From NCBI RefSeq assembly GCF_001540865.1, contig NW_017893404.1, forward strand, positions 1 to 64,000: a stretch of 64,000 nt of DNA, given 5' to 3'. This stretch comes from Ananas comosus (taxonomy: Eukaryota; Streptophyta; Magnoliopsida; Poales; Bromeliaceae). The number at the start of each line of letters is the position of its first letter. Within the stretch, counting starts at the first letter, position 1. The notes beneath the pieces were generated by a model that saw only the letters and a program-made list of their open reading frames with translations, did no database searches and had not been told where the DNA came from. Positions 1 through 64,000 of this stretch are shown here, one piece after another. Both the position numbers and the translations under genes were made by a program.

Positions 1-127
1 ATAATGGTCGTTGAAGGTCCAATTAATTTGCCTCGGCCCGCGGGAATCTCAATCTGCATATTTTTAACGACCAAATTTTACTCCTATCGTTAAAAGATGG
101 CCGTTAAAAATATTAATTCTTGTAGTG
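1..127. mobile_element. 3' tail of a CACTA (EnSpm) element, truncated by the window edge
   Basis: The segment ends in CTTGTAGTG, the reverse complement of the CACTACAAG terminus typical of plant CACTA transposons. Just inside are short subterminal repeats of the TAACGACC / CCGTTAAAA type. The other end lies outside the window, so length, coding content and 3-bp target duplication cannot be checked. Confidence 0.6.
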
Positions 128-366
128 TATAGAGTTGATCTAGGATACTTTTACAAGTATCATCCCCATGTTGCTATCACGTTTTTAGCCATTGGATTTA
201 CTGTTTGATTACAAATAGCCCTTGGATCAAACACTATTCCACCTACCACCACCTACCACCACCTACCACCATCATCTCAACCACACATCTCTCCATCCAA
301 GGGCTAAAAACACACAGGTATCACTTGGGTGATACTTGTAAAAGTATTCTAGCCATACTCTATATA
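128..366. mobile_element. MITE with about 38-bp terminal inverted repeats
   Basis: Positions 128-166 and 328-366 are imperfect inverted repeats sharing the block ACTTTTACAAGTATCA. They enclose a short non-coding core with a (CCACCTA)n-like run at 240-270. Size (about 240 bp), long TIRs and lack of coding potential fit a MITE. The flanks are TA-rich, so the target duplication and hence the superfamily cannot be read. Confidence 0.6.
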
Positions 367-455
367 TATATATATACATATATATATATGTATATATATA
401 TACATATATATATATATATGTATATATATACATATATATATACATATATAATTAT
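361..455. repeat. (TA)n / (TATACA)n microsatellite
   Basis: Nearly uninterrupted alternating T and A with occasional C or G, directly abutting the right TIR of the preceding MITE. The apparent ORF across it is a translation of the repeat. Confidence 0.9.
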
Positions 456-560
456 ATATATTAAAGTTGTACCACATTCATCTATAGATGGCTCCACGAT
501 GCGCGCGACCTTTTACGATGTATGGCATGTTGCAGCAGGTGTAAAGCGTACTTTTATACA

Positions 561-1268
561 CCTGTTTGGTTCGGGGGATAATCGGGGATAACGAATATCC
601 CTGCTATTCCGCCAAACAAGGTGATCTTTTGTCGGGATATTTTATTCCGGTCAAAACTTGCTATTTTCGGTTATTCCGGAATAGCTTGACATTTTGGGGG
701 AATAGTGTTATTTCAATACTTAATTTCAAACTAAATTAAAATTATAAATTGAATTAAAACTAAATTATATAAATATAATATGTTATATATTATAATACAT
801 TATTTTTATTATAAAATTATTAATTGTATTATATTAATACATATTATTTTTATTTAAATATTATAATAAATTTTATAGTAAATTATATTTAAATATTATA
901 ATAAATTATTTTTATTAAATTTAAGTTTAAGTAGAATTTAAAAATATATATATAAATTTATTAATAATAAATTTCATCTTAAATTTAAAATTTAAATTTA
1001 AAAGTTTAAATTTTTAATTTTAAAATATAAATATAAAATATAAAAATTCAAATTCTAATGTAAAAAAAGGGATACTATAATTATTTTTTATTTATAACTA
1101 TTCACTTTAATTCTTATTCCATCTTATCTATCCAAACGCTATTTTTTTTAATTTTCAGAAATAACCCAATTTTCATCCAAAAGTAAAATTGATCAAATTC
1201 CCGCTTATACCTCATTTTATATCTATCCCCGAAATAGCCACTTTTTGCTTATCCCCAAACCAAACGAT
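561..1268. mobile_element. Tourist-like (PIF/Harbinger) MITE candidate, about 0.7 kb, AT-rich
   Basis: The left end reads CTGTTTGGTTCGGGGGATAA. The right end, read on the minus strand, is TCGTTTGGTTTGGGGATAAG, so the termini are inverted repeats of the TGTTTGGTT type common in Tourist-like MITEs. The interior is almost pure A/T with no ORF. A 3-bp target duplication could not be fixed, so the superfamily is an inference. Confidence 0.5.
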
Positions 1269-1269
1269 A

Positions 1270-2183
1270 TCTTAAATCTCAAATATATATGGCTGAAAAA
1301 TAAATTTTTAACTTTTTGAGCATGTTAATTTCGTAACATTCGAAAGGTTATATATTTAAAAAATATATAGGCTAAACACTTCTATTTAAATTTAAATCGT
1401 AAAGTCAACGGTCCTACCATGCACCGAGCGGACCTAAGATTTTTGTGGGCCATGCATGTATCAGCTATAGAGGGTGCCTCCTCGGCATTCAGTATGCTAA
1501 TTCCATATTGGAATTATTAATAACTAATCAAATGCCTCCCCAAATTATAAAAAATATAAGAAGAAACATTCTGTAAAGCATCATCGTAATGCGAAATTAC
1601 CAAATTGTTTCAATTAGACTCCAACTTTTGGCCACCAAAATATTGAGGTGGGGACATTTTACTTGTCAAATTTTGACTTTTTGTAATTTCTGATTCAAAT
1701 TTTTTAAACTTTTGCAATTAAATCTCATAATCCAATTTAGATTATTAGATGATGTTGTGCCATTAAGCATAATTATGTGGGACATTTTAGTCATTGTGAC
1801 ACAATTAACTGCAAAATTGTTATATCACTATCGCATTATTAATATATCGACATTCAGCCAACTAACATTCAGTATATTTTAGATTTTGAAAGAACGTAAA
1901 AACTCCCATTATAAATTATAATATAATAAAATTAAGAATTAAAGTGTCACAAATCATGCCCCTTGTAACTTGAGGATCTATTAACGGAGTGTCTCTTATA
2001 CAATTAGCTTAAAAATAAGAGAGAAAACAGAATTATTATGCATGCGTAAATGCACGAGATCGTGAGTCGTTTGAAGGGAAGAAGGTACGGCAAAAGTTGC
2101 ATCCTCCGGCTTGGAACACGTGGCAAGCAGCCAGTGGCGGGCTCTCAGCTGAAATTTGTGTACGCACGACCAAGGGAGCGCCA
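1270..2183. other. AT-rich intergenic DNA
   Basis: No coding region, RNA gene or element with clear ends is recognisable. The stretch is AT-rich, with short runs of T before 1150 and irregular A/T tracts around 1880-1945. Confidence 0.5.
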
Positions 2184-2191
2184 GTCTAAAC

Positions 2192-2894
2192 CTATGTTAG
2201 TAAATTCGCAAATTATTCGCGAATTATTCACGAATTTTTTAAAAAACGAATTAAACGACCGAATTCGTATTTTTTCCAAAAATTCGGAAAAAAACGTGAT
2301 TTTTTTTATAAAAAAACGTATTCGCGTATTATACGCGGGCCGAATAATTTGGAGTGAAAAAAACGCAGCCCGTTTGCGCTACCGCGGCGCGTGCGCTCCC
2401 TCGAGGCCTGTGAGGCCAGCAAGGCCCGTGCGCGCCTACAAGGCCCGTGAGGTCTGCGAGGCCCGCGAGCGAGGCCGCACGCCTCGAGAGCCTCGAGCGC
2501 CTCAAGTGCCCGTATCTTGGTCCTTATTAATTAACTTAGTTTAATTAAGTTACAAAAAAAAAAAACTCTTAATTTAATTACAGAAAAAAAAATTTCAAAT
2601 TTTTTATTCAATTAACTTAATTTTGTATCTTTTTATTCTTATATTTTTAAGAAATATGAGTATTTATGTTAATAACATAAATTTTGAGAAAAAAAAATTC
2701 AATTTAATAGCCGAATTTTTTATTTCGAATTTTTAATAGATGAACGTATAATATCCGTATAAATCACATATCCGAATAATTGACGAATCTATTTTTTTAG
2801 CCGTATTTTTTAACGAATTTAAATATTAGAAGATGAATTTTATCCCAATTATATTTGTACCGAATTTTTGCCGAATCCGAATTAACTGACTATG
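2192..2894. mobile_element. Non-autonomous hAT-like element with 8-bp target duplication
   Basis: An 8-bp direct repeat, GTCTAAAC, flanks the element at 2184-2191 and 2895-2902. The inner ends are imperfect inverted repeats (CTATGTTAGTAAATTCG against CATAGTCAGTTAATTCG read on the minus strand), with further subterminal CGAATTATTCG/CGAATTTTT motifs. An 8-bp TSD with short TIRs is the hAT signature. No transposase is present. The core at about 2385-2510 is GC-rich with repeated GAGGCC/GGCCCGTGAG words, unlike the AT-rich arms. It sits about 650 bp upstream of the cupin start codon. Confidence 0.75.
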
Positions 2895-3319
2895 GTCTAA
2901 ACTCTAAACTCTAACGTCGGTCGTGGCCGTTTTATCACATTCTCCTTTACCATCCAAGCTCGAGTCGGACCTGCCCCTGATTCTTTGGATGCGCGGCACG
3001 CCGGCCCTCTATCGTGACCAATGCGGTCCCCACCCACCTCCTCCCTGCACATGTCTCATCTGCCCTTCGCACGTGCCTCGTGGTCGGCGACGTTCTCCTG
3101 TCCCCGTAAAATATTGTGGAACGGCCAAACTCCAACGATCAACGGCTGCCAATTTGCCACGCCATCCCACACTTTCGTCAGCGGTTTGACTGGATATGGT
3201 CAAACTGCGAAATTGCCGACCAACGCCGCTGGTGCCAGTCGCTACTCGCTACTCGCCGCCATAATAACCCGCTAGATAACCGTTCCATCAATCAATAAGA
3301 TTATTATTATTATTAAGAT

Positions 3320-3326
3320 TATATAT
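3320..3326 (+). promoter_or_regulatory. Candidate TATA box of the cupin gene
   Basis: TATATAT lies about 225 bp upstream of the start codon. A CACGTG G-box core at 3070-3075 lies about 250 bp further upstream. Transcription from this TATA would give a leader of about 200 nt that includes the CT-rich tract. This is inferred from position only. Confidence 0.35.
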
Positions 3327-3382
3327 CAACGGAATTAGGTGAAGGATCATCCCTTAAAATTATAATCCCAAATTCCCAATCT

Positions 3383-3385
3383 CGA

Positions 3386-3424
<39 letters not shown>

Positions 3425-3445
3425 TTCTCTTTTTCTCTCTCTTCC
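3383..3445 (+). repeat. (CT)n microsatellite in the probable 5' UTR of the cupin gene
   Basis: An almost pure CT repeat, with interruptions by TTT, about 100 bp before the ATG. CT-rich leaders are common in plant genes, which fits this being transcribed. Confidence 0.75.
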
Positions 3446-3547
3446 TTCTACCTAGCTCTCTCCGTCGTCTCTTAATTTCCTCAAGAGAAAGGCCTAATAG
3501 AACTATTATTTCGATCTAGCTAGCTCTCCGCGGCATCTGCACTCGCC

Positions 3548-4475
3548 ATGGCCTCAAGCTCGGACCCAGAGGCCATGGAAACTGATGAGGCCCCAATTCC
3601 CACCGTCTCGGTCGAGAAGAACCCGTCCGAGTCGCGCTTGTCACAGCTCGGCATCAAATCATGGCCCAAGTAAGCAGAAGAGTACCATTTTCTTGCTTTA
3701 ATTACCTAATTTGTTCTGTTTTCGCATCCATATGAAAGTAGGAAGAATAGTTCCCAGGACATTGCTTCAGATCCCCCTACTAGGCAGAATTCAAATACTT
3801 AGATGTTGCCTCCTTTAATCACTTTCGAACTTCACCTCAACGGTACTTGTTATTACATTTCCACTCTCCCGTCAGCATCCGCAGAATTTATCACTTCATC
3901 CGGAAGGAATTACTTTTCTTCCACGCTTAGCATCCATCAAGCTTTCTACCTCTTGGGAGAGCACAATATTATAAGATCGATAAAAAAAATAATAATAATA
4001 AGAAGAAGAAGAAAATGTTGAGTTTTTCATTTGGTTTTTATCTTCTTTCTTCTGAAGAACTTGCACTTACAATTAAGCATACGTCTAAAAAGTCGCGCTG
4101 TACTACAACCTATCTAGCTTTGATTGTGATCGCTGGAGGCATAAAAAAAGAACCAAAAAAAAAATTAAGAAAAGAAAAATTTGCTTTGATATATTAACAG
4201 TTGGTTCCTTCAATAACGATAGGATGTTTGTTTGTTTATTTTTAATGTTGGGCTTTTTAACTAGGTGGGGTTGTCCCCCGGGGAAGTTCCCTGTGAAGTA
4301 CGATGCTAAAGAGACGTGCTATCTTCTCAGAGGAAAGGTGAAGGCCTACACGAAAGGTTCTTCAGATTGCGTGGAGTTCGGTGCCGGAGACCTTGTAGTC
4401 TTCCCCAAGGGGCTCAGTTGCACCTGGGATGTCTCTGTTGCTATTGACAAGCACTACAAATTCGATTCATCTTAG
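3548..4475 (+). CDS. Small RmlC-like cupin (DUF861 / Cupin_3) protein, two exons
   Basis: The predicted protein has 110 residues. Exon 1 is 3548-3669 and the intron is 3670-4264, with a GTAAGC donor and an AACTAG acceptor. Exon 2 is 4265-4475 and ends in TAG. The 122 and 211 nt exons join in frame through a split lysine codon. The N-terminus (about 25 residues) is acidic and Ser/Pro-rich. The conserved part starts near NPSESRLSQLGIKSWPKWG and continues with KETCYLLRGKV, FGAGDLVVFPKG and CTWDVSVAIDKHYKF, the pattern of the small single-cupin DUF861 family found throughout land plants. The usual HxH metal-binding histidines of larger cupins are absent; the glutamate of the KET motif is kept. 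The biochemical role of these small plant members is unknown to me. The family also includes ureidoglycine aminohydrolase-type cupins, but this short form should not be called that. The first ATG in exon 1 was chosen; it follows a CT-rich leader. It is the only intact host gene seen. Confidence 0.88.
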
Positions 4476-4575
4476 CTAGCTCTCTACATCTTTCCTTCCC
4501 CACTTCTTCCTTAACTTCTTTGTTTCTTTTATATTAATGTTAAATTCCTCCCAATCCAATTCTTGGGAATTAGTT

Positions 4576-4755
4576 TTTTTTTTTTTTTTTTTTTCCTTTT
4601 TCCTTTTGAGAGATAGGTAGAAGCACGCTATCCGCTTCGTTTATTTCATTTAAAAATAAACTTAGCTGGAAATATGAATCAACTAGGATTCGAACTTGGG
4701 TCTCGGGTACCAACCACCAACTCCTTTGCCACTTGCTCTAGGAACGGTCGGTGAA
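4576..4755 (-). mobile_element. tRNA-derived SINE
   Basis: On the minus strand the element begins CCGACCGTTCCTAGAGCAAG. It has a box A-like TAGAGCAAGTGG and a box B AGTTCGAATCC, then a unique 3' region ending GCTACCTATCTCTC and an A-rich tail (the poly-T at about 4576-4597 on the plus strand). The 8-bp direct repeat AATTAGTT flanks it at 4568-4575 and 4756-4763, as expected for LINE-mediated insertion. The 3' region resembles the widespread Au-type plant SINEs from memory; the family name needs a search. The insertion is about 100 bp past the cupin stop codon, probably in or near its 3' UTR. Confidence 0.8.
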
Positions 4756-4889
4756 AATTAGTTAATATTTATCGAGTATAGGTGTTTAGCTTAACGATGC
4801 TGGTCAAAGAAAACTGCTACAGTCAATGTAGGACCCTTTTAGAATAATCTTCTTTAGTCCTTTGGATGAGCTCCTGAATGCATCTTTGA

Positions 4890-4922
4890 CCACCACCACC
4901 ACCACCACCACCACCACCACCC
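4890..4922. repeat. (CAC)n trinucleotide microsatellite
   Basis: About ten uninterrupted copies of CAC/ACC in intergenic DNA. Confidence 0.9.
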
Positions 4923-5880
4923 GCCTTAATTATTGTAGGTGGAGGAGGGAAAATATATTTTTATCCGCAACCGCTCTTCTTCCTTGTGTATCAGCCGAGC
5001 GTTCATAATGAGTGATTGGCATTGCCCTTGTATTGTTATTATTCTGCTACTATTTTTTGAGAAGGAGAAATACTTGCTCTTCCACCCTGCAAAGAGTGGG
5101 TCTTAGACCTAACATTTCTAAGAGAAATTTACGGAGAAACATTCTTCTTATATTCTGTTATTACTTTTGAGGAAAAGAAAAGTGAGGAAAAGAAAAGTGC
5201 TACCTGTACATCCAAAAATGAGAATACATTTTATATCCGTCCAAATGCAAAGACAAATATTCTTCTTACTCCATTACATGCTACCTTCACATCCAAAATG
5301 TGGGTGTCTGACACAACTTCATCCAAAAATTTAAGTGAAGATATTGACTTCTAGTTGATGAGGTGTAAAAGTTATGCTCACTTTTGACATTGCTGTAGTC
5401 TGTTTTGGCTCCATCTTTTTCGACATTCATTTCCATTGTCCGCATTTCTAGCGACTCTTATCAGTGGCATTCAATGTAGACCATTGATATAGGTAGAAAA
5501 GCTTGGATTGATGGGAACAGAGTTTGGTGTGTTGGTCTTAAATGAGGAGAGAAAAAGGGGTTAGAGGTGCGAGAAGAATATGCGAGTGTCTTACTGGGTC
5601 TCTTTCTACTTTCTAGTCCTAGGAAAGAGGTTGGAACTGATAAATATGGCCTTTAATTGCTTTCGGAGTCTCTCGTTTTGGTTAGGGCATGGCGACGGTG
5701 AGTGAAAACTCCTGATAATATATATATACTATTATTATTATTAATATAATAATATATATATATATATAGTATATATTATATATATATATACTATATATGC
5801 ACTGTCGCTGAGTTAATTTCATAAAAAATAACAAATAAGCAAAAAAATAAAAATAAAAAAAAAAAAAAATAGAAAACAAC
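4923..5880. other. Intergenic DNA with AT microsatellites
   Basis: No credible gene. A run of (AT)n/(ATT)n with a strongly self-complementary TATATA structure occupies about 5717-5797, and a poly-A-rich segment follows to about 5870. Confidence 0.5.
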
Positions 5881-5891
5881 GATTGCTCTAC

Positions 5892-6121
5892 TAGGGATGT
5901 CAATGGATTATGAATCTCGAAATTTTATCCGAACCGAATCCGAACTCGAAACTGAATCGAATGAAACGGATATATCCGATTGGATATGTATATGGATTCG
6001 GAATATGGATATCCAAAAATAGAAATCGATGGATATGGATTCGGGTATAGTATTTTGTTGTACCCGACACGCGAACTGAATTTATATTTGTATTTATATA
6101 TATATATTATAATATATATAT

Positions 6122-6156
<35 letters not shown>

Positions 6157-6435
6157 TGATGTTATATTTGAATTTGTATTTTTAAAAATTTAGATTTAAT
6201 ATAATATAATTTGAAATATTGAAAAAGAAATAATTATTTCGGTTCAAATTTTCGGGTTCGTGTTCAGGTTCGAGTTTCGGATTTTTTGTCGGTTCGGGTT
6301 GGATATGAGGATTTTTAAAATCCGCCGTGGGTTCGGGTTCGGGTTCGGGTTCGGGTCTCGGGTCTCGAGTTTGGAGTCGGGTTCGGTGTTCGAGTTTTAA
6401 AAATTTCGCTCCGAATCGACCCGTTGACATCTCTA
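5892..6435. mobile_element. hAT-like MITE (TAGGGATGTCAA type)
   Basis: Inverted termini are TAGGGATGTCAATGG at the left and TAGAGATGTCAACGG at the right, read on the minus strand. Such TAGGGRTGTCAA ends are a familiar plant hAT form. The flanks ATTGCTCTAC and ATTGCTAC look like an 8-bp TSD with a 2-bp change on the left. The interior is rich in TTCGGG/CCGAATCC repeats plus an AT run near 6090-6160. It carries no transposase. It is inserted into the dispersed repeat that continues at 6436. Confidence 0.75.
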
Positions 6436-6735
6436 ATTGCTACAGTAAAATCGTAAGAAATAAAATATAAAACGAATAAAAAAAAAGAGAAAACCTATAA
6501 GAATAAAAATTTTATATTTATAATGGCAGTAAAAGTTGAAAATTAAAATATCATATGTCTTATAGTTAGAGTCAGAAATTATAACTAATTAAAATTTGAG
6601 AACAAAAGCGTCACGTGACTCAAGTGTGAGGAAGAAAATATAACGTTTTAAAATTCGAGAATTAAAATATCATGAGTCTTATAGTTTGAAACCAAAAATA
6701 TAATTTATCCTTTTTATATTTTAATTTTATTTCAA
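6436..6735. repeat. Unknown dispersed AT-rich repeat, copy 1
   Basis: This stretch is similar, in the same orientation, to 8405-8716. Shared blocks include AGTAAAAGTTGA, AGTCAGAAATTATAACTAAT, AAGCGTCAC and TATTTTAATTTTATTTC. The copy appears to have been split from its left part by the hAT element at 5892-6435. No ORF or terminal repeats allow classification. Confidence 0.6.
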
Positions 6736-7381
6736 CTGTTTAATAAATTTTAAAATGTCTAATGTTAAAATTAAAAGTCGACCAATCATATTTTGAATAT
6801 TTTAAAAAATTTTAAATATAAATTTTGATCATTTATCAGACTATAAATATGGTATTGAAGTTTGATATAGAAATCAAAATAAAAACGTATAGAACTTCTT
6901 AGAAATATGAACTTTTTAGATCTATAAAGCATTTTGAATTAACTATCCAACCTTTTAAAATTTTGATTTTACAATCCAATCTTTCTACATGTTAAATTTG
7001 AGTCAGTAAATAATACTTTAATTTTAATATTTAAATCCGTCATTTAGTTTACAGATTTATTTAATATACTTTACGTGATTTTCGCAACTAAATTTATTAA
7101 GTAGATATTAACTTAAATTCTATTAATTTTTTTTTATTATTTATAGTACAATTTATATCTAAATGATCAATATTATAAAATTAAAATTTATATTTAATAC
7201 ATATAATCTATATTATTTAAACATGATAAGTAAAAAAATTACATATGTTAAATTTTTATAACAAAAGAAAGAAAAATTAAGTTGAATTTTTTAGAAAAAA
7301 GTTCAATATTTTTAATCCTAATTAGTTGACAGTAAAAAAAATCAAAATTAAAATAATAATAATAAAAAATTGTCCAGCATC
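6736..7381. other. AT-rich intergenic DNA
   Basis: No coding or structural feature was recognised. Composition is strongly A/T with occasional A-tracts. Confidence 0.45.
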
Positions 7382-7389
7382 AGTCCCAC

Positions 7390-7951
7390 TAGGGGTGGCA
7401 GTCCAGCTCGCTATTCGCGAGCCAGCTCGTATTCGACTCGAAATAAGCTAAAGATCGAATCGCTCGTTTAGTAAACGAGCCGAACACAAGCTGAATTTTT
7501 CAGCTCGTTCAATAAACGAGCCGAACACGAGATGGGGTCAGCTCACTCGTGTTCGTCTCGATTACAGCTCGAATACATATATTTTATATTTATATAATTT
7601 ATTTAATTTATATTTTTATATATAAATAAATAATTATATATAATATATATTTTTATTATTTAATTTTAGCAAAATAAAAATATAAATGCAAACTAGATTA
7701 TCAACTTTGAAATGTATATTTACTCAGAAAAATATTAATTCGAGNTTTATAAATTTATTTTATATATATATATATATTTAATTTAATTTTTTTAATTTAT
7801 TGTTCGTTGGCCAGCTCGTGAACCAGCTCGAACATGAGCTGAATTTTTCGACTCGATATTTTAACGAGTCAGCTCGTATTCGGCTCGTTTAATAAACGAG
7901 CCAAACACAAACTGACCCCAACGCACTCGTGTTCAGCTCGTTTACACCGCT
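7390..7951. mobile_element. hAT-like MITE with exact 8-bp target duplication
   Basis: AGTCCCAC occurs at 7382-7389 and 7952-7959, an exact 8-bp TSD. The left terminus is TAGGGGTGGCAG; the right, read on the minus strand, is AGCGGTGTAAACGAGCTG. Both subterminal regions are filled with CAGCTCG/CGAGCTG and AACGAGCC words in both orientations, giving extensive foldback potential. The core is AT-rich and has one ambiguous base (N) at 7745. There is no transposase gene. Confidence 0.8.
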
Positions 7952-7959
7952 AGTCCCAC

Positions 7960-8379
7960 CACCACCGGCCCCCACACCCACCCTCGGCCCAACCCCCACG
8001 CCCACGCCCATGCCCACCCCGTCCCGCTCCCCTTGCTCGCCACGTGGACTAAAAAAATTAAGAATTCATATAATAGAAATAGAAATATATGTCGTGCTCA
8101 CACATGGATCGATGCTTGTGTAAGGTGACACCCATTAATGTCTTGCTTTAATTTAATGTATAAAGCAAGGACAACATTACAAATTTTGTTGTATGCCATC
8201 AATCGACTACAATCACCCCATCAGTATGTTTAAATCTTGGTGATAACAAACAAGTGGTAATTAAAGGGTGCTCTTTAATAATTCACTAGCGCAGGTACCG
8301 CGCATTGTGATGGAAAAATAAATAAAAAATAAAATTAAAAATTAAAAAAATAAAAAGAGTTAAAGAATAAAAAAGAATA
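7960..8379. other. Intergenic DNA
   Basis: It begins with a C-rich simple stretch (CCCACGCCCACGCCCATG-like, 7958-8035) followed by unremarkable AT-rich sequence. No feature is supported. Confidence 0.4.
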
Positions 8380-8716
8380 TAAACAAAAAAAACTAAAGAG
8401 AAGGCAGCTATAGTAAAAGTATAAGAATAAAAATATAAAAAATATAAAAGAATAACAAAAAACTATAAGAATAATAAACTATAAGAATAATAAATTATAT
8501 TTATAACAACAGTAAAAGTTGAGAATTAAAAGATTATGGTTTATAGCTCGAGTCAGAAATTATAACTAATTAAACTTTGAGAACTTAAGCGTCACATACT
8601 TAATAGTTTGAACAAAAAAATATAAGCATTAAAATTTGAAGACAAAAGTATACCACGTCCGTAGTTTGGGACCAAAAGCGTAGTTTACTTTTTATATATA
8701 TTTTAATTTTATTTCG
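8380..8716. repeat. Unknown dispersed AT-rich repeat, copy 2
   Basis: Direct-orientation partner of 6436-6735, about 1.9 kb away. It is not interrupted by the hAT element, so it shows the approximate unbroken order of the repeat: an A-rich left part, CAGCTATAGTAAAAGTATAAG, then the shared blocks. Confidence 0.6.
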
Positions 8717-8790
8717 GATGAAGATAAAATTGATCATCGATCGATTTTATTTAATTAGTAATTTTATTCGACGAAAAAATATATTAAACT

Positions 8791-9167
8791 TGTTAAATGT
8801 GGCCTATGTGATTTCTTTAAGACGATCTATAAAGATATGGTCGGTTTATTCAAGTCGATATATAAAGATACGGTAGATCTAACAGTTAGAATGTATCTGG
8901 ACACGTCCTTGATGGATGGACGTGACTTAACATCCTTACATTAAGTTATATATAAATATGTAACATATAAGAGTTCCGATCTAACTCTAATCCTAATTCT
9001 GTGACGATTCCATCTCCGGAAATTAGAGAATTAGACTCGAAACATCCAGCACTTTCGTAGATCGTGAATAAGGACAAACCACGAGCAAGAATCACCATCC
9101 ACAATTCAGATTTAGAAATCGAAATTATGGCAGAAGGTATGATCTTAATTTATTATAGCGTTTAACA
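8791..9167 (+). mobile_element. Short copia-type LTR followed by a tRNA-Met primer binding site
   Basis: The 377-bp segment starts TGTTAAA and ends TTTAACA, a perfect 7-bp inverted terminus with canonical TG...CA. A TATATAAATA box lies near 8947-8956. Two bases after the end comes TGGTATCAAAGC (9170-9181), one mismatch from the usual initiator-Met PBS TGGTATCAGAGC. The short internal remnant (9168-9290) has no gag and is cut by the next LTR. Calling it Ty1/copia rests on LTR size and PBS only. Confidence 0.6.
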
Positions 9168-9290
9168 TGTGGTATCAAAGCTGCATCTTTCGTCGGATTT
9201 TTGTTTCTTTTTAGATTTTGTTTGATTTTGTAGCATCTCTCGAGCTTAGCTATCTCACTGACTACAGCATCAGTGGCTTGTCGACACATC

Positions 9291-11216
9291 TGTAGAGTGT
9301 CGGGACGAGTTATAGTCGTTTTGGTGCGAAATAGACGCGAAAACGAACTCAAGAGTTGTGAAAGTTGGAGTTTGGATACTGAAATCTGCAAAAGTAGGAT
9401 TTTGAGTATTGTTTACCGGTACCTGAGAGGAGTACCGGTACCCCAGAGGGATTACATGAATGGTTGCTCTCGGGTTTGTGTAGCTTGGTGTTGCGTACCG
9501 GTACCTGTTGGTGAGTACCGGTATTGGGACTGGGTACCGGTACTGCATCGGGGCAAGTACCGGAACAACGTGCTTGGGTTCGCTGGATGCTTGTCGGGTA
9601 CCAGTACCCAAGTTGAGTACCGGTACTCCAAGCGACAAATTGAGTTAGTAAAGGGGGTTTTTAGTAATTTTTGCTGTTGGGTTATCTGTATTTATCCCCA
9701 ACCTATCCCCCCAGTTAGCTTCTTATCTGTGTAGAAGCTTGGAGAACCTGGTAGGTTGCTCCTCTTTCTCTCTCTCTAGCTAATTGAGGTTTGATCTCAT
9801 TGTATTCTCCTTGTCTTTGGAGGATTGCTCGCATACCTCGGTTGATTCCGTTGGGGGTTGATCTATGGGTTTCTTCTAGCGACTTCTTGCCAGTGTTGGA
9901 CGAGTGGTTGAGGTGGGTTAATGTTTATTGAAATCGTCGGAATTCCTCCTAAGTCGTAGAGTTGTCAGCATGCATCTTCTTGTTTTGATCATCATGTTTA
10001 GTAGCTCAAATTCGTGGATTTGCATGTTTTATATGAAATATGAATTTGGAGCATAATTTAATGATTTTAAATAAAGTTTTATATACTGAACTGCGATTTG
10101 ATTTAGGAGACAACTCGTTAAACCTACACCTGACACTTTTCGAAAAGTTAACAGAATTAGCTTTAGGCGCTGTTTTTCTTTTGTATCACCACTGTTAGTG
10201 TGCTGTAGATACTTAGATTAGTGTAGGTTAAGATTACGCTTGTGCTGAGGGGCCAAGCTCGTGGTTATAGTAGAGTTGGACTATTCCATACTGTCGGGTG
10301 CCGTCGGGGCTGACGGTGGACCCAGATTCGTCTATCTTGTATCAGATTGTGCCGAGGGTACGTGTGCCTTGGTTGTTAGACCAGTTTGACCCACTTGCAT
10401 TGACTATAGCCTGTGTGAGCCTTATTGAGCTCGACAGAGATACGCTTGCATACTCGGTTGGAGTGCCGCTCCGGAGTGAGGCTTTACTTGTGTTGATATC
10501 GTAGCAGTCCTGTTTGGATAGTTTTCTTGGACGGGCCACTCCCGTGGGTGGTGTGCGATGTAGTTTGGGTACAAGCTGGACTGGCCAGTCAGCGATCCCT
10601 TGAGATTGGGTCGGTGTGGTTGATTTGTAGCTAGTGATGCATTTCTATGTTTATAGAGAGCCTGATTTGGGTAGCGGTAGTATAGTAGCATATAGCTGTA
10701 AAGTTACTTCCAGCTTATTTTACTATCCTTTACCTATTGCTCATACTTTTATTGTAGACTTAGTGGGTGAGCCATTGGGGTCGGTGACGGTACTCACTGA
10801 GTACTACTCTGTTTTGCAGTAGTTCTCACACCCTGTTGTTACCACCTTTTTGTAGAGTCGTCTGTTGCTGCTGCTGTTGATTCCGATAGAGGTAAGGGAG
10901 TCGCGAGCTAGACTCCTGCCTTCCCTGGTCTTTTACTAGAGGAGCACACCTACAGAAGTAGTTGGATATTACCATGTACATACAGTTATGTTTAGTAGTA
11001 CTCGCTAGATGTTGGTTGTGCTTTTGGAGCTTGTATGTACAGCGGGCCTATTATGTATTTATATGAGTTTTTAGTTTTAGCAGCTCTATACCTCTTGTTG
11101 TTGCTTATATCTGTTTGCAGGTTTTCCTTTTGCTTCATATACACGAGAAATTCCTATATATACGGCGGCGGGTCTATTGGCATGCCCGGGGAAACGTGAT
11201 AATCCGGGGCGTGACA
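9291..11216 (+). mobile_element. Family E chromovirus-type LTR (solo or truncated)
   Basis: It starts TGTAGAGTGTCGGG and ends GGGGCGTGACA, the end shared by the gypsy LTRs of families B, C and D in this window. It has the same internal order as those: a palindrome array, then a CTCTCTCTCT leader near 9765, and a conserved CCATTGGGG...CTCACTGAG...TTTTGCAG block near 10773-10820. No PBS follows the 3' end, so it is not a 5' LTR of an intact element. The 5-bp flanks (ACATC, AATTT) do not match, so the left boundary is tentative. Confidence 0.6.
9413..9630. repeat. Array of GTACCGGTAC palindromes in LTR family E
   Basis: About seven copies or near-copies of TACCGGTACC / GTACCGGTAC lie within about 220 bp, with spacers of roughly 15-60 bp. 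Several are perfect palindromes; others differ by one base, such as GTACCAGTAC. Confidence 0.85.
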
Positions 11217-11559
11217 AATTTTCTTTTCATTAAATAAATAAATAAATTTTGTTGATCGGTTTGTGTTAATGATGATGCTCGGCCGCAATCGAGATCACCG
11301 CTCAACGGAATTGTGCAGTCGTCCCGGTCGTGGTAGGCAGGGCCCATTAACGGCTGCATAATATAGCCTCCTTACACTTTGTTTGATTGGGATATTAGGG
11401 AGGGGATAAGGGGTTATCCCCCACTTTATCCCTAAATAAGAGAAAGTGTAAGGTGGGAACTGTTGTTCCTACCTTAACGGGTTATCCTCGGATCACCCGT
11501 TAAGAGGTGGGACGGCAGTTCCCATTCCCTCTGGAATATCCCTAATCCCACTCTTCCGA
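11217..11559. other. Intergenic DNA between LTR E and a degenerate tandem repeat
   Basis: No gene is seen. The words TTTGTTTGATTGGGATA and GGGGATAAGGGG near 11380-11425 resemble Tourist-like MITE termini, but no matching right end was found, so it is not called. Confidence 0.35.
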
Positions 11560-12312
11560 GGGCATTTCTACTGTTCCTACACCAAACCCCTCTTCCTCCT
11601 GAGCTTCCTCGAAAATCTAGCACTGTTCCTCTTCGTCGACACCTGCAGGGAGCCTTCACCGGCGATTTTCTTCCTTCCCATTGCTTTGGCCGAACCCTAT
11701 AGCATACGAAGCTCTCAGATCTTACTAGATCCGAGGGTTTCCCTCTGTTCTTTGGTTGGTCTTGCCTATTCCTTTTCGTGCCTTCTCCGTCGTCGCCAGG
11801 CAACCTCCGTGCTGCCACCGCGCACAGTCTTCCCTTGGAATATCCCCTATCCCTACCCCAAAGCGCAGATCCATTGTTCCCACGCATTTACCCCTCTTCT
11901 TCCAGAAGCTCCCCCCAAAACTAACTACTCTTCATCTTTGCTGCCATCTACCGGGGTCCTTCATCGGCGATTTCTTACCTCCTTGTTGCTTCGACCGAAC
12001 ACTAGCGTACGGATCTAGTAGATCCTATTAGATTCGAGCGGTTGCCCTCTATTTTTGGGTGTTCCCTTGGTCTTGCCTATTCCTCTTCATTCCTAATTAC
12101 CCGTCGTCACCAGGCTAGCTCTGTGGTGCCACCGTTCACGATCGTCGGCTCCTGTAGGTGTGGGCTTTTTTCTTGCAGTCTCGCCTATTCCACTTTGTGC
12201 TACCTCCGTCGTCGCTAGGTAGGCTTCGTACCGCTATTGTTGGATGTCTCCGCCTACGATCTTGGTCCTTTTGCTATAACAAGGTTTGTTTCCCGTGGCT
12301 AAATTTTACCAA
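11560..12312. repeat. Degenerate tandem repeat, about 300-bp unit, 2.5 copies
   Basis: Segments starting near 11563 and 11870 share the same order of words: CTGTTCCTAC/TTGTTCCCAC, CCCCTCTTC, CACCGGCGATTTTC/CATCGGCGATTTCTT, GGCCGAACCCTA/CGACCGAACACTA, and GGTCTTGCCTATTCC. A third partial copy begins near 12160 (CTCGCCTATTCC, TCCGTCGTCGC). The pyrimidine-rich, leader-like composition recalls a 5' UTR of a repeat element. No intact ORF is present. Confidence 0.55.
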
Positions 12313-13536
12313 TGTAAGGACTAAGATTTTGGCGATGTAGCTAAACTTTCTGTTGACGATGTTTTTGTGTGTATTTTAATTACAAAAGCACTCGTCAAGT
12401 TTCAGGAGAAAATGAGTTTGAATGGAGAAGTTACGCGATCTTCAGTTTTCACTTAAAGTGAATAGTAACTCGGTTTTCCGGAGAGGCCAATGAGTAGAGT
12501 TGGGTTTTGGCCCGTATCGGACGTCGTTCATAGCGATCTAATAGCTCGTTTTTGATGTTTCGGCTATCCTGGAACCATTGGCGCTGACGGATTTTAGGTT
12601 TGATGCACGAATTTTGAGAAATTTGAAAATACATGTATTATATGTATTTGTTCGTGGTTTTGCAATTCGGAGAGAGGACGGGTTTCGTCGCGAATCTGCG
12701 ACCGAAACAGGCAAAACAAATTATGGGTTTGCTGTCTCTGTCGTGCTGATCGCACTGGTGCAATACGTTCGCAAATTTGACGGACGGATTTGCTGATATT
12801 CCATGTTGATCGAGGAGGGGCTGTAATTGGCAAAACGGTAATTTTGCGAGAAGCGCGACATTTTTTGTACCATTTTGCGTGAAATAGCATGTGGGGGTGT
12901 ATTCGCACGTTTTACTCGTGCTGTGAAGGACTTAGTGCTAATATTGAGTTTTGAGGGACTTGAGCACAAATAGCTATCTAGGGTTTTGCATCGGGAAATC
13001 CTAACCCTAGTCCCCAGCTAACCCTAGCCGCCTCTCTTCCCCTCACCTCGTGCATTGCGCCCCTCCCGACTGCCGCCGCCGCCTGAGCTCCGGCCAGCCA
13101 CCACCTCCACAAGCTGTCCTTCTCTCCCTCTCTCTCTCTCTCTTTTGAGTTGAGAGGAGGCCCGAGGCTACATTGCCTCCTCATCTCTCTACCGACGTCG
13201 CTCCGATCCCCGGCGACTGTCCCCGCCTGCCGTCGCCGCCCCGCACGCCGCCGCTGCCGCCCAGGCTGCTTGTGGCCAGCTAGAGTTAGCTCGGGCCGAG
13301 GGAGCTTCAGCTCCCTTCCCTTGCGTCGCCGCCGCCTGAGGCCACTCCCGCCGCCTCCCCCGGAGCCACGGCAACCTTCCTCGCCGGTCGTTGCCGTCCC
13401 TGCGGGCCGCCGCCGCCGCCACCTCTCTCAACCTATGGCCACCCCAGACCTGAGCGGGCCGAGGTGAGCTCACACCTCCTCCCTTGCGCCACCGCCGCCA
13501 GGATTCATCCTCGCGCCATCCCTCTGGCCTCAGGCA
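12313..13536 (+). mobile_element. Family D long LTR, fragment 1 (5' end)
   Basis: Starts TGTAAGGACTAAGATTTT and matches the start of the complete family D LTR at 46125 (shared TTGACGATGTTT, AGCACTCGTCAAGTTTC and AGGAGAAAATGAG). The end of the fragment (about 13000-13530) is very GC-rich with GCC/CCG runs and an (TC)n tract near 13125-13143. Long Pro/Arg/Ala-rich reading frames there are composition artefacts on both strands. It is interrupted at 13537 by element A; 13532-13536 is the left AGGCA duplication. Confidence 0.8.
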
Positions 13537-13810
13537 TGTTAAGTCTTGTGTGTTGGCAAGTTTCGTGAAGTGAGTCGGAGTCTTGAAGGATCAGTGCGTA
13601 TCGTCGAAGATCAAAGAATCCAAGACTTCGAAGAAATCGAAAAATAACGCACGACGTGAATCACGATGCCCAGATAAGTCTTTAATTCATGTTATGGTGA
13701 TTCATACTTAGTTGTAGACATTAGAATTAGAAAATCAATAATTACTGGATTAGAAAGTGCATCGGAACTTTGCGAAACCCGAAACGGTGAAAAATTCAGG
13801 AAATTGCAAG

Positions 13811-13952
13811 TGTACCGGTATAGCATTGAAAGTGTACCGGTACAAAGTATGTTCCGGTACAACCAGCGACATGTCACCGGTTACAGTGTTTCGCAGGTTT
13901 TTTGTTCCGTCATCGTGTAACCGGTAACAACTTGAAAGTGTACCGGTACACA
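13811..13952. repeat. TGTACCGGTACA-type palindrome array in the 5' LTR of element A
   Basis: Copies include GTGTACCGGTATA, GTGTACCGGTACA, TTCCGGTACA, TCACCGGTTACA, GTAACCGGTAAC and GTGTACCGGTACAC. Some are perfect palindromes and others keep only the ACCGGT core. The 3' LTR copy of the same array is at 33228-33368. Confidence 0.85.
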
Positions 13953-14388
13953 ATGTAAAATTGTGATAAAACTTTCTAATCCGACTCTAATTGATTCTAA
14001 AATCTATAAATAAGCTATTGGGGTTCAATAACACATCAAGCATCACGAAAATGCATGTTTGAGAAACCCTAGAGGCTCGGAATTCATCAAAAACCTATTT
14101 TCTTCATAATAGCCTCTTTTAGCTCAAATCGAGAGATTGTAATTTGATATCAATATGTCGATTTGATCTACGCTTCGCTTGGAGTTTTTTTCTCTAGTTT
14201 TCTACAATACTCTATGTAAGGAAGTAAATTCTCGAAATACGAGAGTTGGACTTCGGTTAGAATCGACTGATTGTCGACTTGGTATGCTTCGGAAAAGCCG
14301 AAGGCATCAAAATGGCCAAAGGTGCATTGGAATGGAGTTCGCGAGAGCAAATGATGTGAAAAACCTGCACTTGGCAGATTTGCTCTCT

Positions 14389-14606
14389 GGGACCGGTCCC
14401 TGGCGGGAGGGACCGGTTCTTGAACATGGTCTGCGCGGGTTTGCTCTCGGGGACCGGTCCCTTTGCAGGGAGAGACCGGTCCCATTGACTGGTGGTTCCG
14501 GCGACGCATGATGCAACCGGTCCCTGGGCCAGAGGGACCGGTTCCCGAACGCGTAGATTTGGGGAGGTCCTGAGGGACCGGTCCCTGGCAGGGAGAGACC
14601 GGTCCT
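14389..14606. repeat. GGGACCGGTCCC palindrome array in the 5' LTR of element B
   Basis: Eight copies in about 220 bp, the perfect ones reading GGGACCGGTCCC, others GGGACCGGTTC or GAGACCGGTCC. Two copies are commonly paired through the spacer TGGCAGGGAG. The equivalent array in the 3' LTR is at 24672-24868. Confidence 0.9.
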
Positions 14607-15744
14607 CGTAGCCCCAATCTGCCCAAGATGGGTTGTGTCATGAAGGCAAAGTTGAGGAGTTTTTATGCAATTGTAGCATAAGTAGAAGCTATATGAGAGT
14701 ATGCTCTCTCTCTCTTCTCATTTTCTCTTCTAAAACACAAACCTAAAGCCTCTCTCTCTCTAATCTCTCTTCCTCTCTCTCTGGAAGGTGAAGAAGAGAA
14801 GGGATTTAGTGGAGAAGCAAGCAAGGAGAGGGATCTTTATCTTCATCTTCTTCCTCTACATCTTGGAGCTAACTTTTGGATGTAAGCTTGAAGCTCAATC
14901 ATGGTAGATTTCTAGGGTTTAGATCTTTAAGCCCTAGAATGGGTTAGATGGAACTCTAGTATGCTAAAGAGATGCTTTATGCATGAGTTTGAGAATTTAG
15001 AGTTTGATTCTTGCATGATTGCAAGTTAGGGCTCCAAAAATGGGGTTTTGTGATATGTTGGGTATTGATATAAATTGATCAAGTGTAAACCTAATTGCTA
15101 GGTTTTTAAACGCGTAGGCGAAGACGGTTCGACGATTCGTCGAGCAGGTGTAAAGTTACGGGCAAAATGGGGCTTTCCGAGCTTCATTTCCGCCTGGGAG
15201 GTCGAGACGACGTCGTAAAATCGCCGAACTTTATTCCTAAAGTCGTGACAACGCCAGAAGGTAGGTGGTGTCATCCCGAAGCAACCGGGCTCCTCTTTAT
15301 GTCTTAGTGTATTTCAAATCTTGCATCTCTTACATATATGCATTGTAGGATAAATGTGCATTTTCATTTCCTTATGCTTTCCTAGATGATATCATAGTGT
15401 GAGTTGAATGCTTGATATAGTGGATAGATAAGGATTGGGTCGAGACATTGAATCCTATAGTGCCGAGATAAGAGATGAACTCGATGATTGACAAAAGACA
15501 TAATGAGTGGCATGTAAATAACAATGACAACAGAACGAATGGCATGTAACTTAGTGTATAAATGACACTGACACGTGAGCTTAGGGATAGGCGGATTCCC
15601 TAGAGATGAGTCATTGAACAAGAACCTAGTGTAGCACTTGCATATGGACTTTGGGATAGGTGGATTTCCGAGTGATTGTTAGCCCTAGTGGGTAGGGTAT
15701 CCTCGAGTTGAGAGGATTGGATCATACTCGTTGTCTGTTCAGAA

Positions 15745-15768
15745 CTTGTGTTGGTCGCTCCTCACAAG
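15745..15768. other. Conserved 24-nt stem-loop in LTRs of families B and C
   Basis: CTTGTG ... GGTCGCTCC ... CACAAG can form a 6-bp outer stem and a short inner stem. Equivalents are at 26009-26032 (3' LTR), 35707-35730 (solo B'), 22617-22640 (solo C) and 56455-56478 (solo C'). The outer stem and GGTCGCTCC are kept while the bases between vary. Confidence 0.6.
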
Positions 15769-16672
15769 TGTGCGCTCCGAAGTTTTGTCACATGAGGGAT
15801 AGCCAGCCTTATGGGGTCCCTGGGATAGCCTTATGGGGTCCTACAGACGGTTTCGGGTTTGTGACCGAGTTGAGTCTCCTTACCACGAGATGCATGTGAG
15901 TCGTGGGCGAACCTCCGGGTTGGCCAAGGATTGGATAAGCCAAAAGAATTGATGAACAAGTAAACAACATTACTTCTTGGACATAGTGGTATGTTAGTTG
16001 ATTACTTTATTTATCACATTGTGCATGCATACATTGTATATGATTCGGGCACAGTAGCATATCTTTCTTACTATGTTGTTACTGCTTTCATATATCTATC
16101 TATCTATCTATCTGCTTGTGCCCACTTGGACCTAGTGGGGAGATCAGCGGAGTCGGCGGCCGAATCCACTGGGAATTATGGACGATAGTTCTTACCCCAC
16201 TTTGTTGCAGGGCCGAGTACGAGCGCTCCGGGCGAGAATCGCGGCAAGGGCTTAGCGCCCTAGCATTAGTATCCCTCCTGTTGCATTAGAGATACTTACA
16301 TATGTGAGAGTAGTTGATGTATAGGTTGTGAGATGCATTTTGGAGATATATGAATGAACCTGTATCTATATTTTGGATGAAACGAAAATGTAAATTTTAT
16401 AAATGTACAAATCATGATGTAATAGATAGAACTCTCTTTTTATGCACTTGTATAGATACTTGTTTTACTTGCTCTTGTTGTTATGCACTTGTGGTGCTTC
16501 TATTATCGTTGTATGGATCATATATGTATTGAATTGTTCCTTGGCGAATTCTTGTACATGATCCCGTGCTTGAGCCTTGGACGGACAGGGGAGGTGCTGT
16601 CCGTTCGGCGTCTGTTCGACTTGCCCGAATCGGACCAAATAGGTAGCGGTCTCGGGGCGTGACAGGTGTTTA

Positions 16673-16684
16673 TGGTATCAGAGC
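16673..16684 (+). other. Primer binding site of element B
   Basis: TGGTATCAGAGC, complementary to the 3' end of plant initiator tRNA-Met, lies 8 bp after the 5' LTR end. Confidence 0.9.
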
Positions 16685-17049
16685 AAGAAAATAAGAGCAA
16701 GTAAAGAGAGAAGTCTAAGAGTGACCTAGGAGGCCCTAGGACGAAAACCTTAAGGTTATATATGCGTGAGTGAGACGTGAACTTATGACAATGGCGGGAG
16801 TTAATCGATTCGGTCAGGATTGGAGTATGTTTCTAGTAATGACTGGAAACGGATTCAAGTGGTATGAGTCCTCGACTCGCAGTGGTTGTGTTGGTGGCCG
16901 ACAACATGACACTAAGAGTCTAGAATGAGTACACTTGTGTGCTTCCGCCTAATTGCAGTGTCGAGTCGCGTTATTTTGTAAGTGCGATGAGGTTTAACGG
17001 GTTAAGGTGATTAAGGTGATTAACCAAGTTGGTTATGTTTCAGGAGCTA
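16685..17049 (+). other. Untranslated leader of element B
   Basis: Sequence between PBS and the gag start. No ORF of interest is seen; it is expected to hold packaging signals, but none can be recognised. Confidence 0.6.
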
Positions 17050-18190
17050 ATGTCCCCAAAGCGTTACACGCGTAGATCCGTTCCGGCACCGCCTCCTGAG
17101 GTGCCCGAGCAAGTTGGATCTGGCGAAGTACAAGAGTTGCGGGCGCAAATGACTGCGCTAGCTGGCGTGGTGCAGCGCCAAGAAAGTCGGTTCGAGCGGC
17201 TCTAAGAGCTTATGGAGCGGCAGGTGGCGGAGGTGACTGATGGTCGTGATCCGCCCGCCCCCTCGGCGCGCGTGCCTTAGGCGGCTGAGGGTGAGGGCAT
17301 AGCGGCAGTTCCGGTGGCGGCACATCCCCCGCCGGCGAGTGTTCATCCGGCGGCCTCGGGTTCGGCGACACCCGATGCGGCGGCCGAGGAGGTGGAGCGG
17401 GAGCGTGCGTTGGCAGCTCTTATCAAGTTCAGGAAGTTCGACCCACCTATTTTCGAGGGGGAAAAGGTGGAGCCGTCGATGGTGGAGTCGTGGGTTGACT
17501 CAATGGAGACGCTCTTTGAGGACTTATCCACCTTGGAGAAGGATAAAGTATACCTCGCCACCCATTGCCTCGAGAATGCGGCGAAGATGTGGTAGAAGCA
17601 GGTGAAGCGAGACCGGTCTTCCGACCTTTTACCGATGTTATGGGAGGAGTTTAAGAAGACAGTGTTAGCAAACTACTTCCCCGACACTGTGAAACGGAAG
17701 TTGCAGGAGAAGTTTCGTGAATTGAGGCAGGGGGACCGTTCAGTGGCGGACTATGAACAGGAATTCTCCCACATTATAGATTATGTCCCGGATGTTGTTC
17801 GAGATGATCGGGATCGAGCCGATTGGTTCTTGCGAGGGCTTCGGCCGGGGATATATAGGGCCGTGCAGCTGTTCAAGCTCACGACCTTTGCCGAGATATT
17901 TGATTGAGCACTGTGGGCGTAGCACGGTGATGCCCACGTGCGAGAGGAGCATGAGCTGATGGCCGAGTCGAAGGACAAAGGGAAGAAGCGTAAAGGCGGT
18001 GGTTTGGGGGGACAATCTAGTTCCAAGAAGCCCCCGAAGTACTCGCGATCACAGTCTAGAGGCCGAGGAGCACCGCAGTGTGTTATCTGTGGTGGAGACC
18101 ACCCCGCATCACGTTGCAGCCAGCGGCAGGGGAAATGCTTTAAGTGTGGGCAAGCGGGGCACTTCATCCGTGACTGTCCTGGAGGAGCCT
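17050..18190 (+). pseudogene. gag: gag portion of the element B gag-pol frame
   Basis: ATG at 17050 opens a frame that stays in register to the chromodomain. Gag would form the particle and package the RNA. The retrotransposon gag domain lies at about 17425-17907 (FDPPIFEG, WVDSMETLF, FRELRQGDRSVADYEQEF, DRADWFLRGLRPGI). A degenerate CVICGGDHPASRC knuckle and a good CCHC knuckle CFKCGQAGHFIRDC (18136-18177) follow. In-frame stops are TAA at 17203, TAG at 17278, TAG at 17593 and TGA at 17905. Most fit single C-to-T or G-to-A changes from CAA, CAG, TGG and CGA, as expected for methylated, silenced DNA. Normal length and order otherwise. Confidence 0.9.
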
Positions 18191-20511
18191 TGCCTGCTCC
18201 GTTTGTCGCATCGGCTCCAGCGACTTCGGCCCACTATAGAGGAGCCCCACTGGCAACAGCATCGGCTGGACGCGCGATGGCGCCGCGTCAACCTGAGATG
18301 ATGCCATCGGCTCCGAGCGGACGGGTATTCGCCACTCAAGCCGAGGAGCCTGTCGAAGCCGAGGAGCGCCACGTTGTGGCAGGTATGGTTTTAATTAACG
18401 GAGTTCGCTCCAGGGCTATGTTTGATACAGGTGCCACGCATTCATTCATCAGTAGATCGTTTGCACAAATGCATGACATTGGCATTCAGTCGAGTCAGAG
18501 CACCTGGCGAGTAGAGGGCCCCGGGCGTGCGTTCGTTATTCGCAAGGAGTGTTCGGCGTGTCGAGTTCAAGTCGGCAGCTGGATAATGCCGATTCGTATG
18601 TTGATGCTCAAGAGGTTGAAAGACTTCGACGTTATACTGGGCATGGACTGGCTTTCGAAATACTACGCGTTTATTGATTGCAGACATAAGGTGGTAACGT
18701 TTCGGGAGCCAGGACAGGAGGAGTTCACATATCGAGCGTGCAAGAGCTCATGCTTCGCCGCGACACTATCTGCGACGAGAGCAAGGAAATTAGTTAACAG
18801 CGGTTGCGTGGCTTACCTGGCGACCATTGTGGAAGTGGACCGAGTAGTTCCGGCACTTGAGGAGTTGTCGGTGGTTCGGGAGTTTCCGGACGTGTTTCCT
18901 GTGGAGTTACCGGGGATGCCGCTGAATCGAAAGATCGAGTTTGTAATAGACTTGATCCCCGGAACGGCGCCGATCTCAAAGGGCCCATATCGTATGGCGC
19001 CGACTGAAGTAAAGGAGTTGAGGGCTCAATTGCAAGATCTCCTCGACAAGGAATTCATCAGGCTGAGTGTGTCACCGTGGGGAGCCCCGATATTATTTGT
19101 GCGGAAGAAGGATGGATCATTTTGACTCTGCGTGGATTACCGCGAGTTGAACAAGGTCACGATCAAGAATAGGTACCCACTGCCCCGAATCGATGACTTG
19201 TTTGATCAACTACAGGGGTCGTGCGTGTACTCCAAGATAGACCTATAGTCCGGTTACCATCAACTAAAGATAAAGCCGGAGGATGTTCAGAAGACCGCGT
19301 TTCGCACGTGGTACGGGCATTATGAATTCACGGTTATGCCGTTCGGGCTCACGAACGCCCGGGCAGCATTTATGGACTTAATAAACCGTGTCTTTAAGGA
19401 GTACTTGGATCGATTCGTTGTGGTTTTTATAGACGATATTTTGGTCTATTCTCGTAGTGACGAGGAGCATGCCGAGCATCTAAGGCTAGTGCTTCAAATC
19501 CTTCGGGAGGAGAAGTTCTATGCGAAGCTAAAGAAGTGCGACTTTTGGCTCCGAGAGGTCGCATTTCTGGGGCATGTTATTTCTGAGGGTGGTGTATCTG
19601 TTGACTCGAGAAAAATTGAGGCGATCAAGGATTGGCCGCGCCCAACTAATGTCACGGAGGCCCGAAGCTTCGTGGGCTTGGCGGGCTATTATAGACGGTT
19701 CGTGGGGGGCTTGTCGAAAATAGTTATTCCACTTATCCGTCTAACTAAAAAGGGCACCAAGTTTGTTTGGAGCGAGGAATGCGATCAGAGTTTCAATGAG
19801 TTGAAGGAGAAACTAACTTCGACTCCGGTGCTTACCTTGCCGGTGCCAGGTAAGGACTTTGTGGTCTATAATGACGCGTCTTACTCAGGATTGGGGTGTG
19901 TTCTGATGCAAGGCGGGAAGGTGATCGCGTACGCATCCCGTCAGTTGAAAAGCTATGAGAAGAACTACCCTGTCCACGACTTGGAGTTAGTCGCGGTGGT
20001 ATTTGCTCTCAAGTTGTGGAGGCATTACTTGTCTGGCGTGCGCTACGAAGTGTATACTGACCATAAGAGTTTGAAGTATTTGTTCACACAAAAGGAGCTG
20101 AATATGCGACAACGGCGGTGGTTAGAGCTGCTTAAGGATTATGATCTCAATATTCTCTACCACCCCGAGAAGGCGAATGTAGTCGCTGATGCACTTAGTA
20201 GAAAGTCAGCGGAGAACCTCGCGATGTGGGTCACAAATCAGGAGCCCCTATGGAAGGAAATGGGACGGATTGGCCTCAAGGTTGTAGCTTCGGAGGTTCT
20301 GGCTATGTTGTCAGCTCTCGTTGTCCAACCAACCTTGTTGGAGAGGATTAAAGGGTTGCAACCTGCAGACCCAGCTCTCCAAAAGGTACGGCGCGACATC
20401 GAGAGTGGACGCGCTCGCGATTTCGGTGTAGACGCCGAGGGTGTGCTTCGGTTTCAGAATCGGTGGTGTGTACCGGACAATGAAGAAATTCGGAAGCTGA
20501 TTCTGAAATAA
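18191..20511 (+). pseudogene. pol: Protease, reverse transcriptase and RNase H of element B
   Basis: Same frame as gag. The aspartic protease has an intact DTGA at 18424-18435 (MFDTGATHSFI) and ends with an ILGMDWLSKY-type segment. Reverse transcriptase begins near PYRMAPTEVKEL (about 18990). It contains KKDGSF then a TGA at 19123 (expected Arg), DYRELN, and a TAG at 19246 in KIDL-stop-SGYHQL. It also has FGLTNA and the catalytic FIDD at about 19426-19437. RNase H follows ([13 protein letters not shown] from about 19867, TDHKSLKYL near 20056, DALSRK). A TAA at 20509 stands where a Glu/Lys is expected just before the integrase HHCC finger. These enzymes would process Gag-Pol and copy the RNA. 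Despite three stops the domains are complete in order and length. Confidence 0.93.
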
Positions 20512-20930
20512 GCGCATTGGTCGCCTTATAGTATCCACCCAGGCGGCACCAAGATGTATCAAGATCTGAAACAGCATTACTGGTGGCCGGGAATGAAAGT
20601 CGACGTTGGACGCTATGTGGCGCAGTGCTTAGTATGCCAACAGGTCAAAGCAGAGCGCCGATTTTCAGCGGAAAAGCTTCAGAGCCTACCTATCCCCGCT
20701 TGGAAATGGGAGGATGTGACCATAGACTTCGTGGTCGGCTTGCCTCGTTCATCGGGTGGCTACGATGCAATCTGGGTGATTGTGGATCGTTTGACGAAAT
20801 TGGCACACTTTTTGCCAATCCACACGACTTGGGCAGGTGATAGGCTAGCGCAGGTATACCTTGATGATATTGTGAGGTTGCACGGGGTGCCAAAGTCGAT
20901 CGTATCGGATCGAGACCCCTGGTTCACTTC
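20512..20930 (+). pseudogene. int: Integrase, N-terminal half, element B
   Basis: Continues the pol frame. The HHCC zinc finger is visible (SIHPGG, QHYWWPGM, CLVCQQ), then the core domain with TIDFVVGLP and SDRDPWFTS, which supply the first two catalytic aspartates. The frame is cut after FTS by the family C solo LTR. The five bases ACTTC at 20926-20930 are repeated at 23582-23586. Removing the insert plus one TSD copy (2656 bp) leaves the frame in register with the downstream half. Confidence 0.92.
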
Positions 20931-21126
20931 TGTAATACACTGGATCTTAGCAAATTGCAAGATTCGAGTGTTTGATTTGTGAGTGGAGCCTTTCCACGGT
21001 TTTTGGAGGGTCGTTGATAGTGTTCCGACCCCTGGCACGCACCCCGAGGATGTTGGTTTGAGGCTTGGTACCAAAATCCAAAAATTGGATTCATTGGACA
21101 GCTCTCGGGTAGCCTGCAGCAGGACT

Positions 21127-21440
21127 TGTACCGGAACAGGACTGGCCTTGTACCGGTACAAGGGTTGATGGTTGTACCGGTACAGCCATCGGGCTTGTAC
21201 CGGTACAGAGCCGCAGACCGCGCGACCCGAGCCTTGTGTTTGCAATTTCGTCGGCCTTGTACCGGTACAAGAGCCCGTGTACCGGTACAAGGAGGCAGAT
21301 TTNNNNNTTGATGGTTGTACCGGTACAGCCATCGGGCTTGTACCGGTACAGAGCCGCAGACCGCGCGACCCGAGCCTTGTGTTTGCAATTTCGTCGGCCT
21401 TGTACCGGTACAAGAGCCCGTGTACCGGTACAAGGAGGCA
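21127..21440. repeat. TGTACCGGTACA palindrome array in solo LTR C
   Basis: Perfect TGTACCGGTACA dyads recur with spacers of about 10-60 bp, e.g. around 21149, 21174 and 21197, then again after the N gap. The copy number is inflated by the duplicated block described separately. Confidence 0.9.
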
Positions 21441-21445
21441 GATTT
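21165..21445. other. Exact 138-bp duplication flanking a 5-N gap (likely assembly artefact)
   Basis: 21165-21302 and 21308-21445 are identical by eye and separated only by NNNNN at 21303-21307. This is what an unmerged contig overlap looks like. A real tandem duplication is less likely because the junction coincides with the gap. Confidence 0.85.
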
Positions 21446-23581
21446 CGTGCAGTTTGAACTACAGGGGGTTTTTCGCGATTGTAGCCTACCTATTAGTAAC
21501 CCCACGCCCCTTAGGGCTTCCCTGAGCTTCACAGCAGCAGGAGAAGAGGTAGGGGAGTTCTCCACACCCTCCCTCTCTATTTCTTTGATTTTGGTTGGTT
21601 TTATTTGTGATTTAAGCCTCTCTTTTTCCCTCTTTTTGCTTCTTGGTGTTCTCCCTCCATGGAAGGAGCTTGAAGCTTGGTTTTGGAGCTTGTTTGAGGG
21701 GAGATTCTCAGATTTTGGGGACTTGGATACTTGTTGGAGGCTTCCAAAGAGGTTAGAAACATGATTCCACCTTTTGATTCATGTTTTTGAGGCTTTGTTG
21801 AATTGAAACCCTAGATTGTGATATTAGGGTTTGTTTTGGGTATTTTGAATCTAGGGCTTTTAAAGCTAGATTGAGTGGATTAGAGGCTTCCATTGGGTTA
21901 GATTGGGTGAGCCCTAGCTTCATTTTGGAGCTCTAGAGGAGATTTTGCACTAAAGGTGAGTTTTCCACACCTATGATTGATTAGCTTAATGTTTGAGCTA
22001 GGTATTGTTCGTTCGGCTCGTATGACTCATGTTCTTGTACCTTTAGGGTACTAGGAGACTAGAGGACACCCTCGTTGGAGCGCACGAGGAGTTTCGTTGT
22101 CATCGGTGGGTTTGGCTTCGTGGAAATGGGGTGGAATGGCCCCTATGCTCTTTCTACTTGTTGTAAAATATTTCTAAATTCATTTCTATGCTAAATGGGA
22201 TTTATATGAATTTTGGAGCACTTAAAATGCATGCCTTGTGTATTATGAAAATTTCACTACATAGTAGAGCCATATGAGTAGATGCATGCATACGGAAAAT
22301 GTGCTTATTTTGCAAGTGGAAAATGCATATCTTATGAGGATTATGACTTGGAATATGTACCTTGGAACATAGTTGCCATGTTTTGACATAGAGAACAAGA
22401 GTGTCATAAAGGGGCACTTGAAACTAGTAAACTATGAAACTGCAACATAGAGACATATTAATAGGCCACTACTTATCTGCTATATTCCATGTTAGAGACA
22501 TGATGACATAGGGATAGGCCATTGAGATACTTGACACATTCCATGTTATTAGACATGAGGACTTAGTACTTGCGACAGATCGTACGACTACTTGCCATTG
22601 TGCTCATTCGCACATGCTTGTGAGGGTCGCTCCCTACAAGCCGGCACTCCGGAGTTGGCCATCGCGATTCATATTCGCCGTGCGGGATTGGGCGCCGAAG
22701 TGGATTGCCGTGGGACAGGCTCATTCCTAGGGTGGGAATGATGACTACCACGGGGCCATTAGGCTCGGCACCGGCCAGACAGCCTTCGGGTGGGTCTCAG
22801 GGCCATAGACAGCCTTCGGGTGGGTCTCTTCAGATTTGACTTGAGTGTTCATTATGATATGTGGACAGATGATGACTTAGAGTATTACTTGGACATTGAC
22901 TAGAATAGTAAACAACGGAACTTTACTATTTCACATTGTGAACATCATGATAGTTGGAGACTTTTACTTCTTGCATAGTTGCTTTCATACTTATGCTATT
23001 TATGCTAAGTAGAGATATCATGTCGTAGTAGGTTACATTTTTACTTACCTTTCGCTTTTCTACCTTTATAGTCACTGACATCTTTGGTAGCTTTGGGCCT
23101 TGTGGTGCATTCACTGAAGTCAGTAATTGCCCACTGGAAATTATTCTTAATAGTTCTCACGCCCCTGTTTCAATGTTTCCTTTTCAGAGCCTTCGGCACC
23201 GGCGGAGGCACGGGATCGCGGCAAAGGTGTCGCGTAGCTAGCTCGCGGAGAGTTTCTGTTACCTAGGTGGTTTACTCCTCCATTTTATATTTTGAGAGAG
23301 TGTGAGGCTTTTGTATCCATGTATAGAGACCACCTGTGTACCTACCTATAGCACTTGTATTTGGGATCCCTATTGTACTTACTTTATGTTTTATTTAGTG
23401 GATTTACAGTTTTATCCTTATCCTTGTTGTAGCTTTTAGACATTTATTATGCTCTGATACTCGTAGATGTCTTGTATTATTGCTTTTATTATTGTTGTTT
23501 CTAGACGCCTTATACGTTTTAGACGTATGGCGGGTCTGGGCACGCGCCGGGCGGGCTTCCGCTGGGTCCTGGGGCGTGACA

Positions 23582-24418
23582 ACTTCGCATTTTTGGAAGA
23601 GCCTGTAAGAAGCGTTGGGCACACGACTCGATTTCAGCACCGCTTTTCATCCTCAGATAGATGGACAGTCAGAGAGGACTATACAGATTCTGGAGGATAT
23701 GTTGCGGGCGTGTGTCATTGACTATAGGGGTAGTTGGAGTAATCACTTACCGATGGCCGAGTTCGCCTACAGCAATAGTTATCAGGCTAGCATAGGGATG
23801 GCACCGTTCGAAGCTCTTTACGGACGAAAGTGCCGATCTCTTATTCATTGGAGTGAGGTAGGCGAGCGTGCGGTTCTAGGCCCCGATGTTTTGCGAGAGG
23901 CGGAGGAAAAAGTCTGTCTTGCTCGCCAAAGGTTGCTCACGGCGCAATCTAGGCAAAGGAGTTATGCTAATAAGCGCCGTAGAGATTTGGAATTCGTGGT
24001 AGGCGACCGCGTCTTTTTAAAAGTGTCGCCCAGGAGAGGCATGAAGCGGTTCGGAGCGCGGAAAAAGAGTCCCCGATATATTGGACCATACGAGGTGTTG
24101 GAGCGGATTGGTGCGGTGGCTTATCGGCTAGCGTTGTCGCCAAAGCTCGCCGATGTTCATTATGTCTTCCATGTCTCTAACCTCCGCAAATATATTCAAG
24201 ATCCCGAGCATGTGTTGTCATATGAACCGCTGGAATTACGCGAGGACTTGAGCTATGAGGAATATCCGGCGTTGATTATTGCTCGAGAAGTGCGAAAGTT
24301 GCGAAATCGCGAAATTTCCTACGTCAAGGTTCGATGGACCAAGCATAACGATTGCGAAGCTACGTGGGAACTTGAGGACGCAATGAAAGCGAAGTACCCT
24401 CATCTTATTGAGGCGTGA
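23582..24418 (+). pseudogene. int: Integrase C-terminal half and chromodomain, element B
   Basis: Resumes directly after the solo LTR: HFWKSL, then a TAA at 23606 (expected Gln), EALGT, FHPQIDGQSERT with the third catalytic residue (Glu codon at 23672-23674), [34 protein letters not shown] and YIGPYEVLERIG. The last about 50 residues (AREVRKLRNREISYVKVRW, EATWELEDAMKAKYPHL) form a chromodomain, which marks the chromovirus lineage and directs integration to heterochromatin in related elements. The stop at 24416-24418 is the natural end. Confidence 0.92.
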
Positions 24419-24483
24419 GTAAGGTATGAATTAAGTTCGAGTTTAATTAAGAATTGAGTTCGTTTCGAGGACGAAACTCTTTT

Positions 24484-24497
24484 AAAGGTGGGGAGGA
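24484..24497 (+). other. Polypurine tract of element B
   Basis: AAAGGTGGGGAGGA lies directly before the TG of the 3' LTR and primes plus-strand synthesis. Confidence 0.9.
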
Positions 24498-26928
24498 TGT
24501 AAGGAAGTAAATTCTCGAAATACGAGAGTTGGACTTCAGTTAGAATCGACTAATTGTCGACTTAGTATGCTTCGGAAAAGCCGAAGGCATCAAAATGGCC
24601 AAAGGTGCATTGGAATGGAGTCCGCGAGAGCAAATGATGTGAAAAACCTGCACTTGGCAGATTTGCTCTCGGGGACCGGTCCCTGGCAGGAGGGACCGGT
24701 TCCCGAACATGGTCTGCGCGGGTTTGCTCTCGGGGACCGGTCCCATCGGCTGGTGGTTGCAGCGATGCGTGATGCAACCGGTCCCCGGGCCAGAGGGACC
24801 GGTTCTCGAACGCGTAGATTTGGGGAGGTCCTGAGGGACCGGTCCCTGGCAGGGAGAGACCGGTCCCCGTAGCCCCAATCGGCCCAAGATAGGCTGGTCA
24901 TGAAGGCAAAGTTGAGGGGTTTTTATGCAATTGTAGCATAAGTAGAGGCTATATGAGAGTATGCTCTCTCTCTCTTCTCATTTTCTCTTCCAAAACACAA
25001 ACCTAAAGCCTCTCTCTCTCTAATCTCTCTTCCTCTCTCTCTAGAAGGTGAAGAAGAGAAGGGTTTAGTGGAGAAGCAAGCAAGGAGAGGGATCTTCATC
25101 TTCTTCTTCTTCCTTTACACCTTGGAGCTAGCTTTTGGAGGTAAGCTTGAAGCTCAATCATGGTAGATTTCTAGGGTTTAGATCTTTAAGCCCTAGAATG
25201 GGTTAGATGGAACTCTAGCATGCTAAAGAGATGCTTTATGCATGAGTTTGAGGATTTAGAGTTTGATTCTTACATGATTGCAAGTTAGGGCTCCAAAAAT
25301 GGGGTTTTGTGATTTGCTCGGTATTGATCTAAATTGATCAAGTGTAAACCTAATTGTTAGGTGTTTAAACGTGTAGGCGAAGACGGTTCGACGATTCGTC
25401 GAGCGGGTGCAAAGTTACGGACAAAAGGGGGCCTTCCGAGCTTCATTTCCGCCTGGGAGGCCGAGACGACGTCGTAAAATCACCGAACTTCATTCCTAGA
25501 GTCATGACAACGCCAGAAGGTGGGTGGTGTCATCCCGAAGCAACCGGGCGCCTCTTTATGTCTTAGTGTATTTTAAATCTTGCATCTCTTGCATATATGC
25601 ATTGTAGGATAAATGTGCATTTCTATTTCCTTATGCTTTCCTAGATGATATCATAGTGTGAGTTGAATGCTTCATATAGTGGATAGATAAGGATTGAGTC
25701 GAGACATTGAATCCTATAGTACCGAGATAAGAGATGAACTCGATGATTGACAAAAGACATAACGAGTGGCATGTAAATAACAATGACAACAGAACGAATG
25801 GCATGTAACTTAGTGTATAAATGACACTGACACGTGAACTTAGGGATAGGCGGATTCCCTAGAGATGAGTCATTGAACAAGAACCTAGTGTAGTTAAACA
25901 CTTGCATATGGACTTGGGGATAGGTGGATTCCCGAGTGATTGTTAACCCTAGGGGGTAGGGTATCCTCGAGTTGAGAGGATTGGATCATACTCGCTGTCT
26001 GTTCAGAACTTGTGTTGGTCGTTCCTCACAAGTGTGAGCTCCGGAGTTTTGTTACATGAGGGATAGTCTTATAGGGTCCCTGAGATAGCCTTATGGGGTT
26101 CCGCAGACGGTCTCGAGTTTGTCAGAGAGTTGAGTCTCCTTACCACGAGATGCATGTGAGTCGTGGGCGAACCTCCGGGTTGGCCAAGGATTGGATAAGC
26201 CAAAAGAATTGATGAATAAGTAAACAACATTACTTCTTGGACATAGTGGCATGTTAGTTGATTACTTTATTTATCACATTGTGCATGCATACATTGTATA
26301 TGATTCGGGCACAGTAGCATAGCTTTCTTACTATGTTGTTACTGATTTCATATATCTATCTATCTATCTATCTATCTGCTTGTGCCCACTTGGAACTAGT
26401 GGGGAGATCGGCGGAGTAGGCGGCCGAACCTATTGGGAACTATGGACGATAGTTCTCACCCCACTTTGTTGCAGGGCCGAGTACGAGCGCTCCGGGCGAG
26501 GATCGCGGTAAGGGCTTAGCGCCCTAGCATTAGTATCCCTCCAGTTGCATTAGAGATACCTACATATGTGAGAGTAGTTGATGTATAGGTTGTGAGATGC
26601 ATTTTGGAGAGATGTGAATGAACCTGTATCTATATTTTGGATGAAACGAAAATGTAAATTGTATAAATGTACAAATCATGATGTAATAGATAGAACTCTC
26701 TTTTTATGCACTTGTATAGATACTTGTGTTACTTGCTCTTGTTGTTATGCACTTGTGGTGCTTCTATTATCGTTGTATGGATCATATATGTATTGAATTA
26801 TTTCTGGGTGAATTCTTGTACATGATCCCGTGCTTGAGCCTTGGGCGGACAGGGGAGGTGCTGTCCGTTCGGCGTCTGTTCGACGTGCCTGAACCGGACC
26901 AAATGGGTAGCGGTCTCGGGGTGTGACA
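24498..26928 (+). mobile_element. 3' LTR of element B
   Basis: 2431 bp, same order of parts as the 5' LTR, with scattered substitutions and small indels. The palindrome array is at 24672-24868, with one palindrome pair fewer than the 5' LTR. (TATC)n is at 26352-26375 with one more unit than the 5' copy. The stem-loop at 26009-26032 has one loop change, GGTCGTTCC. Confidence 0.93.
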
Positions 26929-26933
26929 CTCTA

Positions 26934-27408
26934 AGCGAAGGATCACCATAATCATGATGCTCTTCATGAACGGCGTCGTGGATTCGGCGTGATCAAGGGA
27001 TTCGAGGATTCGGATCGAAAGCTTCATGGATTCGAAGTGGTAGAGCTTCGTGGATTCGGAGTGGAGGCGTTTCGTGGATTCGGGATGTGGCGTTCGTGGA
27101 TTCGAACGTGAGGGCGTGGACAACCCGGAGGATTGCGCGAGATTCATAAGAGGGTAAGAGAGGTCGAGTCCGTGGAGTCGGTAATCACCTTGTAATCTTT
27201 TCTCTTAGTGAATTATTTTTTCGCGTGTTGGTCCTGTAGGTTTTTCTTCAAGTTGGAGTTTTTCCACGTAAATCTCGGTGTGTTTTTTACTTTCCGTATT
27301 TACTTTTATTGCATCGAGATTTGTGGTTTTTGGCCGTTACACCTATTCACCACCCTTCTAGGTGTTGGATACAATCTAGATAGATCCTTGGGCACCCCCA
27401 AACTTATA
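26934..27408 (+). mobile_element. 5' LTR of element A, second part
   Basis: Continues from 14214 after element B. Contains several GTGGATTCG(A/G) repeats (26975-27115), GTAATCACCTTGTAATC, and the end ...GGCACCCCCAAACTTATA. The terminal CA is mutated to TA compared with the 3' LTR, which ends TTACA. Confidence 0.88.
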
Positions 27409-27410
27409 AT

Positions 27411-27422
27411 TGGTATCAGAGC
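27411..27422 (+). other. Primer binding site of element A
   Basis: TGGTATCAGAGC two bases after the LTR end, matching initiator tRNA-Met. Confidence 0.9.
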
Positions 27423-27446
27423 GGGATCTAAATAAATTGATATCTA

Positions 27447-29460
27447 ATGGCTGAAGGCGGTAACATTAATCGACCACCTCTCTTCAATGGCACGAAGTAT
27501 GCCTATTGAAAAGTTCGCATGGGATCTTTTCTAATTGCAATCGATGAGCGGGTATGGCAAGCAATTGAATTTGGATGGAAACATCCAACCAAAGTTGTCG
27601 ATAATGCTACCGTCCCGAAACCGAGAAATAAGTGGACACAAGATGAGAATGAGTCATCTTCGTTTAACGGCAAGGGTATGAACGCTTTATTTAATGCATT
27701 GTCTCAAACGGAACGTTTCGGCGTGTGAAACGGCAAAGAAAATTTGGAATACTCTACAAGTTACACATGAAGGAACTAGCTTAGTAAAGGTCCAAAAATT
27801 GCAAATGTTAACAAGCAAATTTGACTCGATTTTTATGGAAGAAAACGAGACCTTTACTTAGTACTATACGCGTTTTCAAGACGTTGTTAATACATGTGCA
27901 AACTTAGGAGAGAAAATCCCGGATGCTAAAGTTGTTAGAAAAATTCTTCGGACTCTTCCGAAACGCTTTTGGGCAAAAGTTGCCGCAATCGAAACCGTAA
28001 AGCATCCGGATGAGATGAAAGTCGAAGAGTTAGTAGGTGCTTTGCAAACTTATGAGATGACTTTTTCTACTAACCAATCTTCTTCCAAGTCTTTTTCTAA
28101 AAGTACAGGGGTTGCACTCAAATCGACAAAGAAAGAAGACGACGACCCGAATTCCGACGGAGATATTTCGCTCGCCGATTTCGAACATCAATTAGCGCTC
28201 CTAACGAAGAAGTTCCGATAGAATTTTCGAAACATTAAATCGGACAAGGCTTTATCGTCTAAGCAACAATCTTTTTCTAAATCATCTTCATTTTCTAGGT
28301 CTAAGGATAAGAAATTTGCAAAGTCTTTAAAAGAAAAAGATGATTTTGAAGGGAAAATCCATGTTACAAATGTAAAGGCTACGGTCATATTGCAACGGAT
28401 TGCCCTTCGAAGAAAATATATAAACAAAAGGCTTTGCAAGCAAAGACTTGGGATGATTCTACTTCAAGTGAATCAAGTTCAAGTGACGAAGAAAAGAATG
28501 AAAATCTTGCTTTATTTACTAACACTTCTTTTCCTTTGTCTAATGTTGTTTGTTTATCCTCTATTGTGTCTAATTCTAGTGTTTTTCCTTCCTTGCATGG
28601 TACTTCGAGCGATGATGGTGAAAGCGAGGAGGAATCAAACGACGAGGATTTAACAGAAGCGTATAATCAACTTTTTATTGAATCGAAGAAGATGGCGAAA
28701 CTTAATAAGAAGTTGAGGCGTCGTTTGTTGGATCTCGAAGAGAAAAACAACAACTTGAAGACAATGAATAAATTTCTCGAGGAGGAAAGGGAATGAACAT
28801 TGAAAGACAATTCAATCCTCCAAGAGAAGCGTGATGAAGCGGAATTAACGATCAAATCCTATAAAGATAAAGTTGGATTTTTGGAGCAACAATTTGAGGA
28901 ATCGTACACATCCAACAAGTCATTGACCGATCAAGTTCGTCAACTCCAATCCGATATTCAAAAATTTTCTTTGGGATCGAAGAAATTGGACCATATGCTT
29001 GGATTGGGTCAAACGAGCAAGTTGGGCCTCGGATATGAAAGAACGTATGTTGAGAAGGATCAAAAGGTAATACATAAAGTCTCAACAACTTCGAAAGAGA
29101 AGGTGTGTCATAGATGTGGTATCAAAGGACACATCAAAAAGAGTTGCCCGAACAAGACAAAGAAGAATCTATTGGTAACTTCGAAACATCAATCGGTATC
29201 ATCTACAACTTAACTTCCCCCACGGAATCAAAAGAAAAATCAAGTTCGTCGAGTACCACAAGCAAACCGGATTTCTAATGCGCAATGTGAAGTCCGACCG
29301 AAGCCTCAAGGGAACCGGAATTCTAAATCTCACCGGCAACTTCAATCGAAGTCACCTACAACGAAGCAATCTACGGTGGATCAAAAATCAAAGCAAACCG
29401 TACCAAACGTCGATAAGCCAAGACAACCTACTATCCGACAAGTGTGGATCCGGAAAGGTG
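27447..29460 (+). pseudogene. gag: Sirevirus-like copia gag, damaged
   Basis: ATG at 27447 gives MAEGGNINRPPLFNGTKYAY and then a TGA where Trp is expected (27507). It is the start of a copia gag of the DUF4219/UBN2 type. It goes on with frameshifts and stops: LQVTHEGTSLVKVQKLQML, KVVRKILRTLPKRF and EELVGALQTYEM. It reaches a CCHC knuckle CYKCKGYGHIATDC near 28366, acidic and Ser-rich linkers, and a Lys/Glu/Leu-rich coiled-coil segment (about 28660-28960). A second knuckle, CHRCGIKGHIKKSC, is near 29105. The last recognisable piece is QVWIRKGD near 29445. Two knuckles and a long coiled-coil tail suit Sirevirus Gag. Protease and the rest of pol do not follow. Confidence 0.82.
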
Positions 29461-31042
29461 ATATCTTTCCTTGTTCTTTGTCTTAAGTTTGTTTTGATTG
29501 ATTATGTAATGCTTTGTTTGGTGCTTATTGCATATTTGTATTCATTGCATTACATGTTTGGACGATTTTTTGTGCTTGAATTTTATTTGTTTAAAAATCG
29601 TTTTGAGGAAAGGTGTTTGGGAATTTAAAAACTTTCTTTGAGAAAGGAGATGATTGAAAATCATTATTTTGGGGAGATTAAATTTTTCAAAGTGCTTTAA
29701 ACGGTATTTAACTTCACATTTCATATTAAGTTAAATTAATATTAATTATCGGTTTTATTCCACCTTTTATTATTTTGACGATAATTTATTATATGAATTC
29801 TTAATACATATATTCATTAAAATTTTGAAATAAAATTTGATCTCTTGGTGATTAACTCATCTTGGTTTTGTGTGTTGGATATGATGGATGGATATTCGTT
29901 AATAGACCAAAACTTGTCAAAATTATTTTCAATTGTGAGATTGTCTAATTTAAGGGGAGTTTGAATTTTTTTTTAAAAAAGAAGATACTCCTATGTTTAA
30001 AAGATGTGGAAGAGTTACATCCAAAAGGAGTGTGAAAACTACCACCACATGTAGGAAAGAGCTACCACCCTGGTCGTCCGTCAAGTGTGTGAAGCTACCA
30101 CATCGAAATTAATTAAATAACCGAAAAGGTTGAAAAAAAATGAATATTTTAAAATTTTCGGAGTTATAAGGTGGTAAGTTGAAAAGATGCTCAAAGAGCC
30201 ACCTCCGGTGCCATATTAGTTAAATCTCTATTTTGAACGAGTTGCGACAAATTGGTGTCAATTTTGTTGAATTTCTAAAAATCATTTTTCATCAACTTTC
30301 ATCTTGATGGTTTTGAATCATTAGATTATTTTCGAAAACAAATTTTGATGTTTCGATGTATTTTGAAATCTTATAATAATTTATTTTCATCATAATGATT
30401 TTTGGAATACAATCTTTAATTTTTATGAAATTAATTTGATTTTGAAGGGTGTTTGAAAAAAAAAATTCAAAATTTTCGAAATCTGGAAAAGTGTACCGGT
30501 ACAAAATACCGTGTATCGGTACAAATCACTGTGCCGCGTTTTTTTTTTAACCAGTCACAGGGTTTTATTCTCTCTCAAATCCTTATCAAATCACTCTCTT
30601 TCTCTCTCTAAAAACCTCTAGCACCATTCTCCTTTAGATACAAGTCGTTTCCCCCTAGATCTGTAAGTTTTTAGTTGGGATTTAATCATTTCATCCTGTT
30701 TTTGCATATTTTTCAAAATTTTCCAGGTTGAAGCAAGATCTCTGTTCTTAATCGTTTTTGATGCAATTTTTTGCTATGAATAAGTATTTAGACTTATAAT
30801 CTTGCTTCTAGAAAACTTAGATCAGGTTATAACGCTATATTTTTTGCTGATCTTTGATCTGTACCTCTATATACATGGAATTTTGGGATTTTTGATGAAA
30901 ATCAATTTTTGATGAAAATTTTTGCATGATTTAGTTAGAAATAGCGTTGTTATTCATTCTAATATTATTAGAAATTTTTTCGTTATTTTTACAAAACTTT
31001 TCGGATTTTCTTCATGCAAGGCTCATTTTTTATGTAGGAAAA
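29461..31042 (+). other. Non-coding spacer of element A where pol would be expected
   Basis: AT-rich DNA without pol motifs. At about 30492-30527 are GTGTACCGGTACAAA and GTGTATCGGTACAAA, followed by a CT-rich leader (30570-30612) and a GTAAGTTTTTAG at 30663. Palindromes followed by a CT-rich leader repeat the layout of the LTRs here, as though a promoter preceded the next ORF. A possible 3' splice site (TTATGTAG at 31030-31037) lies just before its ATG. Confidence 0.5.
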
Positions 31043-32435
31043 ATGGTGTTCTCGTTCGTGTTGCTGCTGTTGGTGCTAATGGCCACTGGTCGTGGTCGAG
31101 GTGGTGGTCGAGGATGTCGAGGGGCCTCGAAGATGACTCGTATTGCAGGCGAGTCGTTCGGGTCTGATCCAGATTACCAAGCGCGCTCTCCAGAGGCTAC
31201 TGAAGAACCGATTGCTCTAACTGACAAAGGGGAAGGCATAGCTGGAGAATCTTCACGCGGAGGTGGGTCTCGTGCAAGAGAGAGTCGCTCAAAGCAAGCC
31301 GCGGATGTTCCACCGGAGCGGCGGAGGACGTTCTTAAGCAGGTCATGCATCGCCGAAAGATATGTCAACTTTACTGAACTTATCAAGGAGGTTCCTGATT
31401 TCGGCCGACTGCTTTAGAGGGTCCCATTGAGCCTGTTGGACGTGTTTCGGCTCGATCTCCTTTTTGTGTGGAACTCATTCGGGAGTTCTACATGAACGGG
31501 AAGGTGCTTGCTGAAGATGAGGAGACCGGGACTACCTTTTTGAGACATATGTGCGTCAGCAGAAGATCCTAGTCACTCCTCATACTATTGGAGAGCTCTT
31601 GGGGATGCACGTTGATACTGCTGGCCTCCACCATACTACAGGGTTGTATCAGTCTTCGTCCCACTGGGAGACTGTTGTTGGAGCAATCTGCAAGGATGGT
31701 GTGAGGACAAATCATGCCTACGTGGAATCCAAGGACTTGCGACCCGAGTATCATTTATTATCCTTGGTGATGTGCTATAATGTTCAACCGACGATTGGGA
31801 CCAAGAGGATTCGTTAGGATCGTCTGGTGCTTCTCTTTCTTCTTGGTCACCCTGAGCAGGCAGACGGATTCAACATCAACGTTCCATTCCTGATGTGGTA
31901 GAGGATGGTGCATGTGATATAGTCTTCAGTGCGACGGGATCTACTTCCTTTTCTGTTATTGATCACTCAGATTTTGCAGGAGAACGGAGTAGATGTCTTA
32001 TGTGAGAAGTACGACACTGGCCTTGGACCGATCGATGCAGTGACTTGGGCCAAGTAAGTGAGCACATTGAAGACCTTCCAGCAAACTAAGGGATCTTCCA
32101 GAGGAACTTCTAGTTCCGCACCTCCACGTCGTGCAGAGCACGAGGGATCTTCCAGTTCAGCGGGAGTGATTACTGTAGAATTACTTCACTATGAGGTGCG
32201 CTCCTTAAAAAAGGTAGGAGAACTGGGCAAAAAGTTGGAAGTAGGGTTGAAGAGGATATTGGAGAAGCTAGGATATAGGCATGACGACATATTTCCTACC
32301 CATCCTACCTATACTACCTACACGAGGTCGACGTCGAGACATCCGCTCATTCCACCGTCGACTGGTGCTCCTGAGGCAGGGGGATCTGGAGCTGGAGCAG
32401 GTGATGATGATGATGAGGATGAGGACACGGAGTGA
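31043..32435 (+). pseudogene. Second ORF of element A, resembling the 'putative plant transposon protein' domain
   Basis: Opens with MVFSFVLLLLVLMA, a signal-like hydrophobic run, followed by an Arg/Gly-rich stretch (ATGRGRGGGRGCRG). A more modest start is the second ATG at 31079. A stop at 31415 and later frameshifts break it. Recognisable pieces in changing frames are FCVELIREFYMNGKVL, KILVTPHTIGELLGMH, HLLSLVMCYNVQPTIG, LVLLFLLGHPEQADGF and a C-terminal SRGTSSSAPPRR...GDDDDEDEDTE acidic tail. The central pieces recall the plant domain known as 'putative plant transposon protein' (PF20167), from memory. Its place between gag and the 3' polypurine tract matches the extra ORF of some Sireviruses, often termed env-like, but homology to any envelope is not shown. 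Confidence 0.55.
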
Positions 32436-32594
32436 TCTTACCTTTTTGAGCTTCATTATCTATGTTTTATCTTTTCTCTCCTAGGACTATATTTAGTTTA
32501 CTTATTTTTGCTTTTAGGCCTGTATCTATGACTTGACAACTTTTCTGCTTTTTAGTATGTTTTCTCTCTATATGCTTTCTTTTTGGCAATTTTT

Positions 32595-32952
32595 GACAAA
32601 AAAGGGGAGAGCATAGATGAACAGGCATTGAACTAAGCAGAGGATGAATTCAAGAACAAAGGGGGAGATGTGATCGAGAACAAAGGGGGAGAAGGTATAA
32701 GAATCTAATGTAGTTAAATTTCTACATTGTTTTTGGATAAATTATTTTTTAGGAAATCAAGACTTCAAGACTCCTAGTTGCGTCTAAGTCATAGAGTCTG
32801 TTTTAGGAGTTTTTGATTTACTTTTGAGTTTCATATTGTATTTGGATTACATGCGAGGAGTTCAATATTTTGGTGATAACAATTGAACTTCGATTTTTAT
32901 AATGTAATTTTGAGTTTGTGAGTTTTGTCACAAAATTGCCAAAGGGGGAGAT
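32595..32952 (+). other. Multiple polypurine tracts before the 3' LTR of element A
   Basis: AAAAAAGGGGAGAG near 32599, AAAGGGGGAGAT near 32659, AAAGGGGGAGAAGG near 32683, and the PPT proper AAAGGGGGAGA at 32941-32951 next to the LTR. Repeated PPT motifs in this position are a described Sirevirus trait. Confidence 0.8.
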
Positions 32953-34105
32953 TGTTAAGTCTTGTGTGTTGGCAAGTTTCGTGAAGTGAGTCGGAATCTT
33001 GAAGGATCGGTGAGTATCGTCGAATATCAAAGAATCCAAGACTTCGAAGAAATCGGAAAATAACTCACGACGTCAATCACGATGCCCAGGTAAGTCTTTA
33101 ATTCATGTTATGGTGATTCATACTTAGTTGTAGGCATTAGAATCAGAAAATCAATGTTTACTTGATTAGAAAGTGCGTCGGAACTTTGCGAAACCTGAAA
33201 CGGTGAAAAATTCAGGAAATTGCAAAGTGTACCGGTACAGCATTGAAAGTGTACCAGTACAAAGTATGTTCCGGTACAACCAGCGACATGTCACCGGTTA
33301 CAGTGTTTCGCAGGTTTTTTGTTCCGTCATTGTGTAACCGGTAACAACTTGAAAGTGTACCGATACACAATGTAAAATCGTGATAAAACTTTCTAATCCG
33401 ACTCCAATTGATTCTAAAGTCTATAAATAAGCTATTGGGGTTCTCTAACACATCAAGCATCACGAAAATACATGTTTGAGAAATCCTGGAGGCTCGGAAT
33501 TCATCAAAAACCTATTTTCTTCATAATAGCCTCTTTTAGGTCAAATCGAGAGATTGTAATTTGATATCAATATGTCGATTTGATCTACGCTTTGCTTGGA
33601 GTTTTCTTCTCTGGTTTTCTACAATACTCTAAGCGAAGGATCACCATAATCATGATGCTCTTCATGAACGGCGTCGTGGATTCGGCGTGATCAAGGGATT
33701 CGAGGATTCGGATCGAAAGCTTCGTGGATTCGAAGTGGTAGAGCTTCGTGGATTCGGAGTAGAGGCGTTTCGTGGATTCGGGACATGGCGTTCGTGCATT
33801 CGAACTTGAGAGCGTGGACAACCCGGAGGATTGCGCGAGATTCATAAGAGGGTAAGAGAGGTCGAGTCCGTGGAGTCGGTAATCACCTTGTAATCTTTTC
33901 TCTTAGTGAATTATTTTTTCGCGTGTTGGTCCCGTTGGTTTTTCTCCAAGTTGGAGTTTTTCCACGTAAATCTCGGTGTGTTTTTTACTTTCTGCATTTA
34001 CTTTTATTACATCGAGATTTGTGGTTTTTGGCCGTTACACCTATTCACCCCTCTCTAGGTGTTGGATACAATCTAGATAGATCCTCGGGCACCCCCAAAA
34101 TTACA
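32953..34105 (+). mobile_element. 3' LTR of element A
   Basis: 1153 bp, TGTTAAGTCTTG...AATTACA, followed by the right TSD AGGCA. It holds the undamaged target site for element B near 33617-33636. Palindromes lie at 33228-33368, with TGTACCAGTACA and TGTACCGATACA as decayed copies. Confidence 0.92.
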
Positions 34106-34110
34106 AGGCA

Positions 34111-34179
34111 ATCCTCCGCTGTCTCCTTTGGGAGCCCCGCCGGCCGCCGTGGCCGCTGCCGCTCCTGAACCCCAGCCCT
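34111..34179 (+). mobile_element. Family D long LTR, fragment 2
   Basis: 69 bp of GC-rich LTR D sequence between two insertions. The last five bases, GCCCT, are the left TSD of the next solo LTR. Confidence 0.7.
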
Positions 34180-36576
34180 TGTAAGGAAGTGAATTCTCGA
34201 AATCCGAGGATTAGACTTCGCTTAGAATCGACTGATTGTCGAGTGTGTAGGCTTCGAAAAGTCCGAAGGTGATTAAAGTGCATAAAGCGCATGGAGGAAG
34301 GGCCCGCGAGAGCAGCAGTGCAAAAATCTGCACTGGAGTAGAATTGCTCTCAGGGACCAGTCCCTGGCAGGGAGGGACCGGTCCCATCAGGCTAGGCCGC
34401 GGGGATCCTTAAGGCGACCGGTCCCTGGTAGGGGAAGATCGGTCTCCGAACGTTAGCCCAGCGAGAATAGCCGAAATTTGGCTAAGTCCCGAAAATACAA
34501 CTCTCGGGAACCGGTCTCTCGCACAAGGACCGATCTCCCGGGGACCGGTCTCTCAGGCAGGGACAGGTTCCCGAATGCGAAATCCCCTGTGCCCGAATGG
34601 ATGGCTCTCGGGGACCGGTCTCCCCGAGCTGGGACCGGTCCCTCACTGCGAAATCAGCCCAATGAAGACTGTTTAATACATGGAAAGTTGAGGGGCCTAT
34701 TTGTAAAATGGCCTATATGAGAGGTGGGGGACCCCTCTCTTTCTCTCATTTGCTCTCTAACCCTCTCACACTCTTTCCCTCTCTCTTTCTAGAAAGAAAA
34801 GAAGGAGAAGAAGAAGGAGAGGAAGAAGAGGAAGGAAAAAAAGAAGAAGTAGAAGGAGAAGACCAAAAAGGAAAAGAAGATCATCTTCTTCCCTATCTTC
34901 TTCAAGCTAGAGCAAGCTTGGAGCTTGGTTTAGAGGTAAACCTCAAACCCATCACTGGTGGATTTCTTGAGATTGGGGTTTTATTGCCTAGAATGGTTCG
35001 AATGGAACCTAGAGTAGATAAATAGATGGTTCGGGCTCGCAATTGAAGCTCGCACCATGGATTTTCCCATCGTTACCAACCTAGGGCACGGATTCGGGAT
35101 TTTTGGAAATCTAGGGTTTTGATCTATTTTAATAGGTCGTAAACCTAATTGCTAGGTCACGAAGCGCGTTGGTGAAGACGGTTCGTCGATACGACGAGCG
35201 GGTGCGAAGATATCGCCGAATCAAGCGCTTAAGGGTTCGGATCGACCCGAGAAGTCGAGGCGTCGACCAAGGACTACGAAATTGAGTTTTCTACTAGCGC
35301 GGCATCACCAAGAGGTGGGTGGTGACCATCCCGACGCAATCGGACTCCCTTTTATGTCTTAGTATTTTGAGACCTTGCATCCTGTGTTCACATACATTGT
35401 AGGATAATTGTGCATTGCCTTTCCTTATGCTTTCCTAGCTCATATCATACTATGCATTAGTTATTGGATATAGGGGATTGATGAGGATTGGGTCGAGACT
35501 CGTAATCCTATAGTGCAGCGGTGAAAGAATGATGCAATAGTTGAAATAAAAGAACGAGTGGCATCTAGTTGTTAATTAAACAAATAACGAGTGGCATATG
35601 TGAGTCGTAGCGTATATGAAACCCATTGATTATGGTGATAGTAACCTTAGAGGACAGGATACCCTTGAGGTGGGAGAATTGGATCATACTCATTATCTGT
35701 TCCCGACTTGTGGTGGTCGCTCCACACAAGTAGTGCGCTCCGAAGTCAGTCACGAGGGATGGCCTATTTGGGGTCCCGAGGGATGGCCTATGTGGGGTCC
35801 CACAGACGGTCTCGGATTCGTAGTATCAAGATGGCTATGTGAGTAGTAGGCGGATCCTTGAATGAACCACGAGATTAATGAATAAGTAAAAAGCCTTACT
35901 TCTTGGACATATGAAGAGCTAGTTGATTATCTATCTCATTGTGCATGCATTTTTCATATACATGATTCGGGCACCGTAGCGTAGTTTTACTATCTATTTC
36001 CATAGCTTTCTATATCTATCTATCTGTTTATCTACTCGTGCCCACTTGGACCCAGTGGGGAGACCGGCGGAGTCGGCGGCCAAATCCACTGGAAACTATG
36101 GAAGATAGTTCTCACCCTACTCTTTTCAGGTTCGAGCTCGGGTGTCCCCGGCAAGCGCGAGGATCGTGGTAAGGGCTTAGCACCTTAGTTGCATTAGCTA
36201 TCCACGCATTTTACACTAGTTCTACCCTGTATTTATGTTTGAGAGTAGATGTTGTATAGGATGAGGTTTGAGAGTGCTTGTACTTATGTTTTGGAAGAAT
36301 GTAAAAGATGGAATTAAATGTATTAAGTTGAATGAATGTAATAGATAGAACTTTCTCTCTTTATTTATTTGTATGTCTTATACATGTATCTTGCTCTTAT
36401 TTTGGTTGGCACTGGTGGTGCTCCTCGTGATCGTGTATTCATGAATTGATTCCTGGGTAAATTCTTATACATGATCAGTTGGTTAGCCTTGGGCGGACAG
36501 GGGAGGTCCTGTCCGTTCGGCGTCTATTCGACGCGCCCGGACCAGACCAAATTGGTAGCGGTCTCGGGGCGTGACA
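34180..36576 (+). mobile_element. Family B' solo LTR
   Basis: TGTAAGGAAGTGAATTCTCG...GGGGCGTGACA, 2397 bp, TSD GCCCT at 34175-34179 and 36577-36581. It is a relative of the element B LTRs. The palindrome array at 34352-34655 mixes GGGACCGGTCCC with GGGACCGGTCTC forms. The stem-loop is at 35707-35730, and the CCACTGG...TAGTTCTCACCC...TTTTCAG block is at 36089-36130. No internal region is present. Confidence 0.93.
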
Positions 36577-36581
36577 GCCCT

Positions 36582-38013
36582 AGCCCGTGCGGGCTTGGCT
36601 CACTCCGCCGACGCCACCGCCGCTCCTCACCACCGGTCGAGGTGAGCACGGTGTTCCTCTCCTCCCCCACACCTACCTCTGGCCCGCGCGCACTTCGCCG
36701 TGCCGCCGGAAGCCAGCCTGAGCAAGCTTGCTCCGGCCAAGCCCGAAATAGGGCATTTCTTGGGTGTCTTGCTGTTCCGAGCAACCTGAGGCCTCCCAAT
36801 CTCTGTGGAAGGGAGCACAATGATCGTGACTCATTGCTGATCATCGTGCTCACCTCAATTTCTGTCTGGAAGGCTTCGTTTCGCTGTTTCGGCGGTGTCG
36901 CTCCTTTGGGGCCTTATTTTCAGCTTTACTCTTGGGCCCGGTGTGCTCCGCGACTGTTTTGTCGCCTCGAACAGGGAGCATAGGCTTCGCTGTGTGGGTA
37001 CCTTGCTGTTGGTGCCTTGGTTGGTCTCGAAATCACACGATAGCGATGGTATAGCCTTTTTAGTGCTTAATTTCATGTGTTTAGGTGATTTATGCGTTGT
37101 TGAGGGCTTCCTTGCAATTGTTGCAGCATGGGCTGCCTTGGGCAGTGTGAGACCACCTCGCGTCACCCTTTGGACTGAATGTCCAAGTCCCCGATGCTCT
37201 CGCGATTTTCGAGTCACGTTTCGGAGCGTTTTCCAACGAAATTGTCGGCGGAACGTGTTTTCAATGTGGGATTCACTTGGTGGGGTTGTGGATGCCCTAG
37301 TTGTGTCGCTGAGCCTTGTCGGCTAGTTACCATCGTCATATCATGAGTTCGAAGATGACGGGTGAGCGACGGTGGATTCCGGTGTCAAAATTGACACTTC
37401 TGGGAACCCGAATCCGAACAATTATCCGGCGATAATTGTTTGGTTGTGTAGGCTTGTGTTTGCTGCCAAGATATCCAAATCGGTGTGTTTTGTGGCAGCA
37501 GGTGACTCGTGGCACGAGTCGGTGAGTTTCGGGACACCTAGTGGGTTCCGACGGAGTCCCGATGTGATTTTCGGGACTTCCGGCGAGTTATGGTGATCGT
37601 TTTGGGAAACCAATTTTAGGGACTTGTGTGGGGTTCGTGAGTCGTGTACTTTTGGTTTGTGGGTTGGATACTGACCTGGTGAACCTTCGTAGGTCCGGTT
37701 GACGTTCGTGTACAGTTTGGAGACAGGCGCGACATTAGTACAGGTGGGTGCTTCTTGCTAGTAGTCGGTGAGATCGTTTCACCTTCTTCTGTTCTTCTAT
37801 TTCAGCATTGTAGTCTCTACATGTCAGTCGCTTTGTTATTATTCGTTTATCTATACCTTATTGATTGCATGTGGATTATTGTTGATAGACATGTAGAGGA
37901 GGCTTACATATATATTGTATTTCTGTGGACCTTGGGTCTAGGCAACACATCGACTCCTTTGTCGTTTGTTTCTATCTGGTTGATCGTGGTTCGGCGTTGT
38001 ACGCTCTTGTATC
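36582..38013 (+). mobile_element. Family D long LTR, fragment 3
   Basis: Matches about 47780-48860 of the complete LTR D (shared GAGGTGAGCAC, ATGAGTTCGAAGATGACGG/ATGAGTTCAGAAATGACGG, GAGCGACGGTGG, ACTTCCGGCGAGTTA and AGGTCCGGTTGACGTTC/AGGTCCAGTTGACGTTC). ORFs in it are not conserved between copies. The last five bases, GTATC, are the left TSD of the next insertion. Confidence 0.82.
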
Positions 38014-39201
38014 TGTTACAGATTTTAAGTTGACATATTTTGTGAAATAAGTCGGAGTCTTGAAGATTTAAAGATAAAAAGATGAAGATTGACAACTCGA
38101 AGAATCAAAACATGAATCTACAATGCTCGGTAAGTTTAAATATTGTTGATGATGATTTATAAGCATGTAAAGATGTTTGGAAGACTTAGATGGTTTTCAA
38201 ATGTATAAAACTGGACAAATACTGAGCCTTTCGAGGTTCAGGGTCCGGAACTTAAGCGAGGGTCCGGACCCCGTAGGTCATCTCTGCGTGTACGCAGCGA
38301 CAGGGTCCGGACCCTGTAGATTGGATTTTTTTAACACGCAGCGAGGGTCCGGACCCTCGGGTTAAGGTCCGGACCCCGTACGTTGTATTTGGCAATACAC
38401 AGAGAGGGTCCGGACCCTGGCTTCACAGTCCGGACCATCAAGGTTCGGACCCTGCGGGAGGTCCGGACCCTGAGACCGTCTTTCGTTTTTAAAAGATAAG
38501 TTTTCAAATCCTACTTCATCTCTAAGTCTTCTAAATTTATAAATAAGATGTGGGGCTGTCTCTAAAATATGGTTAAGCCTAGATTATTTATTAAAAACCC
38601 TAGAAGCTTGTAGGTAGTTGTTTTCCTCATCTTTTACAACAAGCTTCTCTCAAATTGATTCTTGGTGCCCTAATTCTTAATGTTCTTCTAGAATCAATTT
38701 GAGAATTGCTTAGAGATTATTCCCACAGATTTTTAATGAGGTTCTAAGCAATAAATCATCACCGATCGTATTGTTCTTGCTCCGAATAGAGTGTGCTCGT
38801 GGATTCGAGTGGGCGTCGAGGATTCGGCGCGATCAAGGCTTCGTGGATTCGAAGTGTGGACGTCTTGTGGATTCGGGAAGTGGCATTCATGGAGTCGAAC
38901 GTAGGGCGTGGACAACCCGTTGGTGTGCGCGAGATCCAGAGAAGATAAAAGAGAGGTTTGAGTCTGTGGATTCGGTAAATCACCTTGTAATCTTTTGTTT
39001 CATAGCAGATTGTTATCGCGTGTTGGTCCTGTGGGTTTTTCTCCAAAGTGGAGGTTCCCACATAAATCTCGGTGTGATTTTTATTTTTCGCATATACTTT
39101 TATCGCATTGAGATTTGTGGTTTTTGGCCGTTACACCTATTCACCCCCCTCTAGGTGTTTGATACAATCTAGATAGATCCTAGGGCTCCTCGTAACTTAC
39201 A
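38014..39201 (+). mobile_element. Family A' solo copia LTR
   Basis: 1188 bp, TGTTACAG...AACTTACA, TSD GTATC at 38009-38013 and 39202-39206. The 3' half is clearly homologous to the element A LTR (GTAATCTTTT, GCGTGTTGGTCCTGT, TTTTTGGCCGTTACACCTATTCACC and CAATCTAGATAGATCC, each with small differences). It carries a different palindrome, GGGTCCGGACCC (38241-38472), in place of TGTACCGGTACA. Confidence 0.92.
38241..38472. repeat. GGGTCCGGACCC palindrome array in solo LTR A'
   Basis: About nine copies or near-copies in 230 bp, several with the full 12-bp dyad GGGTCCGGACCC and spacers of about 5-30 bp. Confidence 0.9.
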
Positions 39202-39206
39202 GTATC

Positions 39207-40397
39207 TGGCTTCGGCCAAGGCATCGGCTTCAGCCGGCTTTCGCATTGAGCATATCAGCATGACTTAGTCACAGTACTTGGGTGTATTCATGACACCAGG
39301 TCGGTTTGGCCACCGACCGGAGGTGTACATATCCGGATGGGTTGTCCAGTGGGCGGATGAATCAGGTCGGTGCTACTTTGTGACAGGCAGCGCTTGAGGT
39401 CTGCGGACCAATATAGCAGGCACCAGATTAGGTACAGTTTTGGTTTGATTATCTTGAGGCATGCTCAGCATTGTACTCCTTACAGTAGCAGTTTTATTAC
39501 TTATTTCTTATCATATCTGTTATAGCTACTGTAGTTCTTTTTCGTATCACAGCATCTATACTTTGTTTACCTTACCTCCTTTGGTTTCCGGTGATTACGA
39601 CTTGCCTTTGTGACTCTGTCGTACCCACTGGGAAACCTTGATTGTAGTTTCTCACCCCCCATTTTCCCAGGTGGTTCGGGCGAGTTGGCTCTTGGGACCG
39701 ACAGGAGGACGTCCTAGCTAGCCTGCAGTAGCGACCATCACCCGTGTTACTTTTATTTCTGCATTTAGTAGTTTAATAATTAAATGGTTCAGTTAGATGA
39801 TCACTATGAATGTTTGAATGTTCGACAACTGGTTTGAATTGATGATTTCATATGGTGCTGGCAATTGGAGTTTTATAAATAATGGGTTCTTGGAATTATG
39901 TATTTATGCATCGTGGTTTTCTACCCCTCGAGGTAGTCAGTTTTCAAAATAGAGTTTCCGAGTGGAAAATAGTTTTAAAAAGATTTTCAAATGGTTTTTA
40001 TGGAAGATTAATTAGAGTTTAAAAATCAAAGCTTCCGGGTGGGGAGCACTTTTAAATAGAATGCTTGTTGTACTGTGCATTGCATCATCCAGTGCCTAAG
40101 AAGTGTTTAGAGGCATGCATCATCTCTAAGAATCGCTAGCTGTATGGAAATGCAAGGCATAAATTGATTGTGGATTGGTAAATATAGGTTGTTGTTGTGA
40201 TCCTGATGTTGTTGTTGGTACGCCATGCAAATATAAAGGAGACTTTGTCCGAGTAGACAGAGAAACTTTGCATTTGTGGTGGGTCTGTACGTCACGTGGG
40301 CTAGGTTAAAAAAAAAATTGCACATTTTTCGCAACTCTGATTTCAAAGGTTGTATGAATTTTAAAAAGGCTTTTAAAATCGGCCCTGGGGCGTGACA
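39207..40397 (+). mobile_element. Family D long LTR, fragment 4 (3' end)
   Basis: Ends GGGGCGTGACA at 40397. Contains the CCCACTGGGAA...TAGTTTCTCACCCCC...TTTCCCAG block at 39626-39671. Compared with the complete LTR D it lacks most of the GACC...GGTC tandem region. Confidence 0.78.
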
Positions 40398-40735
40398 GAT
40401 TAAGATAGTATCAGAGCATGAAACAACTACAACTGCATTTACAAGTTTTCTAACTGAACCATTGGTTAGGTCGACCATAGGATGACCATAAGATCGTAGG
40501 CACGTGCGAGCGCGGGGTTTCGAGATTTAATCTCAAGGAATATCGAGCTAGGAGGCTCGAAGGTTGATTTGTGTTTATTATCTCGTGTTTCTTGTGCTGC
40601 AGGATATAGCATGTACTTGTTTTGGTGTTAGGAGTGGAGGCAGTGAGATGTCGACAGGCTATTTTTGCTACTGTGATCGCCTCACCTCCAGCACGGGATA
40701 TAGAAGCCTCTACGGGTCAATCCGTAGGCATACAG
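40398..40735 (+). mobile_element. PBS, leader and first gag codons of the family D element, truncated
   Basis: TAGTATCAGAGC at 40407-40418 is a one-mismatch initiator-Met PBS, showing that the preceding LTR D is a 5' LTR. A short gag-like stretch (AIFATVIASPPARDIEASTG in one frame, about 40656-40715) is all that remains before the next insertion. The rest of element D is not seen in this window. Confidence 0.6.
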
Positions 40736-41225
40736 TATAATATACCGAAACTTCGGTAGGTTATACCGAACTTTAGCCAAATTGACTAAAGTGCAAAGTC
40801 GGTCGCTTCGAAACGCTTCGGAAAGTCTGAAATGCGTTGGAATGGCACTTAAGGGTGTTAGAGGACCTTGGTGAGCAGCTGGGAGGAATTCTGCATTTTC
40901 TGCAGAAAATATGCCCATGGGGTCCAGACCCTCTGTGCAAGGTGCGGACCTCGTAGCCCGAAATTGCCCAGTGCGGGCTGTGTGCAGTTTGTGTTGTTTG
41001 GGGTGTTTTGTGCAAATGTGACGTGAGTGGAGTGCATATAAGGGGTTGTAGTTCATTTCCTCTCATTTCCCTCACCTTTGCAACCCAAAGCATACTCTCT
41101 CTCTCTCTAAGATATCTCTCTCTCTCTCTCCTATGGTGGAATTAAGAGGGGGATTTGGTGGAGAAGAAGGCAAGGAGGTGAAGCAACTTCTTCTTCTTTC
41201 TTGGCTCAAGAAAAGGGAGCTTGTA
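40736..41225 (+). mobile_element. Diverged family B'' LTR, part 1
   Basis: Starts TATAATATACCGAAACTTCGG, with TG decayed to TA, and follows the family B order: CTTCGGAAAGTCTGAA, palindrome remnants GGGTCCAGACCC and GTGCGGACCTCG (40918-40955), then (CT)n tracts and AGAAGGCAAGGAGG. It is split by the CACTA element at 41226; GTA at 41223-41225 is the left TSD. Confidence 0.7.
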
Positions 41226-41454
41226 CACTACAAGAGAATTAGGTTTTAGCGACACATTTTTGGGACACTTTGTGTAAGTGTTCCATTTATGTATAATTTT
41301 TATTTTAAAAAATAAATCTAGTAGCCCAAAGAGAAAGCCCAATTACCCAAAACAAAAGTTATAATATTCAAAAACTCCTAAATTATTAAAAAAACTTAGC
41401 AAGGCCCAAGTAGAAAGCCCAACTACAAAAAAAAAGAAAAAAAAAATCTGGTCT

Positions 41455-41775
41455 CCCAACGAAAGTTATCACACCCCCTCATTCCCCTCGCTCTCATCCT
41501 CCTCCTCCACATCCGAACAAATCGTCTTTTCCTAGGTCGTATCCTCTTCTCCCCTCGCTCAAACCCCCTCGCTCTCCTCCTCCTCCTGCGTCGCCTCAAC
41601 CGATGAGCTAGGGTTCCGGCGGCCAGAGTTCGGCCGCGAGGATCTCGCGGGGACCGTCGCCGGAGGAGTAAGCTCCAAACGTCGAGGCGATGACGGTGGT
41701 GGGGAAGCAGGAGTCCGGCGACTTGGTTGTGCTCGCGGCGGCGTCGAAGGCGTGGAAGGGGTAGACAGAGAGAAG
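41455..41775 (+). other. Gene-like GC/CT-rich leader inside CACTA 1
   Basis: A CT/CCTC-rich stretch resembling a plant 5' UTR, then GCTAGGGTTCCGGCGG, a short ORF of 24 codons starting ATGACGGTGGTG (41690-41764), and a good splice donor-like GAAGGTGAGCTTG at 41773. It may be a captured first exon or the element's own promoter and leader. No long ORF follows. Confidence 0.45.
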
Positions 41776-44700
41776 GTGAGCTTGATCGATCGATTATCCC
41801 ATATATTAATCTCTTGTCAGAATCACTTGTTCATGAGGATTTAGAGTGTAATCTCTTGTCGGAATCTCTTGGCATATATATATGGTAAAAGTTTTCTCTA
41901 CGATCTCATCGATTATTCCATATTTTAATGCAACCATGTGAAATTTATCGCATTAGATACAATCAGACTATTGCAGGTTGGATTCAGTTGATGCATGTCA
42001 TAATATTGTAGACCATTTTACTGTTTGTGGATTCTGCTATGGAGAACTTTTTAGTTTTTCTATGATTTAGTGATGCTGACTTAGTTATAAATATTTGATC
42101 AGATCAATAGATGGTTTCTTAGTATCATTAAGAAAACTGTAACATAGACTAGTGAGATTTTGCTTATGATCACCATCACTCACGAATGTTTGATGTTGAC
42201 AACAACAATGTCGCAATTTGCAATTGCTGTTATTCTAATATATTAAAAACTATCGTAGGCCTTTCTCTTATAAAATTTTCTTTTGTCCTGTTAGATTCTC
42301 ATATTTGAGATGTGCTGATCTTGGACAAATAATCAATTGGACATTTGAATGTTTTAGAATATTCTTATCTTCGAATTCTATTCAATCTGATCTAAAAAAG
42401 GCTTGGGCACTACACATGCTAAAAAAATTGTGCTTATTCCTCAATGGAGTTTTGGAGTTGGCGAATTGATCAATTTCGATAAAATTATACACCATGATGA
42501 GGTTGATTTGAATGTGTACCAGAAATAGTAAGCATTTTCAAATTCTACCAATCTTATAGAATATAAAATTGAGTACTTTTAATCCAGCCATAGCTTTACA
42601 TTGTTCAGGGTAAATTATACACCATGATGAGTTGGCGAATTAACTAATTCACCTTATGATCAAATCCAATATCCTCTGATTATCATTCACTCTGAACTAA
42701 ACTCTACTGCACCATTCCTCCATGACACTTCTTAATTTCAGGAACTAAATGTAACACTCCACCTAACTACTTACTAATACAAACTTCCTCTGCATTAACT
42801 TCGGAAAGATGCATGCTTACATCCTTAACCTCTCATGCTCCAGTATGAAGGGCCTCCATCCGGAAGGATCCGGTGCATCGAACATATCGTATTCTTGAAA
42901 CGGACGGCTCTGATGAGTAGGTCCAGATGCAGCAGTGTATGGCTTCATGATTGAATTCTGATGAGTAGTTGCAATCAATGGTTGGTTGTGGAGGGGATGG
43001 AGTAGCTCTTTAGCCATTAATTACTCCCACAAATTGAGTTTATTGTAGGAGGCCTCAGATATGTTATCTTCACCTGCAGTGCCAACTGTTGCATAGCTTT
43101 TCAATGCCAATGTTTGCTACTATTCTGCGCACAGGGCATTTATTAGGAGGATATGTACATTGTGGGGGGGTATTCAATTATTTTTGTCCTGATAATGCCA
43201 AGGCATATGTGGTTCTTTAGCTCATTCAAGGTGTGTACAGGTTTTTGAGTGGGTCAAGTTAGATGTTGATTATAAACCTTGCATCAGGTTACTGCTTTCG
43301 AGCTTGATGTGCAGCATATAACTAAATAACATGTTTTAATAAGATCTCTTTACAATCATGGCATACGATTTGAAGAAGGCAATCAGGTAACAGTTGCGAA
43401 GATATCGAGTTCTTCGATATCATGAGAGGAATGAAAATGAACTGAGTGAGCAATATTTGTTATCTTTAATAATAATCTAGTGACTCTAGTCCACTATGCT
43501 GAACAACATAATTCTGAGTGACCTATTCATTCTATGGTCATTATTGCAGGATTTAGTGAAGATCCTTCGGATCCGTTGGTTGTCAGAACAAAGAATCTGG
43601 TGATATTTTCATGTGTTTTCAGAGGAGTTCAATGTTTTGTAACTGTGAAGTCCTCATAATTCTGATTCTCAGCATAGAAGATCTTCAAGGTGATTTATTA
43701 TAAATATCTTTGATTGTTTATTGAGGTGGTGTGATTCTCCTTTTGAGAATTTTTTTAGTGTCATGTGTTGCTTCTGTGTGTTTCAATCATTTGGAAGTGT
43801 TTATTTACATTAAAAATTGGATTTTGATAATTGTCAGAGGCGGGTACGTGGGGTTTAAGCTTGGATCATCATCTTCTTTAGTCTATTTCTAGAATTTTGT
43901 TGTTTCCATTGCCATTAACTGAGTTTTCTCTAATTTTGTTGTATTACCTCTACCTCCATATTATGTTCCTTACATGGATATTATGTGATTGAATTTTTTT
44001 TTTTCTTTTTGAGAATCAAATAGCATAACACTGAGAAAAAGAGGAAGGCGATGATTGTAGCTTTAGAGAATGATTGGTATAATTATTGATCTGTTTTAGG
44101 AAGCTTGTTTCTTAATATTGCGAATAAGAAGCAGCTCAGAAGAAACCTTGCTCATATTTGCACGGCATGGCATATAAAAATTTCGTATGGATAGTTTAAT
44201 TTTACGTAAAGTAGTGTATCATGGTATGTTGCTAATTTTCATCAACGTCTTAAAGTGCATAGACCATGGATTTCACGTCTCACCTCGTTGGACTTTTGTT
44301 TATTTGATAAATGGTATTATAGTTGTTTTCTCATTAGGATTGTTTGATTCACCCGGCTTGTACCTAAGTTTACTCTTGATCCTTCGATTAATGATGAGTT
44401 TGTTTAGAGTATTAATCTTCTGTAATTCTTTTCTCTCACCAGGTTTCTGTCGAGCTAAACCATAAGATAATTATGGCTATTGAGAGAAAGAAAGCTGTGC
44501 TATATATTGGAAAAGTTCTGAGATTTTCCATCAGATTAAGCTACTGATCCGTTTGCGATCATCCCATTTCTTTCAGTATAGGCTTTTTGCTATTTTTATT
44601 GTACAGATCTTTTCCTTCTTTATTCTATTTTATGCTTTCTTCTTCTCCCGTAATTGTATGCACTCTTCTTCTCGGAGTCCTTTTAAGTAGTGCTTTTAAT

Positions 44701-45996
44701 TTATTATGATGTATTGTTCTTGAATTTGTGTATCTTTTCTTTCCTCTATTATCTATTGTTGATGATGTGCATAAAGGTGTGGATGTGTATTTCTGTACAA
44801 ATGAATGCTAGAGATACTAATTCATAGCTCCTAAAGATGTTGACAGAGCCATTGATTTTACGGCCTAATTATTAGGATGAAGCATTAGATAGATGAATTG
44901 TTTTTGCATTCATTATTCAATGGGTAAATTGCAATTTCTCCTAAGAATTTGGTTCCTGAAGATACTTTAATAAGCTTGTGTATAAGACTCTTTTTGTTAC
45001 ACTTTTGTTATTGCAGCTTGTGAGTCCCGGTGCATGGTTATGCGACCTACCTCTAGAAAGATATGAAGTCCGCGAAAAGAAGATTTCTAAAAAGGTTGGT
45101 TAGTTTGTGACTTTTTCTTCACTTTGGTTTTTTTCTCTCTAGTTCTTCTAAGCATTTTCAAATGAACTTTCCAATTTTCTGAACTTTCTACTGTTCTTCT
45201 GGTTCTTGAATTGGAAAAATGTATAGAGGTTTCAAAGGGACATAATAAATTAAAAAAAGTTCATTAAAAAGTGCTTGCAACTTCATATATAGCAGGATGA
45301 CTATGCTAAAGCTATGTTTGTGGGCTCTCGTCTGTTCTAATTTTGCTTCATGCATTCAGAAACTAATTTTACTATTTCAGTCATATATTTTACCTTCACC
45401 TAAGTATTCTGCAAATCTTCATGTAGTAGATCACACAATGATAATGATTTCATATAGAATTAATACTTTGAAAAGCATGTGCTTTTGTGAATAATGCAGT
45501 CATAATCCTAGTTCTTGATTGCATAGGAGCAAGACTGTACAAGTCAATAGTCTTTAAAGAAGATATCTATATGCAAGTTTAATTTTCTGATAACTGAATA
45601 ACTAGTATAAGTTTACACTACGAGTCATGCATTATTAACTATATATATTTTGCTTTTTTTATACTTCAATCTTTGACAGATGCTTCAAATGGCATGTGCC
45701 CAAATATTGTAACTTGATTAATGAATGAACTTAATTAGTTATTCATATCTAGTTTCTTGATCTATTTGTGATGACATTAGACATATTTAATGGACACATG
45801 AGAACATCAAGGTTATCGTAAATAAATATGTAAAACAGTAAAAGCCTAATCAATTAGCAAACAATCTAAACTGCTTTTGAATTCAAAACACGAAAACTGC
45901 AATTGTTGAAGAACATATGAATAGAGTATTCTTCCTCTCATTCTGTTAGCTTTGCTGTTAATAGGTACTCTACTAAGGATGTACATATAATACTCA

Positions 45997-46047
<51 letters not shown>

Positions 46048-46119
46048 CACTCAAATACACACGTAATTAATCACTCTCTTCACGCTAACAGTAATGCTAA
46101 TAGATGAAGGTTTAAACTT
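41776..46119. other. Interior of CACTA 1 without recognisable genes
   Basis: Over 4 kb of AT-rich DNA with intron-like composition (T-rich tracts, TTGCAG acceptor-like sites near 43550 and 45012) but no ORF longer than about 90 codons and no known domain. Confidence 0.5.
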
Positions 46120-46124
46120 GCTAT

Positions 46125-49100
46125 TGTAAGGACTGAGATTTTTGTCAGTGCAACTAAACTCTCTGTTGACGATGTTTATGTGTGTAATTTAATTACATAA
46201 GCACTCGTCAAGTTTCAGGAGAAAATGAGCTTAAACGGAGAAGTTACGCGATTATTAGTTTTCACTTAAGTGAAATAGTAACTCCTGGTTTTCCGGAGAA
46301 GCCACGGAGTAGAGTTGGTTCTGGTGCGTATCTGGACTCCGTTCATATCAGTCCATAGCTCATTTCGAAGGATTCAGTTGTCTGGACTACTGGCTTGCGA
46401 TTTGAGTTGATGCACGGAGTTTGAGAAAATCCAAAAATTATCATGTTTTATATGTATTTGCTGTGTTCTTCATTGAATCGAAAGGTGTGGATTTTGTCGT
46501 GAATCCGTGGTCGATCGAACGAAATGAAATCGTAGCTTGTTGTCTCCGAGGTGCTGATCGCACTGGATCAATTCGTTCCGCAAATCTGACGGGACGGATC
46601 CTGCGGAAATCGCGCGTTGTCGAGGAGAGGTCGTTGTGGGGAAAACGGTATTTCTTTGCAAAAGTCGCGACATTTTATGTATCCGTTTCGGTTGAGATCG
46701 GCTCATGAGGGTAATATGTGTATACTCGCGCTGTGAAGGACTGGGGTTTGGAATTATCCATCCTTGAAGGTTTTCTTGCAATGTTAATGTCCATGTATAT
46801 GGATTTTCTAGTTTGCTCATGGAAAACCCTTAACCCTAGGCCTGGCCGCAACCCCCAGCCAGACCCTCACCTCGCTCCCTCCTCTAGCCATCGCCCTGAC
46901 CGCCGCCGCACTGAATCTTACCCCGCCGGCCAGCCACCGCGCCGCAGCCACCCTTCTTCCTCCCTCTCCATCTTTCTCTCCATCTCTCTCTTTATTCTCG
47001 GGTTAAGCTCAAGGCCGAGGCTGCAGTGGCCTCCCTGCACCATGCCGGCGTCGCCCCGACCTCCATCGAAGCGTCCCCGTCGAACCGCCCGCGTCGCGAG
47101 CGCCGCCGGCACCTGACCCGGCCAACCTGCAGTTACCCCAGGCCGAGCCTGGTGATCCTGCCTCTGCGCGTCGCCGCGCCACCCTCTCGGCGCCTCTGCC
47201 CTCACTGGCTCACGCGTGCCCCCGCGTGCCCATCGCCGCCGCCAGTCGCCGCCGCCGCCGCTCTCAGTTCTTCTGCGCCGCCTGACCAAAACGTGCGGCC
47301 GAGCCCGGGCTAGCTCCGCTCCCGTCGCCCGCCTGCCCACACGTCAGCCGCGCCGTCACCCCTCTGCCGTCGGAGACCTCGCCGCTGCACTTCTCCCACG
47401 ACCCCACCGTCCGCGTGGCCCCGCGTCTCGTCCCTGTTGCCGCGCAGAGCCTGTGCAGGCCGAGCCCACACCCAGCACCGCCGGCCGCCGTCGTCGCCTC
47501 ATCCCTCGTCCGGCGTGAGCACCCGGCCTTCCGCCTGGCGGCCGCACTCGGCGGCTCGCCGGCACCCCCCGCCGCCGGAGCACCCTGTCCAACCGGATGA
47601 GCTCGAGCCCCTCTCGGGTTGTGCGGCTAGGGATCAATTGCCCGCCCCATGCCTCGCCTGCCATCCGTGGTCAGCCGAACACGCCCGGACCTCCCCACAT
47701 GGCCGGCAATCCCCCTATGGCCCGGGATGATCCCGCCGTCCGCGCCGAGCGGCCGCCACCTTGCCCCACCCTTGCTCCGGTAAGTGGTTGTTGGGAGCAT
47801 TCCTGCACCTTGTCTTGGGGTTCCGATCACTGTTTTGGTGAACCGAGGCCACCCCGAATCTGCTGGAGGTGAGCACGATGATCCTTGCTCAGTGCCGGTC
47901 ATCGTGGCCACCTCTATTTTGGTCAGAGATGCTCCGGTTTGCGTGTGAGACGCGTTTTAGGCGCTGTGCGCGCTGTTTCACTGATGTTTGCGTCGCTCGT
48001 GCGTCCTCCACAGTGGCCGGCAGTGCTCCGAAAGGTGAGCACGGCCTCCGGCACACCGAGAACAGTCAACAGGAGTCTCGTCTTGGCTGTTTGACCTCTG
48101 GTTTGCGTTGTCGGACCATGAAAGCACCGAAATCGCATGAAATAATGCGATTTTGGGTCATTGGGAGGGCCTTTATGCTTTTCGGTTTGTTGTAGCTGCT
48201 GTTGGCAGCAAGTGTTGGTTGAGGATAACCTCTGGACTGATTGTCCAAGGCCCTAGACACTTGCGAAGGTCGGAAATACATTTCCGATGCGTTTTTCGGT
48301 GAAATCCGCCGACGGAACGCGGGTTCGGTTCGGAATTATTCGGACGGTGCTTCGTGAGCTATTGTGTAGTCGTTGAGCCTTATTGGCTGGTCACTCGCGT
48401 CATTTCATGAGTTCAGAAATGACGGATGAGCGACGGTGGGTTCCGGTGTCGAAATAGACACTTCCGGGAACCCGGATCGAAATGATTATCCGACGATAAT
48501 TGTTTCGACGTGAGGAGTGGTGTTTGCTGCCATGATACACGATTACTCATGTTTAGTGGCAGCGGATGACTCGTAGCACGAGTCAGTACGTTCCGGGACA
48601 GTTCGTGGGTCCCGACGGGGTCCCGGTGCGATTTCGGGACTTCCGGCGAGTTACGATAGTTGGTTTTAGGAAACCGATCATCGTGGGTTTGTTTGTGAGG
48701 TTGTGAGAGCTAGTGGTTTGTTATTTGTGGGTTAGACACTAACCCAGTGGACCCTCCTTAGGTCCAGTTGACGTTCTTTTGCAGTCAGGAGACAGGCGCA
48801 GCATTTGTACAGGTGGGTACTTCGATCCGAAGTCGGTACAGTGGTGCACGCTCGGTGATATTCTTCTATCCCTGTTCTTCTATTGCTATTTTCGTATTAT
48901 ATATTGAGCTTGCATCCCCGTTGTTTCTATTATACTCTACTCATATGTTCTATGCTTAGTATCATGTGTAGGAGTAGAGTAGTTTATCCATATGTGATAT
49001 CGGTGACCTGATTGGTCGGTTCTCGTACTTTGTTCCGGTGACCTGATTGGTCGGTTCTCGTACTTCGTTTCGGTGACCTAGTTGATCGGTGCTTTTATCT

Positions 49101-50719
49101 TATGTCCGTTGACCTGGTTGGTCGGTTGTTGCATTATGTATTGGGTTGGTCTGTTTCTTGACTTCTGTTGTTCGATGACCTTTGAGGTCGGTGTACCCTG
49201 AGGGGTAGGATTGTCGGCTGGTGCTGACGGTAGTTCTGGACTATATCGAATACACTCCTGTGACCTATCGGTCGGTTCTTGCGTTCGTACTTCTAGTTGA
49301 CATCGAGCAGTATCTACATATTATCTTTATTTACTCTGCCTGGTTGTTCTATGTGTAGTATCCTGTATAGGGGTAGAGTAGATGGCATTCGTATATACTA
49401 TACTTGTGACCTGGTTGGTCGGTTCTCCTGTTTGCATCGGTGACCTGTTTGGTCGTTCGTTACTTTCCGTATATTGACCTCTCTTGGTCGGTTCACGTTG
49501 TTACTTGATGACCTACACGGTCGGTTAGCCCCGAGGGGCAGTGATTGTCGGCTGATTGCCGACGGTTGGCTATTGATCATATCCGCATTGATCGCCACAG
49601 CTCGAGTGCATTTCACGTACACCAGCGGGTTGATCCCCCGCAGGAGGGTGTTCTTTTCCGGAAAAGTGGTCGTACATCCGACCCGTGAGCCCAGCGGTGT
49701 TCTCTTTGTGCTAGGGTTACATGCCAGGTGTGAGCAGATAGTGGCTTTTGCCTGAGGTCCTTAGACCGACACGGCGGTTTAGATTGGGTACTTTTGGACT
49801 TCTCGTCGGTTGACGAATATCGCTATAGTAGGCCGTTGTCCCATTATGTACTTCTAGTTCTTCTTTACGCAAGTTTGTCTTGCTACTATAGTTTTGATTC
49901 TTTGTAGCTTGCAGTTGTAGCATTACAGTAGCCGGTAGTTTGTTTTCATATATATATATATCCGCGTCCCATTTTCGTTGCTATTTTTTCTGTATTTACT
50001 TACCCATATTGTTGGTTATCTCTTCCTGATCCGTGAGTACCCCTTCGCTCTTCCTTCGCTTGCGGGTACCCACTGGGAGGAGACATGTTTACATGTTCCA
50101 CCTCCCCCCACCATTTTTCAGTATCCCACGCGGCGTTGGTGTGGACGAGACGTGAGGTACGTGTGGTAGCGGTCGATAGAGCTTCCACCCGTCAGGTTTA
50201 TTCGCGATTTAGCTATTACCCCTTTTTATTCTGTGGATATTATAGCTTAAACGTCGGTTACAACTGGTCATTTTGTTTTATTAAATTGAATATCTGAGTT
50301 TTCAGTTGGTTTGAATGTAATAAAGGAATTGTGATTTCGTTGAAACTAGAAAGATTTTTTCTACCCCTCGTGTCGTTTTTTAAAAGAATAAAGAGGTTTC
50401 TGTGGTAGAAACAGACTTTCAAAGGTTTTTCGATGGATTTCTGTTAATACCTCGAACTGTAAACGTGTGATTTGGAATCGGGGAATTTGATGTATATGAC
50501 TATCTGTATAGTCTCATTTGATTGTCGGTGTATTAAACTGTTTGTACTTGTGTGACGCCGTGCAAGTACAGGGGAGACTCTGTCCGTGTGAATAGTGGAT
50601 TTCCTGTATTTGTGGCGGATCTGGCATACTCTGGGGTCAGGTTTTCAAAAAAAAAAAAAAAAAATTTCAAACGCTTTTCCGCTGTATTTCAAACAAAAAG
50701 GGAACCCCGGGGCGTGACA
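46125..50719 (+). mobile_element. Family D solo LTR, complete, about 4.6 kb
   Basis: TGTAAGGACTGAG...GGGGCGTGACA, TSD GCTAT at 46120-46124 and 50720-50724. In order: an AT-balanced 5' part, a very GC-rich 46840-47790 section full of long but meaningless Pro/Arg/Ala frames, a middle homologous to 36582-38013, a tandem region 49008-49550, the CCCACTGGG...CACC...TTTTTCAG block (50069-50122), and an A-run at 50648. At 4595 bp it is a very long LTR. Confidence 0.93.
49008..49550. repeat. Tandem minisatellite GGTGACCTGATTGGTCGGTT in LTR D
   Basis: About ten diverged units of 30-60 bp, each containing GACC(N5)GGTC, which can fold into a small hairpin. The first two units (about 49008-49075) are nearly identical. 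Units near 49200 and 49545 also contain GTCGGCTG...GACGGT inverted words. Confidence 0.8.
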
Positions 50720-50724
50720 GCTAT

Positions 50725-52440
50725 ATGCTGCCTCTACCCTAAGTGTAACATTGTGAAATAGTTAGTTGACACGTCGCTAAGGCACAGAGGAGAATCCCAT
50801 GTTAAGTTAGTTTTCCATTCGTCGGGAAGATTTGTTGGCAAATTGAAAGGAAAGTTGATTGTTCGTTCGTTCCCCAATGACTGTTGTTGTTGGCGCATCG
50901 AGTTGGTATAGTGATGGTTATGGCTATGCAAACTGTAGTATTTCTTGATTCCCTCTCGTTTGTTATCTCACAAGAGAACTGTTGCATTCCCTATGTAGTT
51001 ATTCTTTTTGCCTTGTAGTTGCTGCTTCTATAGCTTTATTTCACTTTTTTGTTGCTAATAAATTTGCACAATATTAATATGTAGTTCGCATCATCACAAT
51101 ACAATCACCTTAGTATGAAGAAAATTTCCTATAGCGTATTGTCATTGTCGATTCATTTGTAGTATATAAATCTTCTTTTCTTTTATTTTCCCCTTGAAAT
51201 AGGAAGTCTCTTGAGCATTTTGTAAAACTCGATGATTTTCAAAATGCAACAATATATTTGTAGTCACTTTGAAATCTGAAATTGCATATGAAACTGCTTA
51301 TTTTTTCACTATGTATTGTTTTGAATAGATTGCCTTTTAGTTTTTACTTTTTAAACTCTTATTTTTTTAGATTAACCATCTGTACCGGGATTAATTACTT
51401 TCACCTCTAACTTAATTGATTTCATGTTTTCCATCCATTGTTAAGTGAATTAATATTTTGGGGCAATCTCTTTTGTCCTTTTGAACCATAAAATGTAGGA
51501 TATTTTAGGGCAATTTTTTTTGTCCTTTTGAACGATAAAACTTGTCCCAAAAAAGAATTCACCAATCTTAGAAAAATTCCTTAGTATATGGTGGGGGCGG
51601 ACCAAAACTTTTGTTGTTTCTAATAAAATGATACAATATGAAATGATACAATGTGTCCTCACTTTCTTGGCTCTTTTGTTGTTCTTTCTTTATTAGTGGT
51701 GAGTTCATTAATCAGTGCTATATGCTTCACGAGTTGTGGTAAATTATTAAGTGCAATAGATTGGGGAGCCACCATCTTAATTACTACTTGTATACGAAAT
51801 GGAGATGCATATATTAAATTACATTTTGAGTATGATAATTTGTCAGTTAAATAATGCATGCTCATTGTCAAATAATGCATTTTTTTAAGATAAAATGATT
51901 ATCTAATACTAGAAAAATTATTTGTTTAGGTTTCAGACGCATCTAGCGCTCGTAATATTCATCCACAACCTCATTGCCCTTCAGGTAAAATTAAACTTAT
52001 ATTAATTGGTTTTCATGTTAAAAGATTGTTTGACTAATCTTTTATTAACTTCAGTATTGTTTAATTTGTAGGTTCAGCATCTTAATTGCCGAGATCACTA
52101 CGACTGGATCTGATATGATATTATTAGCTTTTGTTTTCAATTCTCTTTCTCTTGGGTTGAAAAGCTAGAAATTGTTGGTACTCGTTTAAAGATATATGGA
52201 TAATATCTTGAGACATTTTGGTATTAATTAGTGTAACTACAAAACTTCTTTTATATGATTTCTTTGTTAATGCAAATCAGGGCGAATAAAATTAAAGATA
52301 TGCTTAATGATAATTATCGTGGAGTGGTATTATATTTTAAAAAGTGTGATGCATCAAGAAAATTTTAGATATTTAAATAAAATGGGACAGTTATAAAGTG
52401 TCGCTGAAATTAGAAAAAAGTGTTGCTAGAATATTATTTT
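50725..52440. other. CACTA 1 interior after the solo LTR
   Basis: AT-rich, no gene recognised. Two diverged copies of TTAGGGCAATTTTTTTTGTCC / TGGGGCAATCTCTTTTGTCC near 51458 and 51505 form a short direct repeat. Confidence 0.45.
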
Positions 52441-52660
52441 GCATCACTTTTATGTGCTGCTAAAAGCTTAAATAAGCGACGGTATATTAATAGCACTCTT
52501 TTTAGGTTATACCGACACTCTTAAAAAGTATAACTATATACCTAGCGACGCCACATATAGCAACACTTTTAAAAAGTGTCGGTAATTTAGCTAGCAGCAC
52601 TTTTTTAATCTATACCGACATTTAAAAGTGTCGCTATATACCCTTTTGGTTGTAGTGGTA

Positions 52661-53149
52661 GAGGTAAGCTTCTAGGCCTCTTATGGTAGAACTCTAAGGT
52701 TTGGTTTAAATGCCCTAGGAATGAATCTAAATGAGTTTCTAAGTGGTATTAAGCTTGTTATTGCTTAGCTCAAAGATCCATATGAGGCATTGTTGCAATA
52801 GTGCATTATTAGGGCTCCAAATTGGGGCTTTTGCCATAGGTTGGATTATATGTAAATTAACCTTGTAGAAACTAAATTGAAGGTAAAACTGACGCGTTGG
52901 GAGACTCGGTTCGAAGATCCGATGAGTCTACGCAAAGAAATTGAGGAAAAAGCCTATTTTGGCTTCGTTTTGCCGCAGTCGAGAGAATAGGTGACCAAAA
53001 ATCACGAAAATTGAATCGTAACACCTTAGCAACCCTACAAGGTGGGTGGTGCTATCCGAAATCCTTGAATTTCTTTTTATGTCTAAATGTCACTTCTTGA
53101 GCATATATGAATATATAGAATCATGCATTGTAGGGTTGATTTGAGCTTA
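52661..53149 (+). mobile_element. Diverged family B'' LTR, part 2
   Basis: Continues from 41225: GAGGTAAGCTTCTAGG, GGTAGAACTCTAAGG, a GGGCTCCAAATTGGGG motif, ACGCGTTGGGAGACTCGG and AAGGTGGGTGGTG, all in the same order as in LTR B (e.g. 14880-15280). It is split again at 53150 by a second CACTA element. Confidence 0.75.
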
Positions 53150-53259
53150 CACTACAGGAAATTAGTTAAAAGACGGCATTTATTTAGCGGCTTTTTGATA
53201 TGGGCCGGCCCAAGATTATAGCCCAAATTATATATTACTTTCCTGGGCCTAGACCATAA

Positions 53260-53645
53260 TTAATTATCCATCTCTCTCTCTTCCTCTCTCTCTCTGTCTC
53301 TGTCTCTCTCTCTCTTTCTCTCTCTCTAGGCCCATAATTGCCCATCTAGATCTCTCTCTCTCTCTCCCCCTTCCTCTCCTACGCACAGACTAAAGAAGGG
53401 TTTTTATCTCCAACTCCATCGCTCTCTTTCCCACTCCATCTCCCCAGACCTCATCTAGGGTTTCCTCTTCTCTACCCTTTTCTAGGGTTCCGAACTCATC
53501 CGCATCCTCTAGACCTCGCACAAGATCGCCGCATTGGGAGACCTCATTCACCTTCGTGATCCCTTTTGACCTCGCACACGATCACTGCATTGGAAGGAAT
53601 CGTTCGTCAACCTTCGTAATCCATAGTTGCCATAGATGCTTTGGT
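53260..53645 (+). other. Gene-like CT-rich leader inside CACTA 2
   Basis: (CT)n tracts, CTAGGGTTTCCTCTT, two partial repeats of CGCACAAGATCGCCGCATTGG / CGCACACGATCACTGCATTGG (about 53515-53595), then ATGCTTTGGTAAGTTTTG with a consensus donor at 53644. The same layout as the leader in CACTA 1 (CT-rich, short, splice donor, then AT-rich intron-like DNA) although the sequences differ. Confidence 0.45.
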
Positions 53646-54918
53646 AAGTTTTGATCTTTTCTTTTGGTTTTTTTTCATTTTTAATGAGCTTTGGGAGGTA
53701 TATGTTCATGTGAATGTCACCTAATTTGAGTTTGTTTCCTTGTTTTTTAGTTTATTACAGGGTTGAATTGAGCAATGCAGTAGAATTCGATGTAATTAGG
53801 ATTTGTATTTTAAGGTATGATGATAGAGATTTTTTCTTTTTGGTTTTTTTGCAAGCTAATGCATTTAATCATTGGATCTTGCTAGATATAGACAATGTCG
53901 CCTTTTGGAATTTGATGCTGCATTTATATGAATTTTAAACTATCTAGCTGCTATTTTAAGTTTCTCCATCTATTGAACCTTCTAAGGTTTTATCATTTGG
54001 TAAATCCAGTTGATAAATTTGCATTTTAGGGTTTTGCATGCAAGAATTAACTTAGGAAATCTTTAATTTTAGGTTTCTTTTCTCAATTCTGGTGCCTCTT
54101 TTAAGTGTTTGTTTTGGAATTAGGTCATGCACCAATGTTATGCTCGTATTTCTCCAAAATTGGCATTTAAAATAGTTATCGGGCATCCTATGTTCCAGAT
54201 CTAGAGTATAATTGGAAGCTGTAATTTATCAAATTTAACTATTTGTTCTCAATTTAGAGCAAGGGTTTACTGCTCAAAGCCAGAAGTTCAATATGTTTAA
54301 TTCATCAGAGTTATGCTTCGGTGATTGTGGCTAATTTGATGGGTTTACTAATCTTCATCTAACTTGTGCATGGCTTTAGCTCACTCTCCTCATTTATGTT
54401 TCTTTTTAGTTATAAATATTAAGTAAAAAAAAGGTTAAAATTGATAATTAAGCTGATTGCTTCATAATTTACCCTTCTTTGGATCATCGTGCCTCCCGTG
54501 GATTTTGTTTTGCTCATCTATTGATGTGTGTAATTTGTGCTTCTTGTTTTCGCTTTATGGATCTTTTCAATTTATATCCATTTAGCTTTTGCAAATGTGT
54601 TAGTAGTTTGTTGTCAAGTAATAAACAACTTGACAAAAACATTCAGTGGTCCCTCATGAACTTGAATAATTAGACTAATTTTCAAATAGTAGGTTCATTT
54701 GCCCATTCTCTTTCAATTGTACGTAATATAAAATCTTACTTCGCGGCTATCAATTGCCAAATAGTTGAAGCAGTTGATGTCATTCATATCGAATTATAAT
54801 AGTTAATCTAAGCATTTAGTGTAAATTCGGCAAAACAGCTTTAAATGCCAATTTTTATGGTATATTATGTCTTGTTGTAAGTATAAGGATCAATGATATC
54901 TTATAGAGTTTTTATCAT

Positions 54919-57397
54919 TGTAACACACTGGACCTTTACAAATGGTGAGGTTCCAGCGTTTGATGAGTGTTCTGAGTTTTTCCAGATATTCTGGAGGGTC
55001 GTTGACAGTGTTCCGACCTATGGCTCGTATCTCGAGATTTATGATATTTTAAGTAGCGTTAAGGCCACCAAAGAGGAGGACTTAGGCTGCTCTCGAGTTG
55101 CCTCCGCAGGGCTGTCTACCGGTACAGCCTTGATGGTTGTACCGATACAGAAAGTGTACCGGTACATCTTGATGGTTGTACCGGTACAGATGTGGTGAAT
55201 TGCTAACTCGAGGCTCGGGTTAGCTGTTTCGCAGGATTTGTACCGGTACACTTTCCCGTGTACCGGTACACTTTGCCAGACTGCGAACAGGCTGTGTTTG
55301 AGGGGTGTTTTTGCATTTGTGCTTTCCTATATTAGCACCCACGCCCCTAGGGCTCTCTCTGAGCCTTGCACCAGCAGAGAAAGAGGTAAGGGGGTCCTCC
55401 ACACCTCCCCTTTTGATTTCTTTGCTTTCACTTGAGTTTTGAGAGATTAAACATCTCTTTTTGGTCTTCTTTTGCATCTTGGGGGCTTTTCCACCATAGG
55501 AGAAGACTTGGAGCTTGGTTGGAGGATTGTTGGAGGAGAGATCTTCAACCCTAACTCATTCCAAGCCTTGTTTGGAGCTTCTTGTGAGGTTAGTTGATTG
55601 CTATTCCTCTTTTAATCATGATTTGCATGATTTTTTAGATGAAACCCTAGAATTGGAACTTAGGGTTTATTTTTGGAGATTTTGGATTTGTAGCTTCTAA
55701 AATGTAATTGATTGGTTTAGAACCTTGGTTTAGGTTGCTTTGAAAGGGATTTAACTCTCTTTTGAGTTTTAAAAGGGAATTTCTACACTATAGGTGAGTT
55801 TCCTCCACCTCTGCTCGAATTGCTTAATGTTTGAGCATAGTGTTGTTCGTAAAGTTTGTTTAACTCTCGTTTTTATACCTTAGGGTACTAGGAGAGTGGT
55901 GGACACCTTCGTCGGGGCAAACGAAGGGTTTCGTGAAGTCACGGTGGGTTTGGCTTCATTGGAATAGGAGAAAACTTCCCCTAAGTGGTTGAATGTCTTC
56001 GTTTCATCGCATGGCATGCATATTCATGCTAGATAGAATTTATATGAATTTTAAAATACTTAAAATGTATGTGTTATGTATTATGAAAATTTATCTCTAT
56101 ATAGTAGAGCCTTATGTGGATTAGACATGCATGTGAGTAGTATTCTTCTTGTGGATTGGAAATATGTCTCATATGATGAAAATGACTCGAATTATATATT
56201 CTTGAACACTAAACTCATGCTTGGATCTAGTGCACAAAAGTGCCATAAAGGGGCACCGACTTAGTAAACTGTGAAACTGCAACATAGAGACATAGTGATA
56301 GGCCATTGTGACATCTATTATATTCCATGTTTTAGACATAATGACATAGTGATAGGCCATTCAGACATATGTTATATTCCATATTTTAAACATGAGGACT
56401 TGAGACTTGAGACAGACTTATATGCTTACTTGCCCTTGTGCTCATTCGCACATGCTTGTGAGGGTCGCTCCCTACAAGCCGGCACTCCGGAGATAGCCAT
56501 CGCGATACATACTCTCCGTGCGTGATTGGGCGCCGAAGTGGATTGCATTGGGCAAGGCTCATTCATAGAGTGGGGATGTTGACTACCACGGGGTTATTAG
56601 GCACGGCACAGGGCAGACAGCCTATGGGTGGGTCTTCAGGCCAGACAGCTTTCAGGCGGGTCTTACAAGATTGGAACTATATGTAGTTGATATGCCAAAT
56701 GGACTTAAACTAGAATAGTAAACAATGACACCTTACTATTTTCGTTGTGGACATTGTGTTGGTTGTATACTTATGCTTATTCATGTTAGTATAGCTTTCT
56801 TACATGTGCAAAATCATGCTAAGTAGGGACATCATGTTGTAATAAGCATTCAAGTTATTTACCTGCTGTTCATTTCGTTTATTACTCGCTTCGACTTATT
56901 TGCTTAGTTTTGGGTCTAGTGGTGCTCTTATCTGAAGTCAGTAATTGCCCACTGGGAACTATTATTTTATAGTTCTCACGTCCTCTGTTTGATGTCTTTT
57001 TCAGAGCCTTCGGCACCAGCGGAGGCACGGGATCGCGACAAGGAAGTCGCATAGCTAGTTAGCGCGGAGCTTACTTTTGCTCCTAGGTGGTCTACTCTCT
57101 TTTTGTGTTTTTGGTGAGAGAGAGTTTTGTTACCATGAATAGAAACCACCATTGTACCACTTATAGCACTTGTACTCGGATTTTTGTTGTTCTACTTTAT
57201 GGTTTTATTTTAGTGGATTTTAGCTTTTGTTGTACTCTCCTGTTGTAAAATCTAGTAGTACTTTACTCTGATATCGCTAGATCTTTTTGTATTATTGTTT
57301 TATTTATTGCTTTATCGTAGACGCCTTATATATTTTAGACATATGGCGGGTCTGGACACGTGCCGGGCGGGCTTCCACTGGGCCCCGAGGCGTGACA
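54919..57397 (+). mobile_element. Family C' solo LTR
   Basis: TGTAACACACTGGACC...GAGGCGTGACA, 2479 bp, TSD ATCAT at 54914-54918 and 57398-57402. Homologous to solo LTR C along its length: GGAGGGTCGTTGA, palindromes, CT-rich leader, GTGCTCATTCGCACATG, stem-loop at 56455-56478, GCCCACTGGGAACT...TAGTTCTCACG...TTTTTCAG at 56947-57004, and ATGGCGGGTCTGG near the end. Confidence 0.93.
55117..55272. repeat. TGTACCGGTACA palindrome array in solo LTR C'
   Basis: Six sites: CTACCGGTACA, TGTACCGATACA, and four TGTACCGGTACA. The last two, separated by CTTTCCCG, are followed by CTTTGCC. Confidence 0.9.
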
Positions 57398-57402
57398 ATC
57401 AT

Positions 57403-59298
57403 AGAGTCATCTACATATCTAAGCAAAGCTTGCTTATCACTGAGTGTTCAAATTTGCATTAATTATTGAGTAAGAAACTATTGTTAGTCAGTAAGCTTAC
57501 TCATTAGAAGTTTGTGAATTTTGAGAAAATATTCTGGAAACGATAGAATGGAAATGGGATAAATAGTTCAATTTCCCTTCAATGTATTGTTTGTTCAAGA
57601 ATTTTGTGTTTTGTGTGACACATTTCTACTATGTGAGATGGATGCCATCTCTAAAGGCCCGCAGGCATGCACTATTTTTCTCTCTCATTGTAAAAAAGTT
57701 TCTGCTCAAATGAAAATTCAGACACAAAGCTTATGCAGCTTCTGTTTCTACTGTGTAAGTTATCGATTGAGTCGCAGTGGAATTTAAGAAAGCTATATAG
57801 GGACAAGTATGTTTGCGAAATTTCTCACTATGTATAGTTGTGTATATTTCAAATTCAAACCACCAGCGATTATCAGCAACAGGACAAAATGAGAAGCTTT
57901 ACCTACACTGAGAATGCATATCCATGTTGCAAATTCGTTATCAATTTTAAATTGTTTAGCAGAACCATTGCCAGGTGTAAACTCTAGATTATTCTCTACT
58001 TGAGCATAGAATGCTTACATAGATGCCATTTTGGCCTATACCTACTTGCATCGAGAATTACCTCTTCCTAATGACAACAGTATGTGTTCTTACTTTTTAT
58101 TTTCAGGGAAAATGATGCACAATGAAGAACCAAAATCACGGCTATCAATTATTTCTCAGAACTAGAATGCTTCGCCAACACGCAACCAAATTAAGTTTTA
58201 TGTACTAATTCTGGTCAGAAGGTATGTTTTACTTTTTCTAAATAACCTTTCATCATTATCAAACTTCATTATTCTATCTAGTGCATTTTTGCAAGCTATA
58301 ATTAGTGGATGCATTATAATATGAACACTCTTTGATCTGGGTAGAACTTCTACAAAATTACAAATTTGTGACTGAGTAATAGCTTTAGATCAATATTTCT
58401 ACTTTTGAAATTTTAGAAGCCCACTACGTTAATATCACTATCACGACAAAAGCAACACATTTTTTTGCTTCCTAGAAATGATAGATTGTTCTAGATTATA
58501 GCCCAACAAATATACTGTTGGACAACCAACGAAATATAAATAAAAAAAGAGATGTTCCAACATTCCCACCCAACTTTAAAGTGAAAAACATGAGTTATCC
58601 ATTCATTTGCATTCTAATAAAAATTACAAAAACTCATGTCCTTTTCCTTTGACCATTCTCTGTTTTTTTTGTTATTTCATTAGGCAAAAAAGGCAAAAAA
58701 AAAATCCAGCAGGAAAATATTAAAAATAATGATAATTATAGTAAATATTAAAAATTACAAAAAAAATCCAGCAGGTGTAGAAGTATTCAAATCAGAAAAA
58801 ATTTTGATAGAAAATTTTTATACTATTTACAACAAGATCAACATCTCAGATCGAAAATTTAGTACTATGTCATAACTTTTTGTGAGATTTTTATTTTCAA
58901 CGTTGATTTTGAGTCATTTTGATCAATAGGTAAATTTAGTTTCACGCCTTTTTCTTCTAGTTATATATTGCTTCAGTCGGTTCTGGCTGAAAACCTACTA
59001 CTTTCAGCTTACAAATGTAACCCAAGTCCCGAATCAGTTGGCTTCTTGGTTTAATCTAATCATTTTGATAAGAGCGTTGTAATTCTACCATTTCTATCAT
59101 TTTCTGACTTGTATGTTTCCAAAAATTGGATATGTGGACGAACCTTCTAAATTAATTTATAATGCAGGTTTTGTTTTAATGATGTGAAATTATAAATGTA
59201 TTTCTTTTTTGTGTATATCTATGTCCCATTCGATTTAACTTCAATTTCTATGCAGATTGTGCAAATTAAGTATCTTTCTTGCTAATTTTGTCAGTTTC
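57403..59298. other. AT-rich DNA without recognisable genes
   Basis: Nothing was recognised beyond short A/T runs. Probably part of CACTA element 2. Confidence 0.4.
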
Positions 59299-61870
59299 TG
59301 TCACGCCCCGGGACACAGCGGAAGCCCACTCGGCGCGTGCCTAGACCCGCCATATGTCTATAACATACAAGGCATCTAAAACAAACGATGAATAAAGTAG
59401 TAGAACAAAGGGATCTAATGATATTAGAGCAAAGTATAATTAACTAAGTTCTACAACAGAGAGATAAGTATAAAACTGAAATCCACTAATAAAGCCATAA
59501 AGTAGTACAATAGAAATCCCAAACACAAAAGCGAAATATAAAGAGTACATAGGTGGTCTCTCTATACATGGTACTCAAAATCTCTCTCTCTCTCTAATAC
59601 AATAAAAAAAAGAGTAAATCATCTAAGCTCAAAAGTAACTCCGCGCTAACTAGCTACGCGACTCCCTTGCTGCGATCCCGTGCCTCCGCCGGTGCCGAAG
59701 GCTCTGAAAGAAACCATAAAACAGAGGGTGTGAGAACTATTAAATAATAGTTCCAAGTGGGCAATTACTGACTTCAGTGAAATGCGCCACTAGGCCCAAA
59801 AGCTATAAAAGAGGGTTAGTAGAAGTATAAACGAAGGCGAAATAATGAACAAGTATGTAACCATGAGTACTATTTTACCATGATATCTCTACTTAGCATG
59901 AACTGCATAAGTAATAAAGCAACTACAACAAGTATGTACATGAGTGTGACTAACATGTGTAAGCATGAGTATACAACCAAACGATGTCCTCGATGCAAAT
60001 AGTAAAGATGTTATTATTTACTATTCTAGTCAATGTCCACTTGTCACTTTAACCATTAAAAGTTTAATCTTATAAGACCCACTCGAAGGCTGTCTGGCAT
60101 GAAGACCCACCCGAAGACTGTCTGGCCTGTAGGATCCACCCGTAGGCTGTCTGGCCGGTGCCGTACCTAATGGCCCCGTGGTAGTGAACATCCCCACTCT
60201 AGGAATGAGTCTTTCCCACGGCAATACACTTCGGCGCCCAATCCCGCACGGCGAATAGGTATCGCGATGGCTAACTCAGGAGTGCCGGTCACGATACCAA
60301 GCATGCGCGAATGAGCATGATGGCAAGCATGCATATAAGTTTGTCTCAAGTCTCAAGTCCTCATGTCTAAGAACATGGAATGTATCGAATGTCACAAAGG
60401 CCTATCACTATGTCATCATGTCTATAACATGGAATATAGTATATGTCCAATGGCCTATCACTATGTCTCTATGTTGCAATTTCATAGTTTTCTATGTCAA
60501 GTGCTCCTTTATGACACTTTGTTCCACTAAGTCCAGTCATCGTGTAGTGTTTACAATTACACAAATATGAGCTAATATAGCATACGAGACATGATTCCCA
60601 CTTGTTATCTCGAACACTTCTCACATGCATGAAAATAACCCTAATTGCTCTACTATATAGAGGGAAATTTATCTTACACATAGCACATGCATTTTAAGTG
60701 TTCTAAAATTCTCATGAATCCTATCTAGCATGGATTTGTATTCAAAAAGACTTTACGACAAGTATAGAAAGCATAGAGACCATTTGCCCCGTTTTCATAA
60801 AGCCAAACCCACCAAAAATCGAAACTCTTCGTTTCACCGAACGGAGGTGTCCACTAGTCTCCTAGCACCCTAAAAATGTAGGACCAAGAATTACACAATG
60901 GAAACGAACATCGAAAGCTCAAATTCTAACCAACAAGGCATAGAGGGCTAAACTCTCACCTAGTGTAGAGATCCCTCTTCAAAGCTCAAACGGAAGCAAA
61001 ATCCCATGCAAGGCAACCTAAACTAAGATTCTAATCTCATTAGACTAGCCCCGAAAGCCACCAAACAAAAAGCCCCAAAATAAACCCTAAAATCCAAATC
61101 TAGGATTTCATCTCCCAAAATCCATCAAAAATAGATCTAGAGGGGACAAAACAAGCAACTAAACTTCTTGGTAGCTCCAAACCAAGCTCAAAATGCTCTA
61201 GGGTTGAAGATTGACCCTCTATCAAGCTCCTAGCCCAAGCTCCAAGCCTCCAATGGTGGGCAAAAGGGAGAAGGAGATGCTCCAAAGCCTCAAGATCTTG
61301 CTCTCCTCCAATACCTTCTTCTTCTTCTCCTTCTTCTTCTCTTTCTAGAGGGTATAGAGAGAGTGTGAGGGAGAGAAATGAGGGTGAGAGGGAGAGGAAA
61401 TGGCCTTAAGGCCCTTTGAAGCAACAAAATCTACTTAAGTCCTTCAAAAATCCAACCTGTGCACAGCCCGGGTCTGGGCAGTTTTCGGACTGAGGGACCG
61501 GTCTCCTCGACCTGGGACCGGTCTCCTCGACCTGGGACCGGTCTCTCAGCCTGCCGTGAAAATCCAACGTTCGGGAACCGGTCTCTCCCCGCATGGGACC
61601 GGTCTCTCCCGGCAAAAACGTACTCGGGGACCGGCCTCACCCGCGAGGGACTGGTTGCCTCAAGTCCTGCCGCAGCACTGTTCTGAGGGGACCGGTCTCT
61701 CCTATCAGGGACCGGTCCCTGAGAGTGAAAACTCTCAGGACAATGCCAAAACTCCAGGAATCGAACTTTTAGGTCGGAATACCATCAACGACTTTCCACC
61801 AAGTGTGGAAAAGTTCGGAATCCAACCAAATACTCGAACCTTGCAATTTGCAAAGGTCCAGTGTGCTACA
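59299..61870 (-). mobile_element. Family C LTR on the minus strand (3' LTR of a truncated element)
   Basis: Read on the minus strand it starts TGTAGCACACTGGACC and ends CGGGGCGTGACA, 2572 bp. It is homologous to solo LTRs C and C' at both ends: GCAAATTGCAAGGTTCGAG and AAAGTCGTTGATGGTATTCCGACC at the start, ATGGCGGGTCTAGGCACGCG at the end. It is preceded, in its own orientation, by a polypurine tract (61871-61884) and pol, so it is a 3' LTR. Its palindrome array is of the GGGACCGGTCTC type rather than TGTACCGGTACA. The outer flank is GTTTC (59294-59298). Confidence 0.9.
61494..61725. repeat. GGGACCGGTCTC palindrome array in minus-strand LTR C
   Basis: About eight sites of the ACCGGT core: GGGACCGGTCTCC (twice in a tandem CTCGACCTG unit), GGGACCGGTCTCTC, GGAACCGGTCTC, GGGACCGGCCTC and GGGACCGGTCCCTG. 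Confidence 0.9.
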
Positions 61871-61925
61871 TTCACCCCTCCTAAAAAGGAGTTTCGTCCA
61901 CGAAACTGAAAAGCAAACACATACC

Positions 61926-62815
61926 TCAAAACTCCATCTGAAAAAGATGGGGATATTGCTCCCGCAGTGCGCTCTCTAGCTCCCACGTGGCCTCCCGCTC
62001 CCCGTGGTTGCTTCAAAGAACCTTCACATACGGAATATCCCGATTCCGTAGTTTCTTCACCTCGCGAGCCAAAATCTTCACAGGTTGCTCCTAGAAGCTC
62101 AAATCATCCCGCAGCTCCATAGGTGTAGCATCCAACACATGAGTCGGGTCGAAAACGTACTTCCGAAGGACCGATACATGAAAAACGTTGTGCACGCCCG
62201 ATAGGTTCGGTGGTAGAGCAAGTTGATACGCTACCGGACCTACACGTTCCAAAATCTCGTACGGTCCAATAAAATAGGGGCTCAACTTAACCCGAATCCC
62301 GAATCTCTTGATCCCTCTAGTTGGCGAGACCTTTAAAAAAACGTGGTCTCCAACTTGGAACTCCAAGTCTCGCCGTCGTCGATCGGCATAGCTCCTCTGT
62401 CTACTCTGTGCTGTCAAAACTCGCTTCCGAGCAATTCGAACTTGGTCCTTAGCTTCCTGGAGCACATCAGGGCCTAATGCCAATCTCTCGCCTACTTCCT
62501 CCAATGAAGTGGCGATCTATACTTCCGTCCATAAAGTGCTTCGAATGGCGCCATCTTGATGCTTGCTTGATAATTATTGTTATAAGCAAACTCAGCCATA
62601 GGTATATGCTGCGACCATCCTCCCTAGAAGTCTATTACACATGCTCGGAGCATATCCTCTAAAGTCTGAATGGTGCGCTCCGACTGCCCATCACTCTGAG
62701 GGTGGAAAGCAGTGCTGAAGTCGAGTCGGGTGCCCATGGCGTCCTGTAGACTTCTCCAAAAGTGAGACAAAACCGAGTCTCGATCCGATACGATCGATGT
62801 ACCCCAAGACAGCTT
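61926..62815 (-). pseudogene. int: 3' part of gag-pol (integrase and chromodomain), minus strand
   Basis: On the minus strand the recognisable order is IVSDRD, then [29 protein letters not shown] and [11 protein letters not shown]. The longest open part (62504-62091) includes RRRDLEFQVGDHVFLKVSP, FIGPYEILERVGPVAYQLALP and NVFHVSVLRKYV. After a stop, the chromodomain remnants AREVKKLRNRDIPYVKV and EATWELESALREQYPHLF run to the natural stop at 61926. A frameshift near 62505-62530 and stops near 62090 and 61990 disable it. It belongs with the family C LTR immediately downstream (59299-61870). It stops abruptly at about 62815, inside the integrase core, where plus-strand sequence begins. Confidence 0.88.
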
Positions 62816-62818
62816 GCG

Positions 62819-64000
62819 GGGTTACCACCAGCGATGTCGGCTGGGCGCGCGTCATCACCGCGTCAGCTGGAGGGATCGAGAGCGCCTAGCGGCCGAGTCT
62901 TTGCCGCTCAGGTGGAGGAGCAACAACCTGCAGCACCCGATGACGTCGTGGCAGGTATAATTGTGATTAAAGGCACTAGAGCTAGAGCAGTGTTTTATAC
63001 AGGCGCATCTCATTCGTTTATTAGCACATCATTTGCTAAGACACATGGCATAGAGATGGTGTACAATGAGGATTACTGGTGGGTGAATGCCCCAGAACAT
63101 TCATTCAGTGTTCACAACGAGTGTTTGGCGTGTCCAGTGCAAATAGGCGATTGGATTATGCCGATTGATCTGCTGGTGCTAGATCAGATGTGGGGATTCG
63201 ATGTTATCTTGGGGACCAACTGGCTCTCCAAGTACTATGCGGTGATAGATTGTGAAAGCAAGGTGATCACTTTTCGTGAGCCTAATCAAGAAGAGTTAGT
63301 CTAGCAAGCGTGCAAAAGTAGGCGCTTCGCGGCGACTATATCGTCTGTGAGGGCGAAGAGAATGATCAAAGGAGGGTGTAAGGCCTATTTGGCAACCATG
63401 GTGGATGCTCGAAAGGAGTACCCAGAGTTGGGGGATATTCGAGTAGTGTGCGAGTACCCGGATGTATTTTCGGCGGAGTTACCGGGACTGCCACTGGGCC
63501 GGGAAGTTGAGTTTGTCATTGACTTGATTCCCGAGGCGGAACCAGTTTCGAAGGCTCCGTATAGAATGGCACCGGTGGAGCTGAAGGAGTTGAAAGGCCA
63601 ACTACAGGACTTGCTCGATAAAGGCTTCGTGAGGCCGAGCGTGTCACCATGGGGAGCTCCGGTGCTATTTGTGAAGAAGAAGGATGGTATACTTCGACTC
63701 TGCGTAGATTATCGCGAGTTGAACAAAGTGACGATAAAGAATAAGTACCCGTTGCCAAGGATTGACGATCTATTCGATCAGTTGCAAGGGTCCAAAGTGT
63801 ATTCGAAGATTGATCTCCAATCGGGGTATCATCAATTAAAGATCAGGTCGAAGGATGTGCACAAAACGGCGTACCGTACGCGGTATGGCCATTATGAGTT
63901 CACGGTAATGCCGTTTGGGCTTACTAACGCCCCGACAGCATTTATGGACTTGATGAATCTAGTCTTTAGGCCATTGTTGGATCGATGCGTCGTGGTAGTT
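62819..64000 (+). pseudogene. pol: gag C-terminus, protease and reverse transcriptase of another chromovirus, partial
   Basis: Opens inside the gag linker (SAGRASSPRQ, APSGRVFAAQVEE). The protease reads VFYTGASHSF, so the catalytic Asp of DTGA is Tyr (codon near 62995). One in-frame stop, TAG at 63302-63304, stands in EELV-stop-QACKS. From 63305 the same frame stays open to the window edge: [84 protein letters not shown]. The window stops just before the FIDD catalytic site. Similar to element B but distinct in sequence. The upstream gag, PBS and LTR are missing because of the junction with minus-strand pol. Confidence 0.9.

Follow-up and report, generated by a model that had tools for sequence, protein, structure and literature searches.

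Arrays of CCGG-centred 12-bp dyads, set at steps of about 20.5 bp, lie in the U3 region of LTRs from both large retrotransposon superfamilies within the window (the whole stretch of 64,000 nucleotides analysed): in Ty1/copia families A and A', in the Ty3/gypsy chromovirus families B, B', C, C' and C'', and in E. Our preferred reading, to which we give even odds (about 0.5), is that these phased arrays are binding sites through which a putative dimeric host protein acts on the LTR promoter, with the same or related factors used by Sireviruses and chromoviruses. In many plant genomes LTR retrotransposons account for most of the DNA, yet little is known of what activates their two largest groups.

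The elements and their arrays are as follows (TSDs and dyad-to-dyad spacings in bp where given).

9229..11216, + strand, E, solo LTR with Del-type ends (TGTA...GGGGCGTGACA); imperfect 5-bp TSD GATTT/AATTT
9412..9627, + strand, E array, 8 units with family half-site CGGTAC, 1 perfect 12-mer; spacings 19,63,20,19,23,41,19
13537..34105, + strand, A, Sirevirus-type Ty1/copia element, 5' LTR split by B; TSD AGGCA
13811..13950, + strand, A 5' LTR array, 6 units, 4 TGTACCGGTACA-like (2 perfect) and 2 with one extra bp per arm
14215..26927, + strand, B, Ty3/gypsy chromovirus inserted in the A 5' LTR and interrupted by solo LTR C; TSD CTCTA
14215-16664 and 24498-26927, + strand, B LTRs
14389..14606, + strand, B 5' LTR array, 8 units of GGGACCGGTCCC type, 3 perfect; spacings 20,41,22,41,21,40,21
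20931..23581, + strand, C, solo LTR within the B integrase region, with a gap at 21303-21307; TSD ACTTC
21127..21289, + strand, C array, probably 6 units of TGTACCGGTACA, 5 perfect
24672..24867, + strand, B 3' LTR array, 7 units
30492..30523, + strand, two more dyads, 20 bp apart, in the A internal region
33228..33367, + strand, A 3' LTR array, twin of the 5' array
34180..36576, + strand, B', solo LTR related to B (65% to B over its length); TSD GCCCT
34353..34642, + strand, B' array, 10 units near GGGACCGGTCYC, 2 perfect 12-mers; spacings 21,40,21,72,19,15,19,51,20
38014..39201, + strand, A', solo Sirevirus-type LTR inserted in a D-family LTR; TSD GTATC
38241..38470, + strand, A' array, 9 units of GGGTCCGGACCC type, 4 perfect; spacings 19,43,42,20,41,20,15,18
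48363..50719, + strand, D2, solo LTR used for comparison, end type as in the array-bearing LTRs; TSD GCTAT
54919..57397, + strand, C', solo LTR of the C family; TSD ATCAT
55115..55270, + strand, C' array, 6 units of TGTACCGGTACA type, 4 perfect; spacings 23,17,22,62,20
59299..61870, - strand, C'', 3' LTR of a C-family chromovirus
61494..61719, - strand, C'' array, 9 units, 5 of them GAGACCGGTCCC in the element sense
62094-62516, - strand, integrase SH3_Tf2-1 piece adjoining C''

Element A encodes a copia gag (PF14223, Retrotran_gag_2) with a zinc knuckle, and the 16 pieces scanned with Pfam, from 79 open frames of at least 40 aa on both strands, gave no pol domain, including no RVT_2 or integrase match. 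A Transposase_32 match below cut-off (31521-31814), downstream of the two internal dyads, may mark an env-like region. The PBS TATCAGAGC follows the 5' LTR (as TTGGTATCAGAGC at 27410), and the terminal PPT with its AT/TG attachment reads GGGGGAGAT followed by TGTTAAG at the 3' LTR. Near the LTR 3' end stand TTCACCCCTCTCTAGGTG (A 3' LTR) and TTCACCCCCCTCTAGGTG (A'), which we take to be the Sirevirus poly-C integrase signal. This signal is named, and the PBS and the PPT with AT/TG attachment are given as Sirevirus-defining features, in PMC2829016. Palindromic copies number six in one LTR plus two internal in A and nine in the solo LTR of A', where the Sirevirus repeated motif calls for at least 8 per element; in both, the CGG-CCG core lies upstream of a TATA-like box, a position that about a third of shuffles also match.

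B carries protease, RT, RNase H, integrase zinc (H2C2) and SH3_Tf2-1 domains, the last four above cut-off, and a chromodomain match below it (21.9 bits versus 25.1). GGGGCGTGACA ends the B 5' LTR, B', C and E, and the B 3' LTR ends in GGGGTGTGACA. B thus has the Type A U5 attachment site of Del/Tekay elements, with GGG at -8 to -10 (defined in PMC4029996), and E is provisionally assigned to gypsy by its LTR ends only. D1 and D2 also have Type A U5 ends.

Three dyads had been reported in a sequence-only reading as recurring in clusters of about five to nine, and their recurrence held: TGTACCGGTACA, GGGACCGGTCCC and GGGTCCGGACCC occur in 17, 9 and 4 exact copies in the 64,000 bases, where shuffles predict 0.00-0.01. 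The arrays are real, but a cluster of nine in C was inflated. Positions 21165-21302 and 21308-21445, which flank NNNNN at 21303-21307, match perfectly for 138 bp, so that copies at 21316-21432 repeat the last four array units beyond the gap; 4 of the 17 TGTACCGGTACA copies belong to this duplication, which is probably an assembly artefact. Each of ten array-bearing LTR copies holds 4-11 CCGG sites with at least 5/6 arm positions paired (the A 5' LTR counted only as far as the insertion point of B, and the 11 of C including the duplicated stretch), against means of 0.04-0.48 and maxima of 1-3 in 200 dinucleotide shuffles of each LTR. This comparison with shuffled LTRs, made on the LTRs of the window where the same reading had proposed a genome-wide one, came out in its favour. 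The same count gave one site in D2 (whole) and none in D1 (3' part only), no excess for the D family; D2 lacks a CCGG dyad array and has a 35-bp repeat of its own. A count that omits A3 and B3 (the LTR twins) as well as the four C units in the duplication gives 23 perfect 12-mers among 64 units. The claim that the dyads are common to gypsy and copia stands for TGTACCGGTACA (A and C/C') but not for GGGACCGGTCCC, confined to gypsy LTRs (B, B', C''), or GGGTCCGGACCC, confined to copia A'. Units of E resemble GGTACCGGTACC/AGTACCGGTACT.

Dyad spacing followed a grid of about 20.5 bp in both superfamilies. Forty spacings from six families (one copy each) fitted 20.6 bp with a mean cosine of 0.83, and none of 2000 random placements of the same units was as regular; the best period was 20.8 for copia alone (14 spacings) and 20.4 for gypsy alone (36). 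Spacings of 32, 51 and 72, off this grid by about 10 bp, approximate odd multiples of 10.25, while 15, 15, 17 and 17 are out of phase. Taken singly, B' fits 20.5 bp poorly (0.40; own best period 18.3) and A has a best period of 21.8; in 500 random placements per family, the fit at that family's best period was reached between 0 (E, B) and 22 (B') times. At 10 bp the signal is weak for A (0.09) and intermediate for C' (0.40) and A' (0.47).

Such regularity could arise neutrally if a palindromic unit were multiplied by slippage or template switching during reverse transcription and its repeats homogenised, spacing and symmetry being by-products. In the B 3' array a 22-bp deletion has removed precisely a dyad and one spacer that the 5' twin retains, and B also shows superunits of 61-63 bp. 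Short spacers resemble one another more than shuffles do in B, B' and C' (equalled by 0, 1 and 1 of 300), perhaps also in C'' (11 of 300) and A (16 of 300), traces of tandem duplication from which part of the regular spacing may be inherited. However, E and A' keep the phasing though their short spacers show no clear mutual resemblance (205 and 39 of 300), the D2 repeat steps at 35 bp instead, and core, half-site, spacing and place in the LTR are common to several families of two superfamilies. We consider slippage as the whole explanation unlikely.

Alternatively, the array, which lies in the U3 of the 3' LTR and hence in full-length transcripts, might fold as RNA into long inter-dyad hairpins serving the element or feeding silencing by small RNAs, a proposal already made for maize Sireviruses. 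Of eight windows of 150 nt taken from six arrays, seven folded with z-scores of -2.8 to -6.5 and one with -1.9 (a D2 window gave +0.64), and small RNAs map to maize Sirevirus palindromes (PMC5311732, PMC10760457). These z-scores do not discriminate, because any cluster of like palindromes folds this way. Hairpins need no 10/20-bp grid, and a constant CCGG core plus half-site exceeds what pairing needs; the phasing favours a DNA-bound factor over an RNA hairpin, and we regard the latter as rather unlikely.

The arms bear on the same question. Each dyad consists of half-sites of the form CGG-W-M, here in the three words CGGTC, CGGTA and CGGAC: CGG is followed by T/A in 127 of 128 half-sites, then by A/C in 118 and then by C in 101. 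Both arms had been said to change together, implying selection on the palindrome itself. Between families they do (0 of 2000 shuffles as well paired), but within families no compensatory change was detected (228 of 2000 as well paired), which gives no support to selection on each palindrome and counts against RNA pairing. The preferred reading also draws on C and C'': as LTRs they are homologous, at 72% beyond their arrays, yet the arms of their dyads differ. Deviations inside families are mostly one-sided, which fits half-site recognition; the lack of compensation leaves the data consistent with a constrained half-site used twice or with homogenised units.

A further route to likeness is common descent of the array itself, moved between families, including copia and gypsy, by recombination or template switching and reflecting no shared need. 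The C'' array resembles that of B although its LTR belongs to the C family. Beyond the dyads, C'' spacers resemble those of B (1 and 0 of 1000 shuffles; 0/500) more closely than those of C (15/500), and a reverse-complement control shows nothing (512/1000); A' and C'' spacers likewise beat shuffles (0 and 1 of 1000; control 361/1000), yet their dyads differ. TGTTTCGCAGG stands between dyads in both A and C', and the spacing order is 22/17/23 in A (one unit added by hand) versus 23/17/22 in C', but the whole arrays of these two match weakly (40/500 with A5, 17/500 with A3). As 36 pairs were compared, single-pair results must be read with care. Sixteen 8-mers were common to the spacers of two families (null 2.7), and the search of 6-8-mers found no word present in all six. 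Transfer as the sole source of the likeness seems to us distinctly improbable.

Counted from the 5' end, the arrays of B, B', C, C', C'' and E lie at about 6-20% of the LTR and those of A and A' at about 19-38%; their reported placement in the 5' third thus holds for the former, with A and A' reaching slightly beyond, and the CT-rich leader said to follow them was seen, by eye, in the gypsy families. A TATA-like box stands 54-83 bp downstream of the array in seven of eight LTRs: TATAAATAAG in A (54 bp, 5' array) and A' (67 bp), TATATGAGAG in B (83 bp, 5' array), TATATTAG in C' (57 bp), TATTTA in E (61 bp), and also in B' and in C, the boxes of C and E being only of TATTAG/TATTTA form. The same motif set found none behind the C'' array. 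This set was loose and composed with the sequences in view, and shuffles of the same stretches gave a match at 50-90 bp in 7-39% of cases (149-777 of 2000 per LTR), so the joint count is informative and no single box is. GC content is higher within the array in all eight arrays compared; the CpG observed/expected ratio is above that of the remaining LTR for A, C, C', C'' and E, but not for A', B and B' (B 0.77 versus 0.78). LTR twins diverge inside versus outside the array by 6.1% versus 4.4% in B and 2.7% versus 5.1% in A; divergence is not clearly lower in arrays, so purifying selection cannot be claimed from it.

Under the reading that we prefer, the arrays would be promoter-proximal LTR enhancers. 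Each dyad, two CGG-W-M half-sites back to back and overlapping in the CCGG core, would be recognised by a host DNA-binding dimer; at steps of about 20.5 bp (some two helical turns), occasionally 10 bp, dyads would stay on one helix face, shortly ahead of the likely transcription start, and neighbouring dimers may act jointly on the TATA-like promoter some 55-85 bp downstream. We infer the protein, the enhancer role, the promoter and the shared factor from sequence arrangement; that copia and gypsy LTRs have the same array style suggests that both use the same putative host protein, the Sireviruses and chromoviruses of this genome presumably exploiting the same or closely related factors. Whole-unit loss and gain, homogenisation and some exchange among gypsy families could then yield arms that differ together between families. 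More tentatively, and on balance we would lean against it, there may be a common cis-regulatory code of plant LTR retrotransposons, with CGG-W-M dyads on a 10.25/20.5-bp helical grid adopted by Sireviruses and chromoviruses via one dimeric host protein family, family-specific arms answering to paralogous readers and arrays tradable between families.

A single protein reading three half-sites is demanding, and we know of no plant factor for CGGTC, CGGTA and CGGAC alike. TCP, SBP, LOB and DREB proteins were dropped as readers because none is known to cover all three, and a search of LOB-domain and CCGG literature yielded no plant candidate among the matches listed. Were the preferred reading true, half-site and helical spacing together would provide a concrete bait with which to isolate the protein, as well as a rule by which any genome could be searched.

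Searches of public sequence gave no relative for the B RT piece, no locus in viral_contigs for two GGGACCGGTCCC exactly 10 bases apart (the sole gap tried), and no match to 13500-15500 in PLSDB in 'near' mode. A GTACCGGTAC pair pattern matched four contigs, presumed to be prokaryotic or phage DNA and set aside; in L002, the one whose sequence was inspected, the contig is AT-rich and the array falls within an open frame of 372 aa.

Among known systems, the closest is the Sirevirus LTR repeated motif, and the suggested comparison with Sirevirus palindromes was supported. Bousios et al. 2010 (PMC2829016) described this motif as Sirevirus-specific, against a Ty1/copia comparison set. Like the arrays here, it comprises many CGG-CCG dyads in the upper LTR half, shortly upstream of the TATA box, with one motif per family and extra copies in the internal region. 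By our comparison with Table 3 of that paper, 10 of the 13 motifs published there have CGGTC, CGGTA or CGGAC as a half-site (9 when a fit is required of both halves, Barbara matching by one half alone). The half-sites face inward in most published motifs, whereas here they face outward and overlap in CCGG, and the available text of that description has no mention of a 20.5-bp grid. Arrays of the same kind occur here in B and C'', with or adjoining gypsy chromovirus-type integrase domains. Identical dyads in chromovirus LTRs had been proposed as new: identity holds for one dyad of three, and repeated-motif-type arrays on chromovirus LTRs do look new relative to the literature searched, in which case a 'Sirevirus-specific' motif would become a general one.

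The maize palindrome CACCGGACNNNGTCCGGTG (PMC10760457) is likewise common to unrelated transposable element superfamilies and tied to structure and small RNAs; it is shared by Copia and Helitron (a DNA transposon), whereas here the sharing involves Ty3/gypsy LTRs and phased arrays. Similar in another respect are the tandem motifs of Arabidopsis VANDAL elements, short, family-specific and diverging between relatives, which VANC binds to lift silencing (PMC5735166, PMC10398659). By analogy, an element-encoded or host protein might bind the changing, non-coding arrays described here to the same end. VANC targets, however, belong to DNA transposons with their own binding protein and are not described as dyads in the available text of PMC5735166; no such protein appeared among the Pfam-scanned pieces of A and B, and an element-specific system would not be expected to span superfamilies, making this very improbable. 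Finally, plant Del LTRs have a plastic 5' CpG island (Cruz et al. 2014, PMC4029996). The word palindrome is absent from the available text of that paper, arrays being the trait seen here; they could be one molecular form of these islands and would offer an explanation for them.

The nest of elements that carries the arrays was derived from self-comparison, from termini and target duplications, and from Pfam scans of separate stop-to-stop pieces, as follows.

LTR elements and array features of the window

13537–34105: A, Sirevirus-type Ty1/copia element, target duplication AGGCA
14215–26927: B, Ty3/gypsy element within the 5' LTR of A, target duplication CTCTA
Within B: C, solo LTR, target duplication ACTTC
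21165–21445: perfect 138-bp duplication around a gap of five Ns, inside the C array
B', solo LTR, perfect target duplication GCCCT
C', solo LTR, perfect target duplication ATCAT
A', solo LTR, perfect target duplication GTATC
C'', 3' LTR, minus strand, adjoining an integrase SH3_Tf2-1 piece
E, solo LTR, putatively gypsy, by its Del-type ends only

Element A has a copia gag, a zinc knuckle, the primer-binding site TATCAGAGC and the junction GGGGGAGAT/TG; no pol domain was found by Pfam in the 16 pieces scanned out of 79 open frames of at least 40 aa on both strands. Element B has protease, reverse transcriptase (RT), RNase H, integrase zinc and SH3_Tf2-1 domains above the Pfam cut-off and a chromodomain match below it (21.9 versus 25.1 bits), and the organism-named proteins among the best 120 matches to its RT piece were from plants. 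C, C' and C'' form one LTR family (~72% identity outside the array), which is gypsy too, given the SH3_Tf2-1 integrase piece adjoining the C'' LTR. Beside minus-strand C'', gypsy protease and RT pieces lie on the plus strand (62750–63998), so another element starts there and runs beyond the window. The comparison LTRs D1 (3' part only) and D2 have the same end type as E, without a CCGG array. D2 has a repeat of its own at 49001–49472, six copies at a step of ~35 bp, holding an imperfect dyad (GACC-TGATT-GGTC) beside CGGT; its motif and period are unlike those of the CCGG arrays.

The recurrence of three 12-bp CCGG-centred palindromes (dyads), proposed in the sequence-only reading, was borne out: an exact search of the window found 17, 9 and 4 copies, where shuffles expect 0.00–0.01. 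The first two dyads were also searched with up to 3 mismatches. All 208 CCGG sites were tabulated with their arms, and palindromic arms lay mostly inside LTR arrays, with stray single sites at, for example, 676, 49658 and 53205. The 138 bases on either side of the N gap at 21303–21307 were identical; this matches the look of an unmerged contig overlap, and is probably an assembly artefact inflating the dyad count, so the four dyads at 21316–21432 should be discounted pending confirmation.

For the array units, all from this one 64-kb window, we took 64 units in nine arrays, excluding the LTR twins A3 and B3 (the 3' copies of A and B) and the four duplicated C units. Perfect 12-mers made up 23 of the 64. 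With both halves pooled, the half-site began with CGG, its two Gs kept in 124/128 and 123/128; T or A followed in 127/128, A or C came next in 118/128, and then C in 101/128.

Half-site words by family consensus

CGGTC: B, B', C''
CGGTA: A, C, C', E
CGGAC: A'

The same reading had the two arms changing together, and this holds between families and not within them. When right halves were shuffled across all units, the observed pairing was reached in 0/2000 shuffles (408/2000 for position 2 alone), whereas shuffling within families reached it in 228/2000. Families thus differ in both arms jointly, with no within-family compensation detected. C'' was the clearest case: 5/9 units read GAGACCGGTCCC, and 7/9 share a single A-C mismatch, one-sided and at the second position.

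Spacings between units were periodic, 42/50 falling at 19–23, 40–44 or 62–63 bp and the remainder at 15, 15, 17, 17, 18, 32, 51 and 72. For 40 spacings from six families, one copy each, the best period was 20.6 bp (mean cosine 0.83), a value matched by 0/2000 random placements with the same unit numbers and spans (largest 0.54). All 50 spacings, including B' and the A internal pair, gave 20.5 bp (0.75; jittered sets as good, 0/2000), with copia alone at 20.8 and gypsy alone at 20.4. Spacings of 32, 51 and 72 are close to odd multiples of 10.25; the out-of-phase spacings of 15, 15, 17 and 17, and the single-family best periods of B' (18.3) and A (21.8), count against phasing. Random placement reached a family's own best period, per 500 trials, 0 times for E and B, 3 for A', 9 for C'', 15 for A and C', and 22 for B'. 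The 10-bp signal was weak in A (0.09), and C' (0.40) and A' (0.47) gave intermediate values. Some of this regular spacing may be a legacy of duplication, given duplication traces in the spacers of B, B' and C', and perhaps C'' and A.

Arrays also turn over. The 5' and 3' LTRs of B have 8 and 7 units, a 22-bp deletion having removed one dyad and one spacer; both LTRs were identical at insertion, so this unit was lost afterwards. C'' carries a B-type dyad despite its C-family LTR, and its spacers are closer to those of B (0/500; 1/1000 and 0/1000 shuffles) than to those of C (15/500). Array transfer between superfamilies is weakly suggested by the likeness of A' and C'' spacers (0/1000 and 1/1000 shuffles), but this is one among 36 pairs compared, and the likeness of A to C' was matched by 40/500 and 17/500 shuffles.

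In A, A', B, B', C, C' and E the array is followed, 54–83 bp downstream, by a TATA-like box; none was found downstream in C'' with the same loose motif set, which was composed with the sequences in view. Single boxes say little, as shuffled stretches had one at 50–90 bp in 149–777 of 2000 per LTR; together, 7/8 LTRs compares with ~1.5 expected, although B/B' and C/C' are related. Jointly, the place of the arrays in the LTR, their conserved half-site, the one-sidedness of deviations and the helical phasing point to an enhancer role and to a hypothetical dimeric DNA-binding protein. The sequence-only reading had left a dimer-bound site and an RNA hairpin side by side: strong folding (eight windows from six arrays, z between −1.9 and −6.5) fits hairpins, whereas phasing and half-site favour the protein. 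With maize Sirevirus palindromes known as small-RNA hotspots, hairpins that lead to silencing may represent a cost of the arrays or a second function.

Text searches with the dyad sequences gave no plant LTR subject in the title or abstract start among the matches listed, and the matches listed for palindromic arrays in chromovirus LTRs held no report, with subscription papers, including Bousios 2016, lying outside that scope. In a viral-collection contig (L002, 4225–4410), at least eight GTACCGGTAC dyads lie within a 372-aa open frame, resembling repeats in a prokaryotic viral coding sequence rather than an LTR. A plastic 5' CpG island is described for Del LTRs in PMC4029996, where the word palindrome does not appear, and PMC10760457 describes a single maize palindrome common to Copia and Helitron elements. 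Bousios 2010 (PMC2829016) calls the repeated motif Sirevirus-specific, against a Ty1/copia comparison set. Its Table 3 gives thirteen Sirevirus motifs, one shared by OPIE-2 and PREM-2; ten contain the window's half-site words (nine if both halves are required), of which four have CGGTC (Barbara in one half only), five CGGAC and one CGGTA, and the Sorghum, Citrus and Tnd-1 motifs as tabulated are without them. With chance set crudely at 3 in 16, ten matches have P ~9e-6 and nine P ~1e-4, for a post hoc match of our own to published motifs that are not mutually independent. Most of those motifs face inward, whereas in the window's dyads they face outward, with the central CG common to both; the array of A and A' corresponds to this established Sirevirus motif, turned outward.
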